Origin: Akkermansia muciniphila
GTDB lineage: Bacteria; Verrucomicrobiota; Verrucomicrobiia; Verrucomicrobiales; Akkermansiaceae
NCBI GenBank assembly: GCA_945883695.1
Contig: CAMCYK010000001.1
Span: forward strand, 40,730 to 104,729
DNA: 64,000 nucleotides
Direction of reading: 5' to 3'
Position 1 is the first letter of the stretch. Each line of letters opens with the position of its first letter. Shown in pieces: positions 1-64,000 of the stretch. Under the pieces are notes generated by a model. The model saw only the letters and a program-made list of their open reading frames with translations. It searched no databases and was not told the origin of the DNA. A program made the translations under genes and the position numbers.

Positions 1-292
1 CGTCGATGTCGGGCATGTAGCCGCGCATTTCGCAGACCCAGATGCGGCCGGCGGGATCGAAGTCGAGGCAGACCGGCTTGTCGACGAGGGGCTCGGTGGC
101 GACCGGTTCGATGACGAACCCGGGGGCGAGCTGGAAGCTTTTCAGCGCGTCTTCCACCGACAGCACCGGCGACGGCGGGATCTCGCTTTCGGGCACGACC
201 GCGGCCATGTTGTCGTGTCCTTTGCGATCACCCTGCTGGGCAGCGAGCGGAAGGGTGGAAATGAGGGCGGCGGCGAGAAATTGCGGGCGCAT
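1..292 (-). CDS. PVC-type membrane-bound dehydrogenase, N-terminal part (runs off window)
   Basis: Only the first 97 codons lie in the window; the gene continues past base 1. The protein starts with a signal peptide (MRPQFLAAALISTLPLAAQQ). Further on are 'FQLAPGFVIEPVATEPLV' and 'FDPAGRIWVCEMRGYMPDID'. These match the start of the large PVC-superphylum proteins that combine a sorbosone/glucose dehydrogenase-like beta-propeller, often with HEAT repeats and a c-type haem domain. They are exported and thought to oxidise sugars. The propeller and any CxxCH motif are outside the window, so the substrate and haem content cannot be judged. The start is the ATG directly before the signal peptide. The family call rests on remembered similarity. 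Confidence 0.7.
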   Translation of the reverse strand, partial: MRPQFLAAALISTLPLAAQQGDRKGHDNMAAVVPESEIPPSPVLSVEDALKSFQLAPGFVIEPVATEPLVDKPVCLDFDPAGRIWVCEMRGYMPDID

Positions 293-464
293 GTGCTTGG
301 GTTTACGGGTGGGGCGGGCGGACTCTTCCCGGCCGGGGCTGAAAAGTCAAAATGTGTATGACAGGATCGCGGGACGGGTAAACTTCCATGGAGTGCCGGG
401 ATTTCAGGAACTCAAGGGGAAATCTCGCACTGGCCAAGCGGCGCGGAGGGTGCATGTTTGTTCC

Positions 465-797
465 ATGAAGAAATCGTTTCTCCTGCTGCCCGTGATTCTG
501 GCGTTCGTGTCCTGCGACAAAAGCCCGTCGGCTGCCGCGCCGAAAGCGGTGGAAGTCGACGAGCCGGCGGCCGATCCGAAGACCCCTGGCGAACGTCTCG
601 ACCGGGCGCTCCAGAAGACCGGGGAAGGGCTGCAGGTCGCCGGGGAGAAGACCGAGGAGGGCCTGAGGACCGCCAAGGAGAAGACCGAGGCGGGGCTGGA
701 CAAGGCGGCGGAAGCGACCGGTAGATTCCTCAGGGAGGTGGGCGAGAAGATCGAGGAGCAGGCCGAGAAGCCGGTGCCGCCGGCGGAAGAGCCCTGA
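465..797 (+). CDS. small lipoprotein with amphipathic helical repeats
   Basis: This is a 110-residue protein with a lipoprotein-type signal (MKKSFLLLPVILAFVSCDKS); the Cys at residue 17 is the likely lipidated residue. Residues about 45-95 are a run of charged 11-residue-like repeats (KTGEGLQVAGEKTEEGL, RTAKEKTEAGLDKAAEATG) predicted to form one long amphipathic helix. The tail is Pro/Glu-rich. The frame is open upstream of this ATG, but the lipoprotein signal fixes the start; a GGAGG lies about 16 bases before it. Helical-repeat lipoproteins of this sort are found at envelopes, but no function can be assigned. It is a single gene, divergent from the dehydrogenase. Confidence 0.7.
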   Translation: MKKSFLLLPVILAFVSCDKSPSAAAPKAVEVDEPAADPKTPGERLDRALQKTGEGLQVAGEKTEEGLRTAKEKTEAGLDKAAEATGRFLREVGEKIEEQAEKPVPPAEEP

Positions 798-810
798 GGG
801 TGCGCGCGCG

Positions 811-854
811 CGGTGGCCTCGGGCCGCAGGCCACCGGGGGCGCGGAGGCTCCGC
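811..854. repeat. two adjacent GC-rich hairpins after the lipoprotein gene
   Basis: A 9-bp perfect stem (811-819 with 828-836) is followed at once by a second stem (842-846 with 850-854, extendable with a bulge). They lie 14 bases past the stop at 797 in the gap between convergent genes. No T-run follows, so they are more like palindromic intergenic repeats than intrinsic terminators. A comparable hairpin pair sits in the convergent gap at 3807-3849. Confidence 0.45.
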
Positions 855-984
855 CCCGCAGAGTGGTCCATTCGCTCCGCCGCCCGTTCCAGCCTGCATT
901 GCCAAAACAAGCCGTCCCCTGGCTTCTGCGGGCCGGAGGCCCCCAGTGGTGGCTCCCACCCCGGTGCCGGCGTTTTCCAAGCGG

Positions 985-2514
985 TCAGAGCATCGCCTTG
1001 AAGCTCGCGAGCGCGTCGGCGTAGGTCGCGGCCAGCGAGGCGTCCGGCTCCACCCTGGAGCCGGCGGCGGGCTTGCAGAAATCGGCGCTGAGGCGGGCGA
1101 GGTCGTGGCCGCAGGCATGGGCGGCGCGCAGGGCGGCGCCGAGACCGGCCCCGTTGGCGATCGCGAAACGCTCGACCGGGGCTTGAAAAATATTGGCGAC
1201 CAGTTGGGCGATGCCGTCATTTTGCGACGCACCGCCGGTCAGGCGGATCAAGCCGGCCTTCTCGCCAATCCACTGGCTGTGGAGGCGCATGTTGAGGAAC
1301 TGGCCTTCGAGCAGGGCGCGGACCTGGACGGCCGCCGGGGCGTCGGCGGGGAAATTCCTCACCGGGCCGTCGAAGTCGCGGCGCGGGGTGATTTCAGGAC
1401 CGAAGAAGGGGAGCATCAACCTGCCCTCATTGCCGGCGGGCGTGAGGGCGAGGCCGTCCACGTCGAAGGCGGACCAGTCGAGTCCGCAGGTGTCGCGCAG
1501 CGCCTCGCGGGCCAGCGAGCCGTTGCGGAAACAGATCAACGACATGAAGCCGCCGGCCGGATTGCCGAAGACATGGCCGAAGCCCTGCGGGTCGGTGACC
1601 GGCTTTTCCATCGCGGCGAAGAACGTGTCGGAGGTGCCGAGCGAGATCACGATGGTGCCGGGCGCGGTGGCACCCATGCCGACCAGCGAGGAAGGATTGT
1701 CGCCGGTCGAAAGGACAACCTGGCAGTCCGGCGAGAGGCCGAACTTCTCGACGAAGTATTCCGACACGAAGCCGGCGATGGTGGTGCCGGCGGCGGCGGG
1801 CGGAAGCTTGGCGCGGAGGTCCGGCGCGGTGGCGTCGAGCAGGGCGTCATCCCAGCCGAGGGTCTGCAAGTTCAGCAGGTTCATGCCCGCGCCGTCGCCG
1901 TGGTCGATGGCGATCGACTTGCCGGCGAGGACCGAGCCGACGAAAGAGCTCACGAGGTGGATGACGGCGGTCTTTTCGTAGGCGGCGGGGTCCTGCTTGA
2001 AGAAGCGGCGGATCTGCGGGCCGGTGAAGCGCTCGACGGCGATCGAGCCGGACTTGCGGCAGACCTCGGCATTGCCGCCGACCGCCGCGGCGATCTCGGC
2101 GCACTCGGCGCCGGTCGAGGTGTCCATCCAGATCGGCGCGGTGGCGCGGGTGAGGGCGCCGGAAAGCTGGCCTTCGAGCGATCCGGCGGCCTTCAGCGAA
2201 CCAAGGCGGGATTCCAAGGTGTCGTCGAAGTAGAGCGAGCCGTGCTGCTGGCCGGAGCAGGCGACGGCGATGACGGGGGAAAGGTCGAAGCCGTCGGCGA
2301 GCTGTTGGAAAACCAGGTCGAGCGCCTCCATCCACATCCGCGGGTCGGCGTGGACCTCGCCGTCCCTGCCGCCGGGGAGGAAGCCGCTGGGCGACTTGTA
2401 GGCGGGCAGGGCGCTGCCGAAGTTCACTGAGGCCTCGCGGACGATCGCGCCGCTGGCGGGGTCGATGACAAGGGCGGAGAGCGACTGGGTGGAGGAATCG
2501 AGGCCGAGGAACAT
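985..2514 (-). CDS. xylB: xylulokinase, FGGY carbohydrate kinase family
   Basis: This 509-residue protein is predicted to phosphorylate D-xylulose to xylulose 5-phosphate in the cytoplasm, feeding the pentose phosphate pathway. The N-terminal sugar-kinase ATPase fold starts with the phosphate-1 motif GLDSSTQSLSA (residues 4-14). 'PIWMDTSTG' (D131) is in the sugar-binding region. 'STGDNPSSLVGMG' supplies the likely catalytic base D272. 'VISLGTSDTFFA' and 'IRLTGGASQNDGIAQLVANI' are the phosphate-2 and adenosine regions of the C-terminal domain. The length is normal for the longer, eukaryote-like xylulokinases. No xylose isomerase or sugar transporter is beside it, so substrate choice rests on family resemblance. 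Confidence 0.85.
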   Translation of the reverse strand: MFLGLDSSTQSLSALVIDPASGAIVREASVNFGSALPAYKSPSGFLPGGRDGEVHADPRMWMEALDLVFQQLADGFDLSPVIAVACSGQQHGSLYFDDTLESRLGSLKAAGSLEGQLSGALTRATAPIWMDTSTGAECAEIAAAVGGNAEVCRKSGSIAVERFTGPQIRRFFKQDPAAYEKTAVIHLVSSFVGSVLAGKSIAIDHGDGAGMNLLNLQTLGWDDALLDATAPDLRAKLPPAAAGTTIAGFVSEYFVEKFGLSPDCQVVLSTGDNPSSLVGMGATAPGTIVISLGTSDTFFAAMEKPVTDPQGFGHVFGNPAGGFMSLICFRNGSLAREALRDTCGLDWSAFDVDGLALTPAGNEGRLMLPFFGPEITPRRDFDGPVRNFPADAPAAVQVRALLEGQFLNMRLHSQWIGEKAGLIRLTGGASQNDGIAQLVANIFQAPVERFAIANGAGLGAALRAAHACGHDLARLSADFCKPAAGSRVEPDASLAATYADALASFKAML

Positions 2515-2520
2515 GCGCTT

Positions 2521-2595
2521 TAGAAACCAGAGGCAAGAGGCAAGAGACCAGAAGGAAAAGCGGCATGATCGGCGCCCCAGTGGGGGGAAGGCTCT
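2521..2595. repeat. purine-rich 'ggcaaga' repeat in the xylB leader
   Basis: The stretch just upstream of xylB contains 'aggcaagaggcaagagacc', a short tandem purine-rich repeat. It resembles the 'aagacgcaagac' elements found in other gaps of this window (5295-5345, 48244-48366, 52651-52690). No gene is seen. Confidence 0.35.
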
Positions 2596-2730
2596 TCACA
2601 GTCCGAGTTCCTGGCGCAGGGACTCGAAGAGCGGATCGCGCGGGGAGGGGGTGACGGGTTTCTTTTGCGGTGGCTTCCGGGCGGAGCGGGAGGGCTTTTC
2701 CGCGGGGCGGCGGGGCGGGCGGGGATTCAT
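2596..2730 (-). CDS. possible 44-residue basic, proline-rich peptide
   Basis: This is a short open frame of 44 residues (starts MNPRPPRRPAEKPSRS, ends DPLFESLRQELGL). It is very rich in Pro, Arg and Lys, with an amphipathic C-terminal tail. It lies 80 bases upstream of xylB on the same strand. The C-terminal 'FESLRQELGL' looks like selected protein sequence, but the rest could be chance in high-GC DNA. I do not recognise a family. Conservation of the tail in relatives would decide whether it is a gene. Confidence 0.35.
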   Translation of the reverse strand: MNPRPPRRPAEKPSRSARKPPQKKPVTPSPRDPLFESLRQELGL

Positions 2731-3192
2731 GGGGTCCGGGTGGTCGGGTTGGAAATGTCGGCTGGCAGAGGTCGGCGGATCGCCAGGAAGAGCAGGGGCC
2801 TCACCGGTGAAGCGGTGATGAAAGGAAAGTGAAATCGAAGGGCCATGAGAGCCGCCGGAGGCCCTCGGACTGCTGCGATGATTCGCAGCTTTCGATTGCA
2901 AGGGGAGGCCCGCCGCTCCTGTGGACGGAGGCGACCTGCCGGGATCGCCGCGTTGCGCCTGAACGGACGGCCTCACCCTTCATTCCGAGAGCTGCGAATC
3001 ATCGCAGCAGTCCAAGAGCCGCCGGCGGGGAGTCGCCGCGGCCTGGAACGAATTTCGTGCCTCGCCCGGATCACCCGGCGGGTGGGGGCGGGGCTGATGG
3101 CCGGGGGTGGAGGCGGCCCGCCGGGGTCGAGGGACGGTCGGAAAGCCCGCGGAAGACCCTTGCGTCGGCCGAGATCTCGACAAGGCTCGTGG
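2731..3192. other. non-coding stretch with a long inverted repeat
   Basis: No convincing gene lies in these 462 bases. The notable content is the inverted repeat whose arms are at 2867-2890 and 2990-3013. The rest is GC-rich sequence leading to the CIA30-like gene at 3193. Confidence 0.5.
2852..3028. repeat. 24-bp perfect inverted repeat with a 99-bp spacer
   Basis: Bases 2867-2890 (core ctgctgcgatgattcgcag) are the exact reverse complement of 2990-3013. The match extends outward for roughly 15 more bases with three mismatches (the 'ccgccgg.gg' flanks), giving arms of about 40 bp. The spacer has no recognisable gene. It could be a small non-autonomous mobile element, a dispersed palindromic repeat, or a large cruciform. 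No target-site duplication was obvious. Confidence 0.7.
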
Positions 3193-3783
3193 ATGACCGC
3201 CTCCTTCCGCTTCGCTATGATTCCGGGCGCCTTGGCCCTTGCCCTTTTCGGATTAGCCGCGGCGGCCGACGAGGTGGCGACGCGCCCGTCGGAGCTCCAC
3301 CTGAAATTCGACGGCGATGCCGCGGAACCCGAGTGGACCGCGCAGAACGACAGCGTGATGGGGGGCGTGTCGAAAGGGGGGGCGGTGGTGCGCGACGGCG
3401 TGCTGGCATTCACCGGGTCGCTCTCGCTGGAGAACAACGGCGGCTTCGCCCAGGTGCGCATCCAGAATCTCGATCGTGATCTTGCGGGGAAGAAGGGGGT
3501 GAAACTGCGGGTCATGGGCGATGGCCGGAAGTATCAATTGCGTCTCGCGACCGATGCCCGCCACCGCGGATCCCGCATTTCCTACAGCGTGGAGTTCCCG
3601 ACCACGGCCGGCAGCTGGACGGAGGTCGAAGTGCGCTTCGCCGATTTGAAAGCGAGCCATCACGGCAACGCGTTGGACGGTCCACCGGTCAATCTCTCGC
3701 AAGTCGAGGAAATGAGCTTCCTGATCGGCGACAAGCGCGAGGGGCCGTTCGCGCTGAAGGTCGACTGGCTGAAGGTCGAGTGA
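3193..3783 (+). CDS. CIA30-like (complex I intermediate-associated protein 30) domain protein, exported
   Basis: This 196-residue protein has an N-terminal signal peptide (…ALALALFGLAAAADE). It is followed by a CIA30-type beta-sandwich: 'WTAQNDSVMGGVSKGG' (the family's typical 'NDxVMGGxS' signature, near residues 50-65), then 'GFAQVRIQNLDRDLAG', 'GVKLRVMGDGRKYQLRL' and 'MSFLIGDKREGPFALKVDWL' at the end. In mitochondria CIA30 helps build complex I. Bacterial relatives are mostly uncharacterised and, like this one, are often secreted and carbohydrate-module-like. A second in-frame ATG at 3217 would also leave a good signal peptide. It is convergent with creC and stands alone. Confidence 0.75.
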   Translation: MTASFRFAMIPGALALALFGLAAAADEVATRPSELHLKFDGDAAEPEWTAQNDSVMGGVSKGGAVVRDGVLAFTGSLSLENNGGFAQVRIQNLDRDLAGKKGVKLRVMGDGRKYQLRLATDARHRGSRISYSVEFPTTAGSWTEVEVRFADLKASHHGNALDGPPVNLSQVEEMSFLIGDKREGPFALKVDWLKVE

Positions 3784-3806
3784 CGGGTGGCCGGGGGCGG
3801 TGTCAC

Positions 3807-3849
3807 CCGCCAGCAGGCTGGCGGAGGGAGAGCGGCAGCAGGCTGCCGC
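3807..3849. repeat. pair of REP-like hairpins with CAGG loops
   Basis: Two 7-bp perfect hairpins (3807-3813 with 3818-3824, and 3832-3838 with 3843-3849) have identical 4-base loops (cagg) and are 7 bases apart. They fill the gap between convergent genes (stops at 3783 and 3862). There is no T-run. The equal loops and twin layout resemble REP/BIME-type palindromic units; they could also block read-through transcription or 3' exonucleases. Confidence 0.55.
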
Positions 3850-3861
3850 AGTCCACGAGTA

Positions 3862-5289
3862 CTACGCGAGGACCGGCAAGCTCAGGCGGGCGACGGTGCC
3901 GCCCTCGGCGCGGGCTTCGAGGGCTACCGTGCCGCCGTGCAGCTCGGCGGCTTCCTTGACCAGGGTCAGGCCGAGGCCGGTGCCTTTGCGGCCGGAGCCG
4001 TGGTGCTTGAGCGAGTAGAAGCGCTCGAAGATCTTGTCGGTCGCGTAATCCGGAACGCCGGGGCCGCGGTCGGAGATCGAGATGACGCCGTCGGCCTGAA
4101 GTACGATGGCCACCGTGGATCCGGCGGGGGAGAAGTCGATCGCGTTCTCCAGCAGGTTGGTCACGGCGGAGCGGAGGATGAAGGCGTCGCCACGGACCGG
4201 GACGGGAGTTCCGGGTAGCGAAACCGCGAGGGTCACCTTCGCCAGGTCGGCGGGCGGGCGGGCCTGGTCGATGGCGCGGGCGACGATCGGGCCGAGATCG
4301 ACGGGGTCGGTCGCGTCGAGGCTGCTGCGGCCTTCCAGCGCGGAGAGTTCGAGCAGCCGGTTGAGCAGCCGTTCGGCGCGGCCGGACTCCGCGCGGATGT
4401 TTTCGAGGAAACGGTGGCGGTCGGCGGGCGGCATGTCCTCGCCGAGCAACTCGGCCGCACCGCGGATGGCGGCCAGCGGGCTTTTCATCTCGTGGGTCAG
4501 GGTTTGGACGTAGCGCTCGGCGTAGCGGCGGCCTTCCAGCGCCTCGCGCATCGATTCGAGCGCGCGGGCAAGGGTGTTGACCTCCTTGCCGGCCCCGAGT
4601 TTCGGCAGCGGCGGGCGCTTGCCGGACTCGATCTCGCGGGCGTATTCGGTGAGCCGGCCGACCGGCAGGTATTGCCAGATGAACACCGCGGTCACCAGGA
4701 ACAGGATGCCCGCGCCGACCAGCCCGGTGCCCCAGTAGATGCCGCGGCGGCGGGCGTCGAGGATCGGCAGCACGTCGGCCTGCGGTTTGTAAACGGTCAG
4801 CACCCCGAAGGGATCGTCCGGCGGGCCGACCAGCGCGCCGACGTGGAGCACGGACGAAAGCGGGTTCTCCTCGTCGGTGCGGCTACTACGGGCACCGTAC
4901 TGGCCGCGCAGGGTGTAATACACGTCACGCATCGCGGCGAGATTCCTGCCTTCCAACTTGCCGCCGGAATCGAAGATCACCGTGCCGCCCGCGTCGGTCA
5001 GATAGGTGCCGAGACCGACGTCGTGTTTCAGGTGCTTGTGGATGTCGGCCACGAACTTCCGCCGCGAGGCGCCTTCGAAACCGCGCCGGAAGCGCTCCTG
5101 GTCGAAACCGCCGGCCGCCAGGTCGGCCTCGACGAAGGCGGCGAGCAGCTGGGCGGCATCGACCATCGACTCCTCGGTCGCCTGATAGGTTTGCGGTTCG
5201 ACGACCGACAGCTGCTGGCGGACCAGCAGGTAGATGCCGGCGCCGATGATCAGGGCGATGACGAGCAGGGTGACGCGGGTCAGGCGCAT
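3862..5289 (-). CDS. creC: CreC-type two-component sensor histidine kinase
   Basis: This 475-residue membrane kinase matches the usual CreC length. TM1 is at residues 6-25 (VTLLVIALIIGAGIYLLV) and TM2 near 180-205. Between them is a periplasmic sensor region containing 'GLGTYLTDAGGTVIFDSG'. After TM2 come a HAMP linker, HisKA with the phospho-accepting His in 'LTHEMKSPLAAIRGAAELL', and a HATPase_c domain with N box (NLLENAIDFSP), G1 (ISDRGPGVPD), F box (FERFYS) and G2 (GTGLGLTLV). CreC phosphorylates CreB in carbon/metabolic control. No creB or other response regulator is adjacent. The frame is open upstream into the surface-protein remnant, but MRLTRVTLLV is the natural start. Confidence 0.88.
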   Translation of the reverse strand: MRLTRVTLLVIALIIGAGIYLLVRQQLSVVEPQTYQATEESMVDAAQLLAAFVEADLAAGGFDQERFRRGFEGASRRKFVADIHKHLKHDVGLGTYLTDAGGTVIFDSGGKLEGRNLAAMRDVYYTLRGQYGARSSRTDEENPLSSVLHVGALVGPPDDPFGVLTVYKPQADVLPILDARRRGIYWGTGLVGAGILFLVTAVFIWQYLPVGRLTEYAREIESGKRPPLPKLGAGKEVNTLARALESMREALEGRRYAERYVQTLTHEMKSPLAAIRGAAELLGEDMPPADRHRFLENIRAESGRAERLLNRLLELSALEGRSSLDATDPVDLGPIVARAIDQARPPADLAKVTLAVSLPGTPVPVRGDAFILRSAVTNLLENAIDFSPAGSTVAIVLQADGVISISDRGPGVPDYATDKIFERFYSLKHHGSGRKGTGLGLTLVKEAAELHGGTVALEARAEGGTVARLSLPVLA

Positions 5290-5294
5290 GGGGA

Positions 5295-5345
5295 AGAGAC
5301 TCAAGACGAGAAGCGGCAAGACGCAAGACTTGAGGAGAGACGCAA
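5295..5345. repeat. 'aagacgcaagac' repeat at the creC / surface-protein junction
   Basis: The run 'gactcaagacgag…ggcaagacgcaagacttgagg' ends a few bases before the creC start. The same motif fills gaps after actB and after actF. Here it is exactly where homology to the beta-strand-repeat protein stops, and it is translated without a stop into creC. This suggests the junction formed at the repeat. Confidence 0.6.
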
Positions 5346-7934
5346 AAGGCCCGCCGGCGATCGCGTTGATCTGGGCGTCGGTCAGGTTGGCGGGACCGGC
5401 GATGCCGCCGAAGCCGGCTCCGGCCGCGACGGTGATTCTCGTCAAGTCGGCCGGGATGGCATTGAGGTCCTCGATCGCCAGCCTGCCGGCGGTGACCGTG
5501 GTCGTGCCGGCGTAGGTATTGGTCCCGCTGAGGAACAGGAAGCCGTCCCCGAGTTTCTCGAGGCTGCTGGCTCCGATGATGTTGCCGGAGTAGGCGAGAT
5601 CGACCGCCGCGGTTCCGTCGCCGACATGGACGCGGGTCGGGGAGCCGAGGGTCGCCTTGGCGGCGATGACGGCGGTGCCCGGGTGCGCCCGGGTGCGCCA
5701 GGGTGGTGATGGTGGGATCGAGGCCGCCGGAGAAGCGCAGGTCCAGCCCGTCGCCGCCGTTGGAAAGCGCGAGGGACACGGTGCCGCCGGTCATGGTGAG
5801 GGAGTTCAGGTGGTTGTATTCCGACGGATTCCACAACCCGCCGATGTCGCCGCCGGTGAGGGTGTAGTTTTGCGCGACGGAGTTGTTGAAGGTCATCGAA
5901 CCCGGCGCGGGGTTGCCGACGACGGTGACGGTGCCGCCGAAGAGTCCGCCCGAGGTGGCGATGACGCTGTCGTTGAAGGTCACCCTGTCGCCGTTGGCGA
6001 AGAAGGTGTCGGTGCTGCTCCAGTTGGCCTCCGGGCCGCCGATCTGCCAGTTGTTGACCGCCACCGACCCGCCCACCGTGATTCCGGCGGGAATTCCGAG
6101 GCCGCCGGCGGCGACGGTGAGGGTGCCGGTGTAACCGCTCGCGCTGCCGCCGAGGATGAGGATGCCCGCGCCGCTCTTGGTCAGGGGCGCGGCCCCGCCG
6201 AGGGTGACGGCCAGGGTCGCGTTGGTGGCGGCCCGGAGGGTGCTGGCGCTGCTGACCCGCAAGGGACCGGTGCCCGGGGTGCCGGGGCCCGCGAGTACGA
6301 CGGTGCCGCCGTCGAGCGTCACCGTGCCGGCGAGGGTGCTGGCGGACTCGAGGGTGAGGGTGCCCGCCGTGGATTTGGTGAAATTGCCGGAGCCGGTGAG
6401 CAGTCCGCCGATGGCTCCGCGGCCAAGGTTCAGGGTCGAGCCGCCCCGCACCTCGACCTTGGTTCCGGCGGGAGCCGACAGGGCGGCGAGGTTGACCGTT
6501 TGGGCGGCGTCGGGGCCGGTCACGACCAGCGACTTGCCATCGAACAGGCTGATGATCTCGTTGTAGGTGCCCGCGTTGAGGGTCACGGCGGCGCCGAGGT
6601 TGGCCGCGACCAGACCGGCCTGGATGGTGGCGAAGGCGTTGGTGCCGTAAGTGGCGGCCTGGTTGCCGGCGGTTCCGGCATCCGCGTCGGCAATCGGGGT
6701 GCCCGGGGCGAGCGCCGACCAGTCGTCGTCGACATAGACCGGCGCGTCGTCATCGACGATCGAGACCGCGACGGTCGCCGAGGAAGCGTTCCCCCCGGGA
6801 ATGTTGATGGTGAAGCCGGACGAATCGACCGCGGGGGCACCGCCGGGATTGAAGGCCCCGTTCGGATTGTAGGTGAAGTCCCCGTTCGCGTTGAGGGTCA
6901 GCAAGGCTCCCGAGGGCAAGGCGAGGGCCTGCCCGACGCTGGCCGGGTTGCCATTCACGGCGGTCACGACGGCGGGCGCGCCGCTGTAGGCGGCCTGTAG
7001 TCCCGCGACGCGGAGCTCCATCAACGTGAAGTTTTGGTGGCCTCGGGGGTGGCGTCCGAGTCGTTCCCGGTGACCCGGATCTTGGCTACGGTGGAACCGT
7101 CCGGGACGATGCCGTTGCTGGACACCCGGAGGTGCGGCGTCGCGCCGTCCGGAATTGCCAGTCCGATTGCCTGGCCGAGCACGTTGCCGCCGGCGTCGAG
7201 AAAGGCGACCTCCACGTGGTTGTCGCGGTCCTGGTTGGAGTTGCGGCCGTAGAGGTCCACCGCGAGCTGGTTGGACGGCCCGTCCAGGACCGGCGGGCTG
7301 AGATCGTAGATCAGGACGGCGGGGCCGTTGCCGCTGGCGTTGTGGAAGCCGGTGCCGGTACCGAAGGCCAGGTTCGGCAGCGGACTGGCGGGGCTGAGGG
7401 GATTGTAGGCGAAGCCGTCGTCGAGGGTGCCCTCAAGCGTGCCCCCGTAGCCGTTGGCACCGAGGATCAGCGAGGGCGGGCTGAGCAGCGGGACGTTGCC
7501 CGGGGCGACGCCCGACCTGTAGGCCACGTTGTCCACCATCCCGAAACCCCAGCCGCCATGATAGTAGTCGATCCAGTCGATCACGAAAAGCTCGCCCGGA
7601 TAAGTCGTGTTGATGGTCTTGAGCTGGGCGATGCTCCACCCCGTGTTCTCCCGGAGTTGAAGAATCCGCCGGTGCCGCGGCCGCCGTCGTTGGCGCCGGC
7701 GCTGGAGAATACCACGCCGCTTGGTCCGGAGACGCCGAGGGTGTCGATCCATCCGTCGAGCGAGGCCCCGTCGTTGCCGACAAGATCGAAATCGTAAGCC
7801 TGGATCGTCGGCGGCTGGGCGAGCACGTTGCCGGTCGCGGCGGGACCGGTTTCGCTGACGGTGACGTTCCGGTTGGAGGCAAGCGGAACCTGGGCGGCGA
7901 GCGTGCCCGTGAGGGCTGCTCCCGCCAGAAGCAT
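5344..7934 (-). pseudogene. autotransporter-repeat surface protein, frameshifted three times and truncated at its C-terminus
   Basis: The pieces read as one protein of about 860 residues. It has a signal peptide (MLLAGAALTGTLAAQ), a beta-sandwich-like N-terminal region ('IDWIDYYHGGWGFGMVDNVAY'), 'DFTYNPNGAF', and many autotransporter-associated beta-strand repeats ('LTKSGAGILILGG', 'TNTYAGTTTVTAGRL'). Three faults break it. One base is missing near 7650-7654; one is missing in the T4 run at 7032-7035; and a 10-bp tandem duplication lies at 5678-5697. Removing one copy and adding two single bases gives one continuous frame. There is no C-terminal anchor: the frame runs into creC at a dispersed repeat. 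It could be a decaying gene, a phase-variable gene, or partly sequencing error. Confidence 0.75.
5678..5697. repeat. 10-bp tandem duplication (cccgggtgcg x2) causing a frameshift
   Basis: The unit cccgggtgcg occurs twice in direct contact inside the surface-protein remnant. Deleting one unit restores '…TITTLAHPGTAVIAAKATLG', joining the upstream and downstream frames. Ten bases is not a multiple of three, so gain or loss of a unit switches the frame. Confidence 0.85.
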
Positions 7935-8238
7935 CAATGGATTTTCATAATGGTTTTTTATCGAATCCGGCGCTCTTGGGCGGAGCGGCACCGCACCGAT
8001 GGCCCTCAGGGCATCGACGATACAATTCCCAACTTACTCGTTCCGGATCTGAGGTGGCAAGTCGGCAATCGACCGTCGGATTCTTCCAGCAGCCGGGGTT
8101 TCACCGGGGTTCGTCACCCGCGGCTTGCCAGGCCCGGAAGAAGTCCCGATCACTCCGGCCCGCACCCGACGCCGGATCCGATTCACCTCAGCTCCTGCTT
8201 GACCGCCGGTCTTTTATCCGTTCATCTGAACAAGTTCC
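7935..8238. other. divergent intergenic region, surface-protein remnant / recQ
   Basis: This 304-base gap separates the start of the minus-strand surface-protein remnant from plus-strand recQ. There is an AT-rich patch at 7947-7972 just upstream of the remnant's start. I see no gene, clear promoter hexamers, hairpin or ribosome binding site. recQ has no obvious Shine-Dalgarno. Confidence 0.4.
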
Positions 8239-10350
<2,112 letters not shown>

Positions 10351-10457
10351 GATTTCCCCGGGCGTTGCCGGTCGTGCGCGGTTCGCACGTCGAGCGCCGG
10401 CGCGGGCGCGGCTCCCCTCGCCATGCCGGACCGGGAATATTCCGTTGCGGGGCAAGC

Positions 10458-12065
10458 TCAGCGCGGTCGGGCACAAGCCCGACGTTGCGGCGAGCGCCGG
10501 GCCAACAGCAGGCAGGACATCCCGGCCAGCAGCAACGAGGAAGGCTCGGGGATCACCGAGATCGATCCGTCGGCGAGGAAACTCGAGGTGCTCCAGCTCA
10601 ACCCGGCTGACAGGGCCGGCAGATCGAAGTCCGGGTTTCCGGAGACCGTGTAGCCGGCGGTCCAGTCGAAGACGTCGAAGGCGTCGCCCAAGGCCGGCGC
10701 GAACCCGTCCAGCAGGGCGACCTTCAAGGTGCCATCGAAGGCGATCTGTCCGCCGGCCCCGAACAGGGAGACCAGATCCATGCTCGAAGGATTGGCGATC
10801 TGGGCAAGATACACCGAGCCGAAATCTTGCGTGAACGAACCACCGAGGCTGAAGCTGCCGGTCAGGTTGCCCGGGGAGATCGCGGCCCCATCCCGGATTC
10901 GGAGCGACCCCGCCAGCGAGCCGGTGCCGGAGAGGGTGCCTCCCTGCACATCGGTGAGTCCGGAGTGGGTGCTCACGCCATCGAGCCTCAGGGTTCCGCC
11001 GCCGGTCTTGGTCACGGCGAGCGATCCACCGCCATCGGAGAACGATCCGCCGAAGTTCCCGCCGGAGACGGTGAGATCCGAGGTGGCGGCGGCACCGGCG
11101 GCGCTGGTGAGGCGGACGGTGCGGCTGCCGGACGCGCCGTCAAGGGTGATGCCGCCGGTGTGGCCGGAGTTGTCGTCGCTCAGGGTGATGCGGTGGTTCG
11201 GGTTCGCGCTGGTGTTGCGGATCGCGAGCGCGCCGGTGCCGCTGATCGGCGCGCTGATCGTGTGGTCGACCGCGGTGGTGCCGGTTCCCTGCGAGTAGAG
11301 GATCGTGCTGCCCGACTGGGCGGTGATGGTGCCGGCGATGTTCACGGGATGGGTCGCGCCGCTGACCTGCCAGGACCCGCCGTTGAGCTGGATGTTGCCG
11401 TTCCAGGTGAAGGAATTGGCGAGGGAACTGCCGCGCGAGGTGATCCATGTGGCACCGTTGTCCACCCGGACGGTGAAGCTGGCGGGCACCGTCGCGGCTC
11501 CCGAGGCGCTGCGGTATTCCGTGGTGCCGTCTCGCAACCACAGCGAACCGTTCGAAATGCTGGTCGACCCCGAGCCCACGGTGAGGTTCACACGGCCGGC
11601 GCCCGTGCGGCTCACGGTGCAGCCGCCGAGGTCCATCGTCGCAGGAATGGTGAAGGAGATCGCGTCCTTGGCGGTGCCTGCCGCGGCGTTCCAGGTCTGG
11701 TTTGCGGAAGCCGCGAAATTGCTGGCGATCGTCAGCGCGCCGGCACCGGTCGACTGATGGAGGATGCCACCCGAGCCGACCGTCAACACCGCTCCGGCGG
11801 TATTGCCGAAGGTCACCCCCACGCCGAGCGAGGCGTCCGCGCGGATGCCGCCCCAGCTCAGCGACGAGCCGATCGCCGGCTTGGGTGCCGTGGTGAGGGT
11901 GGCATCGAAGACCGCGATGTCGTCCGATCCGGGGACGACTTCACCGACCCAGCTGTCCTCCAGATTGTAGACGAAACCGTTGTCCGCCTTGAAGATGTCG
12001 GCGGCGCGGAGAGGCATTGCGGCCAGGGCGATTCCTCCGCCCAGGATGATGGCATTCGGATGCAT
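10458..12065 (-). CDS. PEP-CTERM sorted protein with autotransporter-associated beta-strand repeats
   Basis: This 535-residue exported protein begins with a signal peptide (MHPNAIILGGGIALAAMPLRA). The body is low-complexity Gly/Ser/Thr-rich beta-helix-like repeats, including a recognisable 'LAVTKTGGGTLRLDGVSTHSGLTDVQGG' type unit (split: LAVTKTGGGTLRL, then GVSTHSGLTDVQGGTL). The C-terminus has 'VIPEPSSLLLAGMSCLLLARR', the tripartite PEP-CTERM signal: PEP motif, hydrophobic helix, basic tail. Such proteins are cut and anchored or released by exosortase (EpsH/XrtA) and are linked to extracellular polysaccharide. No exosortase lies in the window. Only 21 bases separate it from the gene upstream on the same strand, so the two surface proteins may be co-transcribed. 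Confidence 0.85.
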   Translation of the reverse strand: MHPNAIILGGGIALAAMPLRAADIFKADNGFVYNLEDSWVGEVVPGSDDIAVFDATLTTAPKPAIGSSLSWGGIRADASLGVGVTFGNTAGAVLTVGSGGILHQSTGAGALTIASNFAASANQTWNAAAGTAKDAISFTIPATMDLGGCTVSRTGAGRVNLTVGSGSTSISNGSLWLRDGTTEYRSASGAATVPASFTVRVDNGATWITSRGSSLANSFTWNGNIQLNGGSWQVSGATHPVNIAGTITAQSGSTILYSQGTGTTAVDHTISAPISGTGALAIRNTSANPNHRITLSDDNSGHTGGITLDGASGSRTVRLTSAAGAAATSDLTVSGGNFGGSFSDGGGSLAVTKTGGGTLRLDGVSTHSGLTDVQGGTLSGTGSLAGSLRIRDGAAISPGNLTGSFSLGGSFTQDFGSVYLAQIANPSSMDLVSLFGAGGQIAFDGTLKVALLDGFAPALGDAFDVFDWTAGYTVSGNPDFDLPALSAGLSWSTSSFLADGSISVIPEPSSLLLAGMSCLLLARRSPQRRACARPR

Positions 12066-12086
12066 GGAGTCGTGTTTCGGATAGGA

Positions 12087-14742
12087 TCAAGGTTCCGCCT
12101 TGAGACGGGCGAAGAGGCGCCCTTGCGGGGCGTTGGTGGCGGGGATGAAAGCGGTCACGCGGTCCGGGGTGGCGGTGGTATCGATGGTGACGATGACTCC
12201 GTTTGCATCCGGTCCGGAGGATGCGGGTCCGATCATGACCGGGTTCCAAACGATGAAGTCGGGAGTCCATTCGATGGCAAGGGCGGCTTGTCCGATGCTT
12301 GCCTCCGCGCGCTCGAACCGGAGCATGATGCCGCTGGCCGTCTCGGTGGCGAGCAGCGGGGCGTTTTCCGGGATCGCAGGATCGCCGCCGAGGATCCATT
12401 CCAGGGAATTGGCGATCCGGTCGCCATCCGGATCCGCGCCGGGAGCGGTGTCCGCCGGGGTGGCGAGCGCGGGGTAGCCGCCAAGCCAGACCTGATAGGG
12501 ATCGGCGCTGCCGCCGCCCACGTTCAAGCGGCCGGCACCGGCAAGCGACGGACTGGTACGGGCCGCGCCTGATCCGGGAGCGCCCCATTCGCCGGCCGGC
12601 TGGGACGTGCCGTCGAGAACAAGTTCGCGGATGGTATCGGTGCCGTTGAAGTCGAGTTCCAGCACCGCGCCCGGGCTGATGCGGATGGCCGAGTTGTTGG
12701 AGAAGCCGCCGCTCGAGGTGGTGCGCAACCTCCCGGCGAGGACGCTGGGGTCTCCGCTGTAGGAGGCGTTTCCGGTGAACACCAAGGTGCCCGCGCCCAC
12801 CTTGGTGAGTGCGAGCGGCCTCGCCCCGTCGGTGAGGGTTCCCGCGAACTCCCCGGCACCGACCACCACGGCGGCCGGGTTTGACGGGTGGGCGTTGGCA
12901 AGGGTGCCGCGTCCCTCAAGCCGCCCCAGTTGGACGGTCGAACCGTAGATTTCGAGCGTGTTTCCGGCAGCGATCTCCCCCACGGCGCTGGCGCTGCCCG
13001 CGTTGGCATTCCGCAACTGGAGGGTCCGGTTGCCGGCGGTCGCGTCCAGCCGCACGCGGCCGGTGAAGCCCGAATTGTCTCCCTCGAAGCGGATGGGGTC
13101 GGGATACGGGCGCGGACTCGACGGACTGACGTGCAAGGTGCCGGCGCCGTGGAGCGGGCCGCTGAGCGAAAAGCGCACGCCGCTGGTGGTCGTGAGGTTG
13201 CTGGCGATGAATGACAGTTTGGACTCGCCGGACACCGAGATGGGGCCCGACAGCGTCAGCGGCTGGAGCACGAAGTTATCCAGCCCGAGGTTGAGTTCGC
13301 CATCGGCCAGCTGGATCGCCGGCGAGGCGGTGACCCCGCCGCCGGTGTTGTTGATCGAAATCATGCCGCCGGTCTCGGCACGCAAGGTCAGGTTGCCGGC
13401 GAGTTTCAGGTCGCCGGACAAACCGCCGGAACTGAAGGAAAGCCGGCCTTCGGAGCAGACGAGAGTGCCAGGGGACAGGTCGTAGCCGCCGCGGGTCGTA
13501 GCCGCCGCGGAACCAAAGGTCCTCCGGCCCGGTCTTGGTGGCGGTGAAACCTCCCAGGTCGAGGGTGGGCGTCAGGTAGTCGCTGTAGGCGATGAATTCG
13601 ATGCCGGGAACGAACTGAGCCACCGGCATCACATTCCATTGTTGGTCGGCGGTCAGCCGCAGGTCGCAGCCAAACTGCAGACCGCCGCCCGGGCCGTTTG
13701 TCTGGAGACCGCCCGCGCCGATCGACAGCACCGCGCCGGCGGTCGCGCCAACACGCCAGGACTGCCCGTTGCCACCGGTCTTGAAGCCGCGCAGCTCCAT
13801 GCTGGATCCCAGCGGGGAGTTGCGAAACGAGCTGCTCATGCGCTTGTCCGCGCGCGCGACGTCGCCCGGTCCGGGGACGAAGCGCTCGATCCAGCAGCGC
13901 GGGTCGTCGAGCGGCAGCAGGTTATCGCCGTCCTTGGCGAAGGTCAGCGGAGCGAAGTTGTCGAGCGCCGCGTCAGCGCCCGTGACCCGCACCGCCAGAC
14001 CGTGCGCCATTTCGAAACCCACGCCGAACGCGGCCGCGGAAACCGTCGCGGACCACGGTTGCCCGCCCGCGGCCAGCGGGTCGAAGTCGAGCTCGCGGCC
14101 GGAGGTCAGGTCGCGGACCCGCAGCGTGACCCTGCGCGCGGCGGTCGCGTCCGGCGTGGAATGCGTCACCGCGAGGCGGTACCAGTGGCCGGGGGTCGGC
14201 GCGACCCCGGAGGAAAGGATTCCACCTCCCACGCCTTGGAGGCCGAACACCAGGTTTGCCCCGTCCAGCAGAAGGCCGGCCTGAAGCTGCGTTTCAGCCA
14301 GGTCGTAGCGGAAATCGTCGTCGGCATCGAACCATAATCCGGCAATCATCGGTGCTCCGCCCGCCAACAGCTCGAAGACCATCCCGCCGGTATCCGGATC
14401 GAAGGGGACGAAGGCGTCTTTGGCCCCGATGTAGGCCTCGTTGGTCCCGGATCCGCGAAGTTGCCGGCCGGTCCCGGGATACTCGCCGCTGGCGTCGGCC
14501 GCCACCAGCAGGCCACCGCTGGAGCCGCAGCTGTCCGACCAACCCTCCTCACCCAGGAATTCCTTGTTGCTGCTGCCCGGCGTGGCAAAGGCAAGCGCGC
14601 CTTCCGGATAGGAATCGAAATCGACCCGCTGGGCGCTCAGCGGCGCGGCGGAAATGCCGGCCAGAAGGGCGGCGGACAAAACGAACCCGCGCTCCTTGTG
14701 GTTAGACTTTGGCCAGGGGAGGGCATGGGGGATGACGGTCAT
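12087..14742 (-). pseudogene. large beta-strand-repeat surface protein split by a 16-bp tandem duplication
   Basis: Two reading frames make one protein. The first part (from 14742) has a signal sequence (…GFVLSAALLAGISAAPLSAQ), a LamG/concanavalin-like region ('GMVFELLAGGAPMIAGLWFD', 'GHWYRLAVTHS'), then beta-strand repeats. The frame is lost at 13479-13510. The second part resumes with 'TLVCSEGRLSFSSGG' and ends normally at 12087 after a 'DPDGDRIANSLEWILGGDP' motif and a verrucomicrobial C-terminal module. Deleting one duplicated 16-mer leaves exactly 880 codons in a single frame. No PEP-CTERM tail is present. This may be a phase-OFF gene rather than a dead one, since no other lesion is seen. 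Confidence 0.78.
13479..13510. repeat. 16-bp tandem duplication causing a frameshift
   Basis: The 16-mer gtcgtagccgccgcgg occurs twice with no gap (13479-13494 and 13495-13510). One copy restores 'LWFRGGYDLSPGTLVC' on the minus strand. Two copies shift the frame by +1. Confidence 0.9.
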
Positions 14743-15065
14743 GATGATTTGAGTTTCCTGGGGAGACGGTGGTGAAAACGGCGGTCCGGAGATGTTTCCG
14801 CCGCGCAGGGCCCGCCCGGACCGGTCCGGAACCCGCGGAGCCGGGTTCAGGAGGGCGAAGCCCCGCGACGGCGATCCTCACTCCTAGGAAACAGCGGGAA
14901 CAGGGCGCTGGTTAACCGGAAGCGGGGGCAGGCGGGGTTTTGGTGGATGGCGCAAAGCGTGAGTTGAGGTTCGGCAGGTGGTTGCTGGAACGAGCGTCGG
15001 CGCGGCCCGGCGGGGAGAGCGCCGGATCCGTCGCGCCCGCCTTGACCGGGGAGGCCGTTGGCGGC

Positions 15066-15557
15066 ATGGTGCGCAAGATGTCCGCCAGCAAATCGGTTGT
15101 TTTCGTCTGCACGGGGAATACCTGCCGCAGTCCGATGGCCGAGGGCTTGTTCCGCAAGGCGGTCGAGACGCGCGGTGACTTCAAGGTGAGTTCCGCCGGC
15201 ATCGCGGCCTATCCCGGCGACCGGCCGAATCCCGAGACGGTGAGGTTCCTAGGGGGGCGCGGGATCACCCTCGACGGCTTCTCCAGCCAGCCGGTCTCGC
15301 CGGAGCTGCTGGAGCAGGCCACCCATGTTTTCGCGATGACCTCCGGCCACCTGGAAACGCTCGAAAGCCTGTTCCCCGAGTTCGTCGACAAATTTTTCCT
15401 GGTCTGCGAGTTCGTGGAACTCCCCGGCCGCGGGGTGGCGGCCGACGTGCCCGATCCCATCGGCATGGGGAAGAAGGCATACGAGGAGGTCGGCAAGACG
15501 CTCGATCAGGCGATTCCCACCCTGATCGCCTTCATCGACCAGACCTGGCAGGGGTGA
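15066..15557 (+). CDS. low-molecular-weight protein phosphatase, YwlE (protein-arginine phosphatase)-like
   Basis: This 163-residue LMW-PTP-fold enzyme has its P-loop near the N-terminus: [15 protein letters not shown], with nucleophilic Cys and Arg in CX5R. The aspartate loop is '[16 protein letters not shown]'. In Bacillus YwlE the P-loop Thr in 'CTGNTCRS' gives specificity for phospho-arginine; the same Thr is present here. The next gene encodes RpiB and GlyA, copying the Bacillus ywlE-rpiB-glyA order. The frame is open to 14940, but conserved sequence starts around '[13 protein letters not shown]'; the ATG at 15078 is also possible. No McsB-type arginine kinase is in the window, so the substrate is an inference. 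Confidence 0.85.
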
Positions 15558-15656
15558 AGTTCCAAGGAAGAAGTGCCAACATTCCGGACCGGCCTTGCGA
15601 GTGCTGGGATTTTCCCCTGCCTTTTTTGGCACTTGGCACTTCTTTCTTGGCACTTC
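15557..15656. repeat. inverted pair of 'aagttccaag / cttggcactt' repeats
   Basis: Directly after the phosphatase stop comes 'aagttccaaggaagaagtgcc' (15557-15577). At 15623-15656 is the opposite-orientation run 'ttttggcacttggcac…cttggcacttcc'. The two could pair over a spacer of about 45 bases. The same motif borders actD (49904-49937 and 50507-50541). Confidence 0.6.
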
Positions 15657-15697
15657 CGGCCTCCACGGCCATTTCCCTCCCGCCCCAAGTGACCATC

Positions 15698-17371
15698 ATG
15701 AGCCAGCAGCCCTTGCGTATTGCCCTCGGCGCCGATCACGGCGGAGTTGATCTGAAGAACGCCATCGCGGCTCACCTCAAGGCCGCCGGCCACGAGGTCG
15801 ATGATTTCGGTACCAACGGCAGTGAATCGGTCGATTACCCGGATTTTGCCAACCAGGTCAGCCGCGCGGTGGCCGACGGCACCCACGATTTCGGAATTCT
15901 CTGCTGCACCTCGGGCGTCGGCGTGTGCATCACCGCCAACCGCCACCGTCATGTCCGCGCCGCGAGCGTCCGGACGGTGGAGGAAGCCGCGATCACCCGG
16001 TTGCACAATGACGCCAACGTGCTCTGCCTCGGCGGGAAGGTTCACGACACGGCGCTCGCCACCGCGATGGTCGATACCTTCCTGGCCACCGGGTTCGAAG
16101 GCGGCCGCCACGAGCGCCGGGTCTGCAAGTCGTCCGGTTCCCGCATCGCGGAGACCGACCCGGCGATCCACGCGGCCATCGTCGCCGAAGAACGTCGCCA
16201 GCGGAACAGCATCGAACTGATCGCCTCGGAAAATTTCGCCTCGCCCGCGGTGATGGAAGCCCAGGGTTCGGTGCTGACCAACAAATACGCCGAAGGTTAT
16301 CCCGGCCGCCGCTGGTATGGCGGCTGCGAGAACGTCGATGTGGTCGAGCGGCTCGCGATCGACCGCGCCAAGCAGTTGTTCGGGGCCGAGCACGCCAACG
16401 TCCAGCCGCACTCGGGCTCGCAGGCCAATACCGCGGTCTATTTCTCCGTCCTCAAGCCGGGCGACCGGATCCTCACGATGGACCTCGCGCACGGCGGGCA
16501 CCTGACCCACGGTCACAAGGCGAATTTCTCGGGCAAGTTTTACGATGTCGTCCACTACGGAGTCAGTCCCGACGACGAGCGGATCGACTACGACGCGCTC
16601 GCCGAACTCGCCCGCGAGTGCAAGCCGGTCCTCATCACCTGCGGGGCCAGCGCCTACTCCCGCGTGATCGATTTCGAGCGGATGGCGAAGATCGCCCGCG
16701 AGGTCGGCGCCTACCTTTTCGTCGACATGGCACACATCGCCGGTCTGGTCGCCGCCGGCGTGCATCCGAGCCCGGTCCCGCACGCCGACTTCGTCACCTC
16801 CACCACCCACAAGTCGCTGCGCGGGCCGCGCGGCGGGATCATCCTGTGCAAGGAGGAGTTCGCCAAAAAGATCGATGCCCAGGTCTTCCCGGGCATCCAG
16901 GGCGGACCGCTGATGCACGTCATCGCGGCCAAGGCGATCTGCTTCGGCGAGGCATTGAAACCGGACTTCAAGGGCTACCAGGAGCAGGTGATCAAGAATT
17001 CGCGCGCCCTTGCCGCGCGGCTCGCCCAGCATGGCTTCCGGATCGTCTCCGGCGGTTCGGACAACCACGTGATGATGGTCGATCTCCGGCCGAAGGGCCT
17101 CAACGGGGCCGACGCCTCGCACACTCTCGACGAGGCCGGCATCACGGTGAACAAGAACTCGATTCCCTTCGACACGGGCACCCCGATGAAGCCGAGCGGC
17201 ATCCGCATCGGCACTCCCGCGGTGACGACCCGCGGGATGATGGAGAAGGACGTCGAGCAAGTCGCCGATTTCATCGCCGAAGCCCTGGCGGCGATCGGAG
17301 ACGAGACCAAACTTCACGCCATCCGCGACAGGGTCTTCGCCTTCAACCGGCGCTTCCCGATGCCGTGGTGA
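15698..17371 (+). CDS. fusion of ribose-5-phosphate isomerase B and serine hydroxymethyltransferase
   Basis: One 557-residue protein holds two enzymes. Residues 1-145 are RpiB: 'IALGADHGG' and the '[21 protein letters not shown]' region, with C70 aligning to the catalytic Cys. It converts ribose 5-phosphate and ribulose 5-phosphate. Residues 155-557 are a full-length GlyA: '[16 protein letters not shown]', '[14 protein letters not shown]', and the PLP lysine K372 in '[14 protein letters not shown]'. It makes glycine and methylene-THF from serine. Only a short basic linker joins them, with no stop or shift. The start follows the repeat tract and precedes the conserved [16 protein letters not shown]. 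In Bacillus these are separate neighbouring genes. Both active sites look intact, so a bifunctional enzyme is likely. Confidence 0.93.
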
Positions 17372-17378
17372 GAGCCGC

Positions 17379-17870
17379 TCACGGCGGATCCAGCGGGGGC
17401 AAGACCCCGGCGGATCCGTCGTCGTACATCAGGGGTTCTTCCTCGACCTTCAGGGGCCGGAACTGGCCGTCATAGCTGTCGACCTGGAAGCGGAGCTCCT
17501 GCAGATCCCGGTTGGTTCCGCCAATGAGGTCGCGCAGTTCCTGGTTCTGCTCCACCGAGCTTTCGAGCAAGGTCAGCAGCTTCTCCACGCGGCTATCGGT
17601 GTCTCGCGGCGCATTGGCCCCGGTGGTCGGCCGGGAGGGGGCTTCGGCATCCCGGCGGGCCTCGGCGAGAAAGTCTCTGGCTTCCCGTGCCATCCCATCG
17701 TCGGGTAATGGGGAAGGGACGGGCCGCGAGGTCCCGACCGGCGCGAGATCGGCCGGCAACACCGCGGCCAGCGCGACCATGTCGCGGACGGAGAACCAGT
17801 GGGAACCGGCGGCTCCCGCCATCAGGGCGAGGGCGGTGCCGCAGACGAGCGGGATTTGGCTTGGTTTCAT
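17379..17870 (-). CDS. hypothetical exported or membrane-anchored coiled-coil protein, last gene of pilus cluster
   Basis: This 163-residue protein has an N-terminal hydrophobic segment (residues 8-22), a proline-rich linker, then a helical stretch (about 85-125) with 'RVEKLLTLLESSVEQNQELRDLIGG' character that should form a short coiled coil. The tail is acidic. I recognise no family. Its start overlaps the stop of the preceding gene by 4 bases, so it belongs to the minus-strand pilus/secretion cluster. It may be a periplasmic accessory factor. It ends 7 bases from the convergent rpiB-glyA stop. Confidence 0.6.
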   Translation of the reverse strand: MKPSQIPLVCGTALALMAGAAGSHWFSVRDMVALAAVLPADLAPVGTSRPVPSPLPDDGMAREARDFLAEARRDAEAPSRPTTGANAPRDTDSRVEKLLTLLESSVEQNQELRDLIGGTNRDLQELRFQVDSYDGQFRPLKVEEEPLMYDDGSAGVLPPLDPP

Positions 17871-18622
17871 CGCTGCTTATTGACGGGTGAAGGCTCCGGA
17901 GCGGGGGTGGCTTTGGGGGGCGCTTCGGGGGCAGCGGGCAGTGAACTTAAAAGTTGGCTGAGGCGGTCGAGCGCCGCGGACATCTGGCGCGAATCCTCTT
18001 CCATTCGCTCGATCGAGTTGCTCAGAACCGCGCTCATGGTGCCGGTCTGGGCATACCGGAGCCCGGGTTCGTAGCCGGGTTCGCCGACCGCCAGGACTTG
18101 TTCGCCATCGGCATCGGGGACCAGCAAATGCGGCCGGATCGACAGGGAAATGGTGGTGCCGTTGGCAAGCTGGACTTTCTCGACAAAGGCGGGAACTTCC
18201 TCGGGCTGTTCCAAGCGCCACCCTGCGGGTGGCAGGAACAGCGGCTTGGCGGGAAAGGGGGCGAGCAGCTTCACCGCGGCGGCATCGACTTTCGCGGAAC
18301 CATCCCTGCCCGGCTCCACCTGGACGGATACTCCCTCCGGTTCGGGCGCGGCGGGCGCTTCGTCGTTGATCGCCGCGTCAAGGTCGGGGTCATCCGCCGG
18401 CGCGCCGGGTTCCGGCGCGGGAACCTCGGAATCGAGGTCGCCGAGCGTCGGGTCGGTGGCGCTGATGTCGACCGTGACCGAGGGCATGTCCTCGTCTTCA
18501 AAGCCTTCCGTCAACGCGGACAGCACCGGATCGCGCTCCGAGGCTTTCGGCGCGATGTCCTGGGCAATGGCGGAAACGGCCGCGAGGGCGAGGCAGGCGG
18601 AAATGGGGCGGAGCGGGGTCAT
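17867..18622 (-). CDS. hypothetical exported protein of pilus/secretion cluster
   Basis: This 251-residue protein has a signal peptide (MTPLRPISACLALAAVSAIAQ), then an acidic Pro/Ala/Asp-rich region (residues 45-105). A conserved-looking domain (about 110-190) contains 'LFLPPAGWRLEQPEEVPAFV' and 'YEPGLRYAQTGTMSAVLSNS'. Next comes a short helix (SIERMEEDSRQMSAALDRL) and a Pro-rich tail. No known family recognised. It overlaps both neighbours by 4 bases (translational coupling). Likely periplasmic, working with the type IV filament machine. Confidence 0.6.
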   Translation of the reverse strand: MTPLRPISACLALAAVSAIAQDIAPKASERDPVLSALTEGFEDEDMPSVTVDISATDPTLGDLDSEVPAPEPGAPADDPDLDAAINDEAPAAPEPEGVSVQVEPGRDGSAKVDAAAVKLLAPFPAKPLFLPPAGWRLEQPEEVPAFVEKVQLANGTTISLSIRPHLLVPDADGEQVLAVGEPGYEPGLRYAQTGTMSAVLSNSIERMEEDSRQMSAALDRLSQLLSSLPAAPEAPPKATPAPEPSPVNKQR

Positions 18623-19401
18623 CGGTTCTGGATTTCGATGGCTTGGGTGCTGTCAAGGCTCTCGGTTTGGGCCGGCCCGGCTTCGCGGGTGAGGGAAGGG
18701 CTGTCGGCGCGCAGCACCGAGGCGGGAATCGAGGTTCCAACCAGCGAGTTCCACTCCGCGAGCAGCGTGCCGCCTTCGTCGCGGAGCAGGCGGCAAGCTT
18801 CCTGGTAGTGGCCGATACGAACCATCAGGTCGCGCGCCTGGGCCACCTCTTCGGTGGTCCAGCGGAGGGCCCGGCTGCGATAGAGCACGGGGACCTCGAG
18901 CGCGATCTTGCCGAGGTCTTCGCCGCCCGGGCCCTGGGCCTTGAGGACGTGTTGGATCTGGAGATTGGTCTGCTCGTACGCGTTCTCCGGGCCGGTCTGG
19001 GCGGAGGCAAAGCGGCGCGGGTCGGCGGGCTGCGGCTTGGAAACATCACCCGGCAGGGCGCTCGCCCGGGGCAGCAAGGAGTCCGCGTCCGGCGCAGCGG
19101 CCGTGGCCGCCGCAAAAACCGGGGAGGGGGCGCTCGCGGTGGCCGCCGGCCCGTGCGGAGAGCCGGTCACAATCACCGGCTTGGTCATGTAAAGTCCGCA
19201 GAAGACCGCCGCCATGGCGGTGCTGCCGGCGAGCAGCCACGGGTAGGCCCGCTGGACCGGACAGGTGGTGGAACGACGGTTGGAAGCGGTGGAAGTCGGA
19301 TGGGTCAAGGGCCCCAGCTCCAGGGTCTGGGGGCTGGCTGGCACCGGCACCGGCTTCGTGGCCAAGGGCGTCGCTTGGGTCGTGGTGGGCAGGGGTCGCA
19401 T
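18619..19401 (-). CDS. hypothetical single-pass membrane protein of pilus/secretion cluster
   Basis: This 260-residue protein has a cytoplasmic Pro/Thr-rich N-terminus of about 50 residues, one transmembrane helix (residues 53-72, AYPWLLAGSTAMAAVFCGLY) and a periplasmic part. Within that part, residues 135-215 are predicted mostly helical ('EVAQARDLMVRIGHYQEACR', 'LLAEWNSLVGTSIPASVLRA'). The layout resembles bitopic assembly proteins such as GspC or TonB-like couplers, but no family signature is visible. It starts 4 bases after the upstream stop, inside the same operon. Confidence 0.6.
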   Translation of the reverse strand: MRPLPTTTQATPLATKPVPVPASPQTLELGPLTHPTSTASNRRSTTCPVQRAYPWLLAGSTAMAAVFCGLYMTKPVIVTGSPHGPAATASAPSPVFAAATAAAPDADSLLPRASALPGDVSKPQPADPRRFASAQTGPENAYEQTNLQIQHVLKAQGPGGEDLGKIALEVPVLYRSRALRWTTEEVAQARDLMVRIGHYQEACRLLRDEGGTLLAEWNSLVGTSIPASVLRADSPSLTREAGPAQTESLDSTQAIEIQNR

Positions 19402-19405
19402 GAGT

Positions 19406-19891
19406 TCAAGGTGCGGGCAATTCGTCCGGCGGCTCCGCGGCGGGTGGTTCCACGGGCGCGGGCGGGACGTGGACGGCGTGGGTGATCACGGTTTGATCGG
19501 AGACGCCCGGGAACACGGTCAAGGTGAGCGAGTCCCGGGTCAGCCGCAGATGCTTGTGGACGCCGCCGTGGTCGCTGGTCGCCTGAACCCCGGGAACCAC
19601 CTCAAGCGGACCGCCGGGCGCGCTCTGTTGTCCGATCCCGTCGGAACGGTAAATGGTGAAAGTGGACCAGGCGTCCGACTGGGCGTCGGTCGTCAGGCGG
19701 ATCGTCACCCCGTCGGTTGAAACCGACAGCTTGAGCGGCTTGATCGGTATCCGGACCACCTTGCCGTTGCCGGTGATCTTCGTCTGGCTGCGGATGACGT
19801 AATCGCCGAACGTGTCAAAGTCGCCCTGTTCAGCCCCCGCGCTGAACACGAATGCCAAGGCGACCCCCGCGACTCTGGACAGAAGTTTCAT
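19406..19891 (-). CDS. hypothetical periplasmic protein of pilus/secretion cluster
   Basis: This 161-residue protein has a signal peptide (MKLLSRVAGVALAFVFSAGA). The rest is beta-rich: 'FGDYVIRSQTKITGNGKVVR', 'LKLSVSTDGVTIRLTTDAQS', 'HLRLTRDSLTLTVFPGVS'. The tail is proline-rich. No recognised family. Its start overlaps the stop of the pilin gene by 4 bases, which suggests it works with that pilin. The frame is open further upstream, but the signal peptide marks the start. Confidence 0.6.
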   Translation of the reverse strand: MKLLSRVAGVALAFVFSAGAEQGDFDTFGDYVIRSQTKITGNGKVVRIPIKPLKLSVSTDGVTIRLTTDAQSDAWSTFTIYRSDGIGQQSAPGGPLEVVPGVQATSDHGGVHKHLRLTRDSLTLTVFPGVSDQTVITHAVHVPPAPVEPPAAEPPDELPAP

Positions 19892-20310
19892 TCGCCGACG
19901 TCCCACTGGGAGTCCGTGGTGGTTTTGGAAGGATCGTAGCGGGTGCCGTCGATCCCGCTGGTGTTGGTCGTGAGATAAGGAGGCGAGACGTTCACCCGGG
20001 GGTAGAGCGTGGCGCTGTCCAGCGACTTCGAGGTCGGCATGGTTGCCGGATTGTTCGGCAGATACGGTAACAGCAAAGCTGGAGTCAGGGACGTCAAGGG
20101 GACCGTCGGGTTGTCGGCAAGATAGGTCCGCTGGGCGACATAGACGGTCCGCAGGTTCTCCGAAGCGTCGCGGGCGAGTTTCCATTGTCCCACCACGTTG
20201 GAAACGTAAAAGCCGGAGGTCATCAGCGCGAGCAGGACGAAGATCACGATCGACATCTCGATCAGGGTGAATCCCCGCGCTTGGAACCGGGTGGACGGGC
20301 TGGCTTTCAT
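19888..20310 (-). CDS. type IV pilin / pseudopilin-like protein
   Basis: This 140-residue prepilin has a short basic leader ending in Gly, then the class III N-methylation motif and hydrophobic helix: 'RGFTLIEMSIVIFVLLALM' with Glu at +5 of the mature protein. The rest is a small globular domain with Thr/Asn/Pro-rich loops and no obvious cysteine pair. It would be cut by a PilD-type prepilin peptidase (not in the window) and polymerised by the GspE/GspF machine encoded just upstream. It is one of two pilins in the cluster; the other is at 29397-29813. Confidence 0.88.
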   Translation of the reverse strand: MKASPSTRFQARGFTLIEMSIVIFVLLALMTSGFYVSNVVGQWKLARDASENLRTVYVAQRTYLADNPTVPLTSLTPALLLPYLPNNPATMPTSKSLDSATLYPRVNVSPPYLTTNTSGIDGTRYDPSKTTTDSQWDVGE

Positions 20311-20404
20311 GGCACGGAAGGGAATTTAGGTTAATAAAGATGAGTTGAAAAGACGGAAATATTAACGAACTTCCCGAAAGATCGCCCGGTGGCGGGCGGC
20401 GGCT

Positions 20405-20818
20405 TCAGCCCTTGAGGATTTCGAAGGCTTCCGCGACGTTCTTCCGGAGTTCGGGATCGGCCCACGCGTTGCGCCCGAGGTGGACCAGCCAGAAGACCAC
20501 GACCAAGGTGATGCCGAGCCAGATCAACCACCAGCTGATGGATTTCCCCTGGGGCGCGATCAGCGGCACATACCAAGCCTCCCGGTCGACCACGCGCGTG
20601 GTGAACATCTGGGAGCCGTCGCGGAGTTGCTCGAGCAGGGCGTTGACCGCGGTGTCGCTGCGCAGGATGAAGCGGTGCTTGTACTTGCGGCCGGGGGACT
20701 CCGGCAATTCCTCCGCGATCACGCCGGCCGGCACGGATTCCGGCAGCCTCAGCGTGTAGACGTGGGTCTCGTAGACGAAGCGTTCGCGCAGCCAGCGGTC
20801 GAGTCGGGTCAGTTGCAT
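20405..20818 (-). CDS. hypothetical membrane protein between GspF and pilin genes
   Basis: This 137-residue protein has a soluble N-terminal part of about 90 residues ('FVYETHVYTLRLPESVPAGV', 'RFILRSDTAVNALLEQLRDG'). One strong transmembrane helix follows (about 97-117, SWWLIWLGITLVVVFWLVHL), then a short C-terminal tail. No family recognised. Its place between gspF and a pilin suggests an inner-membrane assembly role. A 94-base gap separates it from the pilin, so the pilin could have its own promoter. Confidence 0.6.
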   Translation of the reverse strand: MQLTRLDRWLRERFVYETHVYTLRLPESVPAGVIAEELPESPGRKYKHRFILRSDTAVNALLEQLRDGSQMFTTRVVDREAWYVPLIAPQGKSISWWLIWLGITLVVVFWLVHLGRNAWADPELRKNVAEAFEILKG

Positions 20819-20847
20819 GGCGATCGTGGGATGGTCGGTTGTTCGGG

Positions 20848-21993
20848 TCAGATTCCGCTGTTCATCATCTTCGGGCCCATCAGGAAGATCGGCAGGAAGG
20901 TTCCGACGAAGACCGCGGCGATCAGGCCGACCGCGATCAGCAGGACCAGGAAATTCACGGTGGCGGTGAAGGACGCCATGTAGTTTTCGGAATCCTCCTC
21001 ATACATCTGCGAGAGCATCGCGAGCTGGCTGTCGAGCGAGGCGGACTTCTCGCCGATCGAGAGCATGTGGACGACCTGCGAGTCGACCGAGGTGTATTTG
21101 GCGAAAGCGGTGGAAAGCGGGACCCCGGAGTGCTCGTACTTGTCGGAAGCGTCGCGCAACTCCTGATAGAAGGGGGTGCCCTTGACGCTGTTGGCGGCGA
21201 CCCGGATCGATTTCGCGAGATTGATGCCGTTGGCGTGGAGCATCCGCATGGTCGAGAGGAAGGTCATCTGGCGCAGGCTGAGGATCATCATCCGGAGCAG
21301 GCGCCATTTCGACATGCCCAGGCCGAGGATCAGGTTGCGGATCTTGTCCGAGCGCCAGATGGTGATGCCGGCCGCGATGGCACCGCCGACCACGAAGGGC
21401 CACAGGGCCTTGGTGAGGGCGCTCACCTTGAAGGCGATGGCGGTCATCCCGTCCGGGCTCTGGCTGACCTGCTTGAGCATGTCCTGAACCTGGGGAACGA
21501 TGCTGAGCTGGGAGAAGATGAAGGCACCGCTCAGGACCGAGATGATCACGCCGGGCATGACGGTCGCCTTCTTGATCGCCTTGTTGAAGTGGAGTTCGCT
21601 GGAAAACCGCGAGGCGAGGGAAGTGAACGCCTCGTGGAGCTGGCCGGCGTCGCTGCCGGCCTGGACCAGGCCGATCACCATGTCGCTGAAGCGCCCCGTC
21701 CGCTTGAACGCCTCGTGGATGCTGACCCCCGCGTTGATATCCTCGCGGATCTTGGTCAGGGCGTCGGACATGACCTTGTCCTGAAGTCCCTGGCCATAGT
21801 ACTTCAGGGCGTCGGCGGTGTTGATCTGGGCCCGCAGCATCGAGCCGAGACCGCGAAACAACGAGATCAGCTGCTTCTTGGTGAACGGCTTCACCTTGGA
21901 CTGCTTGAGGAAACTGAACGAGCCCTGGGCGACGGCCGGCTTGGCGGGTGTCGCGGCGGGATTCGGTTTGGCGGCGGCGGTGGTGCTAGTCAT
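20848..21993 (-). CDS. gspF: type II secretion / type IV pilus inner-membrane platform protein (GspF/PilC family)
   Basis: This 381-residue polytopic protein has the two tandem GspF domains. The first (residues about 40-165) has 'LFRGLGSMLRAQINTADALK' and 'FKRTGRFSDMVIGLVQAGSD'; the second (about 240-365) has 'FLSTMRMLHANGINLAKSI' and 'MLSIGEKSASLDSQLAMLSQ'. Transmembrane helices follow each, the last near the C-terminus (VLLIAVGLIAAVFVGTFLPI). It couples the cytoplasmic ATPase to pilin assembly. Slightly shorter than the usual 400. The start overlaps the gspE stop by 8 bases. Confidence 0.92.
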   Translation of the reverse strand: MTSTTAAAKPNPAATPAKPAVAQGSFSFLKQSKVKPFTKKQLISLFRGLGSMLRAQINTADALKYYGQGLQDKVMSDALTKIREDINAGVSIHEAFKRTGRFSDMVIGLVQAGSDAGQLHEAFTSLASRFSSELHFNKAIKKATVMPGVIISVLSGAFIFSQLSIVPQVQDMLKQVSQSPDGMTAIAFKVSALTKALWPFVVGGAIAAGITIWRSDKIRNLILGLGMSKWRLLRMMILSLRQMTFLSTMRMLHANGINLAKSIRVAANSVKGTPFYQELRDASDKYEHSGVPLSTAFAKYTSVDSQVVHMLSIGEKSASLDSQLAMLSQMYEEDSENYMASFTATVNFLVLLIAVGLIAAVFVGTFLPIFLMGPKMMNSGI

Positions 21994-23680
21994 CGGTGTA
22001 TGTCATGTCGATGACCTTGGAAACGGCTTCGATGTCGGTCTTCCCTTCCCGCAGCAGGCGCAAGCCGCTGCGGCGGAGGTTCGGGAGCTTCCCTTCTTCC
22101 TGGATCTTGACTTCCAGGTCGTACGGGGAGATCTCGCCTTTTGACAGCATGTCCGAGGTCTTCGGGGTGATGGGGATGATTTCGAGAATCGCGGTCCGGC
22201 CGCTGTAGCCGGAGTTCCGGCATTCGGAGCAGCCGCCGGATTTGGCGGCGAACACCGGGATGGTGGCCCACGATTCGTCGAGATTGAAAGTGCGCCGGTC
22301 GTGTTCGGAGATCCCGTCGCGGGGCTCCTTGCAGTAGGGGCAAAGCAGTTTGACCAGGCGCTGGGCGCAGGCGGCCTTGAGCGTCTGCGCGATCTTCCAG
22401 CGCTCGACGCCGAGCTGCTCGAAGCGCTCGATGATCTGCGAGGCGCGCGGGGTGTGGATGGTGGTGAGGACCTTGTGACCGGTCACCGCCGCTTCGATGG
22501 CCAGTTCCGCCGACTCGATGTCGCGCACCTCGCCCATCAGGATGATGTCCGGGTCGCTTCGCATGAAGGAGGCGATCATCGGCTTGAACTCCTTGGCGCT
22601 TCTCAGGTCGCAATGGGTGATGCCGGGGACCTCGTCTTCCACCGGATTTTCCAGCGTCAGGATGTTGACGTCCGGCCGGTTCAGCTCGCGCAGGATGGCG
22701 TTGAGGGTGGTCGACTTGCCGGAGCCGGTCGGACCGGACATGACGATGATTCCGGCGGGCACCTTCATCACCTTGTTGAGTTCGAACATGGTCTCCTCGT
22801 CGAACGCGAGGGTGCCCTTGCCGAGCGTCACGTTGATGTTGCTCTTGTCGAGCAAACGCATGGTCACGTGATAGCCGCGGTAAGTGCGGTGGCGTTCGTA
22901 GCGGATGTCGATCGGCCGGTGGAAATAGGAGATGGTGAAACGGCCGGAGATGCCGGGCGCGGTGGCGCGGATCTCGGTCGGGAGTTTCATCAGGTTGAGC
23001 AGGAAGGCGTCGAGGCGGTCCTTCAGCTTCATCGGGATCTCGACCTTGTTGCCGATGTCACCGTCCACCCGGTAGGCGTAGTAGAAGGATTCCTTCTCCA
23101 CCTTGAAATGGATGTCCGAAGCACGGGTCTTGACCGCGTCCGCCATCACCGTGGCAACCAGCTGGGCCATCGGTTCGGTGTAGTCGGTGGTGACGTCGAA
23201 GTCGCGGATGCCCTCGTCGTTGTCCTCGACGTCGATGGCTTCCAGTTCGGTGCGGCTGGGGCCGGAGTTGGTCGCGACGGATTCGATCGCGCGGGCGATC
23301 TCCGAGGCGAGGGTGACGATCTTGACGATCTCCAGGTCGGGGAAGCGCGGGGCGAGATATTCGTCGGGGAGCGGACTCCAGGGATTGGCGACGGCCACGA
23401 TCAGCTTGTCGCCGGTGATCGAGAGCGGACTGAAGAGCCCGCGGGTCAGCACGGTGGGATCGCAGTAGGTATGAAGCGAGCCGTCGCAGAATTCGGCGAC
23501 CTTCGGGAAAAACGCAAGCCCGTTGATCTTGGCCACGGCACCCATGAAGCAGTAGCGGGTCACGCGGTTGGCGACCTGGTCGTGCGAAAGCTCGCCATAT
23601 TGCGGGTCGTGGCTGGCCAACGCGCGCATGATCTGCCCGCTGATCAGCTCGTTGAAAGACATGGAGTCGTAGTCGATCAC
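21986..23680 (-). CDS. gspE: assembly ATPase of type IV pilus / type II secretion (GspE/PilB family)
   Basis: This 564-residue cytoplasmic hexameric ATPase powers filament extension. The N-terminal 150 residues resemble a divergent N1/N2 domain. The core has 'ASDIHFKVEKESFYYAYRVD' (N2), Walker A 'GPTGSGKSTTLNAILREL', Asp box 'ILTLENPVEDEVPGI', Walker B 'DIILMGEVRDIESAELAIEA' and His box 'TGHKVLTTIHTPRA'. The C-terminal four-cysteine zinc motif typical of PilB/GspE is present (CPYCKEP and CSECRNSGYSGR). The start overlaps the previous stop by 4 bases. Confidence 0.93.
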   Translation of the reverse strand: MIDYDSMSFNELISGQIMRALASHDPQYGELSHDQVANRVTRYCFMGAVAKINGLAFFPKVAEFCDGSLHTYCDPTVLTRGLFSPLSITGDKLIVAVANPWSPLPDEYLAPRFPDLEIVKIVTLASEIARAIESVATNSGPSRTELEAIDVEDNDEGIRDFDVTTDYTEPMAQLVATVMADAVKTRASDIHFKVEKESFYYAYRVDGDIGNKVEIPMKLKDRLDAFLLNLMKLPTEIRATAPGISGRFTISYFHRPIDIRYERHRTYRGYHVTMRLLDKSNINVTLGKGTLAFDEETMFELNKVMKVPAGIIVMSGPTGSGKSTTLNAILRELNRPDVNILTLENPVEDEVPGITHCDLRSAKEFKPMIASFMRSDPDIILMGEVRDIESAELAIEAAVTGHKVLTTIHTPRASQIIERFEQLGVERWKIAQTLKAACAQRLVKLLCPYCKEPRDGISEHDRRTFNLDESWATIPVFAAKSGGCSECRNSGYSGRTAILEIIPITPKTSDMLSKGEISPYDLEVKIQEEGKLPNLRRSGLRLLREGKTDIEAVSKVIDMTYTDD

Positions 23681-24252
23681 AGTCCGAAGTGTTTGCGGGT
23701 GAGGAAACTCCAGCTCTCGTAGTCCATCCGGACCGCGGTGACGAAGGGCTTGATCCCGAAGCGGCGGTCCACGGTGAGGAGGATCTCCTCGGCCATGATC
23801 CGGGCGGCGACGGGGTTGAGGGCACCGGTTCCGATCGCGTCGGTATCCTCGGCATAGAGCACCGGGGCGAGCAGCGAACGGGCGGTCTTGTGCAGTTGGT
23901 CGAAGGACTCGTAGAAGGCGGACGGGGCGATGAGCTTGCCGGCGAAGGGGACCATCGGGGGCGACGGATGGATGACCATCGACACCGCGTGGGTGATGCG
24001 GGCCACCTCGATTCCCATGTGTTCCTCTTCCGCCCCCTGGACCCGTGCGAGGATCTCGAGGAGATCCATCGGTGACCCTTCGGCCACCGAGCGCTCGAAG
24101 ACGACCCGGCTGCGGGCGATCTCGGTTTCGGTGGCGATCCCGGTGGCCTGGATCGCCTGCACCGTCTGCTCCATGCAGTCGCGGAGCAGGCGTAGGGTGT
24201 CACCGGGTTTGCGCACCGAAGGGTCGTGAAGGGAGTGGATGGGGGATGACAT
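23677..24252 (-). CDS. hypothetical cytoplasmic protein upstream of gspE
   Basis: This 191-residue protein has no signal peptide or membrane helix. It is mostly helical, with 'DTLRLLRDCMEQTVQAIQAT', 'VARITHAVSMVIHPSPPMVP' and 'NPVAARIMAEEILLTVDRRF'. I recognise no family. It is translationally coupled to gspE (4-base overlap), so an ATPase regulator or cytoplasmic partner is a reasonable guess and no more. Confidence 0.6.
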   Translation of the reverse strand: MSSPIHSLHDPSVRKPGDTLRLLRDCMEQTVQAIQATGIATETEIARSRVVFERSVAEGSPMDLLEILARVQGAEEEHMGIEVARITHAVSMVIHPSPPMVPFAGKLIAPSAFYESFDQLHKTARSLLAPVLYAEDTDAIGTGALNPVAARIMAEEILLTVDRRFGIKPFVTAVRMDYESWSFLTRKHFGL

Positions 24253-24306
24253 GGGAATCGGAGGGTGGGGAGGAAAGTGGACGGGGAACCGATCCCCGCC
24301 CTTATT

Positions 24307-26139
24307 TCACTTCCGTGCCTTGCTGCGGCGCTCCTTCTGGGGAGCGGGAGTGTAGGGCGCGGGGACCGAGGAATTGGCCCGGTTCATCTCGGCCTGGGTC
24401 GGGTAATACGGCGCTTCCTTGACCTGCAGTCCACGGACACCGCGGCGCAGGTTCGGGTCGTGGGCCGGGCCGGGATTGCAGGTGGGATCGATCCAGTCGT
24501 GGTCCTGGGTCAGCGAGGCATTGCGGTGGATCCGGCTGGACTGGTTGCCGGTGGCCGAGGTGCTGGCCGGGTCGTAGGAGGTCGGGGTGACGATGAAGAC
24601 CAGGCTGGCGTTCTCCTTCACGGTGTCCTTGCTCTTGAAGAAGAAATTGAAGATCGGGATGTCGCCGAGCAGCGGGACCTTGGTGCGGTCCTTGTTCTCG
24701 ATCTCGCCGTAGAAGCCGCCGACCACCAGCGAGTGGCCGTCGGGGACGCGGGCGAGGGACTCGATCATCGACTCGGTGACCCGGGGATAGAGGTTGCCGG
24801 ATTGTCCCTTGATTTGCTCGACGATCTGGGCGGACCGGGGGCGCAAGCGCATACGGATGGTGCCGTCGGGAAGCAGGGTGGGGGTGACCACCACCGAGAT
24901 GCCGATCTCGCGGTGCTTCTCGGGTTCTTCGGCGATCGTCTTGTCGCTGGCGTCGATCTTGTAGCGGACTTCCTCCGTGATGTTGGTGGAATCGTTCGAC
25001 TGGTTGATCGTGGTGGTGATGATCGGAACGCGGTCGATGATCGAGATCGCGCCCTGTTCGTTGTCCTCGGTGATGAGGGTCGGGTTGGACACCTGGGTGG
25101 CGAAGTTGCCTTCGGCGAGCGCCCGCAGCACGCCGCTCAGCTGCATCGGGGAGAGCACCACGTTGCTGGCGGCGGCGGTTTCCGAGGTGACGAGGCCCGA
25201 GCCGGACGATCCGCCGACGGATTCGAAGATGGAGTCGATCCCGAACACGCTGTTGAGGCTGCGGGCGATGCTGAGCGAGGTGCCGGTCTCGCCGAGCGAG
25301 CCCGACCAGTTGATGCCGGTGCGTTCGGCCGCGCTGCTGTTGACCCGGAGGATCTTGGTTTCCACGACGATCTGGCCTTTGGCCTGGTCGATGCTGTGGA
25401 GGAAATTGCGGGCCTGCTCGATCCGGTGGGCGGTGTCGATGATCACGACGGTGTTGGTCTTCGGCTCGAAGTTCACCATGCCGGTTCCCGGGGTGAGCAT
25501 CGGCTGGATCAGGGCCTTGATGTTCTCCATGTCGGCGGAGCGCAGGTATTTCAACTGGTAGTTGAACTCCGCGTTCGGGAGCTGGCTGAGCTGGGCCTGG
25601 CTGAGGGCGTAGATGGTGTTGCCCTTGGTGTAGAGGGTCAGCCCGTACATGAAGGCCAATTCTTCCATCTGCTGCAGCGGGTCGCCATCGTTGAGGTGGC
25701 CGGTGACCCGGAAGTCGGGCGTTACCAGCTTGGCGTTATGGAAGTACTGGCGGCCCGCCTGCTTGGAGAGGAATTGGAAGATGTCGTTGATCGGAGCGTC
25801 CTTGATCAGGTAGCCCTCATCGGACTCCTGGATCTCCTGGTTGACGGCGGCGGCAGGGTCGGTGGCGGGAGCTCCCGCGGGATTGAGATCGGTCGGCGGT
25901 GCGACCGGCTCCACCGGCGGGGCGTCGGGCTGGGCCGGTGGCGGAGGCGTATCGGGAAGATTCGGCAGGTCGGCGGCGGGAGCCGGCGGCGCCTCGGGCG
26001 CGGAAGCCGGCGGCGGAAGGTCCGCAATCGGGATGGCGGCGGCTTCGACGGGACTGATATCAAGGGCGGTGTCTTCTTGAGCGAAGGCGTTCGTCAGTGG
26101 CAGGGCCAGCAGCGTGGCGACGGCGATTGCAGGCTTCAT
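24307..26139 (-). CDS. secretin, outer-membrane channel (GspD/PilQ family)
   Basis: This 610-residue exported protein has a signal peptide (MKPAIAVATLLALPLTNAFA) and a long Pro/Ala linker (residues 25-100). An N0-like domain follows ('APINDIFQFLSKQAGRQYFH', 'LAFMYGLTLYTKGNTIYALS'), then an N1-type ring domain ('LKYLRSADMENIKALIQPML') and the secretin beta-barrel core ('VETKILRVNSSAAERTGINW'). The core ends in the hallmark 'VPLLGDIPIFNFFFKSK' and 'ASLVFIVTPTSYDP'. It forms the gated outer-membrane pore for the filament. The Pro-rich spacer before N0 is unusually long. Confidence 0.92.
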   Translation of the reverse strand: MKPAIAVATLLALPLTNAFAQEDTALDISPVEAAAIPIADLPPPASAPEAPPAPAADLPNLPDTPPPPAQPDAPPVEPVAPPTDLNPAGAPATDPAAAVNQEIQESDEGYLIKDAPINDIFQFLSKQAGRQYFHNAKLVTPDFRVTGHLNDGDPLQQMEELAFMYGLTLYTKGNTIYALSQAQLSQLPNAEFNYQLKYLRSADMENIKALIQPMLTPGTGMVNFEPKTNTVVIIDTAHRIEQARNFLHSIDQAKGQIVVETKILRVNSSAAERTGINWSGSLGETGTSLSIARSLNSVFGIDSIFESVGGSSGSGLVTSETAAASNVVLSPMQLSGVLRALAEGNFATQVSNPTLITEDNEQGAISIIDRVPIITTTINQSNDSTNITEEVRYKIDASDKTIAEEPEKHREIGISVVVTPTLLPDGTIRMRLRPRSAQIVEQIKGQSGNLYPRVTESMIESLARVPDGHSLVVGGFYGEIENKDRTKVPLLGDIPIFNFFFKSKDTVKENASLVFIVTPTSYDPASTSATGNQSSRIHRNASLTQDHDWIDPTCNPGPAHDPNLRRGVRGLQVKEAPYYPTQAEMNRANSSVPAPYTPAPQKERRSKARK

Positions 26140-26190
26140 GGCGGATATTGGGCAGGTGTTTTGGGACAGTTGAGAGAGTGTTCGGACACC

Positions 26191-26889
26191 TCAGGGATTT
26201 CCTGAAACGGGAGTGACCGGTTGGATCTGGAGAGGAGCGTCGCCACCGCCCGGCTGGACGCCGGGGGCGGAGAGGGTGCCGACCCCGCGGGTCATCCCGG
26301 GGGGGCGGAGATCCAGCCTCCGGCTCGCCGTTTCGCCGGTTTCGACATTGCGGAAATCAATGCGGGAGGAACTCACTGCCATCACCTGGACCTTCACGAT
26401 CTTACCGCTCGGCAGTTGGATCGGGAAAATGTCCTTCACGGTGAAGGTGCGGTCGGCGCTCAGGAACTGCTGGCTTTTGACCATGTTCACCGTGATCGCC
26501 GCGATGATGTCGGCGAAGGGCGTGGGAGGCTCCAGTTTGGTTCGCTGGGTCGGCGAAGGGTTGGCCATTCGTTCCGGCTCGGGTGCCTTGTAATCAGGGT
26601 CCTGGTAGCGGCCGAAGGGATCGGTCGCCCGCTGGCGGATGCTCAGGCGGGTCGTCAGTTCGTTGACGTAAGGCCCGATCTCGTCCCCGGCGTAGCGGGA
26701 GGGTTCGAGGTTGGCGCTGGCCGGCAGGGGTTCAGGCCGGGCGGCGGGTTTGGCCGGTGCCGGTTCGACGGGTGCCAGCCCGGACGTGTCGAAGCCCTCC
26801 GCCGACTGGGCCGGGGAAGGCATGGTGCCGAGGATCAGCAGGGCCGCGATGACGTGCGGCAAAGGGGATGAAGAGGGGTGCGGTTTCAT
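26191..26889 (-). CDS. exported pilus-assembly accessory protein (PilP/GspC-like position)
   Basis: This 232-residue protein has a signal peptide (residues 1-30, …HVIAALLILGTMPSPAQSA) and a Pro-rich linker. Residues 90-190 are conserved-looking, with 'RTKLEPPTPFADIIAAITVN' and 'VKDIFPIQLPSGKIVKVQVM'. The tail is Pro/Gly-rich. Its position between the PilO-like gene and the secretin is that of pilP in pilMNOPQ operons, and the size and make-up fit, but no PilP signature is seen. The start overlaps the PilO-like stop by 4 bases. Confidence 0.7.
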   Translation of the reverse strand: MKPHPSSSPLPHVIAALLILGTMPSPAQSAEGFDTSGLAPVEPAPAKPAARPEPLPASANLEPSRYAGDEIGPYVNELTTRLSIRQRATDPFGRYQDPDYKAPEPERMANPSPTQRTKLEPPTPFADIIAAITVNMVKSQQFLSADRTFTVKDIFPIQLPSGKIVKVQVMAVSSSRIDFRNVETGETASRRLDLRPPGMTRGVGTLSAPGVQPGGGDAPLQIQPVTPVSGNP

Positions 26890-27419
26890 TTTTCCCAAGC
26901 GGTGTAGGTGACCTGGAAGTTCAGGGTGGAGGTCGACGAGGAGCTGGGCTCGATCTTCAGATCTTGCAGCTGGAGCTGCGGCATCCGGGTTTCCAGCTCG
27001 ACAAAGGCCCGCTGCATCGAGCGGAAAGTCCCGCGGAAGGCGAGTTTGACCTGGGAGGACTTCTGGGTCGAGGCGGAGGCGAAGCCGGTGCTGCCGGACG
27101 GGTATTCGACGGCGGTCTGCTGGAATTCCCTGGCCGGGAGCAGGTCGCCGATCTCCTTCAGGTGCGAGGTGATCGAGTTGGCGGTTTCCTTTTCCAGCTG
27201 GGTGTTCCAGCGATCGACGTGAGGCCGCTTCTTGCTGACCTGGGCTTCGAGGGTCAGGGCCCCGATACGGTTGTTTTCGGCCGACTTGAAGAGCGCTTGC
27301 TTCTGTTGGAAGGACGCCGCGGCCTTGGATTTGAGGGCGAAACCTCCGCCGACGATGGCGGCGCAGACCGCGAAGGGCAGCACGAAGCCGAACAGGACGA
27401 TGGATTGACGGTAAAACAT
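26886..27419 (-). CDS. PilO/GspM-like inner-membrane alignment protein
   Basis: This 177-residue bitopic protein has one N-terminal membrane helix (residues 5-28, QSIVLFGFVLPFAVCAAIVG) and a coiled-coil-prone stretch to about residue 75. A ferredoxin-like periplasmic domain follows ('VKLAFRGTFRSMQRAFVELE', 'PQLQLQDLKIEPSSSSTSTL'), which is the fold and layout of PilO and GspM. It would bridge the inner-membrane platform and the secretin. Its order after the GspL/PilMN-like gene and before the PilP-like gene matches pilMNOPQ. Confidence 0.78.
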   Translation of the reverse strand: MFYRQSIVLFGFVLPFAVCAAIVGGGFALKSKAAASFQQKQALFKSAENNRIGALTLEAQVSKKRPHVDRWNTQLEKETANSITSHLKEIGDLLPAREFQQTAVEYPSGSTGFASASTQKSSQVKLAFRGTFRSMQRAFVELETRMPQLQLQDLKIEPSSSSTSTLNFQVTYTAWEK

Positions 27420-27461
27420 GGTTGGCGGGGAGTGTGGGTGTGAAGGAACCCGTGGCCGGGA

Positions 27462-29249
27462 TCAGGGAGCCTTGGCGGAGAGCAGCGCCATCAGATCGGC
27501 GGAAGCGAAGCGCTGCTGGATCGTCAGGTCGAACGAGAAGGGATAGCTCGACTCGTCGCGCTGCGACATGTCGTCGACCGGGCCGGGACGGAAGCTGCCG
27601 TTCTCCAGAGTGCGTACGTTGACCACCAGGCTGCGGTTGGGCAGGTCGGTGCGGAACGAGGTGTTGCCGGTGAGAGTGGCGATCCCGGTGAAGATTGATG
27701 ACATGCCATCCCGGGTGTTGAGAATCGCCAGCCGTTCGAGCGCTTCCTCGCGGGCCAGGCCGGTGATTTTCCACTCGCGGACAAAGCCGACCCGGGCCTG
27801 GCCGGGGGCGCTGTCGGTGCGGATCGTGTGGTTGAAGGACTTGACCAAAAAGCCGCTCTTGTCGGGGAACAGGCCTCCGAGCAATTCCATCGAGGCCCAC
27901 GCCTTCGAGCGGTCTTCGAGCAGATTGTCCCAGTGGTCGATGCGCGCCCGCCCGGTGGAGAGATGGGCGATCCGTTGCTGCTGCGATTGCGCGGTTTTCG
28001 CGTCAAAGGCCCACTCCGGTTTGCGGATCATGTCGATCAGTTGGAGCCCGGTCCAGGAGAGAGCCAGCAAAGCGACGGCGGCGAATCCAAGCCGGGCATA
28101 GCGGGCGGAGCGCAGCAGCTTCATCTCGCCCCGCGACGGATAGACCTCGAAGGCGTCCTTGGCGACCGGCAGGAAATCCTGGGTGGCCCAGCCGTCGCCC
28201 CGCAGGACAGTGAAGGTGTGTGAAGATCCCAGCGGCGACTCGCTGGCGGTGGCCAGCGCCGTGGCGATCATCGGTTCCGGGCAACCGCTGCCGGTCGAGC
28301 CGGCGTGGTAGGGTGTTCCCGACCAGTCGATCTCGTGGATCGAGGCGGCGGGGAACACCAGTTGCAGGTCGGCCGCGAGCTGGGGGTCGGCCTGCTCGCC
28401 GATGGTGAACAGGAAGACCTCGGGCTCGGAGAGTTCCAGCGCCGCGGCGGTGGTGGACGCGGCGTGGCGGAGATTGGTGGGCCGCCGTTGGCCGCGGTGC
28501 TGCAAGGTGCGCAGCAGGCGAAGGTCGCCGTGCTCGTTGAAAAAGGCCAACAAGGTGAAGCGCGGATAGGGCAGCACCGCGATCAGCGGGCGGATCAATT
28601 CGCCGGTCTTGAGGTCGGGCAGCGCCAGCAGGCAAACCAGCGGCGCGCTGACCGCCCGGGTGATCAAGGGGAAGTTCTTCTCCTCGCCGAACTTCCTCAC
28701 TTCATCCAGGAAGCCGGACCACTGGCGGCTGATGCAGACGGTGGTGGCGATCGCCTCGCTGCCGGACGCCGGGTAGGGAACCAGCCGCCAGCTGGACTCG
28801 CTGGCGGAGACGGAAGAGTCGTCGAGAATCGACTTCGGATCGTTCTCGATGGTTCCCCGCAGTTCGGCCAGGGCGCCCGGGTTATCGAGTTCGGGCTTGA
28901 GCTCGGAGGTCGCGAACTCGTCGGCGATATGGAGAATCACGCCGGCGGCATCGGCACCGGCCTTCTGGGCGAACCCGATCAGCTCCGCGGCAAAGGCCGG
29001 CACGAGCGTGAGATCGGTGGCCAGCGCGTCGTCGAGGACGGGGCCTGCGCTCCACTGGCCGGACCGGCGGTCGAAGACGAAAGAATCGAGGCGGTTGCCG
29101 TCGACACGGAGATGGAGCTGGAGATCCAGCTCGAGAGCGCTGCGGTACCAGGCGGGATTGGTGGCGCGGCTGGTGCCGCGCAGGACGTTACCGGCCTGGC
29201 GCAAGCGCTGGAGGGGATTGAGACCCGCGGGATGTTGGTAAGCGACCAA
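27462..29249 (-). CDS. GspL-like / PilM-PilN-like assembly protein
   Basis: This 595-residue protein has a cytoplasmic part of about 375 residues with weak actin-like (PilM/GspL) character ('PLITRAVSAPLVCLLALPDL', 'AALELSEPEVFLFTIGEQAD'). One transmembrane helix is near 385-402 (LGFAAVALLALSWTGLQLI). A periplasmic domain of about 190 residues follows, with a helix and then PilN-like strands ('FVREWKITGLAREEALERLA', 'SSYPFSFDLTIQQRFASADL'). This is the layout of GspL, which combines what PilM and PilN do separately. It is about 200 residues longer than typical GspL. Confidence 0.75.
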   Translation of the reverse strand: MVAYQHPAGLNPLQRLRQAGNVLRGTSRATNPAWYRSALELDLQLHLRVDGNRLDSFVFDRRSGQWSAGPVLDDALATDLTLVPAFAAELIGFAQKAGADAAGVILHIADEFATSELKPELDNPGALAELRGTIENDPKSILDDSSVSASESSWRLVPYPASGSEAIATTVCISRQWSGFLDEVRKFGEEKNFPLITRAVSAPLVCLLALPDLKTGELIRPLIAVLPYPRFTLLAFFNEHGDLRLLRTLQHRGQRRPTNLRHAASTTAAALELSEPEVFLFTIGEQADPQLAADLQLVFPAASIHEIDWSGTPYHAGSTGSGCPEPMIATALATASESPLGSSHTFTVLRGDGWATQDFLPVAKDAFEVYPSRGEMKLLRSARYARLGFAAVALLALSWTGLQLIDMIRKPEWAFDAKTAQSQQQRIAHLSTGRARIDHWDNLLEDRSKAWASMELLGGLFPDKSGFLVKSFNHTIRTDSAPGQARVGFVREWKITGLAREEALERLAILNTRDGMSSIFTGIATLTGNTSFRTDLPNRSLVVNVRTLENGSFRPGPVDDMSQRDESSYPFSFDLTIQQRFASADLMALLSAKAP

Positions 29250-29320
29250 GGGATGAAGGGTGTGAGGGTGCGGTCATCGGCGGGGGGAGAAAAAGGGGGG
29301 AAGAGAGAGGAGGGAGGCCT

Positions 29321-29342
29321 CCCGCCCGTGGGAGCGGGCGGG
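29321..29342 (-). terminator. GC-rich hairpin between pilin and GspL-like genes
   Basis: An 8-bp perfect stem (29321-29328 with 29335-29342) with a 6-base loop lies 54 bases past the pilin stop. On the minus strand it is followed by a pyrimidine-rich tract but not a pure U-run. It could be a partial terminator or an mRNA-protecting hairpin that lets the pilin be made in excess over the assembly proteins, as is common in pilus operons. Confidence 0.4.
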
Positions 29343-29396
29343 AGACCGGGGCTGGTTCCGGAGGTCGACCTTGCGGGACGCTCCGGAAAAAGCGGA

Positions 29397-29813
29397 TTAC
29401 CAGTCGTCGGTGGTGCCGGCGGTCGGCGCGTACTCGCCGTCGTCAGCGGTCACGTAAAGGTCACCAACATCTGGCACCAACACGCCCGCGCCGGTTCCGT
29501 AGATGTATTGAACGGCGCTACCGGCAGGATGTGGGTTGCCAACGGGGTTGTTCTCGATGAACTTGCCAGAGCCGAAGATATCGCCGATTGCAATAGTGTC
29601 ACCGGGATTGAGGCCGCTCATGTTAGCATGCGAGCGCACGGCCTGCTGGCAGTTGCGGATCGTCAGGATCGAGGCGGCACGGTCGGAACCCTTCTTCCAG
29701 GCGCGGGCACCGATGAAGAGGATCGAGATGAGGGAGAGCAAAACGAGGATGACCACCGTCAGTTCGAGGAGGGTCATGCCGCTTGCGCGCTTGGTGTTAC
29801 GTGTCAGTTTCAT
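29397..29813 (-). CDS. type IV pilin / pseudopilin (GspG-like)
   Basis: This 138-residue prepilin has a basic leader (MKLTRNTKRASG), then 'MTLLELTVVILVLLSLISIL' with the conserved Glu at +5 and a long hydrophobic helix. The globular part is GspG-like in size, with 'QQAVRSHANMSGLNPGDT' and a glycine-rich C-terminus. There is no Cys pair. The conserved order after the PilT-like gene makes it a probable major subunit. A T/G-rich leader of about 85 bases (29814-29899) precedes it. Confidence 0.88.
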   Translation of the reverse strand: MKLTRNTKRASGMTLLELTVVILVLLSLISILFIGARAWKKGSDRAASILTIRNCQQAVRSHANMSGLNPGDTIAIGDIFGSGKFIENNPVGNPHPAGSAVQYIYGTGAGVLVPDVGDLYVTADDGEYAPTAGTTDDW

Positions 29814-29899
29814 GTCTGGTGTGTTGTCTGTGGGTGTGTACTTGTGTGTTTGTTGTCGGCGGGAGAACGGTGGGCCGTTCTCGAAAGGGGTGGGAAAGG

Positions 29900-31174
29900 T
29901 CAGAGGATCTCGGTTTCGTCGCGGTTCATCCGGGCGTTCTCGAAGGCTTCTTCGGTGATCAGGCCCTGGCGCATCAGGCGGCGCAGGTTGGCGTCCCATT
30001 CGATGCTGCCGGCGCGGCGGATCACGTCCTCCAGCGAGCGGGCGCCGCCGTCGTAGTTGGCGATGGCGGAGGAAACGGCGTCGTCGTTGTTCTGCAGGAA
30101 TTCGTAGGTGAGGACCCGGCGCTGGATGCCGTTGAGGAGGCCCTGGGAGTGGATGAAGATCAGGATTTCCGACAGTCGCGAGAGGATCGAGGCGTGGTTT
30201 TCCTTCGGGTAGAGTTCGAGGATACGGCCGATGGTCTTGACCGCGCCGGTGGTGTGCAGGGTGGAGAGGACCAGGTGACCGGTCTGGGCGGCCTCCATGC
30301 AGGTCTCCATCGCCTCGCGGTCGCGGAGTTCCCCGAGCAGGATGACGTGGGGCGCCTTGCGGAGGACGTCCTTGAGGCCCTGGCGGTAGGAGTGGACGTC
30401 GCGTCCGACTTCCTGCTGGGTGACCACGCTGGGGCAGGGGATGCGGCGGCCCGGGTATTCGGGATCCTCCATGTCATCCGGATACTGGTATTCGATGGGG
30501 TCTTCCACGGTAACCACGTGTTTGCCGTGGTTGCGCCGGAGCCAATCGATCAGGGCGGCGAGGGTGGTCGACTTGCCGGAACCGGTCGGGCCGGTGACCA
30601 GGCACAGGCCGGCCCGCTTCAGCACCGCCTGGCGGAGCACCGTGTTGGTGTCGGCATCGATCCCGAGGCTTTCGAGTTCCGGGATGTAGTCGTTGAGGAT
30701 ACGGCAGGTTACCCCGAGGCCGGAGGAGCTGAGGTGGGCCTGGATACGGAGGCGGCCGGAGCGCTCGCCATTGTTGCCCATCGGGATGCCGTCGCAGGAG
30801 AAGTCGGCGACCTTGCGCTCCGCGAAGTCACGGATGGCGGCGTTGATCTTGTCCTCGACGCGGAGGTGGAGGTTGTCGTCCTCGCCGAAGCCGTGGCTGG
30901 CGCTCTCGCGGTTGCTGATGAGTTCCTTGAGGATCTCATCCATGTGGCGGGCGGTGAGGATGCCCAGGAAATCCAGTTTTTCGACGCCCTTGTTGGTATG
31001 GATATAAACCGGGCGTTCGGCGCGCATCTGGATGTCCGACGCCCGGACTTCCTTGCAGACGCGGAAGATGATCGCCAGCAGGGTGGCGCCGTTCATGTCC
31101 GCTGCGAAGCGCGGAGCTGCCGCCGGGGCATTGCTGACCGGAAGTGGCGGTGGTTCGTGAACGGCGGTGAACAT
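29900..31174 (-). CDS. PilT-family retraction-type ATPase
   Basis: This 424-residue cytoplasmic hexameric ATPase has 'VCKEVRASDIQMRAERPVYI' and 'ILTARHMDEILKELISN' (PilT N domain). Its core has Walker A 'VTGPTGSGKSTTLAALIDWL', Asp box 'HVVTVEDPIEYQY', Walker B 'HVILLGELRDREAMETCMEA', His box 'TGHLVLSTLHTTGA' and a PilT-type 'AEILIFIHSQGLL'-like region. There is no zinc motif, which separates it from GspE. It should depolymerise the filament, which points to a dynamic pilus rather than a plain secretion system. The frame is open upstream, but MFTAVHEPPP is the sensible start. Confidence 0.88.
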   Translation of the reverse strand: MFTAVHEPPPLPVSNAPAAAPRFAADMNGATLLAIIFRVCKEVRASDIQMRAERPVYIHTNKGVEKLDFLGILTARHMDEILKELISNRESASHGFGEDDNLHLRVEDKINAAIRDFAERKVADFSCDGIPMGNNGERSGRLRIQAHLSSSGLGVTCRILNDYIPELESLGIDADTNTVLRQAVLKRAGLCLVTGPTGSGKSTTLAALIDWLRRNHGKHVVTVEDPIEYQYPDDMEDPEYPGRRIPCPSVVTQQEVGRDVHSYRQGLKDVLRKAPHVILLGELRDREAMETCMEAAQTGHLVLSTLHTTGAVKTIGRILELYPKENHASILSRLSEILIFIHSQGLLNGIQRRVLTYEFLQNNDDAVSSAIANYDGGARSLEDVIRRAGSIEWDANLRRLMRQGLITEEAFENARMNRDETEIL

Positions 31175-31226
31175 GGGAGGGTGGTTTGAAAAGGTGAAAG
31201 CTGAGATGTTAAAAACAGGGAGCGGC

Positions 31227-32096
31227 TCAGCGGGAGAGGGATGCCTGGTCGGGCGTGGTGGAGGAGAGGCGGCGGATAGTGGCTTCGGCAGCGTCGCGGA
31301 CCTTGGTGACGAAGGCGAGGCGCTCGAGCATTTCGTCCTGACGGGCGGGCGAGAGGTTCTGGAAGTCGCCGCTTTCAATCCAGCGGGACCCCAATTCGCG
31401 ATGGCGGGCGAGCGCCTGGTCGAGCAAGCGGAGTTGCTGGCTCATCTGGTCGATGCTGTGATTGTCCCGGTGCTGGAACATCAGCTCGAGGATGTTGCCG
31501 GCGGCCGAGGCGGCGGTGAGGGCGGGACGGGGGTCGGACTGTTCGCGCAAGGAGTAGTCGATGGTCAGGCCGGCGAGCATCAGGACCCGTTCGGTCAGCA
31601 CCGGGCGGGTGCCGACGGCGGGTTCGGTCAGGAAGAGATGATACGAGTTGTAATTCGCGTAGTTGGAGGGATCCAGCTCGTAGGCGAAGAGCAGACGGTC
31701 CTCGACCTGGCGCCGCAGGTAAAACTTGTGGCCCTCGCTGGCGGGGCGCGGGTTGGTGCGCTCGGTCACGGCGCTTTCGATCCGCGAGATGAACGACGCT
31801 TCCCGCGAGGGCGCCTGGTCGCCGGCATCACAGGTTTCGGCAGCCGTCCCGTGGTCATGACCACAATCGCCGCATTTCTTCGTGCCGGTCCGGGCCTCGG
31901 CACCGTGCCAGTCGGCATCGATGCCGCCTTGCACCGCAAGCGCGATGACCTGGCCGTAGGGGCTCATTTTCAAGCCCAGCGGATTCGGGCGGTAGTCGAA
32001 ATCCCCGCCCGAGGCCAGCCGCGCGGCACCGTAGGACCACAGCGCCACGCCGGAGACGGCGAGCGAGAGGTTGATCACGATGTTGCGGAGATTCAT
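31227..32096 (-). CDS. hypothetical exported/membrane protein with a Cys-His cluster
   Basis: This 289-residue protein has an N-terminal hydrophobic anchor or signal (residues 5-25, IVINLSLAVSGVALWSYGAA). Around residue 75 lies 'CGDCGHDHGTAAETC', a Cys/His-rich loop that could bind a metal. The rest is helical and looks TPR-like ('LLFAYELDPSNYANYNSYHL', 'NILELMFQHRDNHSIDQMSQ'). No family recognised. It sits between the ABC permease and the PilT-like gene. Spacing to the permease is 38 bases, consistent with one transcript. Confidence 0.6.
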   Translation of the reverse strand: MNLRNIVINLSLAVSGVALWSYGAARLASGGDFDYRPNPLGLKMSPYGQVIALAVQGGIDADWHGAEARTGTKKCGDCGHDHGTAAETCDAGDQAPSREASFISRIESAVTERTNPRPASEGHKFYLRRQVEDRLLFAYELDPSNYANYNSYHLFLTEPAVGTRPVLTERVLMLAGLTIDYSLREQSDPRPALTAASAAGNILELMFQHRDNHSIDQMSQQLRLLDQALARHRELGSRWIESGDFQNLSPARQDEMLERLAFVTKVRDAAEATIRRLSSTTPDQASLSR

Positions 32097-32134
32097 GGAG
32101 CCTTGGAGAGAGAGAGGGAGGGAAGATTGAGAAA

Positions 32135-32902
32135 TCAGGCGGTGGCGCGGACGCGGAAGACGAGGCGGGAGATCACGGCGTGGACCAGCAGGATGCCGCC
32201 GAAGTAGGCGATCAGCAGGGGAAACTTGTCCCAGGCGATCGCGCCGAGCTTGTAGCGCAGGCGTTCGGTGGGATCGGCGAAGTGATAATGGGGCGAAGAG
32301 GCCCACAGCCATTTGAGCAGCGCGCTGCTCTCGAGGTTCGCGAGGAGCTTGAGGTAGCCGACGCCGTAGAGGCCGTAGATCGCGAGGGCGCTGGAGGCGA
32401 GGAAACCGGTGATGCTGCCGAAGCGGGAGGCCACGGCGGCTGCGAGGGCAACCAGCGGCGCCATCACCAGCAGGAAAAGGATGGCATACTGGACATTGGT
32501 GGCCAGCCACATGGCCCGTTCGTCGGGCAGGGCGGGACTGGCGCCGAGGATGCAAATGGCCGCGGCAACGAAAGGCAGCGGGGCGAGATAGGTGAAAACC
32601 GAAAGCCACATCTCGAACAGCTGGCGGCCCGCGGAGACCCCGGTGGTGAGAAAGTATTCCCCGAGACCGGAGCGGGCATTGCTTTCGCCCTGCTTCGCGG
32701 CGGTGAAAAAGCCCCAGAACACGGCGGACAGCAGGGCCATCGCCCAGGTCGCCTGGGCGATCGCGGGCTTGAGCAGGGCGGGGTTCTCGGTGCCGCTCGA
32801 GATATACTGCAAGAGGAATGGCAGGACTCCCACGGCGAAGGCGCAGATCACCCACGACTTGCGTCGGAAAAGCGTGGCGGTGGTGAGGCGGTAAAGGCGC
32901 AT
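32135..32902 (-). CDS. ABC transporter permease subunit
   Basis: This 255-residue protein has about six transmembrane helices ('SWVICAFAVGVLPFLLQYIS', 'WAMALLSAVFWGFFTAAKQG', 'YLAPLPFVAAAICILGASPA', 'AILFLLVMAPLVALAAAVAS', 'GFLASSALAIYGLYGVGYLK', 'IAYFGGILLVHAVISRLVF'). The layout fits ABC-2-type exporter permeases. It pairs with the ATPase just upstream. An earlier ATG at 32938 would overlap that gene by 31 bases; I prefer 32902. The substrate is unknown. Confidence 0.75.
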   Translation of the reverse strand: MRLYRLTTATLFRRKSWVICAFAVGVLPFLLQYISSGTENPALLKPAIAQATWAMALLSAVFWGFFTAAKQGESNARSGLGEYFLTTGVSAGRQLFEMWLSVFTYLAPLPFVAAAICILGASPALPDERAMWLATNVQYAILFLLVMAPLVALAAAVASRFGSITGFLASSALAIYGLYGVGYLKLLANLESSALLKWLWASSPHYHFADPTERLRYKLGAIAWDKFPLLIAYFGGILLVHAVISRLVFRVRATA

Positions 32903-32907
32903 GGCGG

Positions 32908-33603
32908 TCAGTTCAGCTGTTGCTTGAGTTGGCTCCATGTCTGGTCGTTGCCGACCGTGTGGCGGATTCCCTCGCCTTGGATCACCAGGGCGCTCGGCAT
33001 GTTCATCGAGTCATAGTCGGGATGGCAGCTGACCAGCCGCAGGACCTGTTGGGAGCTCGCCCGCCAGATTCCTTCGAAGACTTCCCGCGCATAGGCGTCG
33101 AGGCCACTGAAGGGCTCGTCGAGCAACAGGATGTTCCCGCTTGCCGGATCGACGGAGTGTTCCGCGACGATGAGGTGGGTCTTGCGGCGGTTCCCGGTGG
33201 AAAGTTTGCCGTAGGGCTTGCGGACATCGAGCTCAAGCGAAGCGGCGAGATCGATCGCAGACTTGCGGCGGGCCGCCGGGATCATGGCTTTGAAAATGCC
33301 GGCGACCGTGATCTCCGGGTCGAAGCGCAGGTCTTCGGGAAGGTACTGGGTTTTGCCCTCCGCCACGAAAGTGCCCTTCATCTGTTTGAGGGTTTTGGCG
33401 AGCGTGCGGAGCAGCGTCGTTTTGCCGCGACCGTTGCGGGCAATCAGGAAGTGGGTTCCCCCGCTCAGCGAAATATCCTCAGCGGCGGAAGCAAGGGCCT
33501 GGCTGTAACCAATGGTCAGGCCGGCTTGGAGCTTCAACTGTGGGGACTTCGGATTCATTCCAATGACGCTGATTTCGCTGCTGGTTCTAGTGATTTCGGC
33601 CAA
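32908..33603 (-). CDS. ABC transporter ATP-binding protein
   Basis: This 231-residue ATPase has a Walker A of 'ARNGRGKTTLL' (first Gly replaced by Ala), a signature of 'LSTGNRRK' (a variant of LSGGQ), Walker B 'ILLLDEPFSGLDAYA' and H-loop 'LVSCHPDY'. The changes are mild and it should still bind ATP. It is the first gene of the long minus-strand run containing the pilus cluster and pairs with the permease. An internal Met at residue 16 (33558) is an alternative start. Confidence 0.82.
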   Translation of the reverse strand: MAEITRTSSEISVIGMNPKSPQLKLQAGLTIGYSQALASAAEDISLSGGTHFLIARNGRGKTTLLRTLAKTLKQMKGTFVAEGKTQYLPEDLRFDPEITVAGIFKAMIPAARRKSAIDLAASLELDVRKPYGKLSTGNRRKTHLIVAEHSVDPASGNILLLDEPFSGLDAYAREVFEGIWRASSQQVLRLVSCHPDYDSMNMPSALVIQGEGIRHTVGNDQTWSQLKQQLN

Positions 33604-33896
33604 GTATTCAAGATCAATTAAATATCGAGCGCTCCGTTGCTTCTGGTGTTATTGATTTTTTTCTAAATTAGCAATAAATTTTTGAACATTTTCAGAAGAA
33701 CTTGGTCATCAACGGTTAGAAGAGGTCAGCAAAGGTGTCCCAAAGCGGGTCTCCTGCTTGAAACTGCAACTTTGAAGCCTGGATCCGTCGTCCCGGGAGC
33801 GCGATTCTTCGGGGTGATCGGGCCATTCCGGGGATTTCCCGATTTTCCGCGTGACGCTGGGGGGACCCCTGTTACAACCCGCGCACCGAGCAAAGC
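33604..33896. promoter_or_regulatory. AT-rich divergent control region (pilus cluster / purM)
   Basis: This gap is strikingly AT-rich at 33608-33720 ('tgatttttttctaaattag', 'caataaatttttgaacattt') in an otherwise very GC-rich window, then turns GC-rich toward purM. On the minus strand 'TTGCTA', 17 bases and 'TAACAC' make a weak sigma-70-like match at 33650-33680. It is the best candidate for the promoter of the 16-kb pilus run. No operator or riboswitch was recognised. Confidence 0.45.
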
Positions 33897-34892
33897 ATGG
33901 GAGGAAAGCTGACTTACCAGCAGGCCGGAGTGGACACGCGAAGAGCGGCCGCCCTGGTGGGTGATATCAAAGGGCACGTGGCACGCACGCAGCAGAACCG
34001 TAAGCTTCTCGGAGCATTCGGACTGTTCGCCGCCTGCTACGATCTGAGTTCCTACCGGGAGCCGGTGATCGTCACCGGCTGCGACGGTGTCGGGACCAAG
34101 CTCGAACTGCTGCTGGAGCACGACCTGCTCGAAACGGCGGGGAAGGATCTGGTGGCGATGAGCGTGAACGACATCCTCACCACCGGCGGCGATCCTTTGC
34201 TGTTCCTCGACTACATCGGCATCGCCGCGCTGGATGAGGAGAAGATCACCCGGCTGATCGGCGGCATGTGCGACTACCTGGCGGACTGCGATTGCATCCT
34301 GGCCGGGGGCGAAACCGCGGAGATGCCCGGAATCGTGCCGCCGGACGTGATCGAGCTCTCCGGCTTCTGCATCGGCTGCGCCGAGAAGCCGGAGCTGGTG
34401 GATCCCACCACCTTGCAAGTCGGCGACGTGCTGGTCGGCTACCCGTCGAACAGCATCCACGCCAACGGCTGGAGCCTGGTGCGGCGCGTTTTGAGCGAGC
34501 ACCCGGGCTGTGTCAGCGAGCAGGAGCTGCTCGGCTTCTTGAAGCCGACCCGCCTCTATCACGATGTGGTCCGCGACATCAAGGCGGCCGGGGTCAAGCC
34601 CAAGGCCTACGCCCATATCACCGGCGGCGGGCTGCCTGAAAACCTCGAACGGCTGTTCCGCGGCTTCGGGGCGGATCTGGAGATTCCGCGCTGGGAGCTG
34701 CCCGGCATTGACAAGCTGTTGGCCCACGTCGACAGCGAGGACCGCTTCCACACTTTCAATATGGGCATCGGCTGGGTGGCCATCGTCGCGGCCGAGCAGG
34801 CGGACGCGATCCTGGCCGCCGGTCCGGGCGGCACCATCCTGGGCCGCCTGGTTGACGCCGAGGGTGTCCGGGTGAAAGTCCGCGGCGAGTGA
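33897..34892 (+). CDS. purM: phosphoribosylformylglycinamidine cyclo-ligase
   Basis: This 331-residue enzyme carries out step five of purine synthesis, ATP-dependent ring closure of FGAM to AIR, in the cytoplasm. Family marks are 'TYQQAGVDT' at the start, 'TGCDGVGTKLELLLEHD' (residues 60-76), 'DLVAMSVNDILTTGGDPLLFLDY', here split as 'AMSVNDILTTGGDP' and 'LLFLDY', plus 'CILAGGETAEMPG', 'NSIHANGWSLVRRV', 'AHITGGGLPENLER' and 'FNMGIGWVAIV'. The length is normal. purF follows 13 bases downstream, so the two are co-transcribed. Confidence 0.95.
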   Translation: MGGKLTYQQAGVDTRRAAALVGDIKGHVARTQQNRKLLGAFGLFAACYDLSSYREPVIVTGCDGVGTKLELLLEHDLLETAGKDLVAMSVNDILTTGGDPLLFLDYIGIAALDEEKITRLIGGMCDYLADCDCILAGGETAEMPGIVPPDVIELSGFCIGCAEKPELVDPTTLQVGDVLVGYPSNSIHANGWSLVRRVLSEHPGCVSEQELLGFLKPTRLYHDVVRDIKAAGVKPKAYAHITGGGLPENLERLFRGFGADLEIPRWELPGIDKLLAHVDSEDRFHTFNMGIGWVAIVAAEQADAILAAGPGGTILGRLVDAEGVRVKVRGE

Positions 34893-34905
34893 TCCCGAGC
34901 GAACG

Positions 34906-36831
34906 ATGAGCGACTTCCTCACCCACGAATGCGGAATCGCCGCCGTCCGGCTCCGCAAACCGCTGGCATATTACCACGATCGCTACGGCACCGCGCTGTG
35001 GGGGTTCCAGAAGCTGTTCCTGCTGATGGAGAAGCAGCACAACCGGGGCCAGGACGGCATCGGGATCGGCTGCACCAAACTCGACATGCCGCTGGGCCAG
35101 CCCTACGTGTTCCGTCGCCGCGACAGCGAGCGGGACGGTTTGGCGAACGTGTTCCGGAAGGAAATGAAAACCTTCCACAAGATGGTGCGGAAGGGCGTGT
35201 TGAGTCCGGACCATCCCGACAGCATCAAGGAACACTACGATTTCGGCGGGGAAGTACTGATCGGCCACTTGCGCTACGGCACTTCCGGCGAGTTCGACGA
35301 AGGCTCCTGCCATCCGTATCTGCGCCGCAGCAACTGGCCGACCCGCACGCTCATGGTCATGGGCAATTTCAACATGACCAACGCCGCGGCGCTCAACCAG
35401 GTGCTGATCGAGCGCGGCCAGCACCCGGTCTTCGGCACCGACACCCAGACGGTGCTCGAGGAGATCGGGTTCCATCTCGACGAAGCGCATACCGATCTCT
35501 ACCGCAAGCTCCGCGACGAAGGGGTGGACGGCCGCGACATGCCGGAGCGGATTTCAGCCCAGCTCGACCTCGCCCGCATCGTGGGCGAGTCGGCCCAGGC
35601 GTGGGACGGCGGTTATTCGATCTGCGGGGTGGTGGGCAATGGCGACATGTTCGTCATGCGGGACCCCCGCGGGATCCGGCCCTGCCACATGCTGGTGACC
35701 GACGACGTGATCGCCTTCGCCTCCGAGCGGGTGCCGCTGATGACCGTGTTCGAAGCCGACGCCTCGCAGGTCAAGGCGGTCGATCCCGGCAGCATTATTA
35801 CGATCAAGGCGGACGGCACCTTCAGCGATATCCAGTTCTCACCGCCCCAGCGCTACACGCCTTGCTCGTTCGAGAAGATCTACTTCTCGCGCGGCAACGA
35901 CCCCCAGATCTACCGCGAGCGGAAGGCGATGGGAGCCTCGCTGGTGACGCAGGTGGTCGAGGCGATCGGCGGCAGCTTTGACAAGTCGGTCTTTTCCTTC
36001 ATTCCGAACACCGCCGAGACCGCGTATTACGGCCTGATGGACGGCCTCCGTCTCTACCGGCGGCAGGAAGTCCGCTCCGCGATCCTCGAGGCGCAGGCCG
36101 AGGGAACCCTCACCCCGGAATTGCTGGACGACCTGATTTTGCGGAACTGGCCGCGCGGCGAGAAAATCGCCCACAAGGACATCAAGATGCGGACCTTCAT
36201 CGCCCAGGAAAAAGGCCGCGACCAGTTGGTTTCGCACGTCTACGACATCACCTACGGGGTGGTGCGCCCGGATGACGCGCTGGTGGCGCTGGACGACTCG
36301 ATCGTCCGCGGGACCACCCTGAAAAAGTCGATTCTCAAGATCCTCGCCCGCACCTCGCCGCGCAAGATCGTCGTCTGTTCGACCGCCCCGCAAATCCGCT
36401 ATCCGGATTGCTACGGCATCGACATGTCGGAGCTGGGCAAGTTCATCGCGTTCCAAGCGGCGGTCGCCTTGCACCGGAGGGCCGGCCGCCAGTCGCTGCT
36501 CGACCGGATCTACGATGAATGTCGTAGCGAGCTTGCCAAGCCGGCCGCGCTGATGACCAACCGGGTGAAAGGCGTCTACGAAGCCTTCACCGACACCGAG
36601 GTTTCCGGCGAAATCAGCCGCATGGTCACGCCTGAGGACATGGACTGGGACGGCGAGGTGGACGTGATCTTCCAGACCATCGAGAACCTGCGGGCCTCGA
36701 TCAAGGGGCCTTGCGGCGATTGGTATTTCACCGGCGACTATCCGACCGCCGGTGGCTACTCGATGGTCAATTCGGCCTACGTCCGGTGGTATGAGGGGGT
36801 CGGCGGCCGAAGCTACGGGCTTCAGCTTTGA
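34906..36831 (+). CDS. purF: amidophosphoribosyltransferase, long form
   Basis: This enzyme makes phosphoribosylamine from PRPP and glutamine, the first committed purine step. Its 641 residues exceed the usual 470-510. The Ntn-glutaminase nucleophile is C9 in 'THECGIAAVRL' after a very short leader. 'EVLIGHLRYGTSGEFDE', 'MVMGNFNMTNAAAL' and 'WDGGYSICGVVGNGDMFVMR' are glutaminase regions. 'FIPNTAETAYYGLMDGLRLY' and the PRPP loop 'VALDDSIVRGTTLKKS' mark the phosphoribosyltransferase domain. The extra length is an insertion before the PRPP loop (about residues 385-455) and a C-terminal extension of about 120 residues. Long PurF forms are known in Bacteroidota. Confidence 0.9.
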   Translation: MSDFLTHECGIAAVRLRKPLAYYHDRYGTALWGFQKLFLLMEKQHNRGQDGIGIGCTKLDMPLGQPYVFRRRDSERDGLANVFRKEMKTFHKMVRKGVLSPDHPDSIKEHYDFGGEVLIGHLRYGTSGEFDEGSCHPYLRRSNWPTRTLMVMGNFNMTNAAALNQVLIERGQHPVFGTDTQTVLEEIGFHLDEAHTDLYRKLRDEGVDGRDMPERISAQLDLARIVGESAQAWDGGYSICGVVGNGDMFVMRDPRGIRPCHMLVTDDVIAFASERVPLMTVFEADASQVKAVDPGSIITIKADGTFSDIQFSPPQRYTPCSFEKIYFSRGNDPQIYRERKAMGASLVTQVVEAIGGSFDKSVFSFIPNTAETAYYGLMDGLRLYRRQEVRSAILEAQAEGTLTPELLDDLILRNWPRGEKIAHKDIKMRTFIAQEKGRDQLVSHVYDITYGVVRPDDALVALDDSIVRGTTLKKSILKILARTSPRKIVVCSTAPQIRYPDCYGIDMSELGKFIAFQAAVALHRRAGRQSLLDRIYDECRSELAKPAALMTNRVKGVYEAFTDTEVSGEISRMVTPEDMDWDGEVDVIFQTIENLRASIKGPCGDWYFTGDYPTAGGYSMVNSAYVRWYEGVGGRSYGLQL

Positions 36832-37285
36832 TCCGGCGGGTTGGAGTGGCGCCTGTCCAGCGGCATCGTGGAGTTGGCTCGCGTGCTTTTTAGCCACGGC
36901 GGAATCGCATCAATCACTGGAAGCTGAAGCTTCGGGGTATCGTGATCATCCGGTTCTAAAAAATTTCCACAAAGTTTGGAAATCGGTTGGAGCTGATTTC
37001 GATTGCTTCAGTAATGACGAGCTTCCTCCACTTCCAAACCTCCCCGACCGGCGCGCGAGTTCCGGGGGGTGCCTGCGGGACGGACGGGGATGGGGGACGG
37101 TTGAAGCTCGTCGTGGCACCGCGCGGTAGCGAAAGCGCCCCGGTGCCGACACTTTTCCAGATTTCGGCCCGCACGACGGGGGGGTACGGTCGCGATGACG
37201 AATCCAGTGACTTGGAACAGGGCCGGGTGGCCTTTTCCGAGCGCTGGCAAGTCCCGCGCCGTCTGTCAGCGGGCCGGTCGCACGG

Positions 37286-37327
37286 GACCGACACTTGTAG
37301 GCCGGGGGGTCTTATCAAGTGCCGGTC
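37286..37327. repeat. imperfect 12-bp hairpin within the repeat region
   Basis: 'gaccgacacttg' (37286-37297) and 'caagtgccggtc' (37316-37327) pair at 11 of 12 positions with an 18-base loop. The arms carry the same 'tgtcgg/ccgaca' core as the surrounding direct repeats. Confidence 0.5.
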
Positions 37328-37370
37328 CCGACACATTTCCAGGTTGTCGGTCCAAGTAGTATTCAAGCGC

Positions 37371-37394
37371 CGCCGGAGCCGGGGGGCTCCGGCG
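37371..37394. repeat. 10-bp perfect hairpin
   Basis: 'cgccggagcc' (37371-37380) pairs perfectly with 37385-37394 over a GGGG loop. It lies 40 bases upstream of the terminator at 37435 and has no T-run of its own. Confidence 0.55.
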
Positions 37395-37434
37395 CGCTGA
37401 ACCGACCATCACCCACTTTGCCGGTTGCTCAATA

Positions 37435-37486
37435 GACCGGGACGGACGATCCGGGGGGATCGGGGGCCGTCCCGGTCTTTTGCTTT
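37435..37486 (+). terminator. rho-independent terminator
   Basis: An 11-bp perfect stem (37435-37445 with 37467-37477) with an inner gatc.ggggg.gatc fold is followed by 'ttttgcttttt'. This is a textbook plus-strand terminator, yet the nearest plus-strand gene, purF, stops 600 bases earlier. It either ends a long purM-purF 3' UTR or a separate small RNA. Confidence 0.75.
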
Positions 37487-37573
37487 TTCTGAAGTCGACA
37501 ACCCGTGCTCCGCCGCCCGTCAACCTTGACGCCGGGATAGGAACGACGAAGTGGACGACGAAAGTCGTCCGCT

Positions 37574-38428
37574 TCATTCCACCCCCGCCGGAAAAACCGG
37601 GCGGTGGGTGTATTCGGCGAAGCTGACCTTCCCATCGCCATTGCGGTCGGCTTCCGCGAAGATCGCCTCCAGCACGCCCGGGCCGGATGGACGCAGCACG
37701 GCGGTGAATTCGCCGAAGGTCAGGAAACCGTTGCCGTCGAAATCCAAGGTGTTGAAGGAAAGCCGGACCTCGTGGGCCTCCAGCACGCCGAGCGAGGCGG
37801 GCATGACCAGCGGCACGGATCCCTTGCGTGAGAATTCGGCGACCGAGAGCCCGCCGTCGCGGTTCTTGTCAGCACGGCGGAAGGCCTTGGCCTTGGTCGC
37901 TGCCGCGCCCGGGCGGCGGGCGGAAAACTCCGCGGGATCGAGGCTACCGTTGTCATTCGCATCCAGCGCTTCGAAGGCGACCGCGCAGCCGTCCTCGATG
38001 TCCGCGGCGAGCGCAGCCATTTTCTCCCTGCGCGACTGTTTCGGCGGTGCCGGAACACCGGTCTGAAAAATCACCGGATCGAGCTCGAACGCCGGGTCTT
38101 CGGGGTTGAGAACCGGATCGTCGTCGATACCCCCGGCGGTGTGATAAATCACCTCCGGGCCATCGCGCTTCAACCAATTCGGATCCCAGCCGCCGGGGAA
38201 CCAGTCGTCCGGCGCGGGATCTTCGATCACGTCGGGAACCTCGCCCGCGTCATCGTCTTCCGCCTCGTCCTGGTCGCCCGTTTCCTCGTCGTCAGCCGGC
38301 ATCTCATCATCCGACGGGACTTCCTTGTCGACCGGGACCAAGGGCAGGATGGACACGGAGTCCTGGGAAATCGCCGGGCAGGTGCCAAAGGCGATCAGGA
38401 AGGTGGAAAGCAACAAGGTGGGCTTCAT
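37574..38428 (-). CDS. exported EF-hand calcium-binding protein
   Basis: This 284-residue protein has a signal peptide (MKPTLLLSTFLIAFGTCPAIS) and a very acidic Asp/Glu stretch (residues 35-75). The C-terminal half has four EF-hand loops: DANDNGSLDPAEF (156-168), DKNRDGGLSVAEF (187-199), DFDGNGFLTFGEF (229-241) and DRNGDGKVSFAEY (261-273). All keep the Asp-1, Asp/Asn-3 and Glu-12 ligands. It should bind calcium in the periplasm or outside the cell. It lies just downstream of the sigma / anti-sigma-barrel pair on the same strand (91 bases), so it may be co-expressed or a signal partner. Confidence 0.85.
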   Translation of the reverse strand: MKPTLLLSTFLIAFGTCPAISQDSVSILPLVPVDKEVPSDDEMPADDEETGDQDEAEDDDAGEVPDVIEDPAPDDWFPGGWDPNWLKRDGPEVIYHTAGGIDDDPVLNPEDPAFELDPVIFQTGVPAPPKQSRREKMAALAADIEDGCAVAFEALDANDNGSLDPAEFSARRPGAAATKAKAFRRADKNRDGGLSVAEFSRKGSVPLVMPASLGVLEAHEVRLSFNTLDFDGNGFLTFGEFTAVLRPSGPGVLEAIFAEADRNGDGKVSFAEYTHRPVFPAGVE

Positions 38429-38519
38429 GGTGGTGGGATGGGGATAGGTAGCCGGAAACGATCCGGGCACCATGCATGACGGGGACCGGCAGGCGTCCTT
38501 GGAAACAAGCGCGAAAATG

Positions 38520-40472
38520 TCAGAACTTCACCCCCAGCTTCAAAAGCACGCTGTTGTCGGATTTCCCGCCCTCGCGCCATTCCACGCTCGTGATCGCGTC
38601 GAAAAACATCGGGCTGCCCGGCGGAAGCCAGCGCAATCCACCCTCCAGCAATACCGAATCCCGCTCCGGCAAAACCGGCGGAACCCCGAAATTTCCTGTT
38701 TGGCCGCCCTGCACCATCGCCGCGTCCGCCAGCGTGGCACGATGCCGCCATCCGATGACGGCGTGCGGCAACCACGTGCCGGCCGGGGTGTCGTAGCGAC
38801 CGGACGCCTGCCATCCGATCAGGAAGGTCATCAGGGCGAAATCCCTCCCTGCCATGGCGACCCCGCCGGCAAACGGCTCCTGATACCCATCAAACGAGCC
38901 CCACGATCCTTCGAGCCCGGCCACCGGTCCGTGGACCCAGTTTCCGGCATCGAACTCGCGGGTGAACCACAGCGACAGCAGTTGAACCGTGGCATCCTGG
39001 GCGGCCGGCCGCATCATGCCGCCGGACATCCGCCACAGGTCCTGGTCGAACGTTCCCAGGCGGTGGGTCAAGGCGGCATGATAGCCACCGTGCCGCCAGT
39101 CGAGCGACCACGAGAAGGCGACCCCTTCGGCATCCACCGTCCCGAACCCGGGCACGTCCATTCGCGAATCGATCCCCGTCAGGGAAACCCCGGCTTGCCA
39201 GGAGGGTGAAAGCAACCACGACATCCCGGCCTCGATCCGCGAGGTATCCGACTCCACCCCGCCGTTCCCGGAGGGCAGGTTGAGATCCATCGTCTGGAAA
39301 TCCGCCGACATCCAGGTAGCCGCTCCGCTTCGCGTGAGATCCGGGCGTCCGGACACCGGGCCACGGAGCAGGGCGGAAAAAAGGTAAGGCTGCGCCTGGG
39401 ACAACACGAAGGATCCCGCTTCCGGGACAGCCGCCGGGAGCGGCTTTTCAAGCCCGGCAGCGGAGTCGGAATCCGGATCCGCACCGTCCGTGCGCCCGAT
39501 CGCAGCGGCCTCCAGACCGCGGCTACCCCACGGGAGGCGCGGGCTCGGGATCGGCGCCGCTCCGTCCAGGTTCGCCAGGAGCGGCGCGCCGGATTCGAAC
39601 TCCCGGACCGAGGGAAGCCGCTGCCATCGCGGGCCCTCGCCCGGCGGTCTGAGATCGATGGCCAGCAGCTGATCCAGATCCACCGGAGGTCCGGCAACCG
39701 GTTCCATCGCTGGACGCGAGGGCGGCGGCGCGCAGGAAAACTCGGGCTCCCGCGGCCGTCCCGGCGCAACCGTCGGGAACCATGGGGCGGTCGCCGAAGG
39801 CCGATTCAGAGTCCTGCTTGCCGGACGAGGAACCGGCCATTCATGCAAAGGGTCCGCGACTTCCGGCCCTGCTCCATTCTCCGCCCGGGCGGTCGCGGAC
39901 AGCGGGACCGGCCCCGTTTTAACTTCCGAAGTCACCGCCATCGTGGATCGGGCAAGCCCGGGAGCGCCGGGAGATTCCGGTTTCTGGAACAGCAGCCAGG
40001 CCAGCGCCCACACCGCCGCACCCGCCAGCCAAAGGCCCCGATCACCGGCACGACGATCGGAAAACACCCTCCGCAAGCGCCGCCGTTCGCACCACCCGGG
40101 CACCGGGCGCGGCGGCAACAGCGACTCCGCCCGGCAGCAGAAATTCCGGATCTCCAGGCCCTCCCGCTTCAACTCCCCGTCACCCGCCATCCTCCGCTCC
40201 AGGACCTCGCGACCCATCCCCGCGAGCTCTCCGAGCGCCCACGCGGTCAACTCCTCGTCCTTCACCGCGATCGTCAAGCGGACCACCAGATCGCGCCGCC
40301 GGGCGGCTTCGAAAGCGATCTCACCGGGATCGAGCGCGTCCGCCAGTGCCTCCACGAACCGCGCCGACGCCAGGATCTCCTCCCGTTCGGCCGCGGTGAG
40401 ATCGATGCCGCCCGGATCCAGCGCCGCCGTGAGCAGCCGCTCGAAATCATCGTCATCCTCCGGCCCGTTCAT
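38520..40472 (-). CDS. probable anti-sigma protein fused to an outer-membrane beta-barrel
   Basis: This 650-residue protein starts inside the sigma-factor stop (ATGA overlap). Residues 1-130 are soluble, helical and charged ('DDDDFERLLTAALDPGGIDL', 'LVVRLTIAVKDEELTAWALG'), like a cytoplasmic sigma-binding domain. One membrane helix follows (about 145-163, GLWLAGAAVWALAWLLF). A Pro/Ala/Gly-rich span runs to about residue 380. The C-terminal 270 residues look like an autotransporter-type barrel, with alternating aromatic strands ('SADFQTMDLNLPSGNGG', 'GMSWLLSPSWQAGVSLTGID', 'AVIGWRHRATLADAAMVQGG') and a terminal Phe after 'LLKLGVKF'. There is no signal peptide, so how a barrel would reach the outer membrane is unclear. 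Function is inferred from domains and context. Confidence 0.7.
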   Translation of the reverse strand: MNGPEDDDDFERLLTAALDPGGIDLTAAEREEILASARFVEALADALDPGEIAFEAARRRDLVVRLTIAVKDEELTAWALGELAGMGREVLERRMAGDGELKREGLEIRNFCCRAESLLPPRPVPGWCERRRLRRVFSDRRAGDRGLWLAGAAVWALAWLLFQKPESPGAPGLARSTMAVTSEVKTGPVPLSATARAENGAGPEVADPLHEWPVPRPASRTLNRPSATAPWFPTVAPGRPREPEFSCAPPPSRPAMEPVAGPPVDLDQLLAIDLRPPGEGPRWQRLPSVREFESGAPLLANLDGAAPIPSPRLPWGSRGLEAAAIGRTDGADPDSDSAAGLEKPLPAAVPEAGSFVLSQAQPYLFSALLRGPVSGRPDLTRSGAATWMSADFQTMDLNLPSGNGGVESDTSRIEAGMSWLLSPSWQAGVSLTGIDSRMDVPGFGTVDAEGVAFSWSLDWRHGGYHAALTHRLGTFDQDLWRMSGGMMRPAAQDATVQLLSLWFTREFDAGNWVHGPVAGLEGSWGSFDGYQEPFAGGVAMAGRDFALMTFLIGWQASGRYDTPAGTWLPHAVIGWRHRATLADAAMVQGGQTGNFGVPPVLPERDSVLLEGGLRWLPPGSPMFFDAITSVEWREGGKSDNSVLLKLGVKF

Positions 40473-40996
40473 CGGTCGTTCCCCTCCCGTTGCCACTGAT
40501 CGCGCATCGACTTCACCGCATGGTGCAGCAGGTAGCCGACATGACCTTCGGTGATGCCGGTGATCTGGCTGATTTCCCGGTAGCTCAGCCCCGCTTGGAA
40601 TTTCAAGCGCACCAGCTCGCGCTCCCGCTCCGGTAGGGAATCCACCATCCTCAGCAGCGAGGCCGCCTGCTCGGTGGCCTCGAGCCGCGCCGAAGGCGGT
40701 GGCACTCCGTCGAGGTCCCGCTCCAAATGGCTGTTTTCCAGCGGCACCAGCCGGAATTGCTTGCGCCGGACGTCGATCAGGCGGTTCCGGCAGACGCTGA
40801 AAAGCCAGGCCGGCAGGTTCTGGGGCCGTTCGTTAGGGGCCTCCGCGGCCAGCTTGAGAAAGGTGTCCTGAACGGTGTCCCGCGAGAGTTCGCGGTCGCC
40901 GCAGATGCCGAGCGCGTATTTCAACAGCGGCTTCTCGTAGCGCTCCAAGGCGCCTAACAACCATTTTTCTGAAGGCTCGGGGGAGAGGGCGGACAT
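40469..40996 (-). CDS. ECF-type RNA polymerase sigma factor
   Basis: This 175-residue sigma-70 family factor has only regions 2 and 4. Region 2 includes 'LLKYALGICGDRELSRDTVQ', 'DTFLKLAAEAPNE' and 'LPAWLFSVCRNRLIDVRRKQ'. Region 4 is 'LPERERELVRLKFQAGLSYR' followed by 'EISQITGITEGHVGYLLHHA', a clear helix-turn-helix. It redirects RNA polymerase to a small regulon. The stop overlaps the start of the barrel-fusion gene by 4 bases, the usual sigma/anti-sigma arrangement. The leader (40997-41100) has a strong hairpin. The frame is open far upstream, but MSALSPEPSEKW fits the family start. Confidence 0.9.
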   Translation of the reverse strand: MSALSPEPSEKWLLGALERYEKPLLKYALGICGDRELSRDTVQDTFLKLAAEAPNERPQNLPAWLFSVCRNRLIDVRRKQFRLVPLENSHLERDLDGVPPPSARLEATEQAASLLRMVDSLPERERELVRLKFQAGLSYREISQITGITEGHVGYLLHHAVKSMRDQWQREGNDR

Positions 40997-41030
40997 CGGG
41001 CGAATCGAAGGGAAATCGGAAAAGGCTCTC

Positions 41031-41059
41031 CTCGTCGCCGGGACCGGCCCGGCGACGAG
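41031..41059. promoter_or_regulatory. 12-bp perfect hairpin in the sigma-factor leader
   Basis: 'ctcgtcgccggg' (41031-41042) pairs without mismatch to 41048-41059 over a 5-base loop. It is 35-63 bases upstream of the sigma start codon. Without a U-run it is not a terminator; it could control translation or act as a protein-binding dyad for either divergent gene. Confidence 0.55.
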
Positions 41060-41244
41060 AAGGCCATGGTCGGGGGGATTCCAGAGGACCGGGCACGATC
41101 CAACAAAAGCATTACGTCGAACCGCCGGGTTACTTGGAAGATTTCCTGAAAAACTTCCGCCGCCCCGGGGTGGACCGGCTTCCGAAGCTCGGACCGCTCG
41201 ATTGCGGGCTCGACCTTTTCCCCGGATCGACGACTTTCCCGCCG

Positions 41245-43599
41245 ATGATACGCCTCGAACTGCCGCTGGTTTTGGCGCTGATGATCGGCTTGGCCGGCAT
41301 CGCGCGCGGCGACCGGCGCGAATTGACCGAAAGCCGTCACCCGACCGCCATGGAGATCCGTCGCCACCGGGCGAAGGCGGCCGCAAAGGTCGCGGCTGAA
41401 GATTTCCGGCCGATGCCCCGGATCGTCGGCGGCAAGGGGGCGGCGGACGGCGAATACCCGTGGATGGTGGCGCTGGTCGAGGCAGGGGAAGCGGACGCCT
41501 ACGACGGCTTTTTCTGCGGCGCGAGCTTGATTCATCCGCGCTGGGTGCTGACCGCGGCGCACTGCGTGCTTGGCAGCCGGGCGGAAGACCTCGAGGTGCT
41601 GGTCGGAGCGACGAATCTCGCCAATCCCGGGGCCGCCCGGCGGATCGCCGTGGCGGAAATCGTCATCGCGCCCGGCTGCAATGATTTTACCAGCGACCAC
41701 GACTTCGCGCTGCTGCGGCTCGCGGAAGCCGCGGAGGGGACCGTGCTGCCGCTGCTGGACGATCCCGCGCTGGCGTTGCCGGGGATTCTGGCGACGGTGA
41801 CCGGGTGGGGTGACACGACGAACGGGGATCGGAATTTTCCGACCCGCTTGCAGGAGGTGGAGGTTCCGATCGTCGATATCGCGCTGGCGAACGCGAGCGA
41901 TGCCTATGCCGGGACCCTTACCGGCAACATGCTGGCGGCGGGATTCGGGGGCGGAGGCAAGGACGCCTGCAACGGGGATAGCGGCGGGCCCTTGCTGGTG
42001 CCGTCACCCTTTTCACCCGGCTGGATGCAGGCGGGGATCGTCAGTTTCGGTTCCGGCTGTGCCTTGCCGGGGGTTTACGGGATTTATACCCAGGTCGGGA
42101 ATTTCAGGGATTTCATCACCGGCCATCTCCGGCCGAACTACGCCGGGTGGGAGCTGGCGAACGATCGGGTGGGGGAGAACCGTGACCCGGACGGCAACGG
42201 ATTCAGCAATTGGGAGGACTTCGCGTTGCCGGGTCACCAGCTCGAAACCGGGATCGAGTCGTCGAAGCTGCGGTTCTCCTATGTGCGGCCGACGATCGCG
42301 CCGGAGGTTGAATATGTCCTTGAGAACGCGCCGGGCCCGGGCGGGCCGTGGACCGCGCTCTCCCCGAACTTCGTTTCCGTGGTGGACCAAGGCGGCGGCC
42401 TCAGCCGCTGGACCTACGAGCTCCCGCAATCCGCCGATAGCGGGGTTTTCCGGGTGCGCGCCGGCTTTTCCGCTGCGCTCGCCCCGGGCCCGCGGCCGCT
42501 CGGGTTCCCGGGCGGGGCGGTCGGGCGCCTGGACGAGGACGATGTCGTGCACCCGGCGTTTTTCGACCGCCGGATCAAGCTCTACCGGCTGGACGGCGCT
42601 CCGGTCGGCGCGAGCGTCTCGCTCGCCCTGCGCTCGGCGGACTTCGATGCCCGGCTGGAACTCATCGACGCCGCCAGCGGCGCGGTGCTGCAAGTCGCCG
42701 ATGCGAACCAAGGGCTCGGCCGCATCGGCGGGGACGAGATCCTGACGCTGACCCCGCAGGCCGGGACGACCTATCACCTGCGGGTCACCTCGTCGGCACC
42801 GCACCAAGCGGGCGACTTCGAGCTGAACGCTTGGGATGCGGGCCCGCTCGATCTGCTGCCGTCGCTATCGGCCGTTCAGTCGGTCGCGGGCACGCTGGAC
42901 GCGGCCGATGCCTTGGATCCCTTCTTCCTGCCGGGTGGCAGTTATTACAAGGATGACTACCGGCTGGTCACCGGTTCCGCGCCCGCCGGGGCGCTGATGG
43001 AAATCCGCATGAAGTCGAAAGGTAGCGCCGCCAAGGGGATCGACGACTTTGTGTCCTTGATCGATGGCGAGAGCGGTCGCCTGATCGCGGGCAACGACAG
43101 TTTTCTCGGCAAGGGCAACGACGCCGGGCTGCGTTTCCTGCCGGTACCCGGCAAGTCCTATGTCCTGCGGGCCAGTTCCGGGATCGAGCGGGACATCGGG
43201 AGATACACCCTCGGCTCGTCGCTGGCCGCCGCGGGGACGACTACCCCGCTGGCTGCGATCGGGGTGGGCGGCACGTTCAGCGGCAAGCTGACGGGCTCGA
43301 GCGAGCTTGAAGAGCGTTACTTCACGTTCAAACGGGACCATCTGCTGGCTCCCGCGGTCGCCGGCCAGCCGCTCTCCGTGAGCTTGTCTTCCCTTAGGTT
43401 CGACGCGTATCTGATCCTCCTCGACGCCTCCGACCTGACCGTGGTCGCGGCGGCGGACGGCGGCGGGCCTCCCGGCGGGCGGGACAATGCCGGGGTGACC
43501 TTCACCCCGCGGACCGGCCGCCGCTACCTGATCCGCGCGACCACCTATGAAATCCGGGAAAAAGGCCCGTACATTTTGCGCGTTGCTGCCGCCCCGTGA
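41245..43599 (+). CDS. secreted trypsin-like serine protease with C-terminal pre-peptidase-type domains
   Basis: This 784-residue protein has a signal peptide (residues 1-21, …ALMIGLAGIARG). A short propeptide ends in 'PRIVGG', the classic trypsinogen cleavage site (R59/I60), and the chymotrypsin-fold domain follows. The catalytic triad is H106 (VLTAAHC), D153 (DHDFALLRL) and S246 (CNGDSGGPL). Residue 240, just before the Ser loop, is Asp ('GKDACNGDSGG'), which predicts trypsin-like Arg/Lys specificity. After 'DPDGNGFSNWEDFALPG' come three related beta-sandwich repeats ('ELIDAASGAVLQVADANQGL', 'SLIDGESGRLIAGNDSFLGK', 'ILLDASDLTVVAAADGGG') like bacterial pre-peptidase C-terminal domains. It is divergent from the ECF sigma gene and may be its target. 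Confidence 0.9.
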   Translation: MIRLELPLVLALMIGLAGIARGDRRELTESRHPTAMEIRRHRAKAAAKVAAEDFRPMPRIVGGKGAADGEYPWMVALVEAGEADAYDGFFCGASLIHPRWVLTAAHCVLGSRAEDLEVLVGATNLANPGAARRIAVAEIVIAPGCNDFTSDHDFALLRLAEAAEGTVLPLLDDPALALPGILATVTGWGDTTNGDRNFPTRLQEVEVPIVDIALANASDAYAGTLTGNMLAAGFGGGGKDACNGDSGGPLLVPSPFSPGWMQAGIVSFGSGCALPGVYGIYTQVGNFRDFITGHLRPNYAGWELANDRVGENRDPDGNGFSNWEDFALPGHQLETGIESSKLRFSYVRPTIAPEVEYVLENAPGPGGPWTALSPNFVSVVDQGGGLSRWTYELPQSADSGVFRVRAGFSAALAPGPRPLGFPGGAVGRLDEDDVVHPAFFDRRIKLYRLDGAPVGASVSLALRSADFDARLELIDAASGAVLQVADANQGLGRIGGDEILTLTPQAGTTYHLRVTSSAPHQAGDFELNAWDAGPLDLLPSLSAVQSVAGTLDAADALDPFFLPGGSYYKDDYRLVTGSAPAGALMEIRMKSKGSAAKGIDDFVSLIDGESGRLIAGNDSFLGKGNDAGLRFLPVPGKSYVLRASSGIERDIGRYTLGSSLAAAGTTTPLAAIGVGGTFSGKLTGSSELEERYFTFKRDHLLAPAVAGQPLSVSLSSLRFDAYLILLDASDLTVVAAADGGGPPGGRDNAGVTFTPRTGRRYLIRATTYEIREKGPYILRVAAAP

Positions 43600-43611
43600 A
43601 CCGTTTCTGCC

Positions 43612-43932
43612 ATGCTTGAGAATCCTCTGTTGATCCCGTATTTGCTGGGGGCCCTGGTGGTCCTCCAGTTGTTCGTCCTCGTGATGCTGCTGCGTCTTTC
43701 CGGCCGGGTTTCGCGCTTGTTCCAGCTGATCGCCTCACCGGTCCCGCCGGCCGCGCGGGAGCTGGCGGATCGCCGGGAAGCGAGCGCCGCCGATCAGAAA
43801 AAATGGTTCGCCAGTTTCCTCGCCGAGGATCCGGCGCGCGGCCAACTTCCGAAGAAGGAGCAATTCGCCGCCTTCCGCCGCTGGCGCAAAGAGAAAGGGA
43901 TGAATTGGAAAAAACCTGAAGGGTCCGCTTGA
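43612..43932 (+). CDS. small membrane-anchored hypothetical protein
   Basis: This 106-residue protein has one N-terminal membrane helix (residues 6-28, LLIPYLLGALVVLQLFVLVM) and a basic cytoplasmic domain ('KKWFASFLAEDPARGQLPKK', 'FAAFRRWRKEKGMNW'). No family recognised. It starts 12 bases after the protease stop, so it is probably co-transcribed with it. Confidence 0.65.
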   Translation: MLENPLLIPYLLGALVVLQLFVLVMLLRLSGRVSRLFQLIASPVPPAARELADRREASAADQKKWFASFLAEDPARGQLPKKEQFAAFRRWRKEKGMNWKKPEGSA

Positions 43933-44059
43933 TCTCCGCGGAAGCAAGGGATCGATCCGAAATTTTGGGTTTCCAACGGTTTTTCCGGTTGCCAGTGGGG
44001 GGTGGGTTTGCAAACTCGGCCCCCGCGCCGGGAGAGACCTCTCACGGCCTCGTAAAAGA

Positions 44060-44081
44060 GCTTGTGAAAAATTTCACAAGC
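44060..44081. promoter_or_regulatory. perfect CRP/FNR-type operator upstream of the respiratory operon
   Basis: A 22-bp perfect palindrome with 10-bp arms (gcttgtgaaa and its complement, two bases between) contains TGTGA-N6-TCACA, the exact CRP consensus; CRP/FNR-family sites share this TTGTGA-type form. It ends 41 bases before the actA start. That distance is consistent with overlap of the promoter, so the direction of control (activation or repression) cannot be told. Confidence 0.75.
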
Positions 44082-44122
44082 GCCCAATTTCTCCCCGCCG
44101 AGTTTCCCGACGCATTACCGTC

Positions 44123-44860
44123 ATGGCCAATTTCGTCCCGCGCTGGACCAATTTCCTACCCCTGAAGATCGCCATCTGCGCCGGCGCGCTTGCCGGCGGC
44201 GTGGTGCTCGCCTTCACCTACTACGCGACGCCCAAGACGCTGGCGGTCGGGTATCAGCCGTCACAGCCGATCCCGTTCTCGCACAAGATCCACGTCGAAC
44301 AGCTTGGCTTGGACTGCCGCTACTGCCACTCCTTCGTCGATGTGGCGGGTCACTCCAACGTCCCAAGCAACAACACCTGCTGGAATTGCCACCAGCACGT
44401 GGGCACCGACAGCCCGAAACTCCAGCCGCTGCGCGACCGGATGATCGATCCCGATCCGACCGACAAGTCGAAGCGGCATCCGGACTTCGGCAAGCCGATC
44501 GAGTGGGTGCGGGTCCACAAGACCCCGGACTACGTGTATTTCAACCACTCGGCCCACCTGAACCGCGGGATTTCCTGCCAGAGCTGCCACGGCCGGGTCG
44601 ACCAGATGGAAGTGGTCCATCAGGAGCACAGCCTCTCGATGGGCTGGTGCCTCGAATGCCACAACGCGCCGGAGAAGCACCTGCGGCCGCTCGAGGAGGT
44701 CTACAACCTGAACTATGACCCCGCCGAATACATCGCCGCGCCGGAGAACGTCGCGCTGATGAGCAAGCTCGGGGTCAAGACCACCGAAGACCTCGGCATC
44801 AAGTTGCGCGACCACTGGCAGATCGCTCCGAAAGCGACCTGCGCGACCTGCCACCATTGA
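44123..44860 (+). CDS. actA: alternative complex III subunit A, pentahaem cytochrome c
   Basis: This 245-residue protein has one N-terminal membrane helix (residues 14-32, KIAICAGALAGGVVLAFTYY) facing a periplasmic domain with five CxxCH sites: CRYCH, CWNCH, CQSCH, CLECH and CATCH (the last at the C-terminus). Five haems match ActA of characterised alternative complex III (ACIII), the quinol:cytochrome c/oxidase oxidoreductase that replaces the bc1 complex in many bacteria. It passes electrons from the ActB iron-sulfur clusters toward ActE and the oxidase. First gene of the operon. Confidence 0.95.
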   Translation: MANFVPRWTNFLPLKIAICAGALAGGVVLAFTYYATPKTLAVGYQPSQPIPFSHKIHVEQLGLDCRYCHSFVDVAGHSNVPSNNTCWNCHQHVGTDSPKLQPLRDRMIDPDPTDKSKRHPDFGKPIEWVRVHKTPDYVYFNHSAHLNRGISCQSCHGRVDQMEVVHQEHSLSMGWCLECHNAPEKHLRPLEEVYNLNYDPAEYIAAPENVALMSKLGVKTTEDLGIKLRDHWQIAPKATCATCHH

Positions 44861-44902
44861 TTTTCTCCTTTTCTTCCTGATTTCCCGCCCGCCCCACCGC
44901 CC

Positions 44903-47900
44903 ATGAGCAAACGCATCTGGCAACACCCCGAAATTCCCGCCGGCGAGACCACCGTCTCGTGGCGCGGCATCGGCCAACTCGAGGACAGCCCCGCCTTCCG
45001 CACCTGGATGGAGCGCGAGTTCCCGCAGGGAGTCGCCGAAATGACCAGCGAAGCGGATGCCGAAACCTCCCGCCGCTCCTTCATGAAGCTGATGGGGGCC
45101 TCGACCGCCCTCGCCGGCTTGGGGCTGGCGTCCTGCCGGCGGCCTGAAAGCTTCATTGTCCCCTACAGCAAGGCCCCGGAGTGGGTCATCCCCGGCAAGG
45201 CGACCTACTACGCCTCCAGCATGCCGGGCGCCGCGGGTGCCACGCCGCTGGTCGTCACCACCTTCGAAGGCCGCCCGACCAAGCTCGCCCCGAACACGCT
45301 CCATCCGGACGCCGCCGGCACCGATGCCTTTGTCCAGGCTTCCATCCTCGATCTCTACTCGCCGTCGCGCTCGAAGAAAACCCTCAAGCAGGGCAAACCG
45401 GCGTCGCGCGCCGACTTCGAGACCGTGATCGCCGGCCTCGCCGCCGATCCCTCCGCCAAAATCGGCTTCGTTTTCGGCCGCGACGTCTCGCCGACCCGCG
45501 CCCGCATGGTCAAGGAACTCGCGGCGAAGTTCGCGTCCGCCAAGTTCTACGGCTACGAAGCGCTGGAAGGCAGCGCTTCCCGGGTTCTTGGCGATGGCGT
45601 CCGCCAGTTGGTCGATTTCTCGACGGCCGACCGCATCCTGACGATTGACTGTGATTTCGCCTCGCTCGACCCGCAGGGCCCGGTGACCCCGTTCTTCGAT
45701 CGCCGCAAGCCGGAAGGCAAGACCTACTCGGACAAGCCCGACGCGGGGGCGATGAACCGGCTTTACTCGATCGAGAGCGCTTTCTCGATGACCGGCGGCA
45801 TGGCGGACCACCGCCTGCGCGTCCGGCCGAGCCAACTGCTCGCTCTGGTCGCTCATCTGGCCCGCCGGGTGGACGCGAGCGGACTCGCCGGCCTGATCGT
45901 CAACGTGCCGACCTTGACCGATGAGAAGCTGACCCAGTGGATGGATGCGATGGCGGAGGACCTCAAGGGAGCCCAGGGCAAGGCGGTGATTCTCGCCGGA
46001 TCCCGCTTGCCGGAAGCGATCCAGGCGCTCGTCTTGGCCCTCAACAGCAAGCTTGGCGCGATCGGCGAAGGCAAGCCGCTGCGCCATGTCCGCAGCGGGA
46101 GCGAAGGTCTCGGCGATCTCGCTGCCCTCAAGGCCGACCTCGAAGCCGGCACCGTCGAAACGCTCGTCCTGCTGACCCCGGCCAACCCGGTGTTCGATGC
46201 ACCGGCCGACCTGAAATTCGGCGAGGCGCTCGCGAAGGCGAAGACCGTCATTCATCTCGGCGCCCGCACCGACGCCACCGCCCATGCCGCCACCTGGCAC
46301 GTCCCCGCCAGCCACTATCTTGAAAGCTGGTCCGACGCCCGCAGCGCCACCGGCGTTTACACGGTCGTCCAGCCGATGATCCTGCCGCTCTACGGCGAAT
46401 GCGTCAGCGAGTTCGAAATCCTGGCCGCCTTGCTCAGCGACGACGGCAAGCTGGTCAGCGGGGAGGGGGAGAACGGCACTCCTTCGCCCGCCCATGACGT
46501 GGTAAAGCAGACCTTCGAAGCGATCGGCGGCAAGGGCAGCGAGCCCTGGCGGAAGCTGCTTCGCGAAGGATTCCACGCCGGCTCCACCTTCGAGGTGGCC
46601 GAGGTCAAGGCGCCGGACACCGCCGTGCCCGCTCCGGTCGCGGCGCCGGACGAAACGTTCGACGTCATCTTCGCCACCGATGCCTCGGTCTATGACGGTC
46701 GCTGGATCGACAACGGCTGGCTCCAGGAAGCGCCCGATCCGATCACCAAGCAATCGTGGGACAACGCCGCGATGATCGCCCCGCAGACCGCCAAGGACAT
46801 GGGGATCTATGAAGAGGTGGTCGCGCTCGAAACCTGGAACGCCGCGAAGGGTCCGGACAGCGAAGGCGAGCACCGCACCGCCCCGATGATCGAACTGACG
46901 GTGAACGGCGAAAAAATCGAGATCCCGGTGATGATCTCCTTCGGCCAGGCCGAGAACACCATCGTCATCCCGCTCGGCTACGGCCAGGGCTTCGACGGCG
47001 AGGACAAGTTCAACCGCAATGCCAAGGGCACCGCGCCCGCCGGCCACGTCGGTCAGGTCGGCGTGAACTCCGGCTTCAACGGCTACCCGCTGCGCACCAC
47101 CGCCACATCCTACTTCGCCACCGGCGCGACCGTCGCGAAGACCGGCAAGCGCTACCCGATGGCGGTCGTCCAGGAACACCACGCGATGTATGGCCGCGCG
47201 CTGGCCCGCGAGGTCTCGACCATCGACTCCGGCGATCACAAGGGCAACTTCGCCAAGCAGCTCCACGGCGTGAGATACCAGGGCAACGACGGCCACGCAC
47301 CGCCGAACATCTCCCTCTACAAGCAGGAGGACAAGGCCGGCAGGCCGCTGATCAGCGACCCGCTCCACCAGTGGGCGATGTCGATCGACCTGTCGTCCTG
47401 CATGGGCTGCAACGCCTGCCTCGTCGCCTGCCAGGCGGAGAACAACATCCCGATCGTCGGCAAGCAGCAGCTCGCGATGGGCCGCGAGATGCACTGGATC
47501 CGGATGGACCGCTACTACGCGATCGACAGCGGGAACACCTTCGATCCCGGCAATCCCGCGCTGATTCCCCAGCCGGTCGCCTGCGTCCAGTGCGAGAGCG
47601 CTCCCTGCGAAACCGTCTGCCCGGTCAACGCGACGATCCACACCGAGGACGGCCTCAACGCGATGGCCTACAACCGCTGCATCGGCACCCGCTACTGCGC
47701 GAACAACTGCCCCTACAAGGCCCGCCGCTTCAACTTCTTCGACTACAACAAGCGCAACCCGCTGATCGCCCACAACCTCTACCACGGACCTTTCGGCGAA
47801 AAGCACGTCGGTGAAGCTCCGCATCTCCAGCGCAACCCGAACGTCACGGTCCGCATGCGCGGCGTGATGGAAAAGTGCACCTACTGCGTGCAGCGCCTGA

Positions 47901-48244
47901 AGGACGCCACCATCCGCCAGAAGCGCGGCCAGAAGCAGGAAGCGCTGCTCGCCGGCAAGCCTTCCGCCGACTCCCCGGTGACGATCAACACGCTGCGCAT
48001 CCCGGTCGATTCGGTGAAGGTCGCCTGCCAGGAGGCCTGCCCGGCCGACGCCATCACCTTCGGCAACAAGCTCGACGGCGACCAGTCATCCATGATGCGG
48101 GCCAAGGGCGTCGAGCGGAACTACGACCTGCTCCACTACGTCGGCACCACCCCGCGCACCAGCTACCTCGCGCGGGTCAAGAATCCGAATGCCGCGATGC
48201 CCGATCACAAGTGGATCGGCAAAGCCACCATCCACATGCACTGA
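44903..48244 (+). CDS. actB: alternative complex III subunit B, fused molybdopterin-like and iron-sulfur protein
   Basis: This 1113-residue periplasmic subunit has a Tat-type signal (residues 55-78, RRSFMKLMGASTALAGLGLA) followed by Cys, so it may also be lipidated. Residues 85-720 resemble a molybdopterin oxidoreductase but, as in known ActB, without an N-terminal FeS site. The C-terminal third is an FeS protein with four cysteine groups: 'CMGCNACLVACQAEN', 'CVQCESAPCETVCPVN', 'CIGTRYCANNCPYKAR', and 'CTYCVQRLKD' with 'CQEACPADA'. This fits three 4Fe-4S and one 3Fe-4S clusters. It carries electrons from quinol oxidised at ActC to the ActA haems. Confidence 0.95.
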   Translation: MSKRIWQHPEIPAGETTVSWRGIGQLEDSPAFRTWMEREFPQGVAEMTSEADAETSRRSFMKLMGASTALAGLGLASCRRPESFIVPYSKAPEWVIPGKATYYASSMPGAAGATPLVVTTFEGRPTKLAPNTLHPDAAGTDAFVQASILDLYSPSRSKKTLKQGKPASRADFETVIAGLAADPSAKIGFVFGRDVSPTRARMVKELAAKFASAKFYGYEALEGSASRVLGDGVRQLVDFSTADRILTIDCDFASLDPQGPVTPFFDRRKPEGKTYSDKPDAGAMNRLYSIESAFSMTGGMADHRLRVRPSQLLALVAHLARRVDASGLAGLIVNVPTLTDEKLTQWMDAMAEDLKGAQGKAVILAGSRLPEAIQALVLALNSKLGAIGEGKPLRHVRSGSEGLGDLAALKADLEAGTVETLVLLTPANPVFDAPADLKFGEALAKAKTVIHLGARTDATAHAATWHVPASHYLESWSDARSATGVYTVVQPMILPLYGECVSEFEILAALLSDDGKLVSGEGENGTPSPAHDVVKQTFEAIGGKGSEPWRKLLREGFHAGSTFEVAEVKAPDTAVPAPVAAPDETFDVIFATDASVYDGRWIDNGWLQEAPDPITKQSWDNAAMIAPQTAKDMGIYEEVVALETWNAAKGPDSEGEHRTAPMIELTVNGEKIEIPVMISFGQAENTIVIPLGYGQGFDGEDKFNRNAKGTAPAGHVGQVGVNSGFNGYPLRTTATSYFATGATVAKTGKRYPMAVVQEHHAMYGRALAREVSTIDSGDHKGNFAKQLHGVRYQGNDGHAPPNISLYKQEDKAGRPLISDPLHQWAMSIDLSSCMGCNACLVACQAENNIPIVGKQQLAMGREMHWIRMDRYYAIDSGNTFDPGNPALIPQPVACVQCESAPCETVCPVNATIHTEDGLNAMAYNRCIGTRYCANNCPYKARRFNFFDYNKRNPLIAHNLYHGPFGEKHVGEAPHLQRNPNVTVRMRGVMEKCTYCVQRLKDATIRQKRGQKQEALLAGKPSADSPVTINTLRIPVDSVKVACQEACPADAITFGNKLDGDQSSMMRAKGVERNYDLLHYVGTTPRTSYLARVKNPNAAMPDHKWIGKATIHMH

Positions 48245-48366
48245 GACGCAAGACTTGAAGACACAAGACTCAAGACCGGACCATTAAGATGAAAGACATC
48301 CTAACCAGCACGCACGACGCGCGGCCTTCCGGTCTTGCGTCTTGAGTCTTTCCGTCTTGCGTCTTT
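48244..48366. repeat. inverted 'aagacgcaagac' repeats between actB and actC
   Basis: 'agacgcaagacttgaagac' starts at the actB stop (48244-48276). The opposite orientation 'gtcttgcgtcttgagtctt' fills 48332-48366. The arms can pair over a spacer of about 55 bases. No gene lies between them. Confidence 0.7.
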
Positions 48367-48395
48367 TCCCCGCCTAACTTTCCGACCAGATCACC

Positions 48396-49895
<1,500 letters not shown>

Positions 49896-49903
49896 AACCT
49901 CTC

Positions 49904-49937
49904 CTTTGGCACTTGGACCTTCTTACTTGGAACTTCA
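49904..49937. repeat. 'ttggcacttgg' repeat before actD
   Basis: 'tttggcacttggaccttc' then 'ttacttggaacttcag' occupies the gap just before the actD start. It is the same family as 15557-15656 and is inverted relative to 50507-50541. Confidence 0.6.
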
Positions 49938-49941
49938 GACA

Positions 49942-50496
49942 GTGAGTAATACCCGCAAACGCGTCTACGGCTACCTCGCCGAGTTCTCCAGCGCCTCCGC
50001 CCTCTACAAGGCGGCTGAAAAGATGCGCGATGCCGGCTTCCGCAAGTGGGATTGCCACTCGCCCTATCCGGTCCACGGGCTCGACGGCGCGATGGGCCTG
50101 AAGCGCTCGATCCTCCCCTGGTTCGTGTTCTTCGGCGGGATGATCGGTTGTGCCACCGGCTTCGGCCTCGCCTACGTCACGCAGGTCGAGTGGTACGGCA
50201 CGATCGTCCAGGGCAAGCCGGTGAACATCTTCACCGTCCCGGCCTTCTTCCCCATCATGTTCGAGCTGACGATCCTGCTCGCCGGCTTTGCCACGCTGTT
50301 CGGGCTGCTCGCCCTGATGAGATTGCCGCGGCTCAATCACCCGCTGTTCGCCTCCCGCCAGTTCCACCGCGCGACCGACGACGCCTTCTTCATCGCGGTC
50401 GAAGCCCGCGATCCGAAATTCAGCCCCGATGGCACCCGCAAGTTCCTCGAGGACATCGGCGGCAAGAGCATCGAACTCGTCGAAGAGGAGGACTGA
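49942..50496 (+). CDS. actD: alternative complex III subunit D (DUF3341)
   Basis: This 184-residue DUF3341 protein is ActD of ACIII. The cytoplasmic N-terminus 'KRVYGYLAEFSSASALYKAA' and 'KWDCHSPYPVHGLDGAMGL' are family marks. Two membrane helices follow (residues about 57-80 and 95-120), then 'HPLFASRQFHRATDDAFFIA'. The best start is GTG at 49942 (VSNTRKRVYGY). An in-frame ATG at 49906 would translate the intergenic repeat and is less likely. Confidence 0.92.
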   Translation: MSNTRKRVYGYLAEFSSASALYKAAEKMRDAGFRKWDCHSPYPVHGLDGAMGLKRSILPWFVFFGGMIGCATGFGLAYVTQVEWYGTIVQGKPVNIFTVPAFFPIMFELTILLAGFATLFGLLALMRLPRLNHPLFASRQFHRATDDAFFIAVEARDPKFSPDGTRKFLEDIGGKSIELVEEED

Positions 50497-50506
50497 TGGA
50501 GAGCCC

Positions 50507-50541
50507 GAAGTTCCAAGTGAAAAGTCCCAAGTTCCAAGTTT
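50507..50541. repeat. 'aagttccaag' repeat between actD and actE
   Basis: 'aagttccaagtgaaaagtc' then 'ccaagttccaagtttcag' fills the gap between actD and actE. It is complementary to the 49904-49937 tract, so the actD segment of the mRNA could be bounded by a long-range stem. Confidence 0.6.
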
Positions 50542-50548
50542 CAGACCT

Positions 50549-51238
50549 GTGAAATATTTCTTCCTCGCCTACGCGATCATCGCGGTCCTGTTCATCGGCC
50601 TCATGCCGACGCGGGGCGCGAAGTCCCCGGACACCCCGATCCGCCTGTTCCCGGACATGGATGAGCAGGACAAGCTCAAGGCCCAGAAGCCTTCCGCATT
50701 CTTCGCCGACGGCAGGGGCTCGCGCCTGCCGGTCCCCGGCACCCAGCCGCTCGGCTTCAACGAGACCGGCGCGTCGGAGATCGGCGGCATCCACGAGCTC
50801 GAGTTCGGCGGCGGCACCGGCTACTACGCCACCGGCGGGATCGACGACTACTTCGCGACCGGCATGCCGGAGGATCTCAAGCTCAGCGCGGAGACGGTCG
50901 GCGCCTTCCTCGAGCGCGGCCGCGACGCCTACAACATCAACTGCGCGATCTGCCATGGCGCGTCGGGCGACGGCCAGGGCATCACCGGCCAGTTCGGCGT
51001 CCCCGGCATCGCCAACCTGACCCAGGAAAACTTCGGCCCCGGCGCCTACCCCGACGGCCGGATGTTCGACGTGATCTCCAACGGCAAGGGCAACATGGGT
51101 GCTTACAAGCACAACATCCCGCTGCGCGACCGCTGGGCGGTCGTCGCTTACGTCCGCGCCCTGCAAACCGCCCGCAAGGCTCCCTACGGCGCCGTGAAAG
51201 AAGCCTTCGACAAGGGCACCGCCGGCCAAGCCCAGTAA
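50549..51238 (+). CDS. actE: alternative complex III subunit E, monohaem cytochrome c
   Basis: This 229-residue protein has an N-terminal membrane anchor or signal (residues 1-19, KYFFLAYAIIAVLFIGLMP). A periplasmic cytochrome c domain has one haem site, CAICH (about residue 133), in 'GRDAYNINCAICHGASGDGQ'. A likely axial Met is in 'ISNGKGNMGAYKHNIPLRDR'. The end 'WAVVAYVRALQTARKAPYG' is typical of ActE. It receives electrons from ActA and passes them on. GTG at 50549 gives the natural N-terminus; the frame is open upstream through the repeat. Confidence 0.92.
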   Translation: MKYFFLAYAIIAVLFIGLMPTRGAKSPDTPIRLFPDMDEQDKLKAQKPSAFFADGRGSRLPVPGTQPLGFNETGASEIGGIHELEFGGGTGYYATGGIDDYFATGMPEDLKLSAETVGAFLERGRDAYNINCAICHGASGDGQGITGQFGVPGIANLTQENFGPGAYPDGRMFDVISNGKGNMGAYKHNIPLRDRWAVVAYVRALQTARKAPYGAVKEAFDKGTAGQAQ

Positions 51239-51259
51239 TCTCCCGCTTTCCCCACCGAA

Positions 51260-52651
51260 ATGGCACACCACTTCGTTACTTCAGCCGACATCCCGGTCGA
51301 CGGCGAGCGCCTCGTCCACTCCAAGGTCGAGTCCGCCAAACGCGTCGCCGGCGGCGTGGCCCTCTTGACCGGCCTGATCAGCGCCTACCTGCTGTTCATC
51401 GCCCCGGAAAAGATCCAGGCGCCCTTCGCCTACTCCTGGCTGTTCGCCTTCTTCTTCTTCTTCACCCTCGCGGTCGGCGGTTGCTTCTGGACCCTGCTCC
51501 ACAACGTCTCCAACTCGGGGTGGGGGACCTCGGTCCGCCGCGTGATGGAGAACCTCGGCTCGGTCTTCCCGTGGATGGCGATCTTCGCGATCCCGCTGGC
51601 CTGCCCGCTGGTCCAGCGCTGGCTCTTCGAATGGATGAACATCCACCGCGACGCGATGGAGGCCGGCGGCAAGGTGTTCGACGGTGGCTGGCGCACGATG
51701 TTCGGCTTCTACGGCAGTCCCTCGATGGAGAAGGCCCTCGAAGCCGACCACCAGGCGCTGCTGGTCAACAAGCAGTGGTACATGAACCAGTTCGCCTTCT
51801 ACGTGCGCTTCGCCTTCTACTTCGTCGGCCTCGGCCTGGTGATCCGCACCCTGCGGAAGTTCTCCACCGCCCAGGACAGCGAACCGAACCCGGGCACGCG
51901 GAACCTCTTCAAGGCCCGTTTCCATTCGACCTACACGCTGATCATCTTCGCCATCACCATCACCTTCGCCGGCATCGACCTGCTGCAGGGGATGAAGTTC
52001 GACTGGTTCTCCACGATGTGGGGGGTGTACCTGTTCGCCGGCGCCGCGCTGAACTCGATGGCGGTGATCATCATCACCTGCACCCTGATGATGAAGGCCG
52101 GCTACATGAAGAAGGTCGTCGGTCCGGAGCACTTCCACATCATGGGCAAGCTGCTGCTCGCCTTCACGATCTTCTGGGCCTACATCGCCTTCTCCCAGTA
52201 TTTCCTGATCTGGTATGCCAACATCGCCGAGGAGACCTCGTGGTTCCTGATCCGCAACACCGGCGGCTGGAACACCGCCAGCATCGCGCTGGTCTTCGGC
52301 CACTTCGTCATCCCCTTCGTCATCCTGCTCCAGGCCTGGTTGAAGAGGAATCCCAAGTACCTGAGCATCGTCGCCGGCTACACCCTGGTGATGCACATCC
52401 TCGACCACTACATCATCGTCATCCCGGAGCGCTCGGTTTCCCTCTACGCGATGGCCCTCAAGCACGTCCCCGGCACCGAGACCTTCGCCACGGTCACCAC
52501 CACGGTCCCCGGCGCCTTCTGGGGTGACATCCTCGCCTTCGTGGCGGTCGGCTCCGGCTTCCTGTTCTTCTACCTGCGCGCCTTGACCCAGACCGCCATC
52601 TACCCTCATCGCGATCCCCGCATCCTCGAATCCGCCAACGTCTCGAACTGA
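51260..52651 (+). CDS. actF: alternative complex III subunit F, NrfD-like membrane protein
   Basis: This 463-residue integral membrane protein has about ten helices, such as 'AGGVALLTGLISAYLLFIAP', 'WLFAFFFFFTLAVGGCFWTL', 'TLIIFAITITFAGIDLLQGM' and 'LLLAFTIFWAYIAFSQYFLI'. 'FTIFWAYIAFSQYFLIWY' is diagnostic of ActF. It is homologous to ActC but is the partner half of the membrane core, often proposed as part of a proton path. It ends at an 'aagacgcaagac' repeat. Confidence 0.93.
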   Translation: MAHHFVTSADIPVDGERLVHSKVESAKRVAGGVALLTGLISAYLLFIAPEKIQAPFAYSWLFAFFFFFTLAVGGCFWTLLHNVSNSGWGTSVRRVMENLGSVFPWMAIFAIPLACPLVQRWLFEWMNIHRDAMEAGGKVFDGGWRTMFGFYGSPSMEKALEADHQALLVNKQWYMNQFAFYVRFAFYFVGLGLVIRTLRKFSTAQDSEPNPGTRNLFKARFHSTYTLIIFAITITFAGIDLLQGMKFDWFSTMWGVYLFAGAALNSMAVIIITCTLMMKAGYMKKVVGPEHFHIMGKLLLAFTIFWAYIAFSQYFLIWYANIAEETSWFLIRNTGGWNTASIALVFGHFVIPFVILLQAWLKRNPKYLSIVAGYTLVMHILDHYIIVIPERSVSLYAMALKHVPGTETFATVTTTVPGAFWGDILAFVAVGSGFLFFYLRALTQTAIYPHRDPRILESANVSN

Positions 52652-52740
52652 GACGAGACGGAAGACTTCAAGACGCAAGACACAAGAACTGAACCCGCCA
52701 TTTCTTTCACGGATCACTGATCACTGATCACTTGGCACCC
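52651..52740. repeat. 'aagacgcaagac' repeat followed by 'gatcact' tandem repeat
   Basis: 'agacgagacggaagacttc' then 'aagacgcaagacacaag' (52651-52688) follows the actF stop. At about 52711-52733 the 7-base unit 'gatcact' is repeated three times in tandem. This is the gap before the cytochrome c / CcoN-like module. Confidence 0.6.
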
Positions 52741-52751
52741 TGCCTTTCCCC

Positions 52752-53552
52752 ATGTCCTCATCCAGCGACAATCCCCTGCTCCGTTTCGCCGCCTTCTGGT
52801 GGGCGCTCGGCGTGTTCATGCTGTTCGGCGTGATCCTGCTCGTTCTCAAGTTTACCTCCGGTTCCGCCGGGAAAGCCGACCCGCTTGAGGAAGCCGCGGC
52901 CGCCCGGCGTTACGAGATCCGCCAGACGGTGACCGCAGCCCAGGAGGCAGCCCTCGGTTACAAGGAGGTCGAGAAGGGCAAGGTCGTCCAAGTACGGCCG
53001 CAGGATGTCTTCGAACTGGTCGGGCAGGAACTCCTGGCGGCCAAGCCGGTCGCCGTCGCGAAACCCGAGCAGATCATTCCGGGATCGCCGCGCCAATTGG
53101 CCGTCGCCAACGAGCCGGTCGTCGATGTCGCCGCGGTTGATGCGCTGACCCCGGCCGCGGACGCCGCGATCGACCCCGCGCTGATCGAAGCCGGCAAGGC
53201 CCAGTATATGGCGGGCACTTGCTTCGCCTGTCACGGCCCGAACGGCGAAGGCGGTCCGGTCGGCCCGACTCTCACCGAGTCCGAGTGGGTGAGCGGCCCC
53301 GTTTCCAACCTGATCCGCATCCAGCTCCGCGGCCTGCAAGGTCCGATCCAGCTGAAGGGCGCCACTTACACCCCGCTCGCCCCGATGGCCCCGCTCGCCC
53401 ACCAGACCGACGAGCAGATCGCCGCAGTGCTGACCTTCATCCGCAACAGCTTCGGCAACAAGGCTTCCGCCGTGCTGCCGGAGCAGGTGAAAATGCTCCG
53501 CTCCGAGGTCGGCAAGCCGATGCTCACCGAAGCCGAGCTGATCAAACCCTGA
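52752..53552 (+). CDS. membrane-anchored monohaem cytochrome c (module gene 1)
   Basis: This 266-residue protein has an N-terminal membrane helix (residues 11-33, FAAFWWALGVFMLFGVILLV) and an Ala/Val-rich linker. A cytochrome c domain has one haem site, CFACH (about 157-161), with 'TESEWVSGPVSNLIRIQLRG' and a probable axial Met in 'TPLAPMAPLAHQTDEQ'. Its C-terminal domain is clearly paralogous to that of the cytochrome at 55921 (shared '.SEWV.G' and 'FIRNSFGN/FVRNAFGN'). The two paralogs flank the CcoN-like/CcoO-like pair. Confidence 0.88.
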   Translation: MSSSSDNPLLRFAAFWWALGVFMLFGVILLVLKFTSGSAGKADPLEEAAAARRYEIRQTVTAAQEAALGYKEVEKGKVVQVRPQDVFELVGQELLAAKPVAVAKPEQIIPGSPRQLAVANEPVVDVAAVDALTPAADAAIDPALIEAGKAQYMAGTCFACHGPNGEGGPVGPTLTESEWVSGPVSNLIRIQLRGLQGPIQLKGATYTPLAPMAPLAHQTDEQIAAVLTFIRNSFGNKASAVLPEQVKMLRSEVGKPMLTEAELIKP

Positions 53553-53582
53553 TCTTCCCCGTCCCACGGCCCACGCTTTCCC

Positions 53583-55097
53583 ATGTCCCAAGCCATTTCC
53601 ACCATTCCGGCGAACGACCCGGCCCGCCGCGCGGAGATCGATCGCTCGCTGCGCCACCCGGTGATGTTCTTTTTCACCAGCGGCGCCGCCTGGCTGGCCG
53701 TGGCCATCCTGCTCGGCATCCTCTCGTCGGCCAAGGTCCATAGCCCGGGCTTCCTCGACGGGTATTCCTTCCTGACCTACGGCCGCGTGCAAGCGGCCCA
53801 TCTCAACGCGCTGATCTACGGCTGGGGCTGCCAGGCCGCCTTCGGCATGCTGGTCTGGTTGATGGCCCGGCTGTCCCGCCAGGAATGCCGTGCCGCCGGG
53901 GTCATTCTCACCGCCGGCCATATTTGGAACCTTGCCGTTTCGCTCGGAGTGATCGGCATCCTCGCCGGCAAAGGAACCGGCGTCCCGTGGATGGAATTTC
54001 CGGTCTTCGCCTGGGTGCCGATGTTGTTCGCCTACGCGGTCATCGCCGTCTGGTCGATGATCCAATTCAAGGTTCGCCCGGCCGGCCACGTTTTCATCTC
54101 CCAGTGGTACATCCTTGCCGCGCTGATCTGGTTCCCGTGGGTTTTCGTCACCGCCCACCTGCTGATCCATGGATTTTCCGGCAGTCCGCTGATGGCCGCC
54201 GCGGTCAATGCCTGGTATCGCTCCGCCTTGCTGTTCCTCTTCTTCACGCCGACCGCCATCGCCTCGGCCTACTACCTGATTCCCAAGATCACCGGCCGCC
54301 CGGTTCACAGCTACACGCTGTCGATGCTCGGCTTCTGGTCGCTCGCCGTGATCGCCCCGTGGGCCGGCATGCAGAAGCTGGCCGGCGCGCCGATTCCCGC
54401 GTTCCTGCCTTACCTCGGAGCCGCCGCCACCATCCTGATCGCCGTCCCGGCCATCGCGGTCAGCATCAACCTCCTCAAGACCGCCGCCGGTGCCTGGGAC
54501 ACCGTGGTCAGCAGCCCGGCGCTGCGCTTCACCGTCGCCGGGGTTATCGGCCTGCTGGTCCTCGGCTTCGCCTGCACTTTCCTCAATGTCCCCGCCGTGC
54601 TGCCGCTCAGCCAGTTCAGCCTTTCCGGCTACGGCTTCGACATCCTCGCGATCTACGGCTTCTTCAGCTTCATCGCTTTCGGCATGATCTATTTCATCGT
54701 GCCCCGCATCACCCGCCGCGAGTGGCTGTCCAGCCGCCTGATCAAGATGCACTTCTACCTCTCGGTTTACGGCGTCATCACCGTCGCGCTGGTCGCGCTG
54801 TTCGGCGGGATCATGCAGGGCCAGGCCCAGGAGGACTTCAAGCAGTCGTGGGAGAACGCGATGACCTACGCCTATCCCTACGCCGTCGCGGCCACCCTGT
54901 CGTGGTGCTTCCTCCTGTTCTCCAACGTTTTCTTCTTCCTCCACCTCACGCTGATGTGGCTCCGTCTCGGCCGCCGCAGTTCGCATCCGACCCTGCTCGG
55001 ACACGGCCATCACGATGACCTTCACGACGCGACCCACGGTCCCGAAGGAGACATCGACAACGCCGGCCCCGGCTCCGCCCCGGCCCACTCGCATTAA
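53583..55097 (+). CDS. CcoN-like heme-copper oxidase subunit I lacking active-site histidines
   Basis: This 504-residue, about 12-helix protein is clearly in the cbb3 subunit I family: 'YGRVQAAHLNALIYGWGCQA', 'ISQWYILAALIWFPWVFVTA', 'AYYLIPKITGRPVHSYTLSM', 'LGFWSLAVIAPWAG' and 'IYGFFSFIAFGMIYFIVPRI'. The ligands are gone. The WYGHN CuB His is replaced in 'NAWYRSALL' (S214). The WAGxHHL pair is 'WAGMQKL' (Q264, K265). The helix-X HxH is 'YGFDILAIYGF', with no His from about 311 to 380. Only the helix-II His (H73) remains. It cannot reduce oxygen in the usual way. The gene is intact and in an operon, so it is probably functional in another role. Confidence 0.9.
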   Translation: MSQAISTIPANDPARRAEIDRSLRHPVMFFFTSGAAWLAVAILLGILSSAKVHSPGFLDGYSFLTYGRVQAAHLNALIYGWGCQAAFGMLVWLMARLSRQECRAAGVILTAGHIWNLAVSLGVIGILAGKGTGVPWMEFPVFAWVPMLFAYAVIAVWSMIQFKVRPAGHVFISQWYILAALIWFPWVFVTAHLLIHGFSGSPLMAAAVNAWYRSALLFLFFTPTAIASAYYLIPKITGRPVHSYTLSMLGFWSLAVIAPWAGMQKLAGAPIPAFLPYLGAAATILIAVPAIAVSINLLKTAAGAWDTVVSSPALRFTVAGVIGLLVLGFACTFLNVPAVLPLSQFSLSGYGFDILAIYGFFSFIAFGMIYFIVPRITRREWLSSRLIKMHFYLSVYGVITVALVALFGGIMQGQAQEDFKQSWENAMTYAYPYAVAATLSWCFLLFSNVFFFLHLTLMWLRLGRRSSHPTLLGHGHHDDLHDATHGPEGDIDNAGPGSAPAHSH

Positions 55098-55142
55098 GAA
55101 GTTCCTGATTTCGATCTTTCGAGTTCTCCAATCTCCTTTCCC

Positions 55143-55901
55143 ATGACCTTCAGCCAGTTCGCCTTCGGTCTCACCGCCGCCTTCCTCCTGCCGTGGACGG
55201 CCATGGTGGTTTTTCCGTTCTTTTCCATGCGCAACATCGAGCCGGTATCTTTCGATGAAATCGCCGACGGCAAGGAAGGGCTTTATCACCCCAAGACCAC
55301 CGGACGCGTCGCCAAAGGGGCCCAGGTGTTTGCGGAGAACGGGTGCTACCAGTGCCACACCCAGGTGATCCGTCCGACCTATGCCGGCAACGACCTGGGC
55401 CGCCCGGACTGGGCGGGCTTGAAGACCGACCCGGAACGCGGGGATACCCGCCGCGAGTCGAATGTCTTCGACTACCGCGCCGAGAAGTTCGCGCAGATCG
55501 GCGTGTCACGCCTCGGGCCGGACCTTTCAAACCTCGGCCGCCGGGTGGAAGCGCTCTACACCAAGGAGTCGAACAGCGACCCGAGAACCTGGCTCTATCT
55601 CCATCTCTACGATCCCCGCGGCAACCCGGAGCGCCCGACCTCCACCTGCCCGTCCCACCGCTTCCTGTTCGAGGAAAGAAAAATTACCGGGCAATATCCC
55701 CTCGAGGCCTTGCCCGTCGAGACTCCCGAGGGAACTTATCTCGTGCCGACCGCCGCCGCCGAAGCGCTTGTCGACTACCTGCTCTCGCTGAAGCGCGACG
55801 ACGCGCTGCCCGCCTCCATGAACCCCGCACCGGCGAAGCCCGCCGCCGCGGCTCCGGCCGCACCCGCCGCACCCGCCGCCGCCGCGCCACCCCAAGGCTG
55901 A
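55143..55901 (+). CDS. CcoO-like membrane-anchored cytochrome c
   Basis: This 252-residue protein has an N-terminal membrane helix (about residues 8-27) and one haem site, CYQCH (68-72), in the CcoO context 'GAQVFAENGCYQCHTQVIRP'. 'RLGPDLSNLG' and 'WLYLHLYDPRGNPERPTSTC' also match CcoO. In CcoO the axial Met sits in '(S/N)xMPxxxxLF'; here the aligned sequence is 'STCPSHRFLF', so C169 replaces Met. The C-terminus is Ala/Pro-rich. It pairs with the CcoN-like gene upstream (45-base gap). Confidence 0.88.
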   Translation: MTFSQFAFGLTAAFLLPWTAMVVFPFFSMRNIEPVSFDEIADGKEGLYHPKTTGRVAKGAQVFAENGCYQCHTQVIRPTYAGNDLGRPDWAGLKTDPERGDTRRESNVFDYRAEKFAQIGVSRLGPDLSNLGRRVEALYTKESNSDPRTWLYLHLYDPRGNPERPTSTCPSHRFLFEERKITGQYPLEALPVETPEGTYLVPTAAAEALVDYLLSLKRDDALPASMNPAPAKPAAAAPAAPAAPAAAAPPQG

Positions 55902-55920
55902 ACCGAATCTCAAACTTCCG

Positions 55921-56682
55921 ATGATCGATCCATCCAAGCCCGACCTCGAGGAATCGGTAAACGTCACCGAAACCCACGATCGCGTCGTCCGCGGAGCCGC
56001 CGCCGCCGCCCGCGAGAAGAAGCTCAAGGAGAACGGGGCCGAACCCGTCTCGCTCGGAGTGATGCTGCTCTGCGCCGTGCCGCTGCTCAGCGCCGGCTGG
56101 GCCCTCGGCAATGCCGGAAGCCTGTTCTCCTACAAGGCCACCTTGAAGGACGGCTACGTCCGGGTGATCCCGTCGGATGGCGAAGCCACCAAGCTGCCGG
56201 CGAAGTCCATTCTCGAAGTCTATGTTTCGAGGGGTGAAAAGCTCTACAAGACCAAGTGTTCGGGTTGCCATGGTCCGACCGGCGCGGGTGACGGCGCGCA
56301 GTATCCTTCGCTTTCGGGTTCCGAGTGGGTGACCGGCGAATCGGAGCGCCTCGCGATGATCATCCTCAACGGTCTCGCCGGCCCGACCTCGACCGGCAAG
56401 ACCTACGGTGTGATGCCGGCCCAAGGAATCGGCATGAAGGCCGAGGACCTCGCCTACCTGATGACCTTCGTCCGCAATGCCTTTGGCAACAGCAGCGGTG
56501 ACGTGGTGACCCAGGAGATGGGCACGGCGGCATTCGAAATTTCCGGCAAGCGCGCCAAGGCGGGCGAAGCGGTCAACTCCGCCGAACTCGCGGCCGATCA
56601 CCTGAAAGAACTGCCGGGCGAACCGGCGGATGCCACTCTCATGGTCGATCCCATCACTCTCGAACCGGCGGAAGCCAAGTAA
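55921..56682 (+). CDS. membrane-anchored monohaem cytochrome c (module gene 4)
   Basis: This 253-residue protein has a charged cytoplasmic N-terminus of about 40 residues, a membrane helix (about 43-62, VSLGVMLLCAVPLLSAGWAL) and a cytochrome c domain with haem site CSGCH in 'GEKLYKTKCSGCHGPTGAGD'. 'GSEWVTGESERLAMIILNGL' and 'GVMPAQGIGMKAEDLAYLMT' follow, the latter with candidate axial Met residues. It is paralogous to the cytochrome at 52752. It lies just before oxidase subunit I and may be the direct electron donor to CuA, or belong to the CcoN-like module. Confidence 0.88.
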   Translation: MIDPSKPDLEESVNVTETHDRVVRGAAAAAREKKLKENGAEPVSLGVMLLCAVPLLSAGWALGNAGSLFSYKATLKDGYVRVIPSDGEATKLPAKSILEVYVSRGEKLYKTKCSGCHGPTGAGDGAQYPSLSGSEWVTGESERLAMIILNGLAGPTSTGKTYGVMPAQGIGMKAEDLAYLMTFVRNAFGNSSGDVVTQEMGTAAFEISGKRAKAGEAVNSAELAADHLKELPGEPADATLMVDPITLEPAEAK

Positions 56683-56706
56683 GTTCAGCCCCAAACATTT
56701 CCTAGC

Positions 56707-58602
56707 ATGAGCTCACACGCTGCCACTGCGGACCCCCACGGTCACGACGACCACCACCACGATCCTGGCTTTTGGAAGAAGTACGTCTTCTCGACCGATC
56801 ACAAGATGATCGGCCTGCAATACGGGATCACGGCCATGTTTTTCCTGGCCTTCGGATTCTACCTGATGATGGTGATGCGCTGGAGCATCGCCTATCCCCA
56901 CCAGCCGTTGCCGGAATGGATGAGCTGGTTGTTCACGGACAACTGGAAGGCGCGCTGGCTCGACAATGGCAAGGTCACCGGGGAGACCTACAACATGTTC
57001 GGTGCCATGCACGGCACCATCATGGTGTTCCTCGGCATCGTGCCGCTCGGATTCGGCGCCTTCGGCAACTACGTCACGCCGCTGCAGATCGGTGCGGTCG
57101 ACATGGCCTTTCCAAAGCTGAATATGACCAGCTACTGGCTGTATCTTGCCGGCGGCCTGACCATGTGCGCGTCGTTCTTCATGGAGTCCGGCGCGGCCAA
57201 GTCGGGATGGACCAACTATTCGCCGCTCGCCGGATTCGCCGACGGACAGATCGTCAACCAATGGCTGGCGGGCCAGACCCAGTGGCTGATCGGACTGGTC
57301 CTGTTGATCACCTCGTCGCTGTTGGGCGCGGTGAATTTCATCACCACCATCATCAACCTGCGGGCCCGCGGGATGACCTGGATGCGGATGCCCTTCTTCG
57401 TCTGGGCGATGCTGGTGACCGGTTTCCTTCTGTTGCTCGCGTTCCCGCCGTTGGAAGCCGCCGGCATCATGCAGCTGATGGACCGCGTCAGCCACTCGTC
57501 GTTCTTCATGCCCTCGGGCTTGTTCACGGCGAAGGAAGGCCTCGCCGACCTCTCCGGCGGCGGTTCGCCGCTGTTGTACCAGCACCTGTTCTGGTTCCTC
57601 GGCCACCCGGAGGTCTATGTCCTCCTCCTTCCCGCCATCGCCTGCGTCGCGGAAATCATCCCGGTCAACACCCGCCGTCCGCTTTGGGGCTACAAGTCGA
57701 TGGTCTATGGCGTGCTGGTCCTCGGTTTCCTCTCGTTCATCGTGTGGGCCCACCACATGTATCTCACAGGCATGGGCCCGGTCGTCTCGACCTTCTTCCA
57801 GACGACCACGGTGTTGATCTCGATCCCTTCGGTGATCTTGCTGACCTCGATGATCATCTCGCTGTGGGGCGGATCGATCCGCTTCACTCCGGCGATGGTC
57901 TGGGCCTGCGCCTTCCTGCCGATGTTCGGGATTGGCGGCCTGACCGGCTTGCCGCTGGCCTTCAACCTGGTGGACCTCCATCTCCACGACACCTACTATG
58001 TCATCGGCCACTTCCACTACGTGGTGGCACCCGGCATCCTGTTCGGCCTCTTCGCCGGGGTTTACCACTGGTATCCGAAGATCACCGGGCGCCACATGAG
58101 CAACACGCTCTCGCACATCCATTTCTGGCCGAGCCTGGTCTGCATGAACCTGATCTTCTTCCCGATGCTCACGCAGGGGATGGCCGGCTTCCACCGCCGC
58201 TGGTACAACGGCGGTGACGCCTACCTCGCCAAGGCGAAGGACAGCCTCGACGTCTTCGGCCAGACCGTCGCCACCCACATCGACGCCAATATCGTGATGT
58301 CATGGGCCGCGTGGATTCTGGCGCTCGCCCAGATTCCGTTCGTGATCAACCTTTTCTCCGCGTGGAAGTTCGGGCGCAAGGTGGAGAGCGACAATCCCTA
58401 CAACGCGACCACCCTCGAGTGGGCGACCCCGACACCACCGGGTCATGGCAATTTCCTCACCGAACCGGTGGTCTACCGCGGCCCGTACGAGTATAGCCGC
58501 ACGGATTGCGATAACGACTTCCTGCCGCAGTGGGAGGCCCCGAAGCGCGATGCCAACGCGCCCGCGCCCGCCGAGAAACCGACCACCCCGTCCGCCCACT
58601 GA
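56707..58602 (+). CDS. ctaD: cytochrome c oxidase subunit I (aa3/caa3 type)
   Basis: This 631-residue, A-type heme-copper oxidase catalytic subunit has all ligands present: helix-II His in 'NMFGAMHGTIM' (H102), CuB His with cross-linked Tyr in 'FWFLGHPEVYVLLLP', CuB pair in 'VWAHHMYLTGM', and haem a3 and a His in 'YYVIGHFHYVVAPG'. 'GHPEVY' marks the A1-like group. The N-terminus is His-rich (HGHDDHHHDP). It reduces oxygen to water and pumps protons. The contrast with the ligand-less CcoN-like protein three genes upstream is sharp. Confidence 0.96.
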   Translation: MSSHAATADPHGHDDHHHDPGFWKKYVFSTDHKMIGLQYGITAMFFLAFGFYLMMVMRWSIAYPHQPLPEWMSWLFTDNWKARWLDNGKVTGETYNMFGAMHGTIMVFLGIVPLGFGAFGNYVTPLQIGAVDMAFPKLNMTSYWLYLAGGLTMCASFFMESGAAKSGWTNYSPLAGFADGQIVNQWLAGQTQWLIGLVLLITSSLLGAVNFITTIINLRARGMTWMRMPFFVWAMLVTGFLLLLAFPPLEAAGIMQLMDRVSHSSFFMPSGLFTAKEGLADLSGGGSPLLYQHLFWFLGHPEVYVLLLPAIACVAEIIPVNTRRPLWGYKSMVYGVLVLGFLSFIVWAHHMYLTGMGPVVSTFFQTTTVLISIPSVILLTSMIISLWGGSIRFTPAMVWACAFLPMFGIGGLTGLPLAFNLVDLHLHDTYYVIGHFHYVVAPGILFGLFAGVYHWYPKITGRHMSNTLSHIHFWPSLVCMNLIFFPMLTQGMAGFHRRWYNGGDAYLAKAKDSLDVFGQTVATHIDANIVMSWAAWILALAQIPFVINLFSAWKFGRKVESDNPYNATTLEWATPTPPGHGNFLTEPVVYRGPYEYSRTDCDNDFLPQWEAPKRDANAPAPAEKPTTPSAH

Positions 58603-58642
58603 GCGCCTGTCCGCCTGAAGCCGGATCCCTGATCTTTTCCCC

Positions 58643-60277
58643 ATGGAAATTCCTTACATTGTCACCCCGCGCAAGGACACGGGCCTCTTCAACTCGAAGA
58701 TCGCCATCTGGCTGTTCCTCGCGTCGGAAGTCATGCTTTTCGGCGGGTTTTTCTCCGCCTACATCTTCCTCCGCCTCGGTGCGGACTTCCCGTGGCCGGA
58801 ACGCACGCTGCCGGTGCTGCCGGGCCTCATCAACACCTTCGTGCTGATCGGTTCGTCGGTCACCGTGGTCTTCGCCTGGGCCGCGCTGAAGATGCGCCAG
58901 TGGGGCAAATTCCAGCTCTACATGAGCATCACGATCGTCTGCGCCCTGGTTTTCATGGTGCTCAAGGGCATCGAATACAACGTGAAGTTCCACCACCAGG
59001 CCGTCCGCTTGCAGGATTACGCCGTGGTCGAAGGTCACCTCGGCTACAAGATGAAGGACGGCGTCCACCCGGAGCACGGCGAGAAGCCGGCGGACGACCA
59101 GTTTGTCAAGGATGCCAAGGGCTCCAAGATCGAGGAGAACGTGGTCAATTTCGAAGCCTCCGAGATCAGCTTCAACACCGTTCGTTACCACCGTCCGTGG
59201 GTGGAGGCCCTGATCGCCCGGGCCGCCGAGCGGAACGCGACGGTCAAGCTCGCCGCAAAGCTCGACCTCCAGACCGCCCCCGGCGAGGGGGTCACCTTCG
59301 AAGCGGGCACGCCCCTCGATCTCGATCTGCTGGATTCCATCAAGAAGGCCCACCTCGCCGCCCGCGAGAACAACGGCGGGATCCGCACCCGCAACCTCCG
59401 CGAGCAATGGGCGAAGGCCCACGCCGCCAATCCCGGCAAGCGGGATTGGGAGCTGGTCGACCAGGTCGTGATCGACCAGGCGGCGATCGCCGCAAGCCTG
59501 ATGCCGGAGCAATCCTCGGTCATCTTCAACGTGGTGTCCGCGGTCGATTTCCGCTTCAGGCCGCGCGACATCCGGGAAGCGCCGACCAGCGGGGAACTGC
59601 GCGACGGCACCGCCCTCAAGGGCAAGCTGCTCGACAGCCCGATGGGGTTCCACTACGTCGACGCCATCGATTTCCGCCACCTGGTGATGAAGGCGGAGGA
59701 CAAGGGGATCACTCCCGAGATCGCGATCGAAAACTCCTGGCTGCTCAAGGAAAACCCCGAACTGAAGGAGATCTGGGAGAAACAGCAGGTAGCCCTCGGC
59801 CAGCTCGCCGCCGAACTTGCGACCCACGGCCGGGTTCCGACCGACAAGGACAAGTACCGGATCGGCTGGCAGGAAATGGCCTACTACTCTGAGACCGACA
59901 TCGCCGACGTCCGGATCACGCCGCGGAAGTTCTCGATGCCCAAGGTGAAGGAGAACCTCAAGGAGCAGTTCTTCGGCCCCGACTACGACATCCGGAAGTT
60001 TCCCCACCTGTCGGTGCCGCGGGAACAGGTGCAATTCGCCTCCAAGTTCGCTCCGGCGTGGAATACCTACTACGCCGTCTATTTCACCATGACCGGCCTC
60101 CACGGCCTCCACGTCATCGGCGGCGCGCTGGTGCTCGCCTACTACCTGTTCTTTGGCAAGAAGATGTATCTCAGCAATCCCGAGTGGCTCGCCAACCGGG
60201 TGGAAGTCGGCGGCCTGTTCTGGCACTTCGTCGACTTGGTCTGGATCTTCCTGTTCCCGATCCTCTACCTCATGTAG
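58643..60277 (+). CDS. ctaE: cytochrome c oxidase subunit III with a ~350-residue insertion
   Basis: This 544-residue protein compares with about 200 for normal five-helix bacterial subunit III. Residues 15-112 contain the first three helices ('IAIWLFLASEVMLFGGFFSA', 'FVLIGSSVTVVFAWAALKM', 'LYMSITIVCALVFMVLKGIE'). Residues 470-544 contain the last two ('TMTGLHGLHVIGGALVLAYY', 'GGLFWHFVDLVWIFLFPILY') with the family motifs. Between them, about residues 115-465 form a soluble, charged, mostly helical domain ('LREQWAKAHAANPGKRDWEL', 'FRHLVMKAEDKGITPEIAIE') of no recognised family. The frame is unbroken. Confidence 0.93.
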   Translation: MEIPYIVTPRKDTGLFNSKIAIWLFLASEVMLFGGFFSAYIFLRLGADFPWPERTLPVLPGLINTFVLIGSSVTVVFAWAALKMRQWGKFQLYMSITIVCALVFMVLKGIEYNVKFHHQAVRLQDYAVVEGHLGYKMKDGVHPEHGEKPADDQFVKDAKGSKIEENVVNFEASEISFNTVRYHRPWVEALIARAAERNATVKLAAKLDLQTAPGEGVTFEAGTPLDLDLLDSIKKAHLAARENNGGIRTRNLREQWAKAHAANPGKRDWELVDQVVIDQAAIAASLMPEQSSVIFNVVSAVDFRFRPRDIREAPTSGELRDGTALKGKLLDSPMGFHYVDAIDFRHLVMKAEDKGITPEIAIENSWLLKENPELKEIWEKQQVALGQLAAELATHGRVPTDKDKYRIGWQEMAYYSETDIADVRITPRKFSMPKVKENLKEQFFGPDYDIRKFPHLSVPREQVQFASKFAPAWNTYYAVYFTMTGLHGLHVIGGALVLAYYLFFGKKMYLSNPEWLANRVEVGGLFWHFVDLVWIFLFPILYLM

Positions 60278-60334
60278 GGCTCACGCTCTCCGGTTTTCAC
60301 ATTCCCAGCTTTTCAATTTCCAGCATTTCAATCC

Positions 60335-60703
60335 ATGGCCGATTCCCCTGAAGCAATCCAGAAGTCGCTCCGCCTTTACAAGCTGATCGGGGGCGTCCTG
60401 TTCGCCGGCACCATCATCACGGTGATGGTGGCCACCGTGCCTTGGCTCGACGTGGGCGGCCACGGCTTCGACCTCTGGGACATGGTCCTGGGCCTGGCGA
60501 TCGCCACGGTGAAGGCCTCGCTGGTGGCCGCGATTTTCATGCACCTCAACCACGAGAAGAGCTTGATCTACCTGCTCTTCGGCATGGGAATTTTCTTCGC
60601 CGTGGCGATGGCGGCGCTGATCGGTCTCGCGAAGTGGGATCCCATCCATTACAACGGATTCAACACCGGAGTTCCCGGGTCCGAGGAGGTCGAACGTTGG
60701 TAG
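60335..60703 (+). CDS. ctaF: cytochrome c oxidase subunit IV
   Basis: This 122-residue protein has three membrane helices ('LIGGVLFAGTIITVMVATVP', 'MVLGLAIATVKASLVAAIFM', 'LLFGMGIFFAVAMAALIGLA'). The motif 'ATVKASLVAAIFMHLNHEKS' is the hallmark of the prokaryotic subunit IV family (COX4_pro). It helps stabilise the oxidase. The gene follows subunit III by 57 bases. Confidence 0.9.
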   Translation: MADSPEAIQKSLRLYKLIGGVLFAGTIITVMVATVPWLDVGGHGFDLWDMVLGLAIATVKASLVAAIFMHLNHEKSLIYLLFGMGIFFAVAMAALIGLAKWDPIHYNGFNTGVPGSEEVERW

Positions 60704-60810
60704 CTGGACCAAGTGTCAGGTTTCAAAGACACCCCGTACCACGCCTTGCACGACCTCCGTTTCCGCCTCTATTGCCACTCGGAACCTCTCACTTCGAACT
60801 TATCACCACC

Positions 60811-61011
60811 ATGTCACTCCGAGCATTCCATATCGTTTTCGTGACCGTCAGCACCCTGCTTTTCGTGTTCCTCGCGGTATGGGCCTTCCTCTTCGCGGTG
60901 GACCGCACGCCGATGATCACGGCGCTCGGGGTCATCAGCGCCTCGGGCGCGGCCCTGATGCCCGTCTACGGAGTCTTTTTCTACCGCAAAGTCCGCAACC
61001 TCGTCCTCTGA
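60811..61011 (+). CDS. small two-helix membrane protein in oxidase operon
   Basis: This 66-residue protein has two membrane helices (residues 5-30 and 37-56: 'FHIVFVTVSTLLFVFLAVWA', 'ALGVISASGAALMPVYGVFF'). Its position between subunits IV and II suggests an oxidase accessory subunit or assembly factor. I do not recognise the family. The start is the ATG after the T/C-rich intergenic tract. Confidence 0.7.
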   Translation: MSLRAFHIVFVTVSTLLFVFLAVWAFLFAVDRTPMITALGVISASGAALMPVYGVFFYRKVRNLVL

Positions 61012-61017
61012 TCGGCC

Positions 61018-61230
61018 ATGAACGCTTCCCTACTCGCCTGCCTGACCTGCGCCAGGAATTTCGCGGACCACACCAACGCCATCGGGTGGTCGATTTTCTT
61101 CCTGCTGGCCATGATCCTGCCGTTGCTCGGCGGCGTGGTCTTCTTCATGGTCCGCCTCGCGCGCCGCGGCGAAGCCGACCTCGATCCTGAACTGCGTGAC
61201 GACCCACCTTCCGCCGCTCCCAGCCGCTGA
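61018..61230 (+). CDS. small CxxC membrane protein in oxidase operon
   Basis: This 70-residue protein begins 'MNASLLACLTCARNF' with a CxxC near the N-terminus. It has one membrane helix (residues 24-46, WSIFFLLAMILPLLGGVVFF) and a polar, Pro/Asp-rich tail. The CxxC could bind a metal such as copper or act in redox chemistry, which would suit a CuA or CuB assembly helper. This is an inference from position and motif only. It starts 6 bases after the previous stop. Confidence 0.68.
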   Translation: MNASLLACLTCARNFADHTNAIGWSIFFLLAMILPLLGGVVFFMVRLARRGEADLDPELRDDPPSAAPSR

Positions 61231-61245
61231 CGCCAATTTTCTCCC

Positions 61246-62031
61246 ATGAGTCCTTCGAAATACTTCGGTGCTCCCGAAATCTTCTCCGCGCACGGCGGCC
61301 GTGTCGACCACCTCATCGACGTGGTCCACTGGTTCATGATCGCGCTCGGCGTCGGCTGGTTCCTTTTCATCATCTATTGCCTGATCCGCTTCCGCTCGTC
61401 GGTGAACCCCAAAGCCTCCTATTCCGGAGTTCGCAACCACCTCTCCAGCCACCTCGAGATCGCGGTGGTGATCATCGAGGCCGTGCTGCTGCTCGGCTTT
61501 GCCCTCCCGCTCTGGAAAGAGCGCACCGATACTTGGGAGAAAGTGCAGAGGCTGGATCCCGTGCGCGTGCGGGTGATCGGCTGGCAATTCGGCTGGACCT
61601 ACCACTACCCCGGCCAGGATGGCAAGTTCGGCCGGATCGATCCGTTGGTGAGGACCGCGAACAGCGATCCCGCGATTGATTTCAACGATCCGAACGCCCA
61701 GGACGATTTCACCTCGCCGGTTCTCAAGATCGCCAAGGGGCGTCCCGCGATCCTCAACCTCTCGTCCAATGACGTGATCCACAATTATTCCATCGTGCCG
61801 ATGCGGATCCAGCAGGACGCCATCCCGGGCAAGCAGATTCCGATGTGGTTCACGCCGACCAAGGTGATGGAGACCAGCGTCGTCTGCGGCCAGCTCTGCG
61901 GCGAGGGCCATGCCAACATGGTCGGGCAGATGGAGGTGATCGACGACAAGGCGTTCCGCGAGTGGGCGGATGCGGAATCCGATCGCGCCCTCGAGTCGCG
62001 CGCCCCGAAGCCCGTGACCGCCAGCCGCTGA
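61246..62031 (+). CDS. ctaC: cytochrome c oxidase subunit II
   Basis: This 261-residue protein has two N-terminal membrane helices (residues about 28-48 and 69-90). The cupredoxin domain has a complete CuA site: His in 'SSNDVIHNYSIVPMRIQQDA' and 'VVCGQLCGEGHANMVGQM', supplying the two Cys, His and Met. 'IGWQFGWTYHYPGQDGKFG' is the aromatic electron-entry region. There is no fused cytochrome c domain, so c-type donors must be separate (ActE or the nearby membrane cytochromes). Unusually, it is last in the operon, after subunits I, III and IV. A strong terminator follows. Confidence 0.95.
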   Translation: MSPSKYFGAPEIFSAHGGRVDHLIDVVHWFMIALGVGWFLFIIYCLIRFRSSVNPKASYSGVRNHLSSHLEIAVVIIEAVLLLGFALPLWKERTDTWEKVQRLDPVRVRVIGWQFGWTYHYPGQDGKFGRIDPLVRTANSDPAIDFNDPNAQDDFTSPVLKIAKGRPAILNLSSNDVIHNYSIVPMRIQQDAIPGKQIPMWFTPTKVMETSVVCGQLCGEGHANMVGQMEVIDDKAFREWADAESDRALESRAPKPVTASR

Positions 62032-62045
62032 GCGTTGGAGTTTTC

Positions 62046-62083
62046 AAACGGGAAGTCCTACGGGGCTTCCCGTTTTGTTTTTT
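62046..62083 (+). terminator. rho-independent terminator of the respiratory operon
   Basis: A 10-bp perfect stem, 'aaacgggaag' (62046-62055) with 62066-62075, is followed by 'tgtttttt'. It lies 15 bases after the subunit II stop and marks the end of the actA-ctaC transcript of nearly 18 kb. Confidence 0.92.
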
Positions 62084-62151
62084 GCCACGGGCTTCCGGCG
62101 GACATCGATTTTCGGGAGCTATCGGCGCGGCAACGGTGTAGCCTGCCGGCC

Positions 62152-62466
62152 ATGGACGAGACCGAACGCGAGAACTTCCGCACCCTGCTCGGGGCGATCG
62201 GGAAAACGCGGATGCCCTTCGGCAAGTACGGACCCGCCGCGGTGCCGCCGCACGGGATGCCGATCCACGACCTGCCGATCGAATATCTCGTCTGGTTCAA
62301 GGAGCGCGGCTTTCCGAAAGGCCGGCTCGGCGAGTTGATGGCCGTGGTTTGCGAAATCAAGGAGGTCGGGATGGACACGGTCTTCGATCCCCTGCGCGAG
62401 GCAAATGGCGGGCGGGTGAGCTTCCATCCGGCACGGCCGCGCGAGGTGCGGTTCCAGAAGGAATGA
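62152..62466 (+). CDS. DUF3820 family protein
   Basis: This 104-residue protein has the DUF3820 signature 'MPFGKYGPAAVPPHGMPIHD' followed by 'LPIEYLVWFKERGFPKGRLG'. The family is small and cytoplasmic, sometimes labelled as a putative quorum-sensing-regulated factor. Its biochemical role is not established. It stands alone after the oxidase terminator. Confidence 0.82.
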   Translation: MDETERENFRTLLGAIGKTRMPFGKYGPAAVPPHGMPIHDLPIEYLVWFKERGFPKGRLGELMAVVCEIKEVGMDTVFDPLREANGGRVSFHPARPREVRFQKE

Positions 62467-62501
62467 GGATCGTCCGCGAGCCCGCGGCTTGGTGCCCCGG
62501 C

Positions 62502-62535
62502 AAAAAAAAGCCCGCCCCGGGGTGGCCGGGGCGGG
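62502..62535 (-). terminator. rho-independent terminator of hpf
   Basis: The 10-bp perfect stem 62511-62520 with 62526-62535 is followed on the minus strand by eight T (seen as the A-run at 62502-62509). It lies 19 bases past the hpf stop. Confidence 0.93.
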
Positions 62536-62553
62536 CGGGTGGACGCTATTGCC

Positions 62554-63150
62554 TCAGGTGGTCTCGGCTGCGATGTCGATGGCACCGTACTCGCCGTCCT
62601 TGCGGCGGTAGATGATGGTCAGGCAGCCGCGGCGCGCGCTCTTGTAGAGCACGAAGGGCCGCTCCGAGAGTTCGAGTTCCATGACGGCGTCCTCCTTGTA
62701 CATCGTCTTGAGGCGATATTTCTCCGGATGAACCAGGAAGGGCTCGGGATCGTGCTCGGCCTCTTCCGGGTGGTCGATGATCTCGTCGCGGAAGAAGCGC
62801 TCGTCCAGATGGCGGATCGAGTCGTTGCGGGGCGGGCGCTTCAACTTCATGAGGCGCGTCTTGTGCTTGCGCATCCGGCGGGCGATCTTGTCGATGGTCT
62901 CGTCGATCGCGGCATACATGTCCTGCCCTTCGGTGTGGGCTTCAATGGTGATGTGGTTGGCGCAAAAGAGGATGATTTCGGCGATGTGCCGGTTCTTTTG
63001 TACGTCAAGAATGGCTTTGGCCTCGATGATTCGCGGGTAGTCGAGGTGGAGACCCTCGATTTTCTTTTGGGCGTAATCGCGCAGCGAGTCGGTCACAGCC
63101 TCATGGCGCACGGTGACGGTGAGGGGCAGGTTCACATTTGCAGTTTGCAT
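62554..63150 (-). CDS. hpf: ribosome hibernation promoting factor, long form
   Basis: This 198-residue protein has an N-terminal HPF/RaiA beta-alpha domain: 'VTVRHEAVTDSLRDYAQKKI', 'AEIILFCANHITIEAHTEGQ', 'YAAIDETIDKIARRMRKHKT'. After a charged linker comes the C-terminal dimerisation domain (about 145-195): 'RLKTMYKEDAVMELELSERP', 'FVLYKSARRGCLTIIYRRKD', 'GEYGAIDI'. Long HPF dimerises 70S ribosomes into inactive 100S particles in stationary phase. The start is the ATG preceded by 'aggag', which sets it apart from the longer open frame. Confidence 0.93.
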   Translation of the reverse strand: MQTANVNLPLTVTVRHEAVTDSLRDYAQKKIEGLHLDYPRIIEAKAILDVQKNRHIAEIILFCANHITIEAHTEGQDMYAAIDETIDKIARRMRKHKTRLMKLKRPPRNDSIRHLDERFFRDEIIDHPEEAEHDPEPFLVHPEKYRLKTMYKEDAVMELELSERPFVLYKSARRGCLTIIYRRKDGEYGAIDIAAETT

Positions 63151-63333
63151 CTCTATTCTCCTGTTTGTTTGGGGTGAATGGACGGCGGTTTTATCCGCCT
63201 TATCCACCTAGCAGACTGCACCAGTTCCGATGATCTGGCCACCCCGTTCTTGGGAAAACGTGGCATTGCTTGCAGGAAGCGGGTTGCCGGCCATGCCCGG
63301 TAATCCCATTGTAAACACCAATCCGACTGAGAC

Positions 63334-63987
63334 TCAGCCAAGCCCGAGGGCGTCGGGGAGTCCGGAGACGGTTTCGACCAGCAGCCGGGCTCCGGCTGTC
63401 TGAAGCGCGGGCAGGTCGTGGTAGCCCCAGGCCACGGCGACGGCCGGGATTCCGGCGGCGCGGGCGGTGGCGATGTCGATGGTGGAGTCGCCGATGAAGC
63501 GGCAGTTCTCCGGCGGAAACGCCCAAAAGCGGGCGATTTGGAGGGCGGCCTCGGGGTCGGGCTTGCGCGGGGTTTCCGGGCGCTGGCCGAGGACCGGATC
63601 GAAGGGCACGCCGGGGAAGATCCGCTCGACGATCTCGACGGTGAAAGGGTGGGGTTTGTTGGAAAGGATCGCCAGCGGGAAGCCGGCGGCGGCGAGGGCG
63701 GCGAGGCATTCGCGAATGCCGGGGTAGGGCGCGGTGCCGTCCGGCCAGGTGAGGGCGTAGTCTTGCTTGAAGGCGGCTTCCACTTGATGGGCGAGGTCGT
63801 CGGGAGAGCCGGCGGGGACGGCCTTGCGGGCGAGTTCGAGCGAGCCGTTGCCGATGAAGGTGCGGATCGCCGGGGAGTCGTGGGTGGGCAGACCGAGCTG
63901 GCCGAGGCTGCGGTTCAGGGAGGCGGCGATCCCCGGGAGGGAATCGACCAGAGTGCCATCGAGATCGAAAATCAGGCCGGGACGCAT
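63334..63987 (-). CDS. HAD-family phosphatase, phosphoglycolate phosphatase-like
   Basis: This 217-residue protein has the HAD motifs: I 'LIFDLDGTLVDSLPGIAASL' (D8 nucleophile, D10), II 'LAILSNKPH', III Lys in 'RKPDPEAAL', and IV 'FIGDSTIDIATARAAG'. A helical cap lies between I and II. The length and cap type suit phosphoglycolate phosphatase (Gph), but HAD substrates cannot be assigned with certainty from motifs. The start is near the window edge and appears complete. Confidence 0.87.
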   Translation of the reverse strand: MRPGLIFDLDGTLVDSLPGIAASLNRSLGQLGLPTHDSPAIRTFIGNGSLELARKAVPAGSPDDLAHQVEAAFKQDYALTWPDGTAPYPGIRECLAALAAAGFPLAILSNKPHPFTVEIVERIFPGVPFDPVLGQRPETPRKPDPEAALQIARFWAFPPENCRFIGDSTIDIATARAAGIPAVAVAWGYHDLPALQTAGARLLVETVSGLPDALGLG

Positions 63988-64000
63988 TTCCGGCGGATCA

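Follow-up and report, generated by a model that had tools for sequence, protein, structure and literature searches.

A divergent type IV pilus-like gene cluster with a linked ABC transporter trio in Verrucomicrobia

The window analysed here, a stretch of 64,000 nucleotides, carries a long run of pilus- and secretion-type genes headed by an ABC transporter, and raises the question of whether this run belongs to a well-described pilus or secretion system and whether the transporter is part of it. The run was found to comprise 18 genes on the minus strand, from 33558 to 17379, listed here in the direction of reading together with one RNA element:

32908..33558, minus strand, ABC transporter ATPase, 216 aa (PF00005, E 5.5e-9)
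32135..32902, minus strand, ABC-2-like permease, 255 aa, several TM segments (TM scan; PF12698 in relatives)
31227..32096, minus strand, g3, third member of the trio (family alignment A1)
29900..31174, minus strand, PilT-like retraction-type ATPase, 424 aa (TIGR01420; PDB PilT, E 2.5e-45)
29397..29813, minus strand, pil1, type IV pilin, 138 aa, G^MTLLE (pilin N-terminus and a C-terminal Trp, both conserved)
29319..29344, minus strand, GC-rich hairpin between pil1 and g6 (147-nt gap, z -6.1)
27462..29249, minus strand, g6, predicted PilM-PilN fusion of GspL type, start codon uncertain (AlphaFold model, Foldseek, TM scan)
26886..27419, minus strand, g7, PilO/GspM-like (PF10741 T2SSM_b in the family)
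26191..26889, minus strand, g8, putative PilP/GspC-like periplasmic protein (place before the secretin, family alignment A6)
24307..26139, minus strand, secretin, 610 aa (PF00263, E 4.6e-32; PF03958)
23677..24252, minus strand, g10, putative free-standing MshEN/GSPII-like domain (AF2 model, pLDDT 92.1)
21986..23680, minus strand, PilB/GspE-like extension ATPase, 564 aa (PF00437, E 5.3e-81)
20848..21993, minus strand, GspF/PilC inner-membrane platform (PF00482 in two stretches, E 1.1e-36)
20405..20818, minus strand, g13, small protein with a single C-terminal TM segment (TM scan; in 64 loci)
19888..20310, minus strand, pil2, second type IV pilin, 140 aa, G^FTLIE (PF07963, E 4.6e-5)
19406..19891, minus strand, g15, exported-looking protein (in 52 loci)
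18619..19401, minus strand, g16, internal hydrophobic segment (in 50 loci)
17867..18622, minus strand, g17, exported-looking, Pro/Ala-rich, possible coiled coil (in 49 loci)
17379..17870, minus strand, g18, N-terminal hydrophobic segment, possible coiled coil (in 50 loci)

Every part that the sequence-only reading had named was recovered at its place on the minus strand, with Pfam and NCBIfam support for ABC_tran, T2SSE (twice), T2SSF (two stretches), Secretin with Secretin_N, and the pilin N-terminal signals. For the first gene the ATG at 33558 is a likelier start than the TTG at 33603. The same reading had counted seven proteins of no known family, which holds at the level of sequence (Pfam and NCBIfam scans) for g3, g10, g13 and g15 to g18, and had described most genes as overlapping by four bases, which was overstated: this applies to only 5 of the 17 junctions, one other overlaps by 8 bases, and 11 are gaps of 4 to 147 bases. 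Scans for sigma-70 promoters and terminators gave chance-level results only, an Rfam scan of the region gave no match, and a de novo screen for other conserved genes nearby gave mostly shadow ORFs and the flanking purM-side gene.

The cluster is not a chance assembly, because dozens of other genomes carry the same genes in the same order, as the proposed synteny check across Verrucomicrobiota showed. Near-complete clusters occur in Haloferula/Luteolibacter relatives and a rearranged form in Prosthecobacter, Brevifollis, Verrucomicrobium and Chthoniobacter-type genomes; even in rearranged loci the PilT-like gene is kept in or beside the cluster. The distribution searches covered Verrucomicrobia only, with 387 genomes of the order and a 388-genome sample of the phylum, and the g6 profile was found in 134/387 of the former vs 18/388 of the latter. 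Within these genomes the idea of a lineage-specific filament system was largely borne out by the g6 counts, by scores below the T4aP and T2SS cut-offs and by the trees. Our literature search found no report of such a cluster in Verrucomicrobia, and the main text of Denise et al. (2019; PMC6668835) does not mention Verrucomicrobia.

We then asked how the motor and envelope proteins relate to known families. The PilT-like ATPase scored 251.4 bits against the PilT/PilU family TIGR01420, below the cut-off of 319.1, yet this was its best model, and the protein falls with the PilTs and not with PilB/GspE in the tree. The extension ATPase forms its own clade on a long stem. It scored 308.6 bits against the PilB equivalog TIGR02538 (cut-off 675.65) and 288 bits against the GspE equivalog (cut-off 630.25), and a plasmid search with it returned distant family members only. 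Walker motifs are intact in both families, together with the tetra-Cys motifs in the extension ATPases; in the PilT-like family the AIRNLIRE-type motif is replaced, a point against a filament machine. The platform protein is scored higher by the GspF model than by the PilC models, and the secretin reached 138.6 bits against the GspD equivalog (cut-off 351.35) and 127.9 bits against the PilQ family TIGR02515 (cut-off 284.35), with no additional PilQ-type N-terminal domain in Pfam.

The GspL/PilO/PilP-like parts of the earlier reading were supported by different kinds of evidence. The g6 protein has an actin-like domain, a TM segment at about 387-405 and a periplasmic domain, and its AF2 model (pLDDT 87) gave Foldseek PDB matches that include PilM and FtsA, with E down to 2.5e-7; it gave no sequence-family match, and a Pfam scan of its family members returned nothing consistent. 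By its predicted fold, g6 would be a fused PilM-PilN as in GspL, in place of the separate PilM and PilN of T4aP. PF10741 T2SSM_b, a GspM-type signal, was detected in 16/38 g7 family members (best E 6.6e-6), and g8, with no Pfam family or PDB match, may take the PilP role, judging from its position and sequence character. PDB profile searches with g6, g7 and g8 gave no convincing match. The T2SS-like g6 fusion and g7 signal count against a filament machine. The top 11 PDB matches of g10 in Foldseek were all N-domains of PilF-GSPII, PilF or MshE (E 1.2e-3 to 4.9e-2), so by fold g10 looks like a stand-alone MshEN/GSPII domain; a PDB profile search with it gave no convincing match, and the TM-scores are moderate (0.31-0.41), a further point against the reading favoured below.

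The conflict between PilT and the GspL-type fusion, pointed out from the start, is real, and the parts form a mosaic of T4aP- and T2SS-like features; therefore membership of neither system can be given. With T4aP (M. xanthus / P. aeruginosa PilABCDMNOPQT) the cluster shares PilB-, PilC-, PilT-, PilM/N-, PilO-, PilP- and PilQ-like parts and an order, (MN)-O-P-Q then B-C, that resembles pilMNOPQ, but it fuses PilM to PilN, falls below the PilB, PilT and PilQ models, lacks minor pilins, PilY1 and PilD, and has g10, g13 and g15 to g18 in addition. With T2SS it shares the GspL-type fusion, the GspM-b signal and GspE/F/D-like parts, but it has a dedicated PilT and only two pilins, and falls below the GspD, GspE and GspG models. 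Like the Amuc_1098-family pilus of Akkermansia and other Verrucomicrobia, this would be a verrucomicrobial, secretin-dependent pilus system; that assignment was rejected, however, as the window secretin reaches only 52 bits against NF042912 (cut-off 750) and true Amuc_1098-type secretins are separate genes elsewhere in the same genome (C39, C99). A Tad pilus was also rejected: the TadA model gives the extension ATPase 34 bits, and a single GspF-type protein with two T2SSF stretches is present, not paired TadB/TadC. As judged from its sequences, the cluster encodes a divergent type IV pilus-like machine that comes close to none of the well-described systems for pili or secretion. The 'generic' type IV filaments (PMC6668835) likewise combine ATPase, platform and pilin (with or without secretin) and fit no specific model; that class is a catch-all, whereas the cluster adds to it one defined syntenic subfamily, apart from the Amuc_1098 pilus. 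New details are the MshEN/GSPII-like g10, the predicted g6 fusion and the conserved structured RNA after pil1.

Regarding the transporter, Walker A/B, the LS[TRK]GN signature and the switch His are conserved across the ABC ATPase family. PF12698 ABC2_membrane_3 was found in 19/45 permease family members (best E 2.7e-8), with no match in the window copy itself. The g3 protein has a hydrophobic N-terminus, a helical-looking C-terminus and, in many family members, a His-rich linker; it has no Pfam or PDB family, a Pfam scan of its family members gave nothing consistent, and PDB profile searches with g3 and with the permease gave no convincing match. Of 54 distinct loci with good coverage, 52 have the trio linked to the pilus-type cluster, at its head, at its tail or inverted; the exceptions are L046, without the trio, and L111, whose flanks do not show it. 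Moreover, in 8/8 relatives' genomes the best match of the window ABC ATPase is the cluster copy (E 3e-31 to 5e-112, next best about 1e-7). Since the trio stays attached despite relocation and inversion, it is integral to the pilus-type system. A chance association of the trio with a cluster to which it is unrelated would fit the unknown functions of the permease and g3 and the two exceptional loci, but against such linkage and best-match counts we regard it as very improbable.

The ABC pair at the head had been called unusual; it is integral here, but it has a precedent in M. xanthus, where PilG, PilH and PilI are treated as indispensable to piliation and to the translocation of pilin (PMC3724824). 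In both cases the genes of an ABC ATPase, a permease and a third protein are linked to a locus of type IV pilus type; the verrucomicrobial trio differs in that g3 has no family match and the place of the whole trio varies among lineages. By analogy, it may work like PilGHI and be needed for filament biogenesis. What the PilGHI transporter does in pilus formation is poorly understood, and a review states that experimental data backing a transport role are not available (PMC6060248). A second lineage, in which such a trio stays tied through relocation and inversion, independently supports the view that ABC transporters can be genuine parts of such machines. Haloferula, Luteolibacter and Brevifollis offer cultured hosts for testing its role.

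On balance, we favour a complete, dedicated type IV filament machine that is retractile and belongs to a lineage-restricted subfamily, with the ABC trio as an integral accessory. In support of this, one run holds a secretin, a platform, a pair of pilins and two different ATPases whose Walker motifs are intact. We infer that the PilB/GspE-like ATPase and the platform would polymerise the pilins, pil1 probably as the major and pil2 as the second, after maturation by the one prepilin peptidase detected in the genome, which is encoded outside the cluster (C32). The g6, g7 (PilO/GspM) and g8 (PilP/GspC) proteins would connect the motor in the inner membrane with the secretin, the presumed exit of the filament; the dedicated PilT-like ATPase would depolymerise the filament and so make it retractile; g10 would probably regulate or adapt an ATPase; and the trio would be an accessory needed for biogenesis, in the manner of PilGHI. 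A stronger version, which we put forward only tentatively, is a distinct type IV filament machine of Verrucomicrobia only, whose obligate working parts would include an ABC-2 exporter and a stand-alone MshEN-like subunit, for instance to load or modify the filament as it is assembled.

The main rival to a retractile filament machine is a divergent T2SS: folded exoproteins would be driven out through the secretin by a short pseudopilus, and the PilT-like ATPase would be a second motor, either retained or put to another use. The GspL-like g6 fusion, T2SSM_b in the g7 family, the slightly higher GspD than PilQ score of the secretin and the GspF-leaning platform are consistent with it, but the extension ATPase scores higher with PilB than with GspE, a dedicated PilT is present, no GspH-K set lies in the cluster and the pilins reach only 17.4 bits against the GspG model (cut-off 88.85), so that we consider it unlikely. 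Some type IVa pili of diderms serve DNA uptake, and PilB, PilT and secretin are the set of such pili (PMC6668835); the same retractile machine might then act chiefly in natural transformation, an improbable use given that no competence gene lies within the cluster.

Pfam and NCBIfam scans of the cluster revealed two pilins only, with no minor-pilin set, no GspH-K and no PilY1; so small a number is a point against a filament machine. The pil2 family has a conserved C-terminal YDPSG..D.LWD.G, and the N_methyl signal of pil1 lies below the Pfam cut-off. A similarly structured pil1-g6 gap was present in 19/20 Akkermansiaceae-type loci tested and absent from Verrucomicrobiaceae-type loci, the latter again a counter-point to the favoured reading. 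Because this conserved structured RNA follows pil1, pil1 is probably the major pilin, and the hairpin is possibly an mRNA stabiliser or an attenuator.

The pilus/secretion-type cluster is real and conserved: a type IV filament system associated with Verrucomicrobia, of which the ABC trio (ABC ATPase, ABC-2-like permease and the protein g3) is an integral part. It forms a single run of 18 co-directional genes, and family matches in the window confirmed the families that the sequence-only reading had named there. The features discussed here are:

17379-33603, minus strand: the cluster, in the order 5′ to 3′ ABC ATPase, permease, g3, PilT-like ATPase, pil1 (pilin), g6, g7, g8, secretin, g10, PilB/GspE-like (extension) ATPase, GspF/PilC, g13, pil2 (pilin), g15, g16, g17, g18 (g, numbered cluster proteins)
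31227-32096, minus strand: g3
29250-29396, minus strand: gap between pil1 and g6
15554-17371, plus strand: single 605-aa ORF fusing ribose-5-phosphate isomerase B (RpiB, PF02502) and serine hydroxymethyltransferase (SHMT, PF00464)
12087-14742, minus strand: two overlapping ORFs in different frames, seemingly parts of one autotransporter-like (PATR) gene

Seven proteins, as claimed, are without family (g3, g10, g13 and g15-g18); the four-base overlap attributed to most genes holds for 5 of the 17 junctions, one further junction overlaps by 8 bases and the remainder are gaps of 4-147 bases. The cluster is flanked by purM/purF-type genes and, at its opposite end, by the RpiB-SHMT fusion, with both flanks encoded on the plus strand; the fusion is also present in three further genomes of the group. 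The PATR ORF pair suggests a frameshift or assembly error near 13276-13421.

Through a secretin scan of the genome collection and a search of relatives, with some genomes in both sets, 96 loci were collected, onto which the 18 families were mapped by iterative profiles. The comparison of gene order across Verrucomicrobiota, proposed in the sequence-only reading, revealed nearly the entire order in the Haloferula/Luteolibacter relatives, to which g15-g18 are mostly confined, and a rearranged one (pil1-g6-g7-g8-secretin-g10-extension ATPase-GspF/PilC-pil2-ABC ATPase-permease-g3, often followed by an opposite-strand pilT) in Prosthecobacter, Brevifollis, Verrucomicrobium and Chthoniobacter-type genomes. 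Within the phylum, 134 of the order's 387 genomes have a match to the g6 profile, as do 18 of the 388 in a phylum sample; the 20 genomes listed for one small-genome genus of the same family have none.

The permease and g3 lie inside the cluster in 54 loci with long enough flanks by script count (about 20 further loci were too short for judging the trio), at the head in 38, at the tail in 15 and inverted at the head in 1; the head count includes two duplicates (L045/L075 and L060/L101, each pair being a single contig judging by its length), leaving 52 distinct loci. Exceptions are L046 and, from reading of the flanks, L111. Many of the loci are close relatives of one another and do not count as independent events; the three arrangements are a stronger point than the count. 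Searches with the ABC ATPase from the window gave the cluster copy as top match in 8 of 8 genomes (E 3e-31 to 5e-112), the other ABC ATPases there reaching about 1e-7 at best. The motifs of the ATPase are conserved; of 45 permeases, 19 matched ABC2_membrane_3. With reference to Wu et al. (1998), PMC3724824 describes Myxococcus xanthus PilG, PilH and PilI as essential to the translocation of pilin; the data supporting their transport role are said not to be available (PMC6060248). It is therefore plausible that the trio works like PilGHI. Many members of the g3 alignment carry a long His/Asp-rich stretch (HDHDH) beside the ABC transporter, suggestive of metal binding. At two loci (L033, L083) a second ABC ATPase match lies 3′ of g18.

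The best reading of the system is a retractile pilus, the main rival being a divergent T2SS; when tested for membership of the T4aP, T2SS, Tad and Amuc_1098 systems, the cluster missed one or more of the defining features in every case, and its NCBIfam scores are far below all T4aP and T2SS cut-offs. Walker motifs are kept in the PilT-like and extension ATPases, as is the tetra-cysteine site in the latter. The AIRNLIRE-type motif is a PilT motif, in place of which the PilT-like family has a conserved S-x-I-x-x-Y-D-x-x-x-x-S-L-E-D-type sequence. The ATPase phylogeny, likewise proposed beforehand, grouped the PilT-like proteins with PilTs and gave the extension ATPases a single clade of their own, with full support and a long stem, separate from PilB, GspE, HofB and the other GspE paralogues of the genome, their exact position being unsure because of a small reference set and several long branches. 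As regards the scaffold proteins, the predicted g6 model (pLDDT 87) combines an actin-like and a periplasmic domain with a long helix that includes a TM-like stretch, and its PDB matches include PilM and FtsA, so that g6 is read as a PilM-PilN fusion of the GspL type; 16 of 38 g7 members matched T2SSM_b. The best 11 PDB matches of the g10 model (pLDDT 92) are GSPII/MshEN domains of Thermus thermophilus PilF and of MshE, a fold that is likely but not certain for g10 given E-values of 1.2e-3 to 4.9e-2 and TM-scores of 0.31-0.41.

Each pilin has a prepilin site with Glu5; at the C-terminus, pil1 has a conserved Trp and pil2 the sequence YDPSG..D.LWD.G. In the window, pil1 is followed by a strong hairpin (z -6.1 for the gap). 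Across the loci tested, the pil1-g6 gap shows structure, at z -2.1 or below, in 19 of 20 of Akkermansiaceae type and in none of 7 Verrucomicrobiaceae-type loci, the median z of four control gaps ranging from -1.6 to 0.1. Since such RNA elements often serve to make a single cistron more abundant, we infer that pil1 is probably the major pilin.

Of 57 genomes searched, 54 have secretins of the Amuc_1098 family scoring above cut-off; Amuc_1098 itself is the Akkermansia PilQ, the subject of PMC4960237. The genome of the window has such secretins at C39 and C99, and further ATPases of PilB/GspE type at C9 and C126 and of PilT type at C137 and C183, so the cluster is a machine in addition to these. 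The search for prepilin peptidases gave one in the genome, at C32, which is presumably common to the machines.
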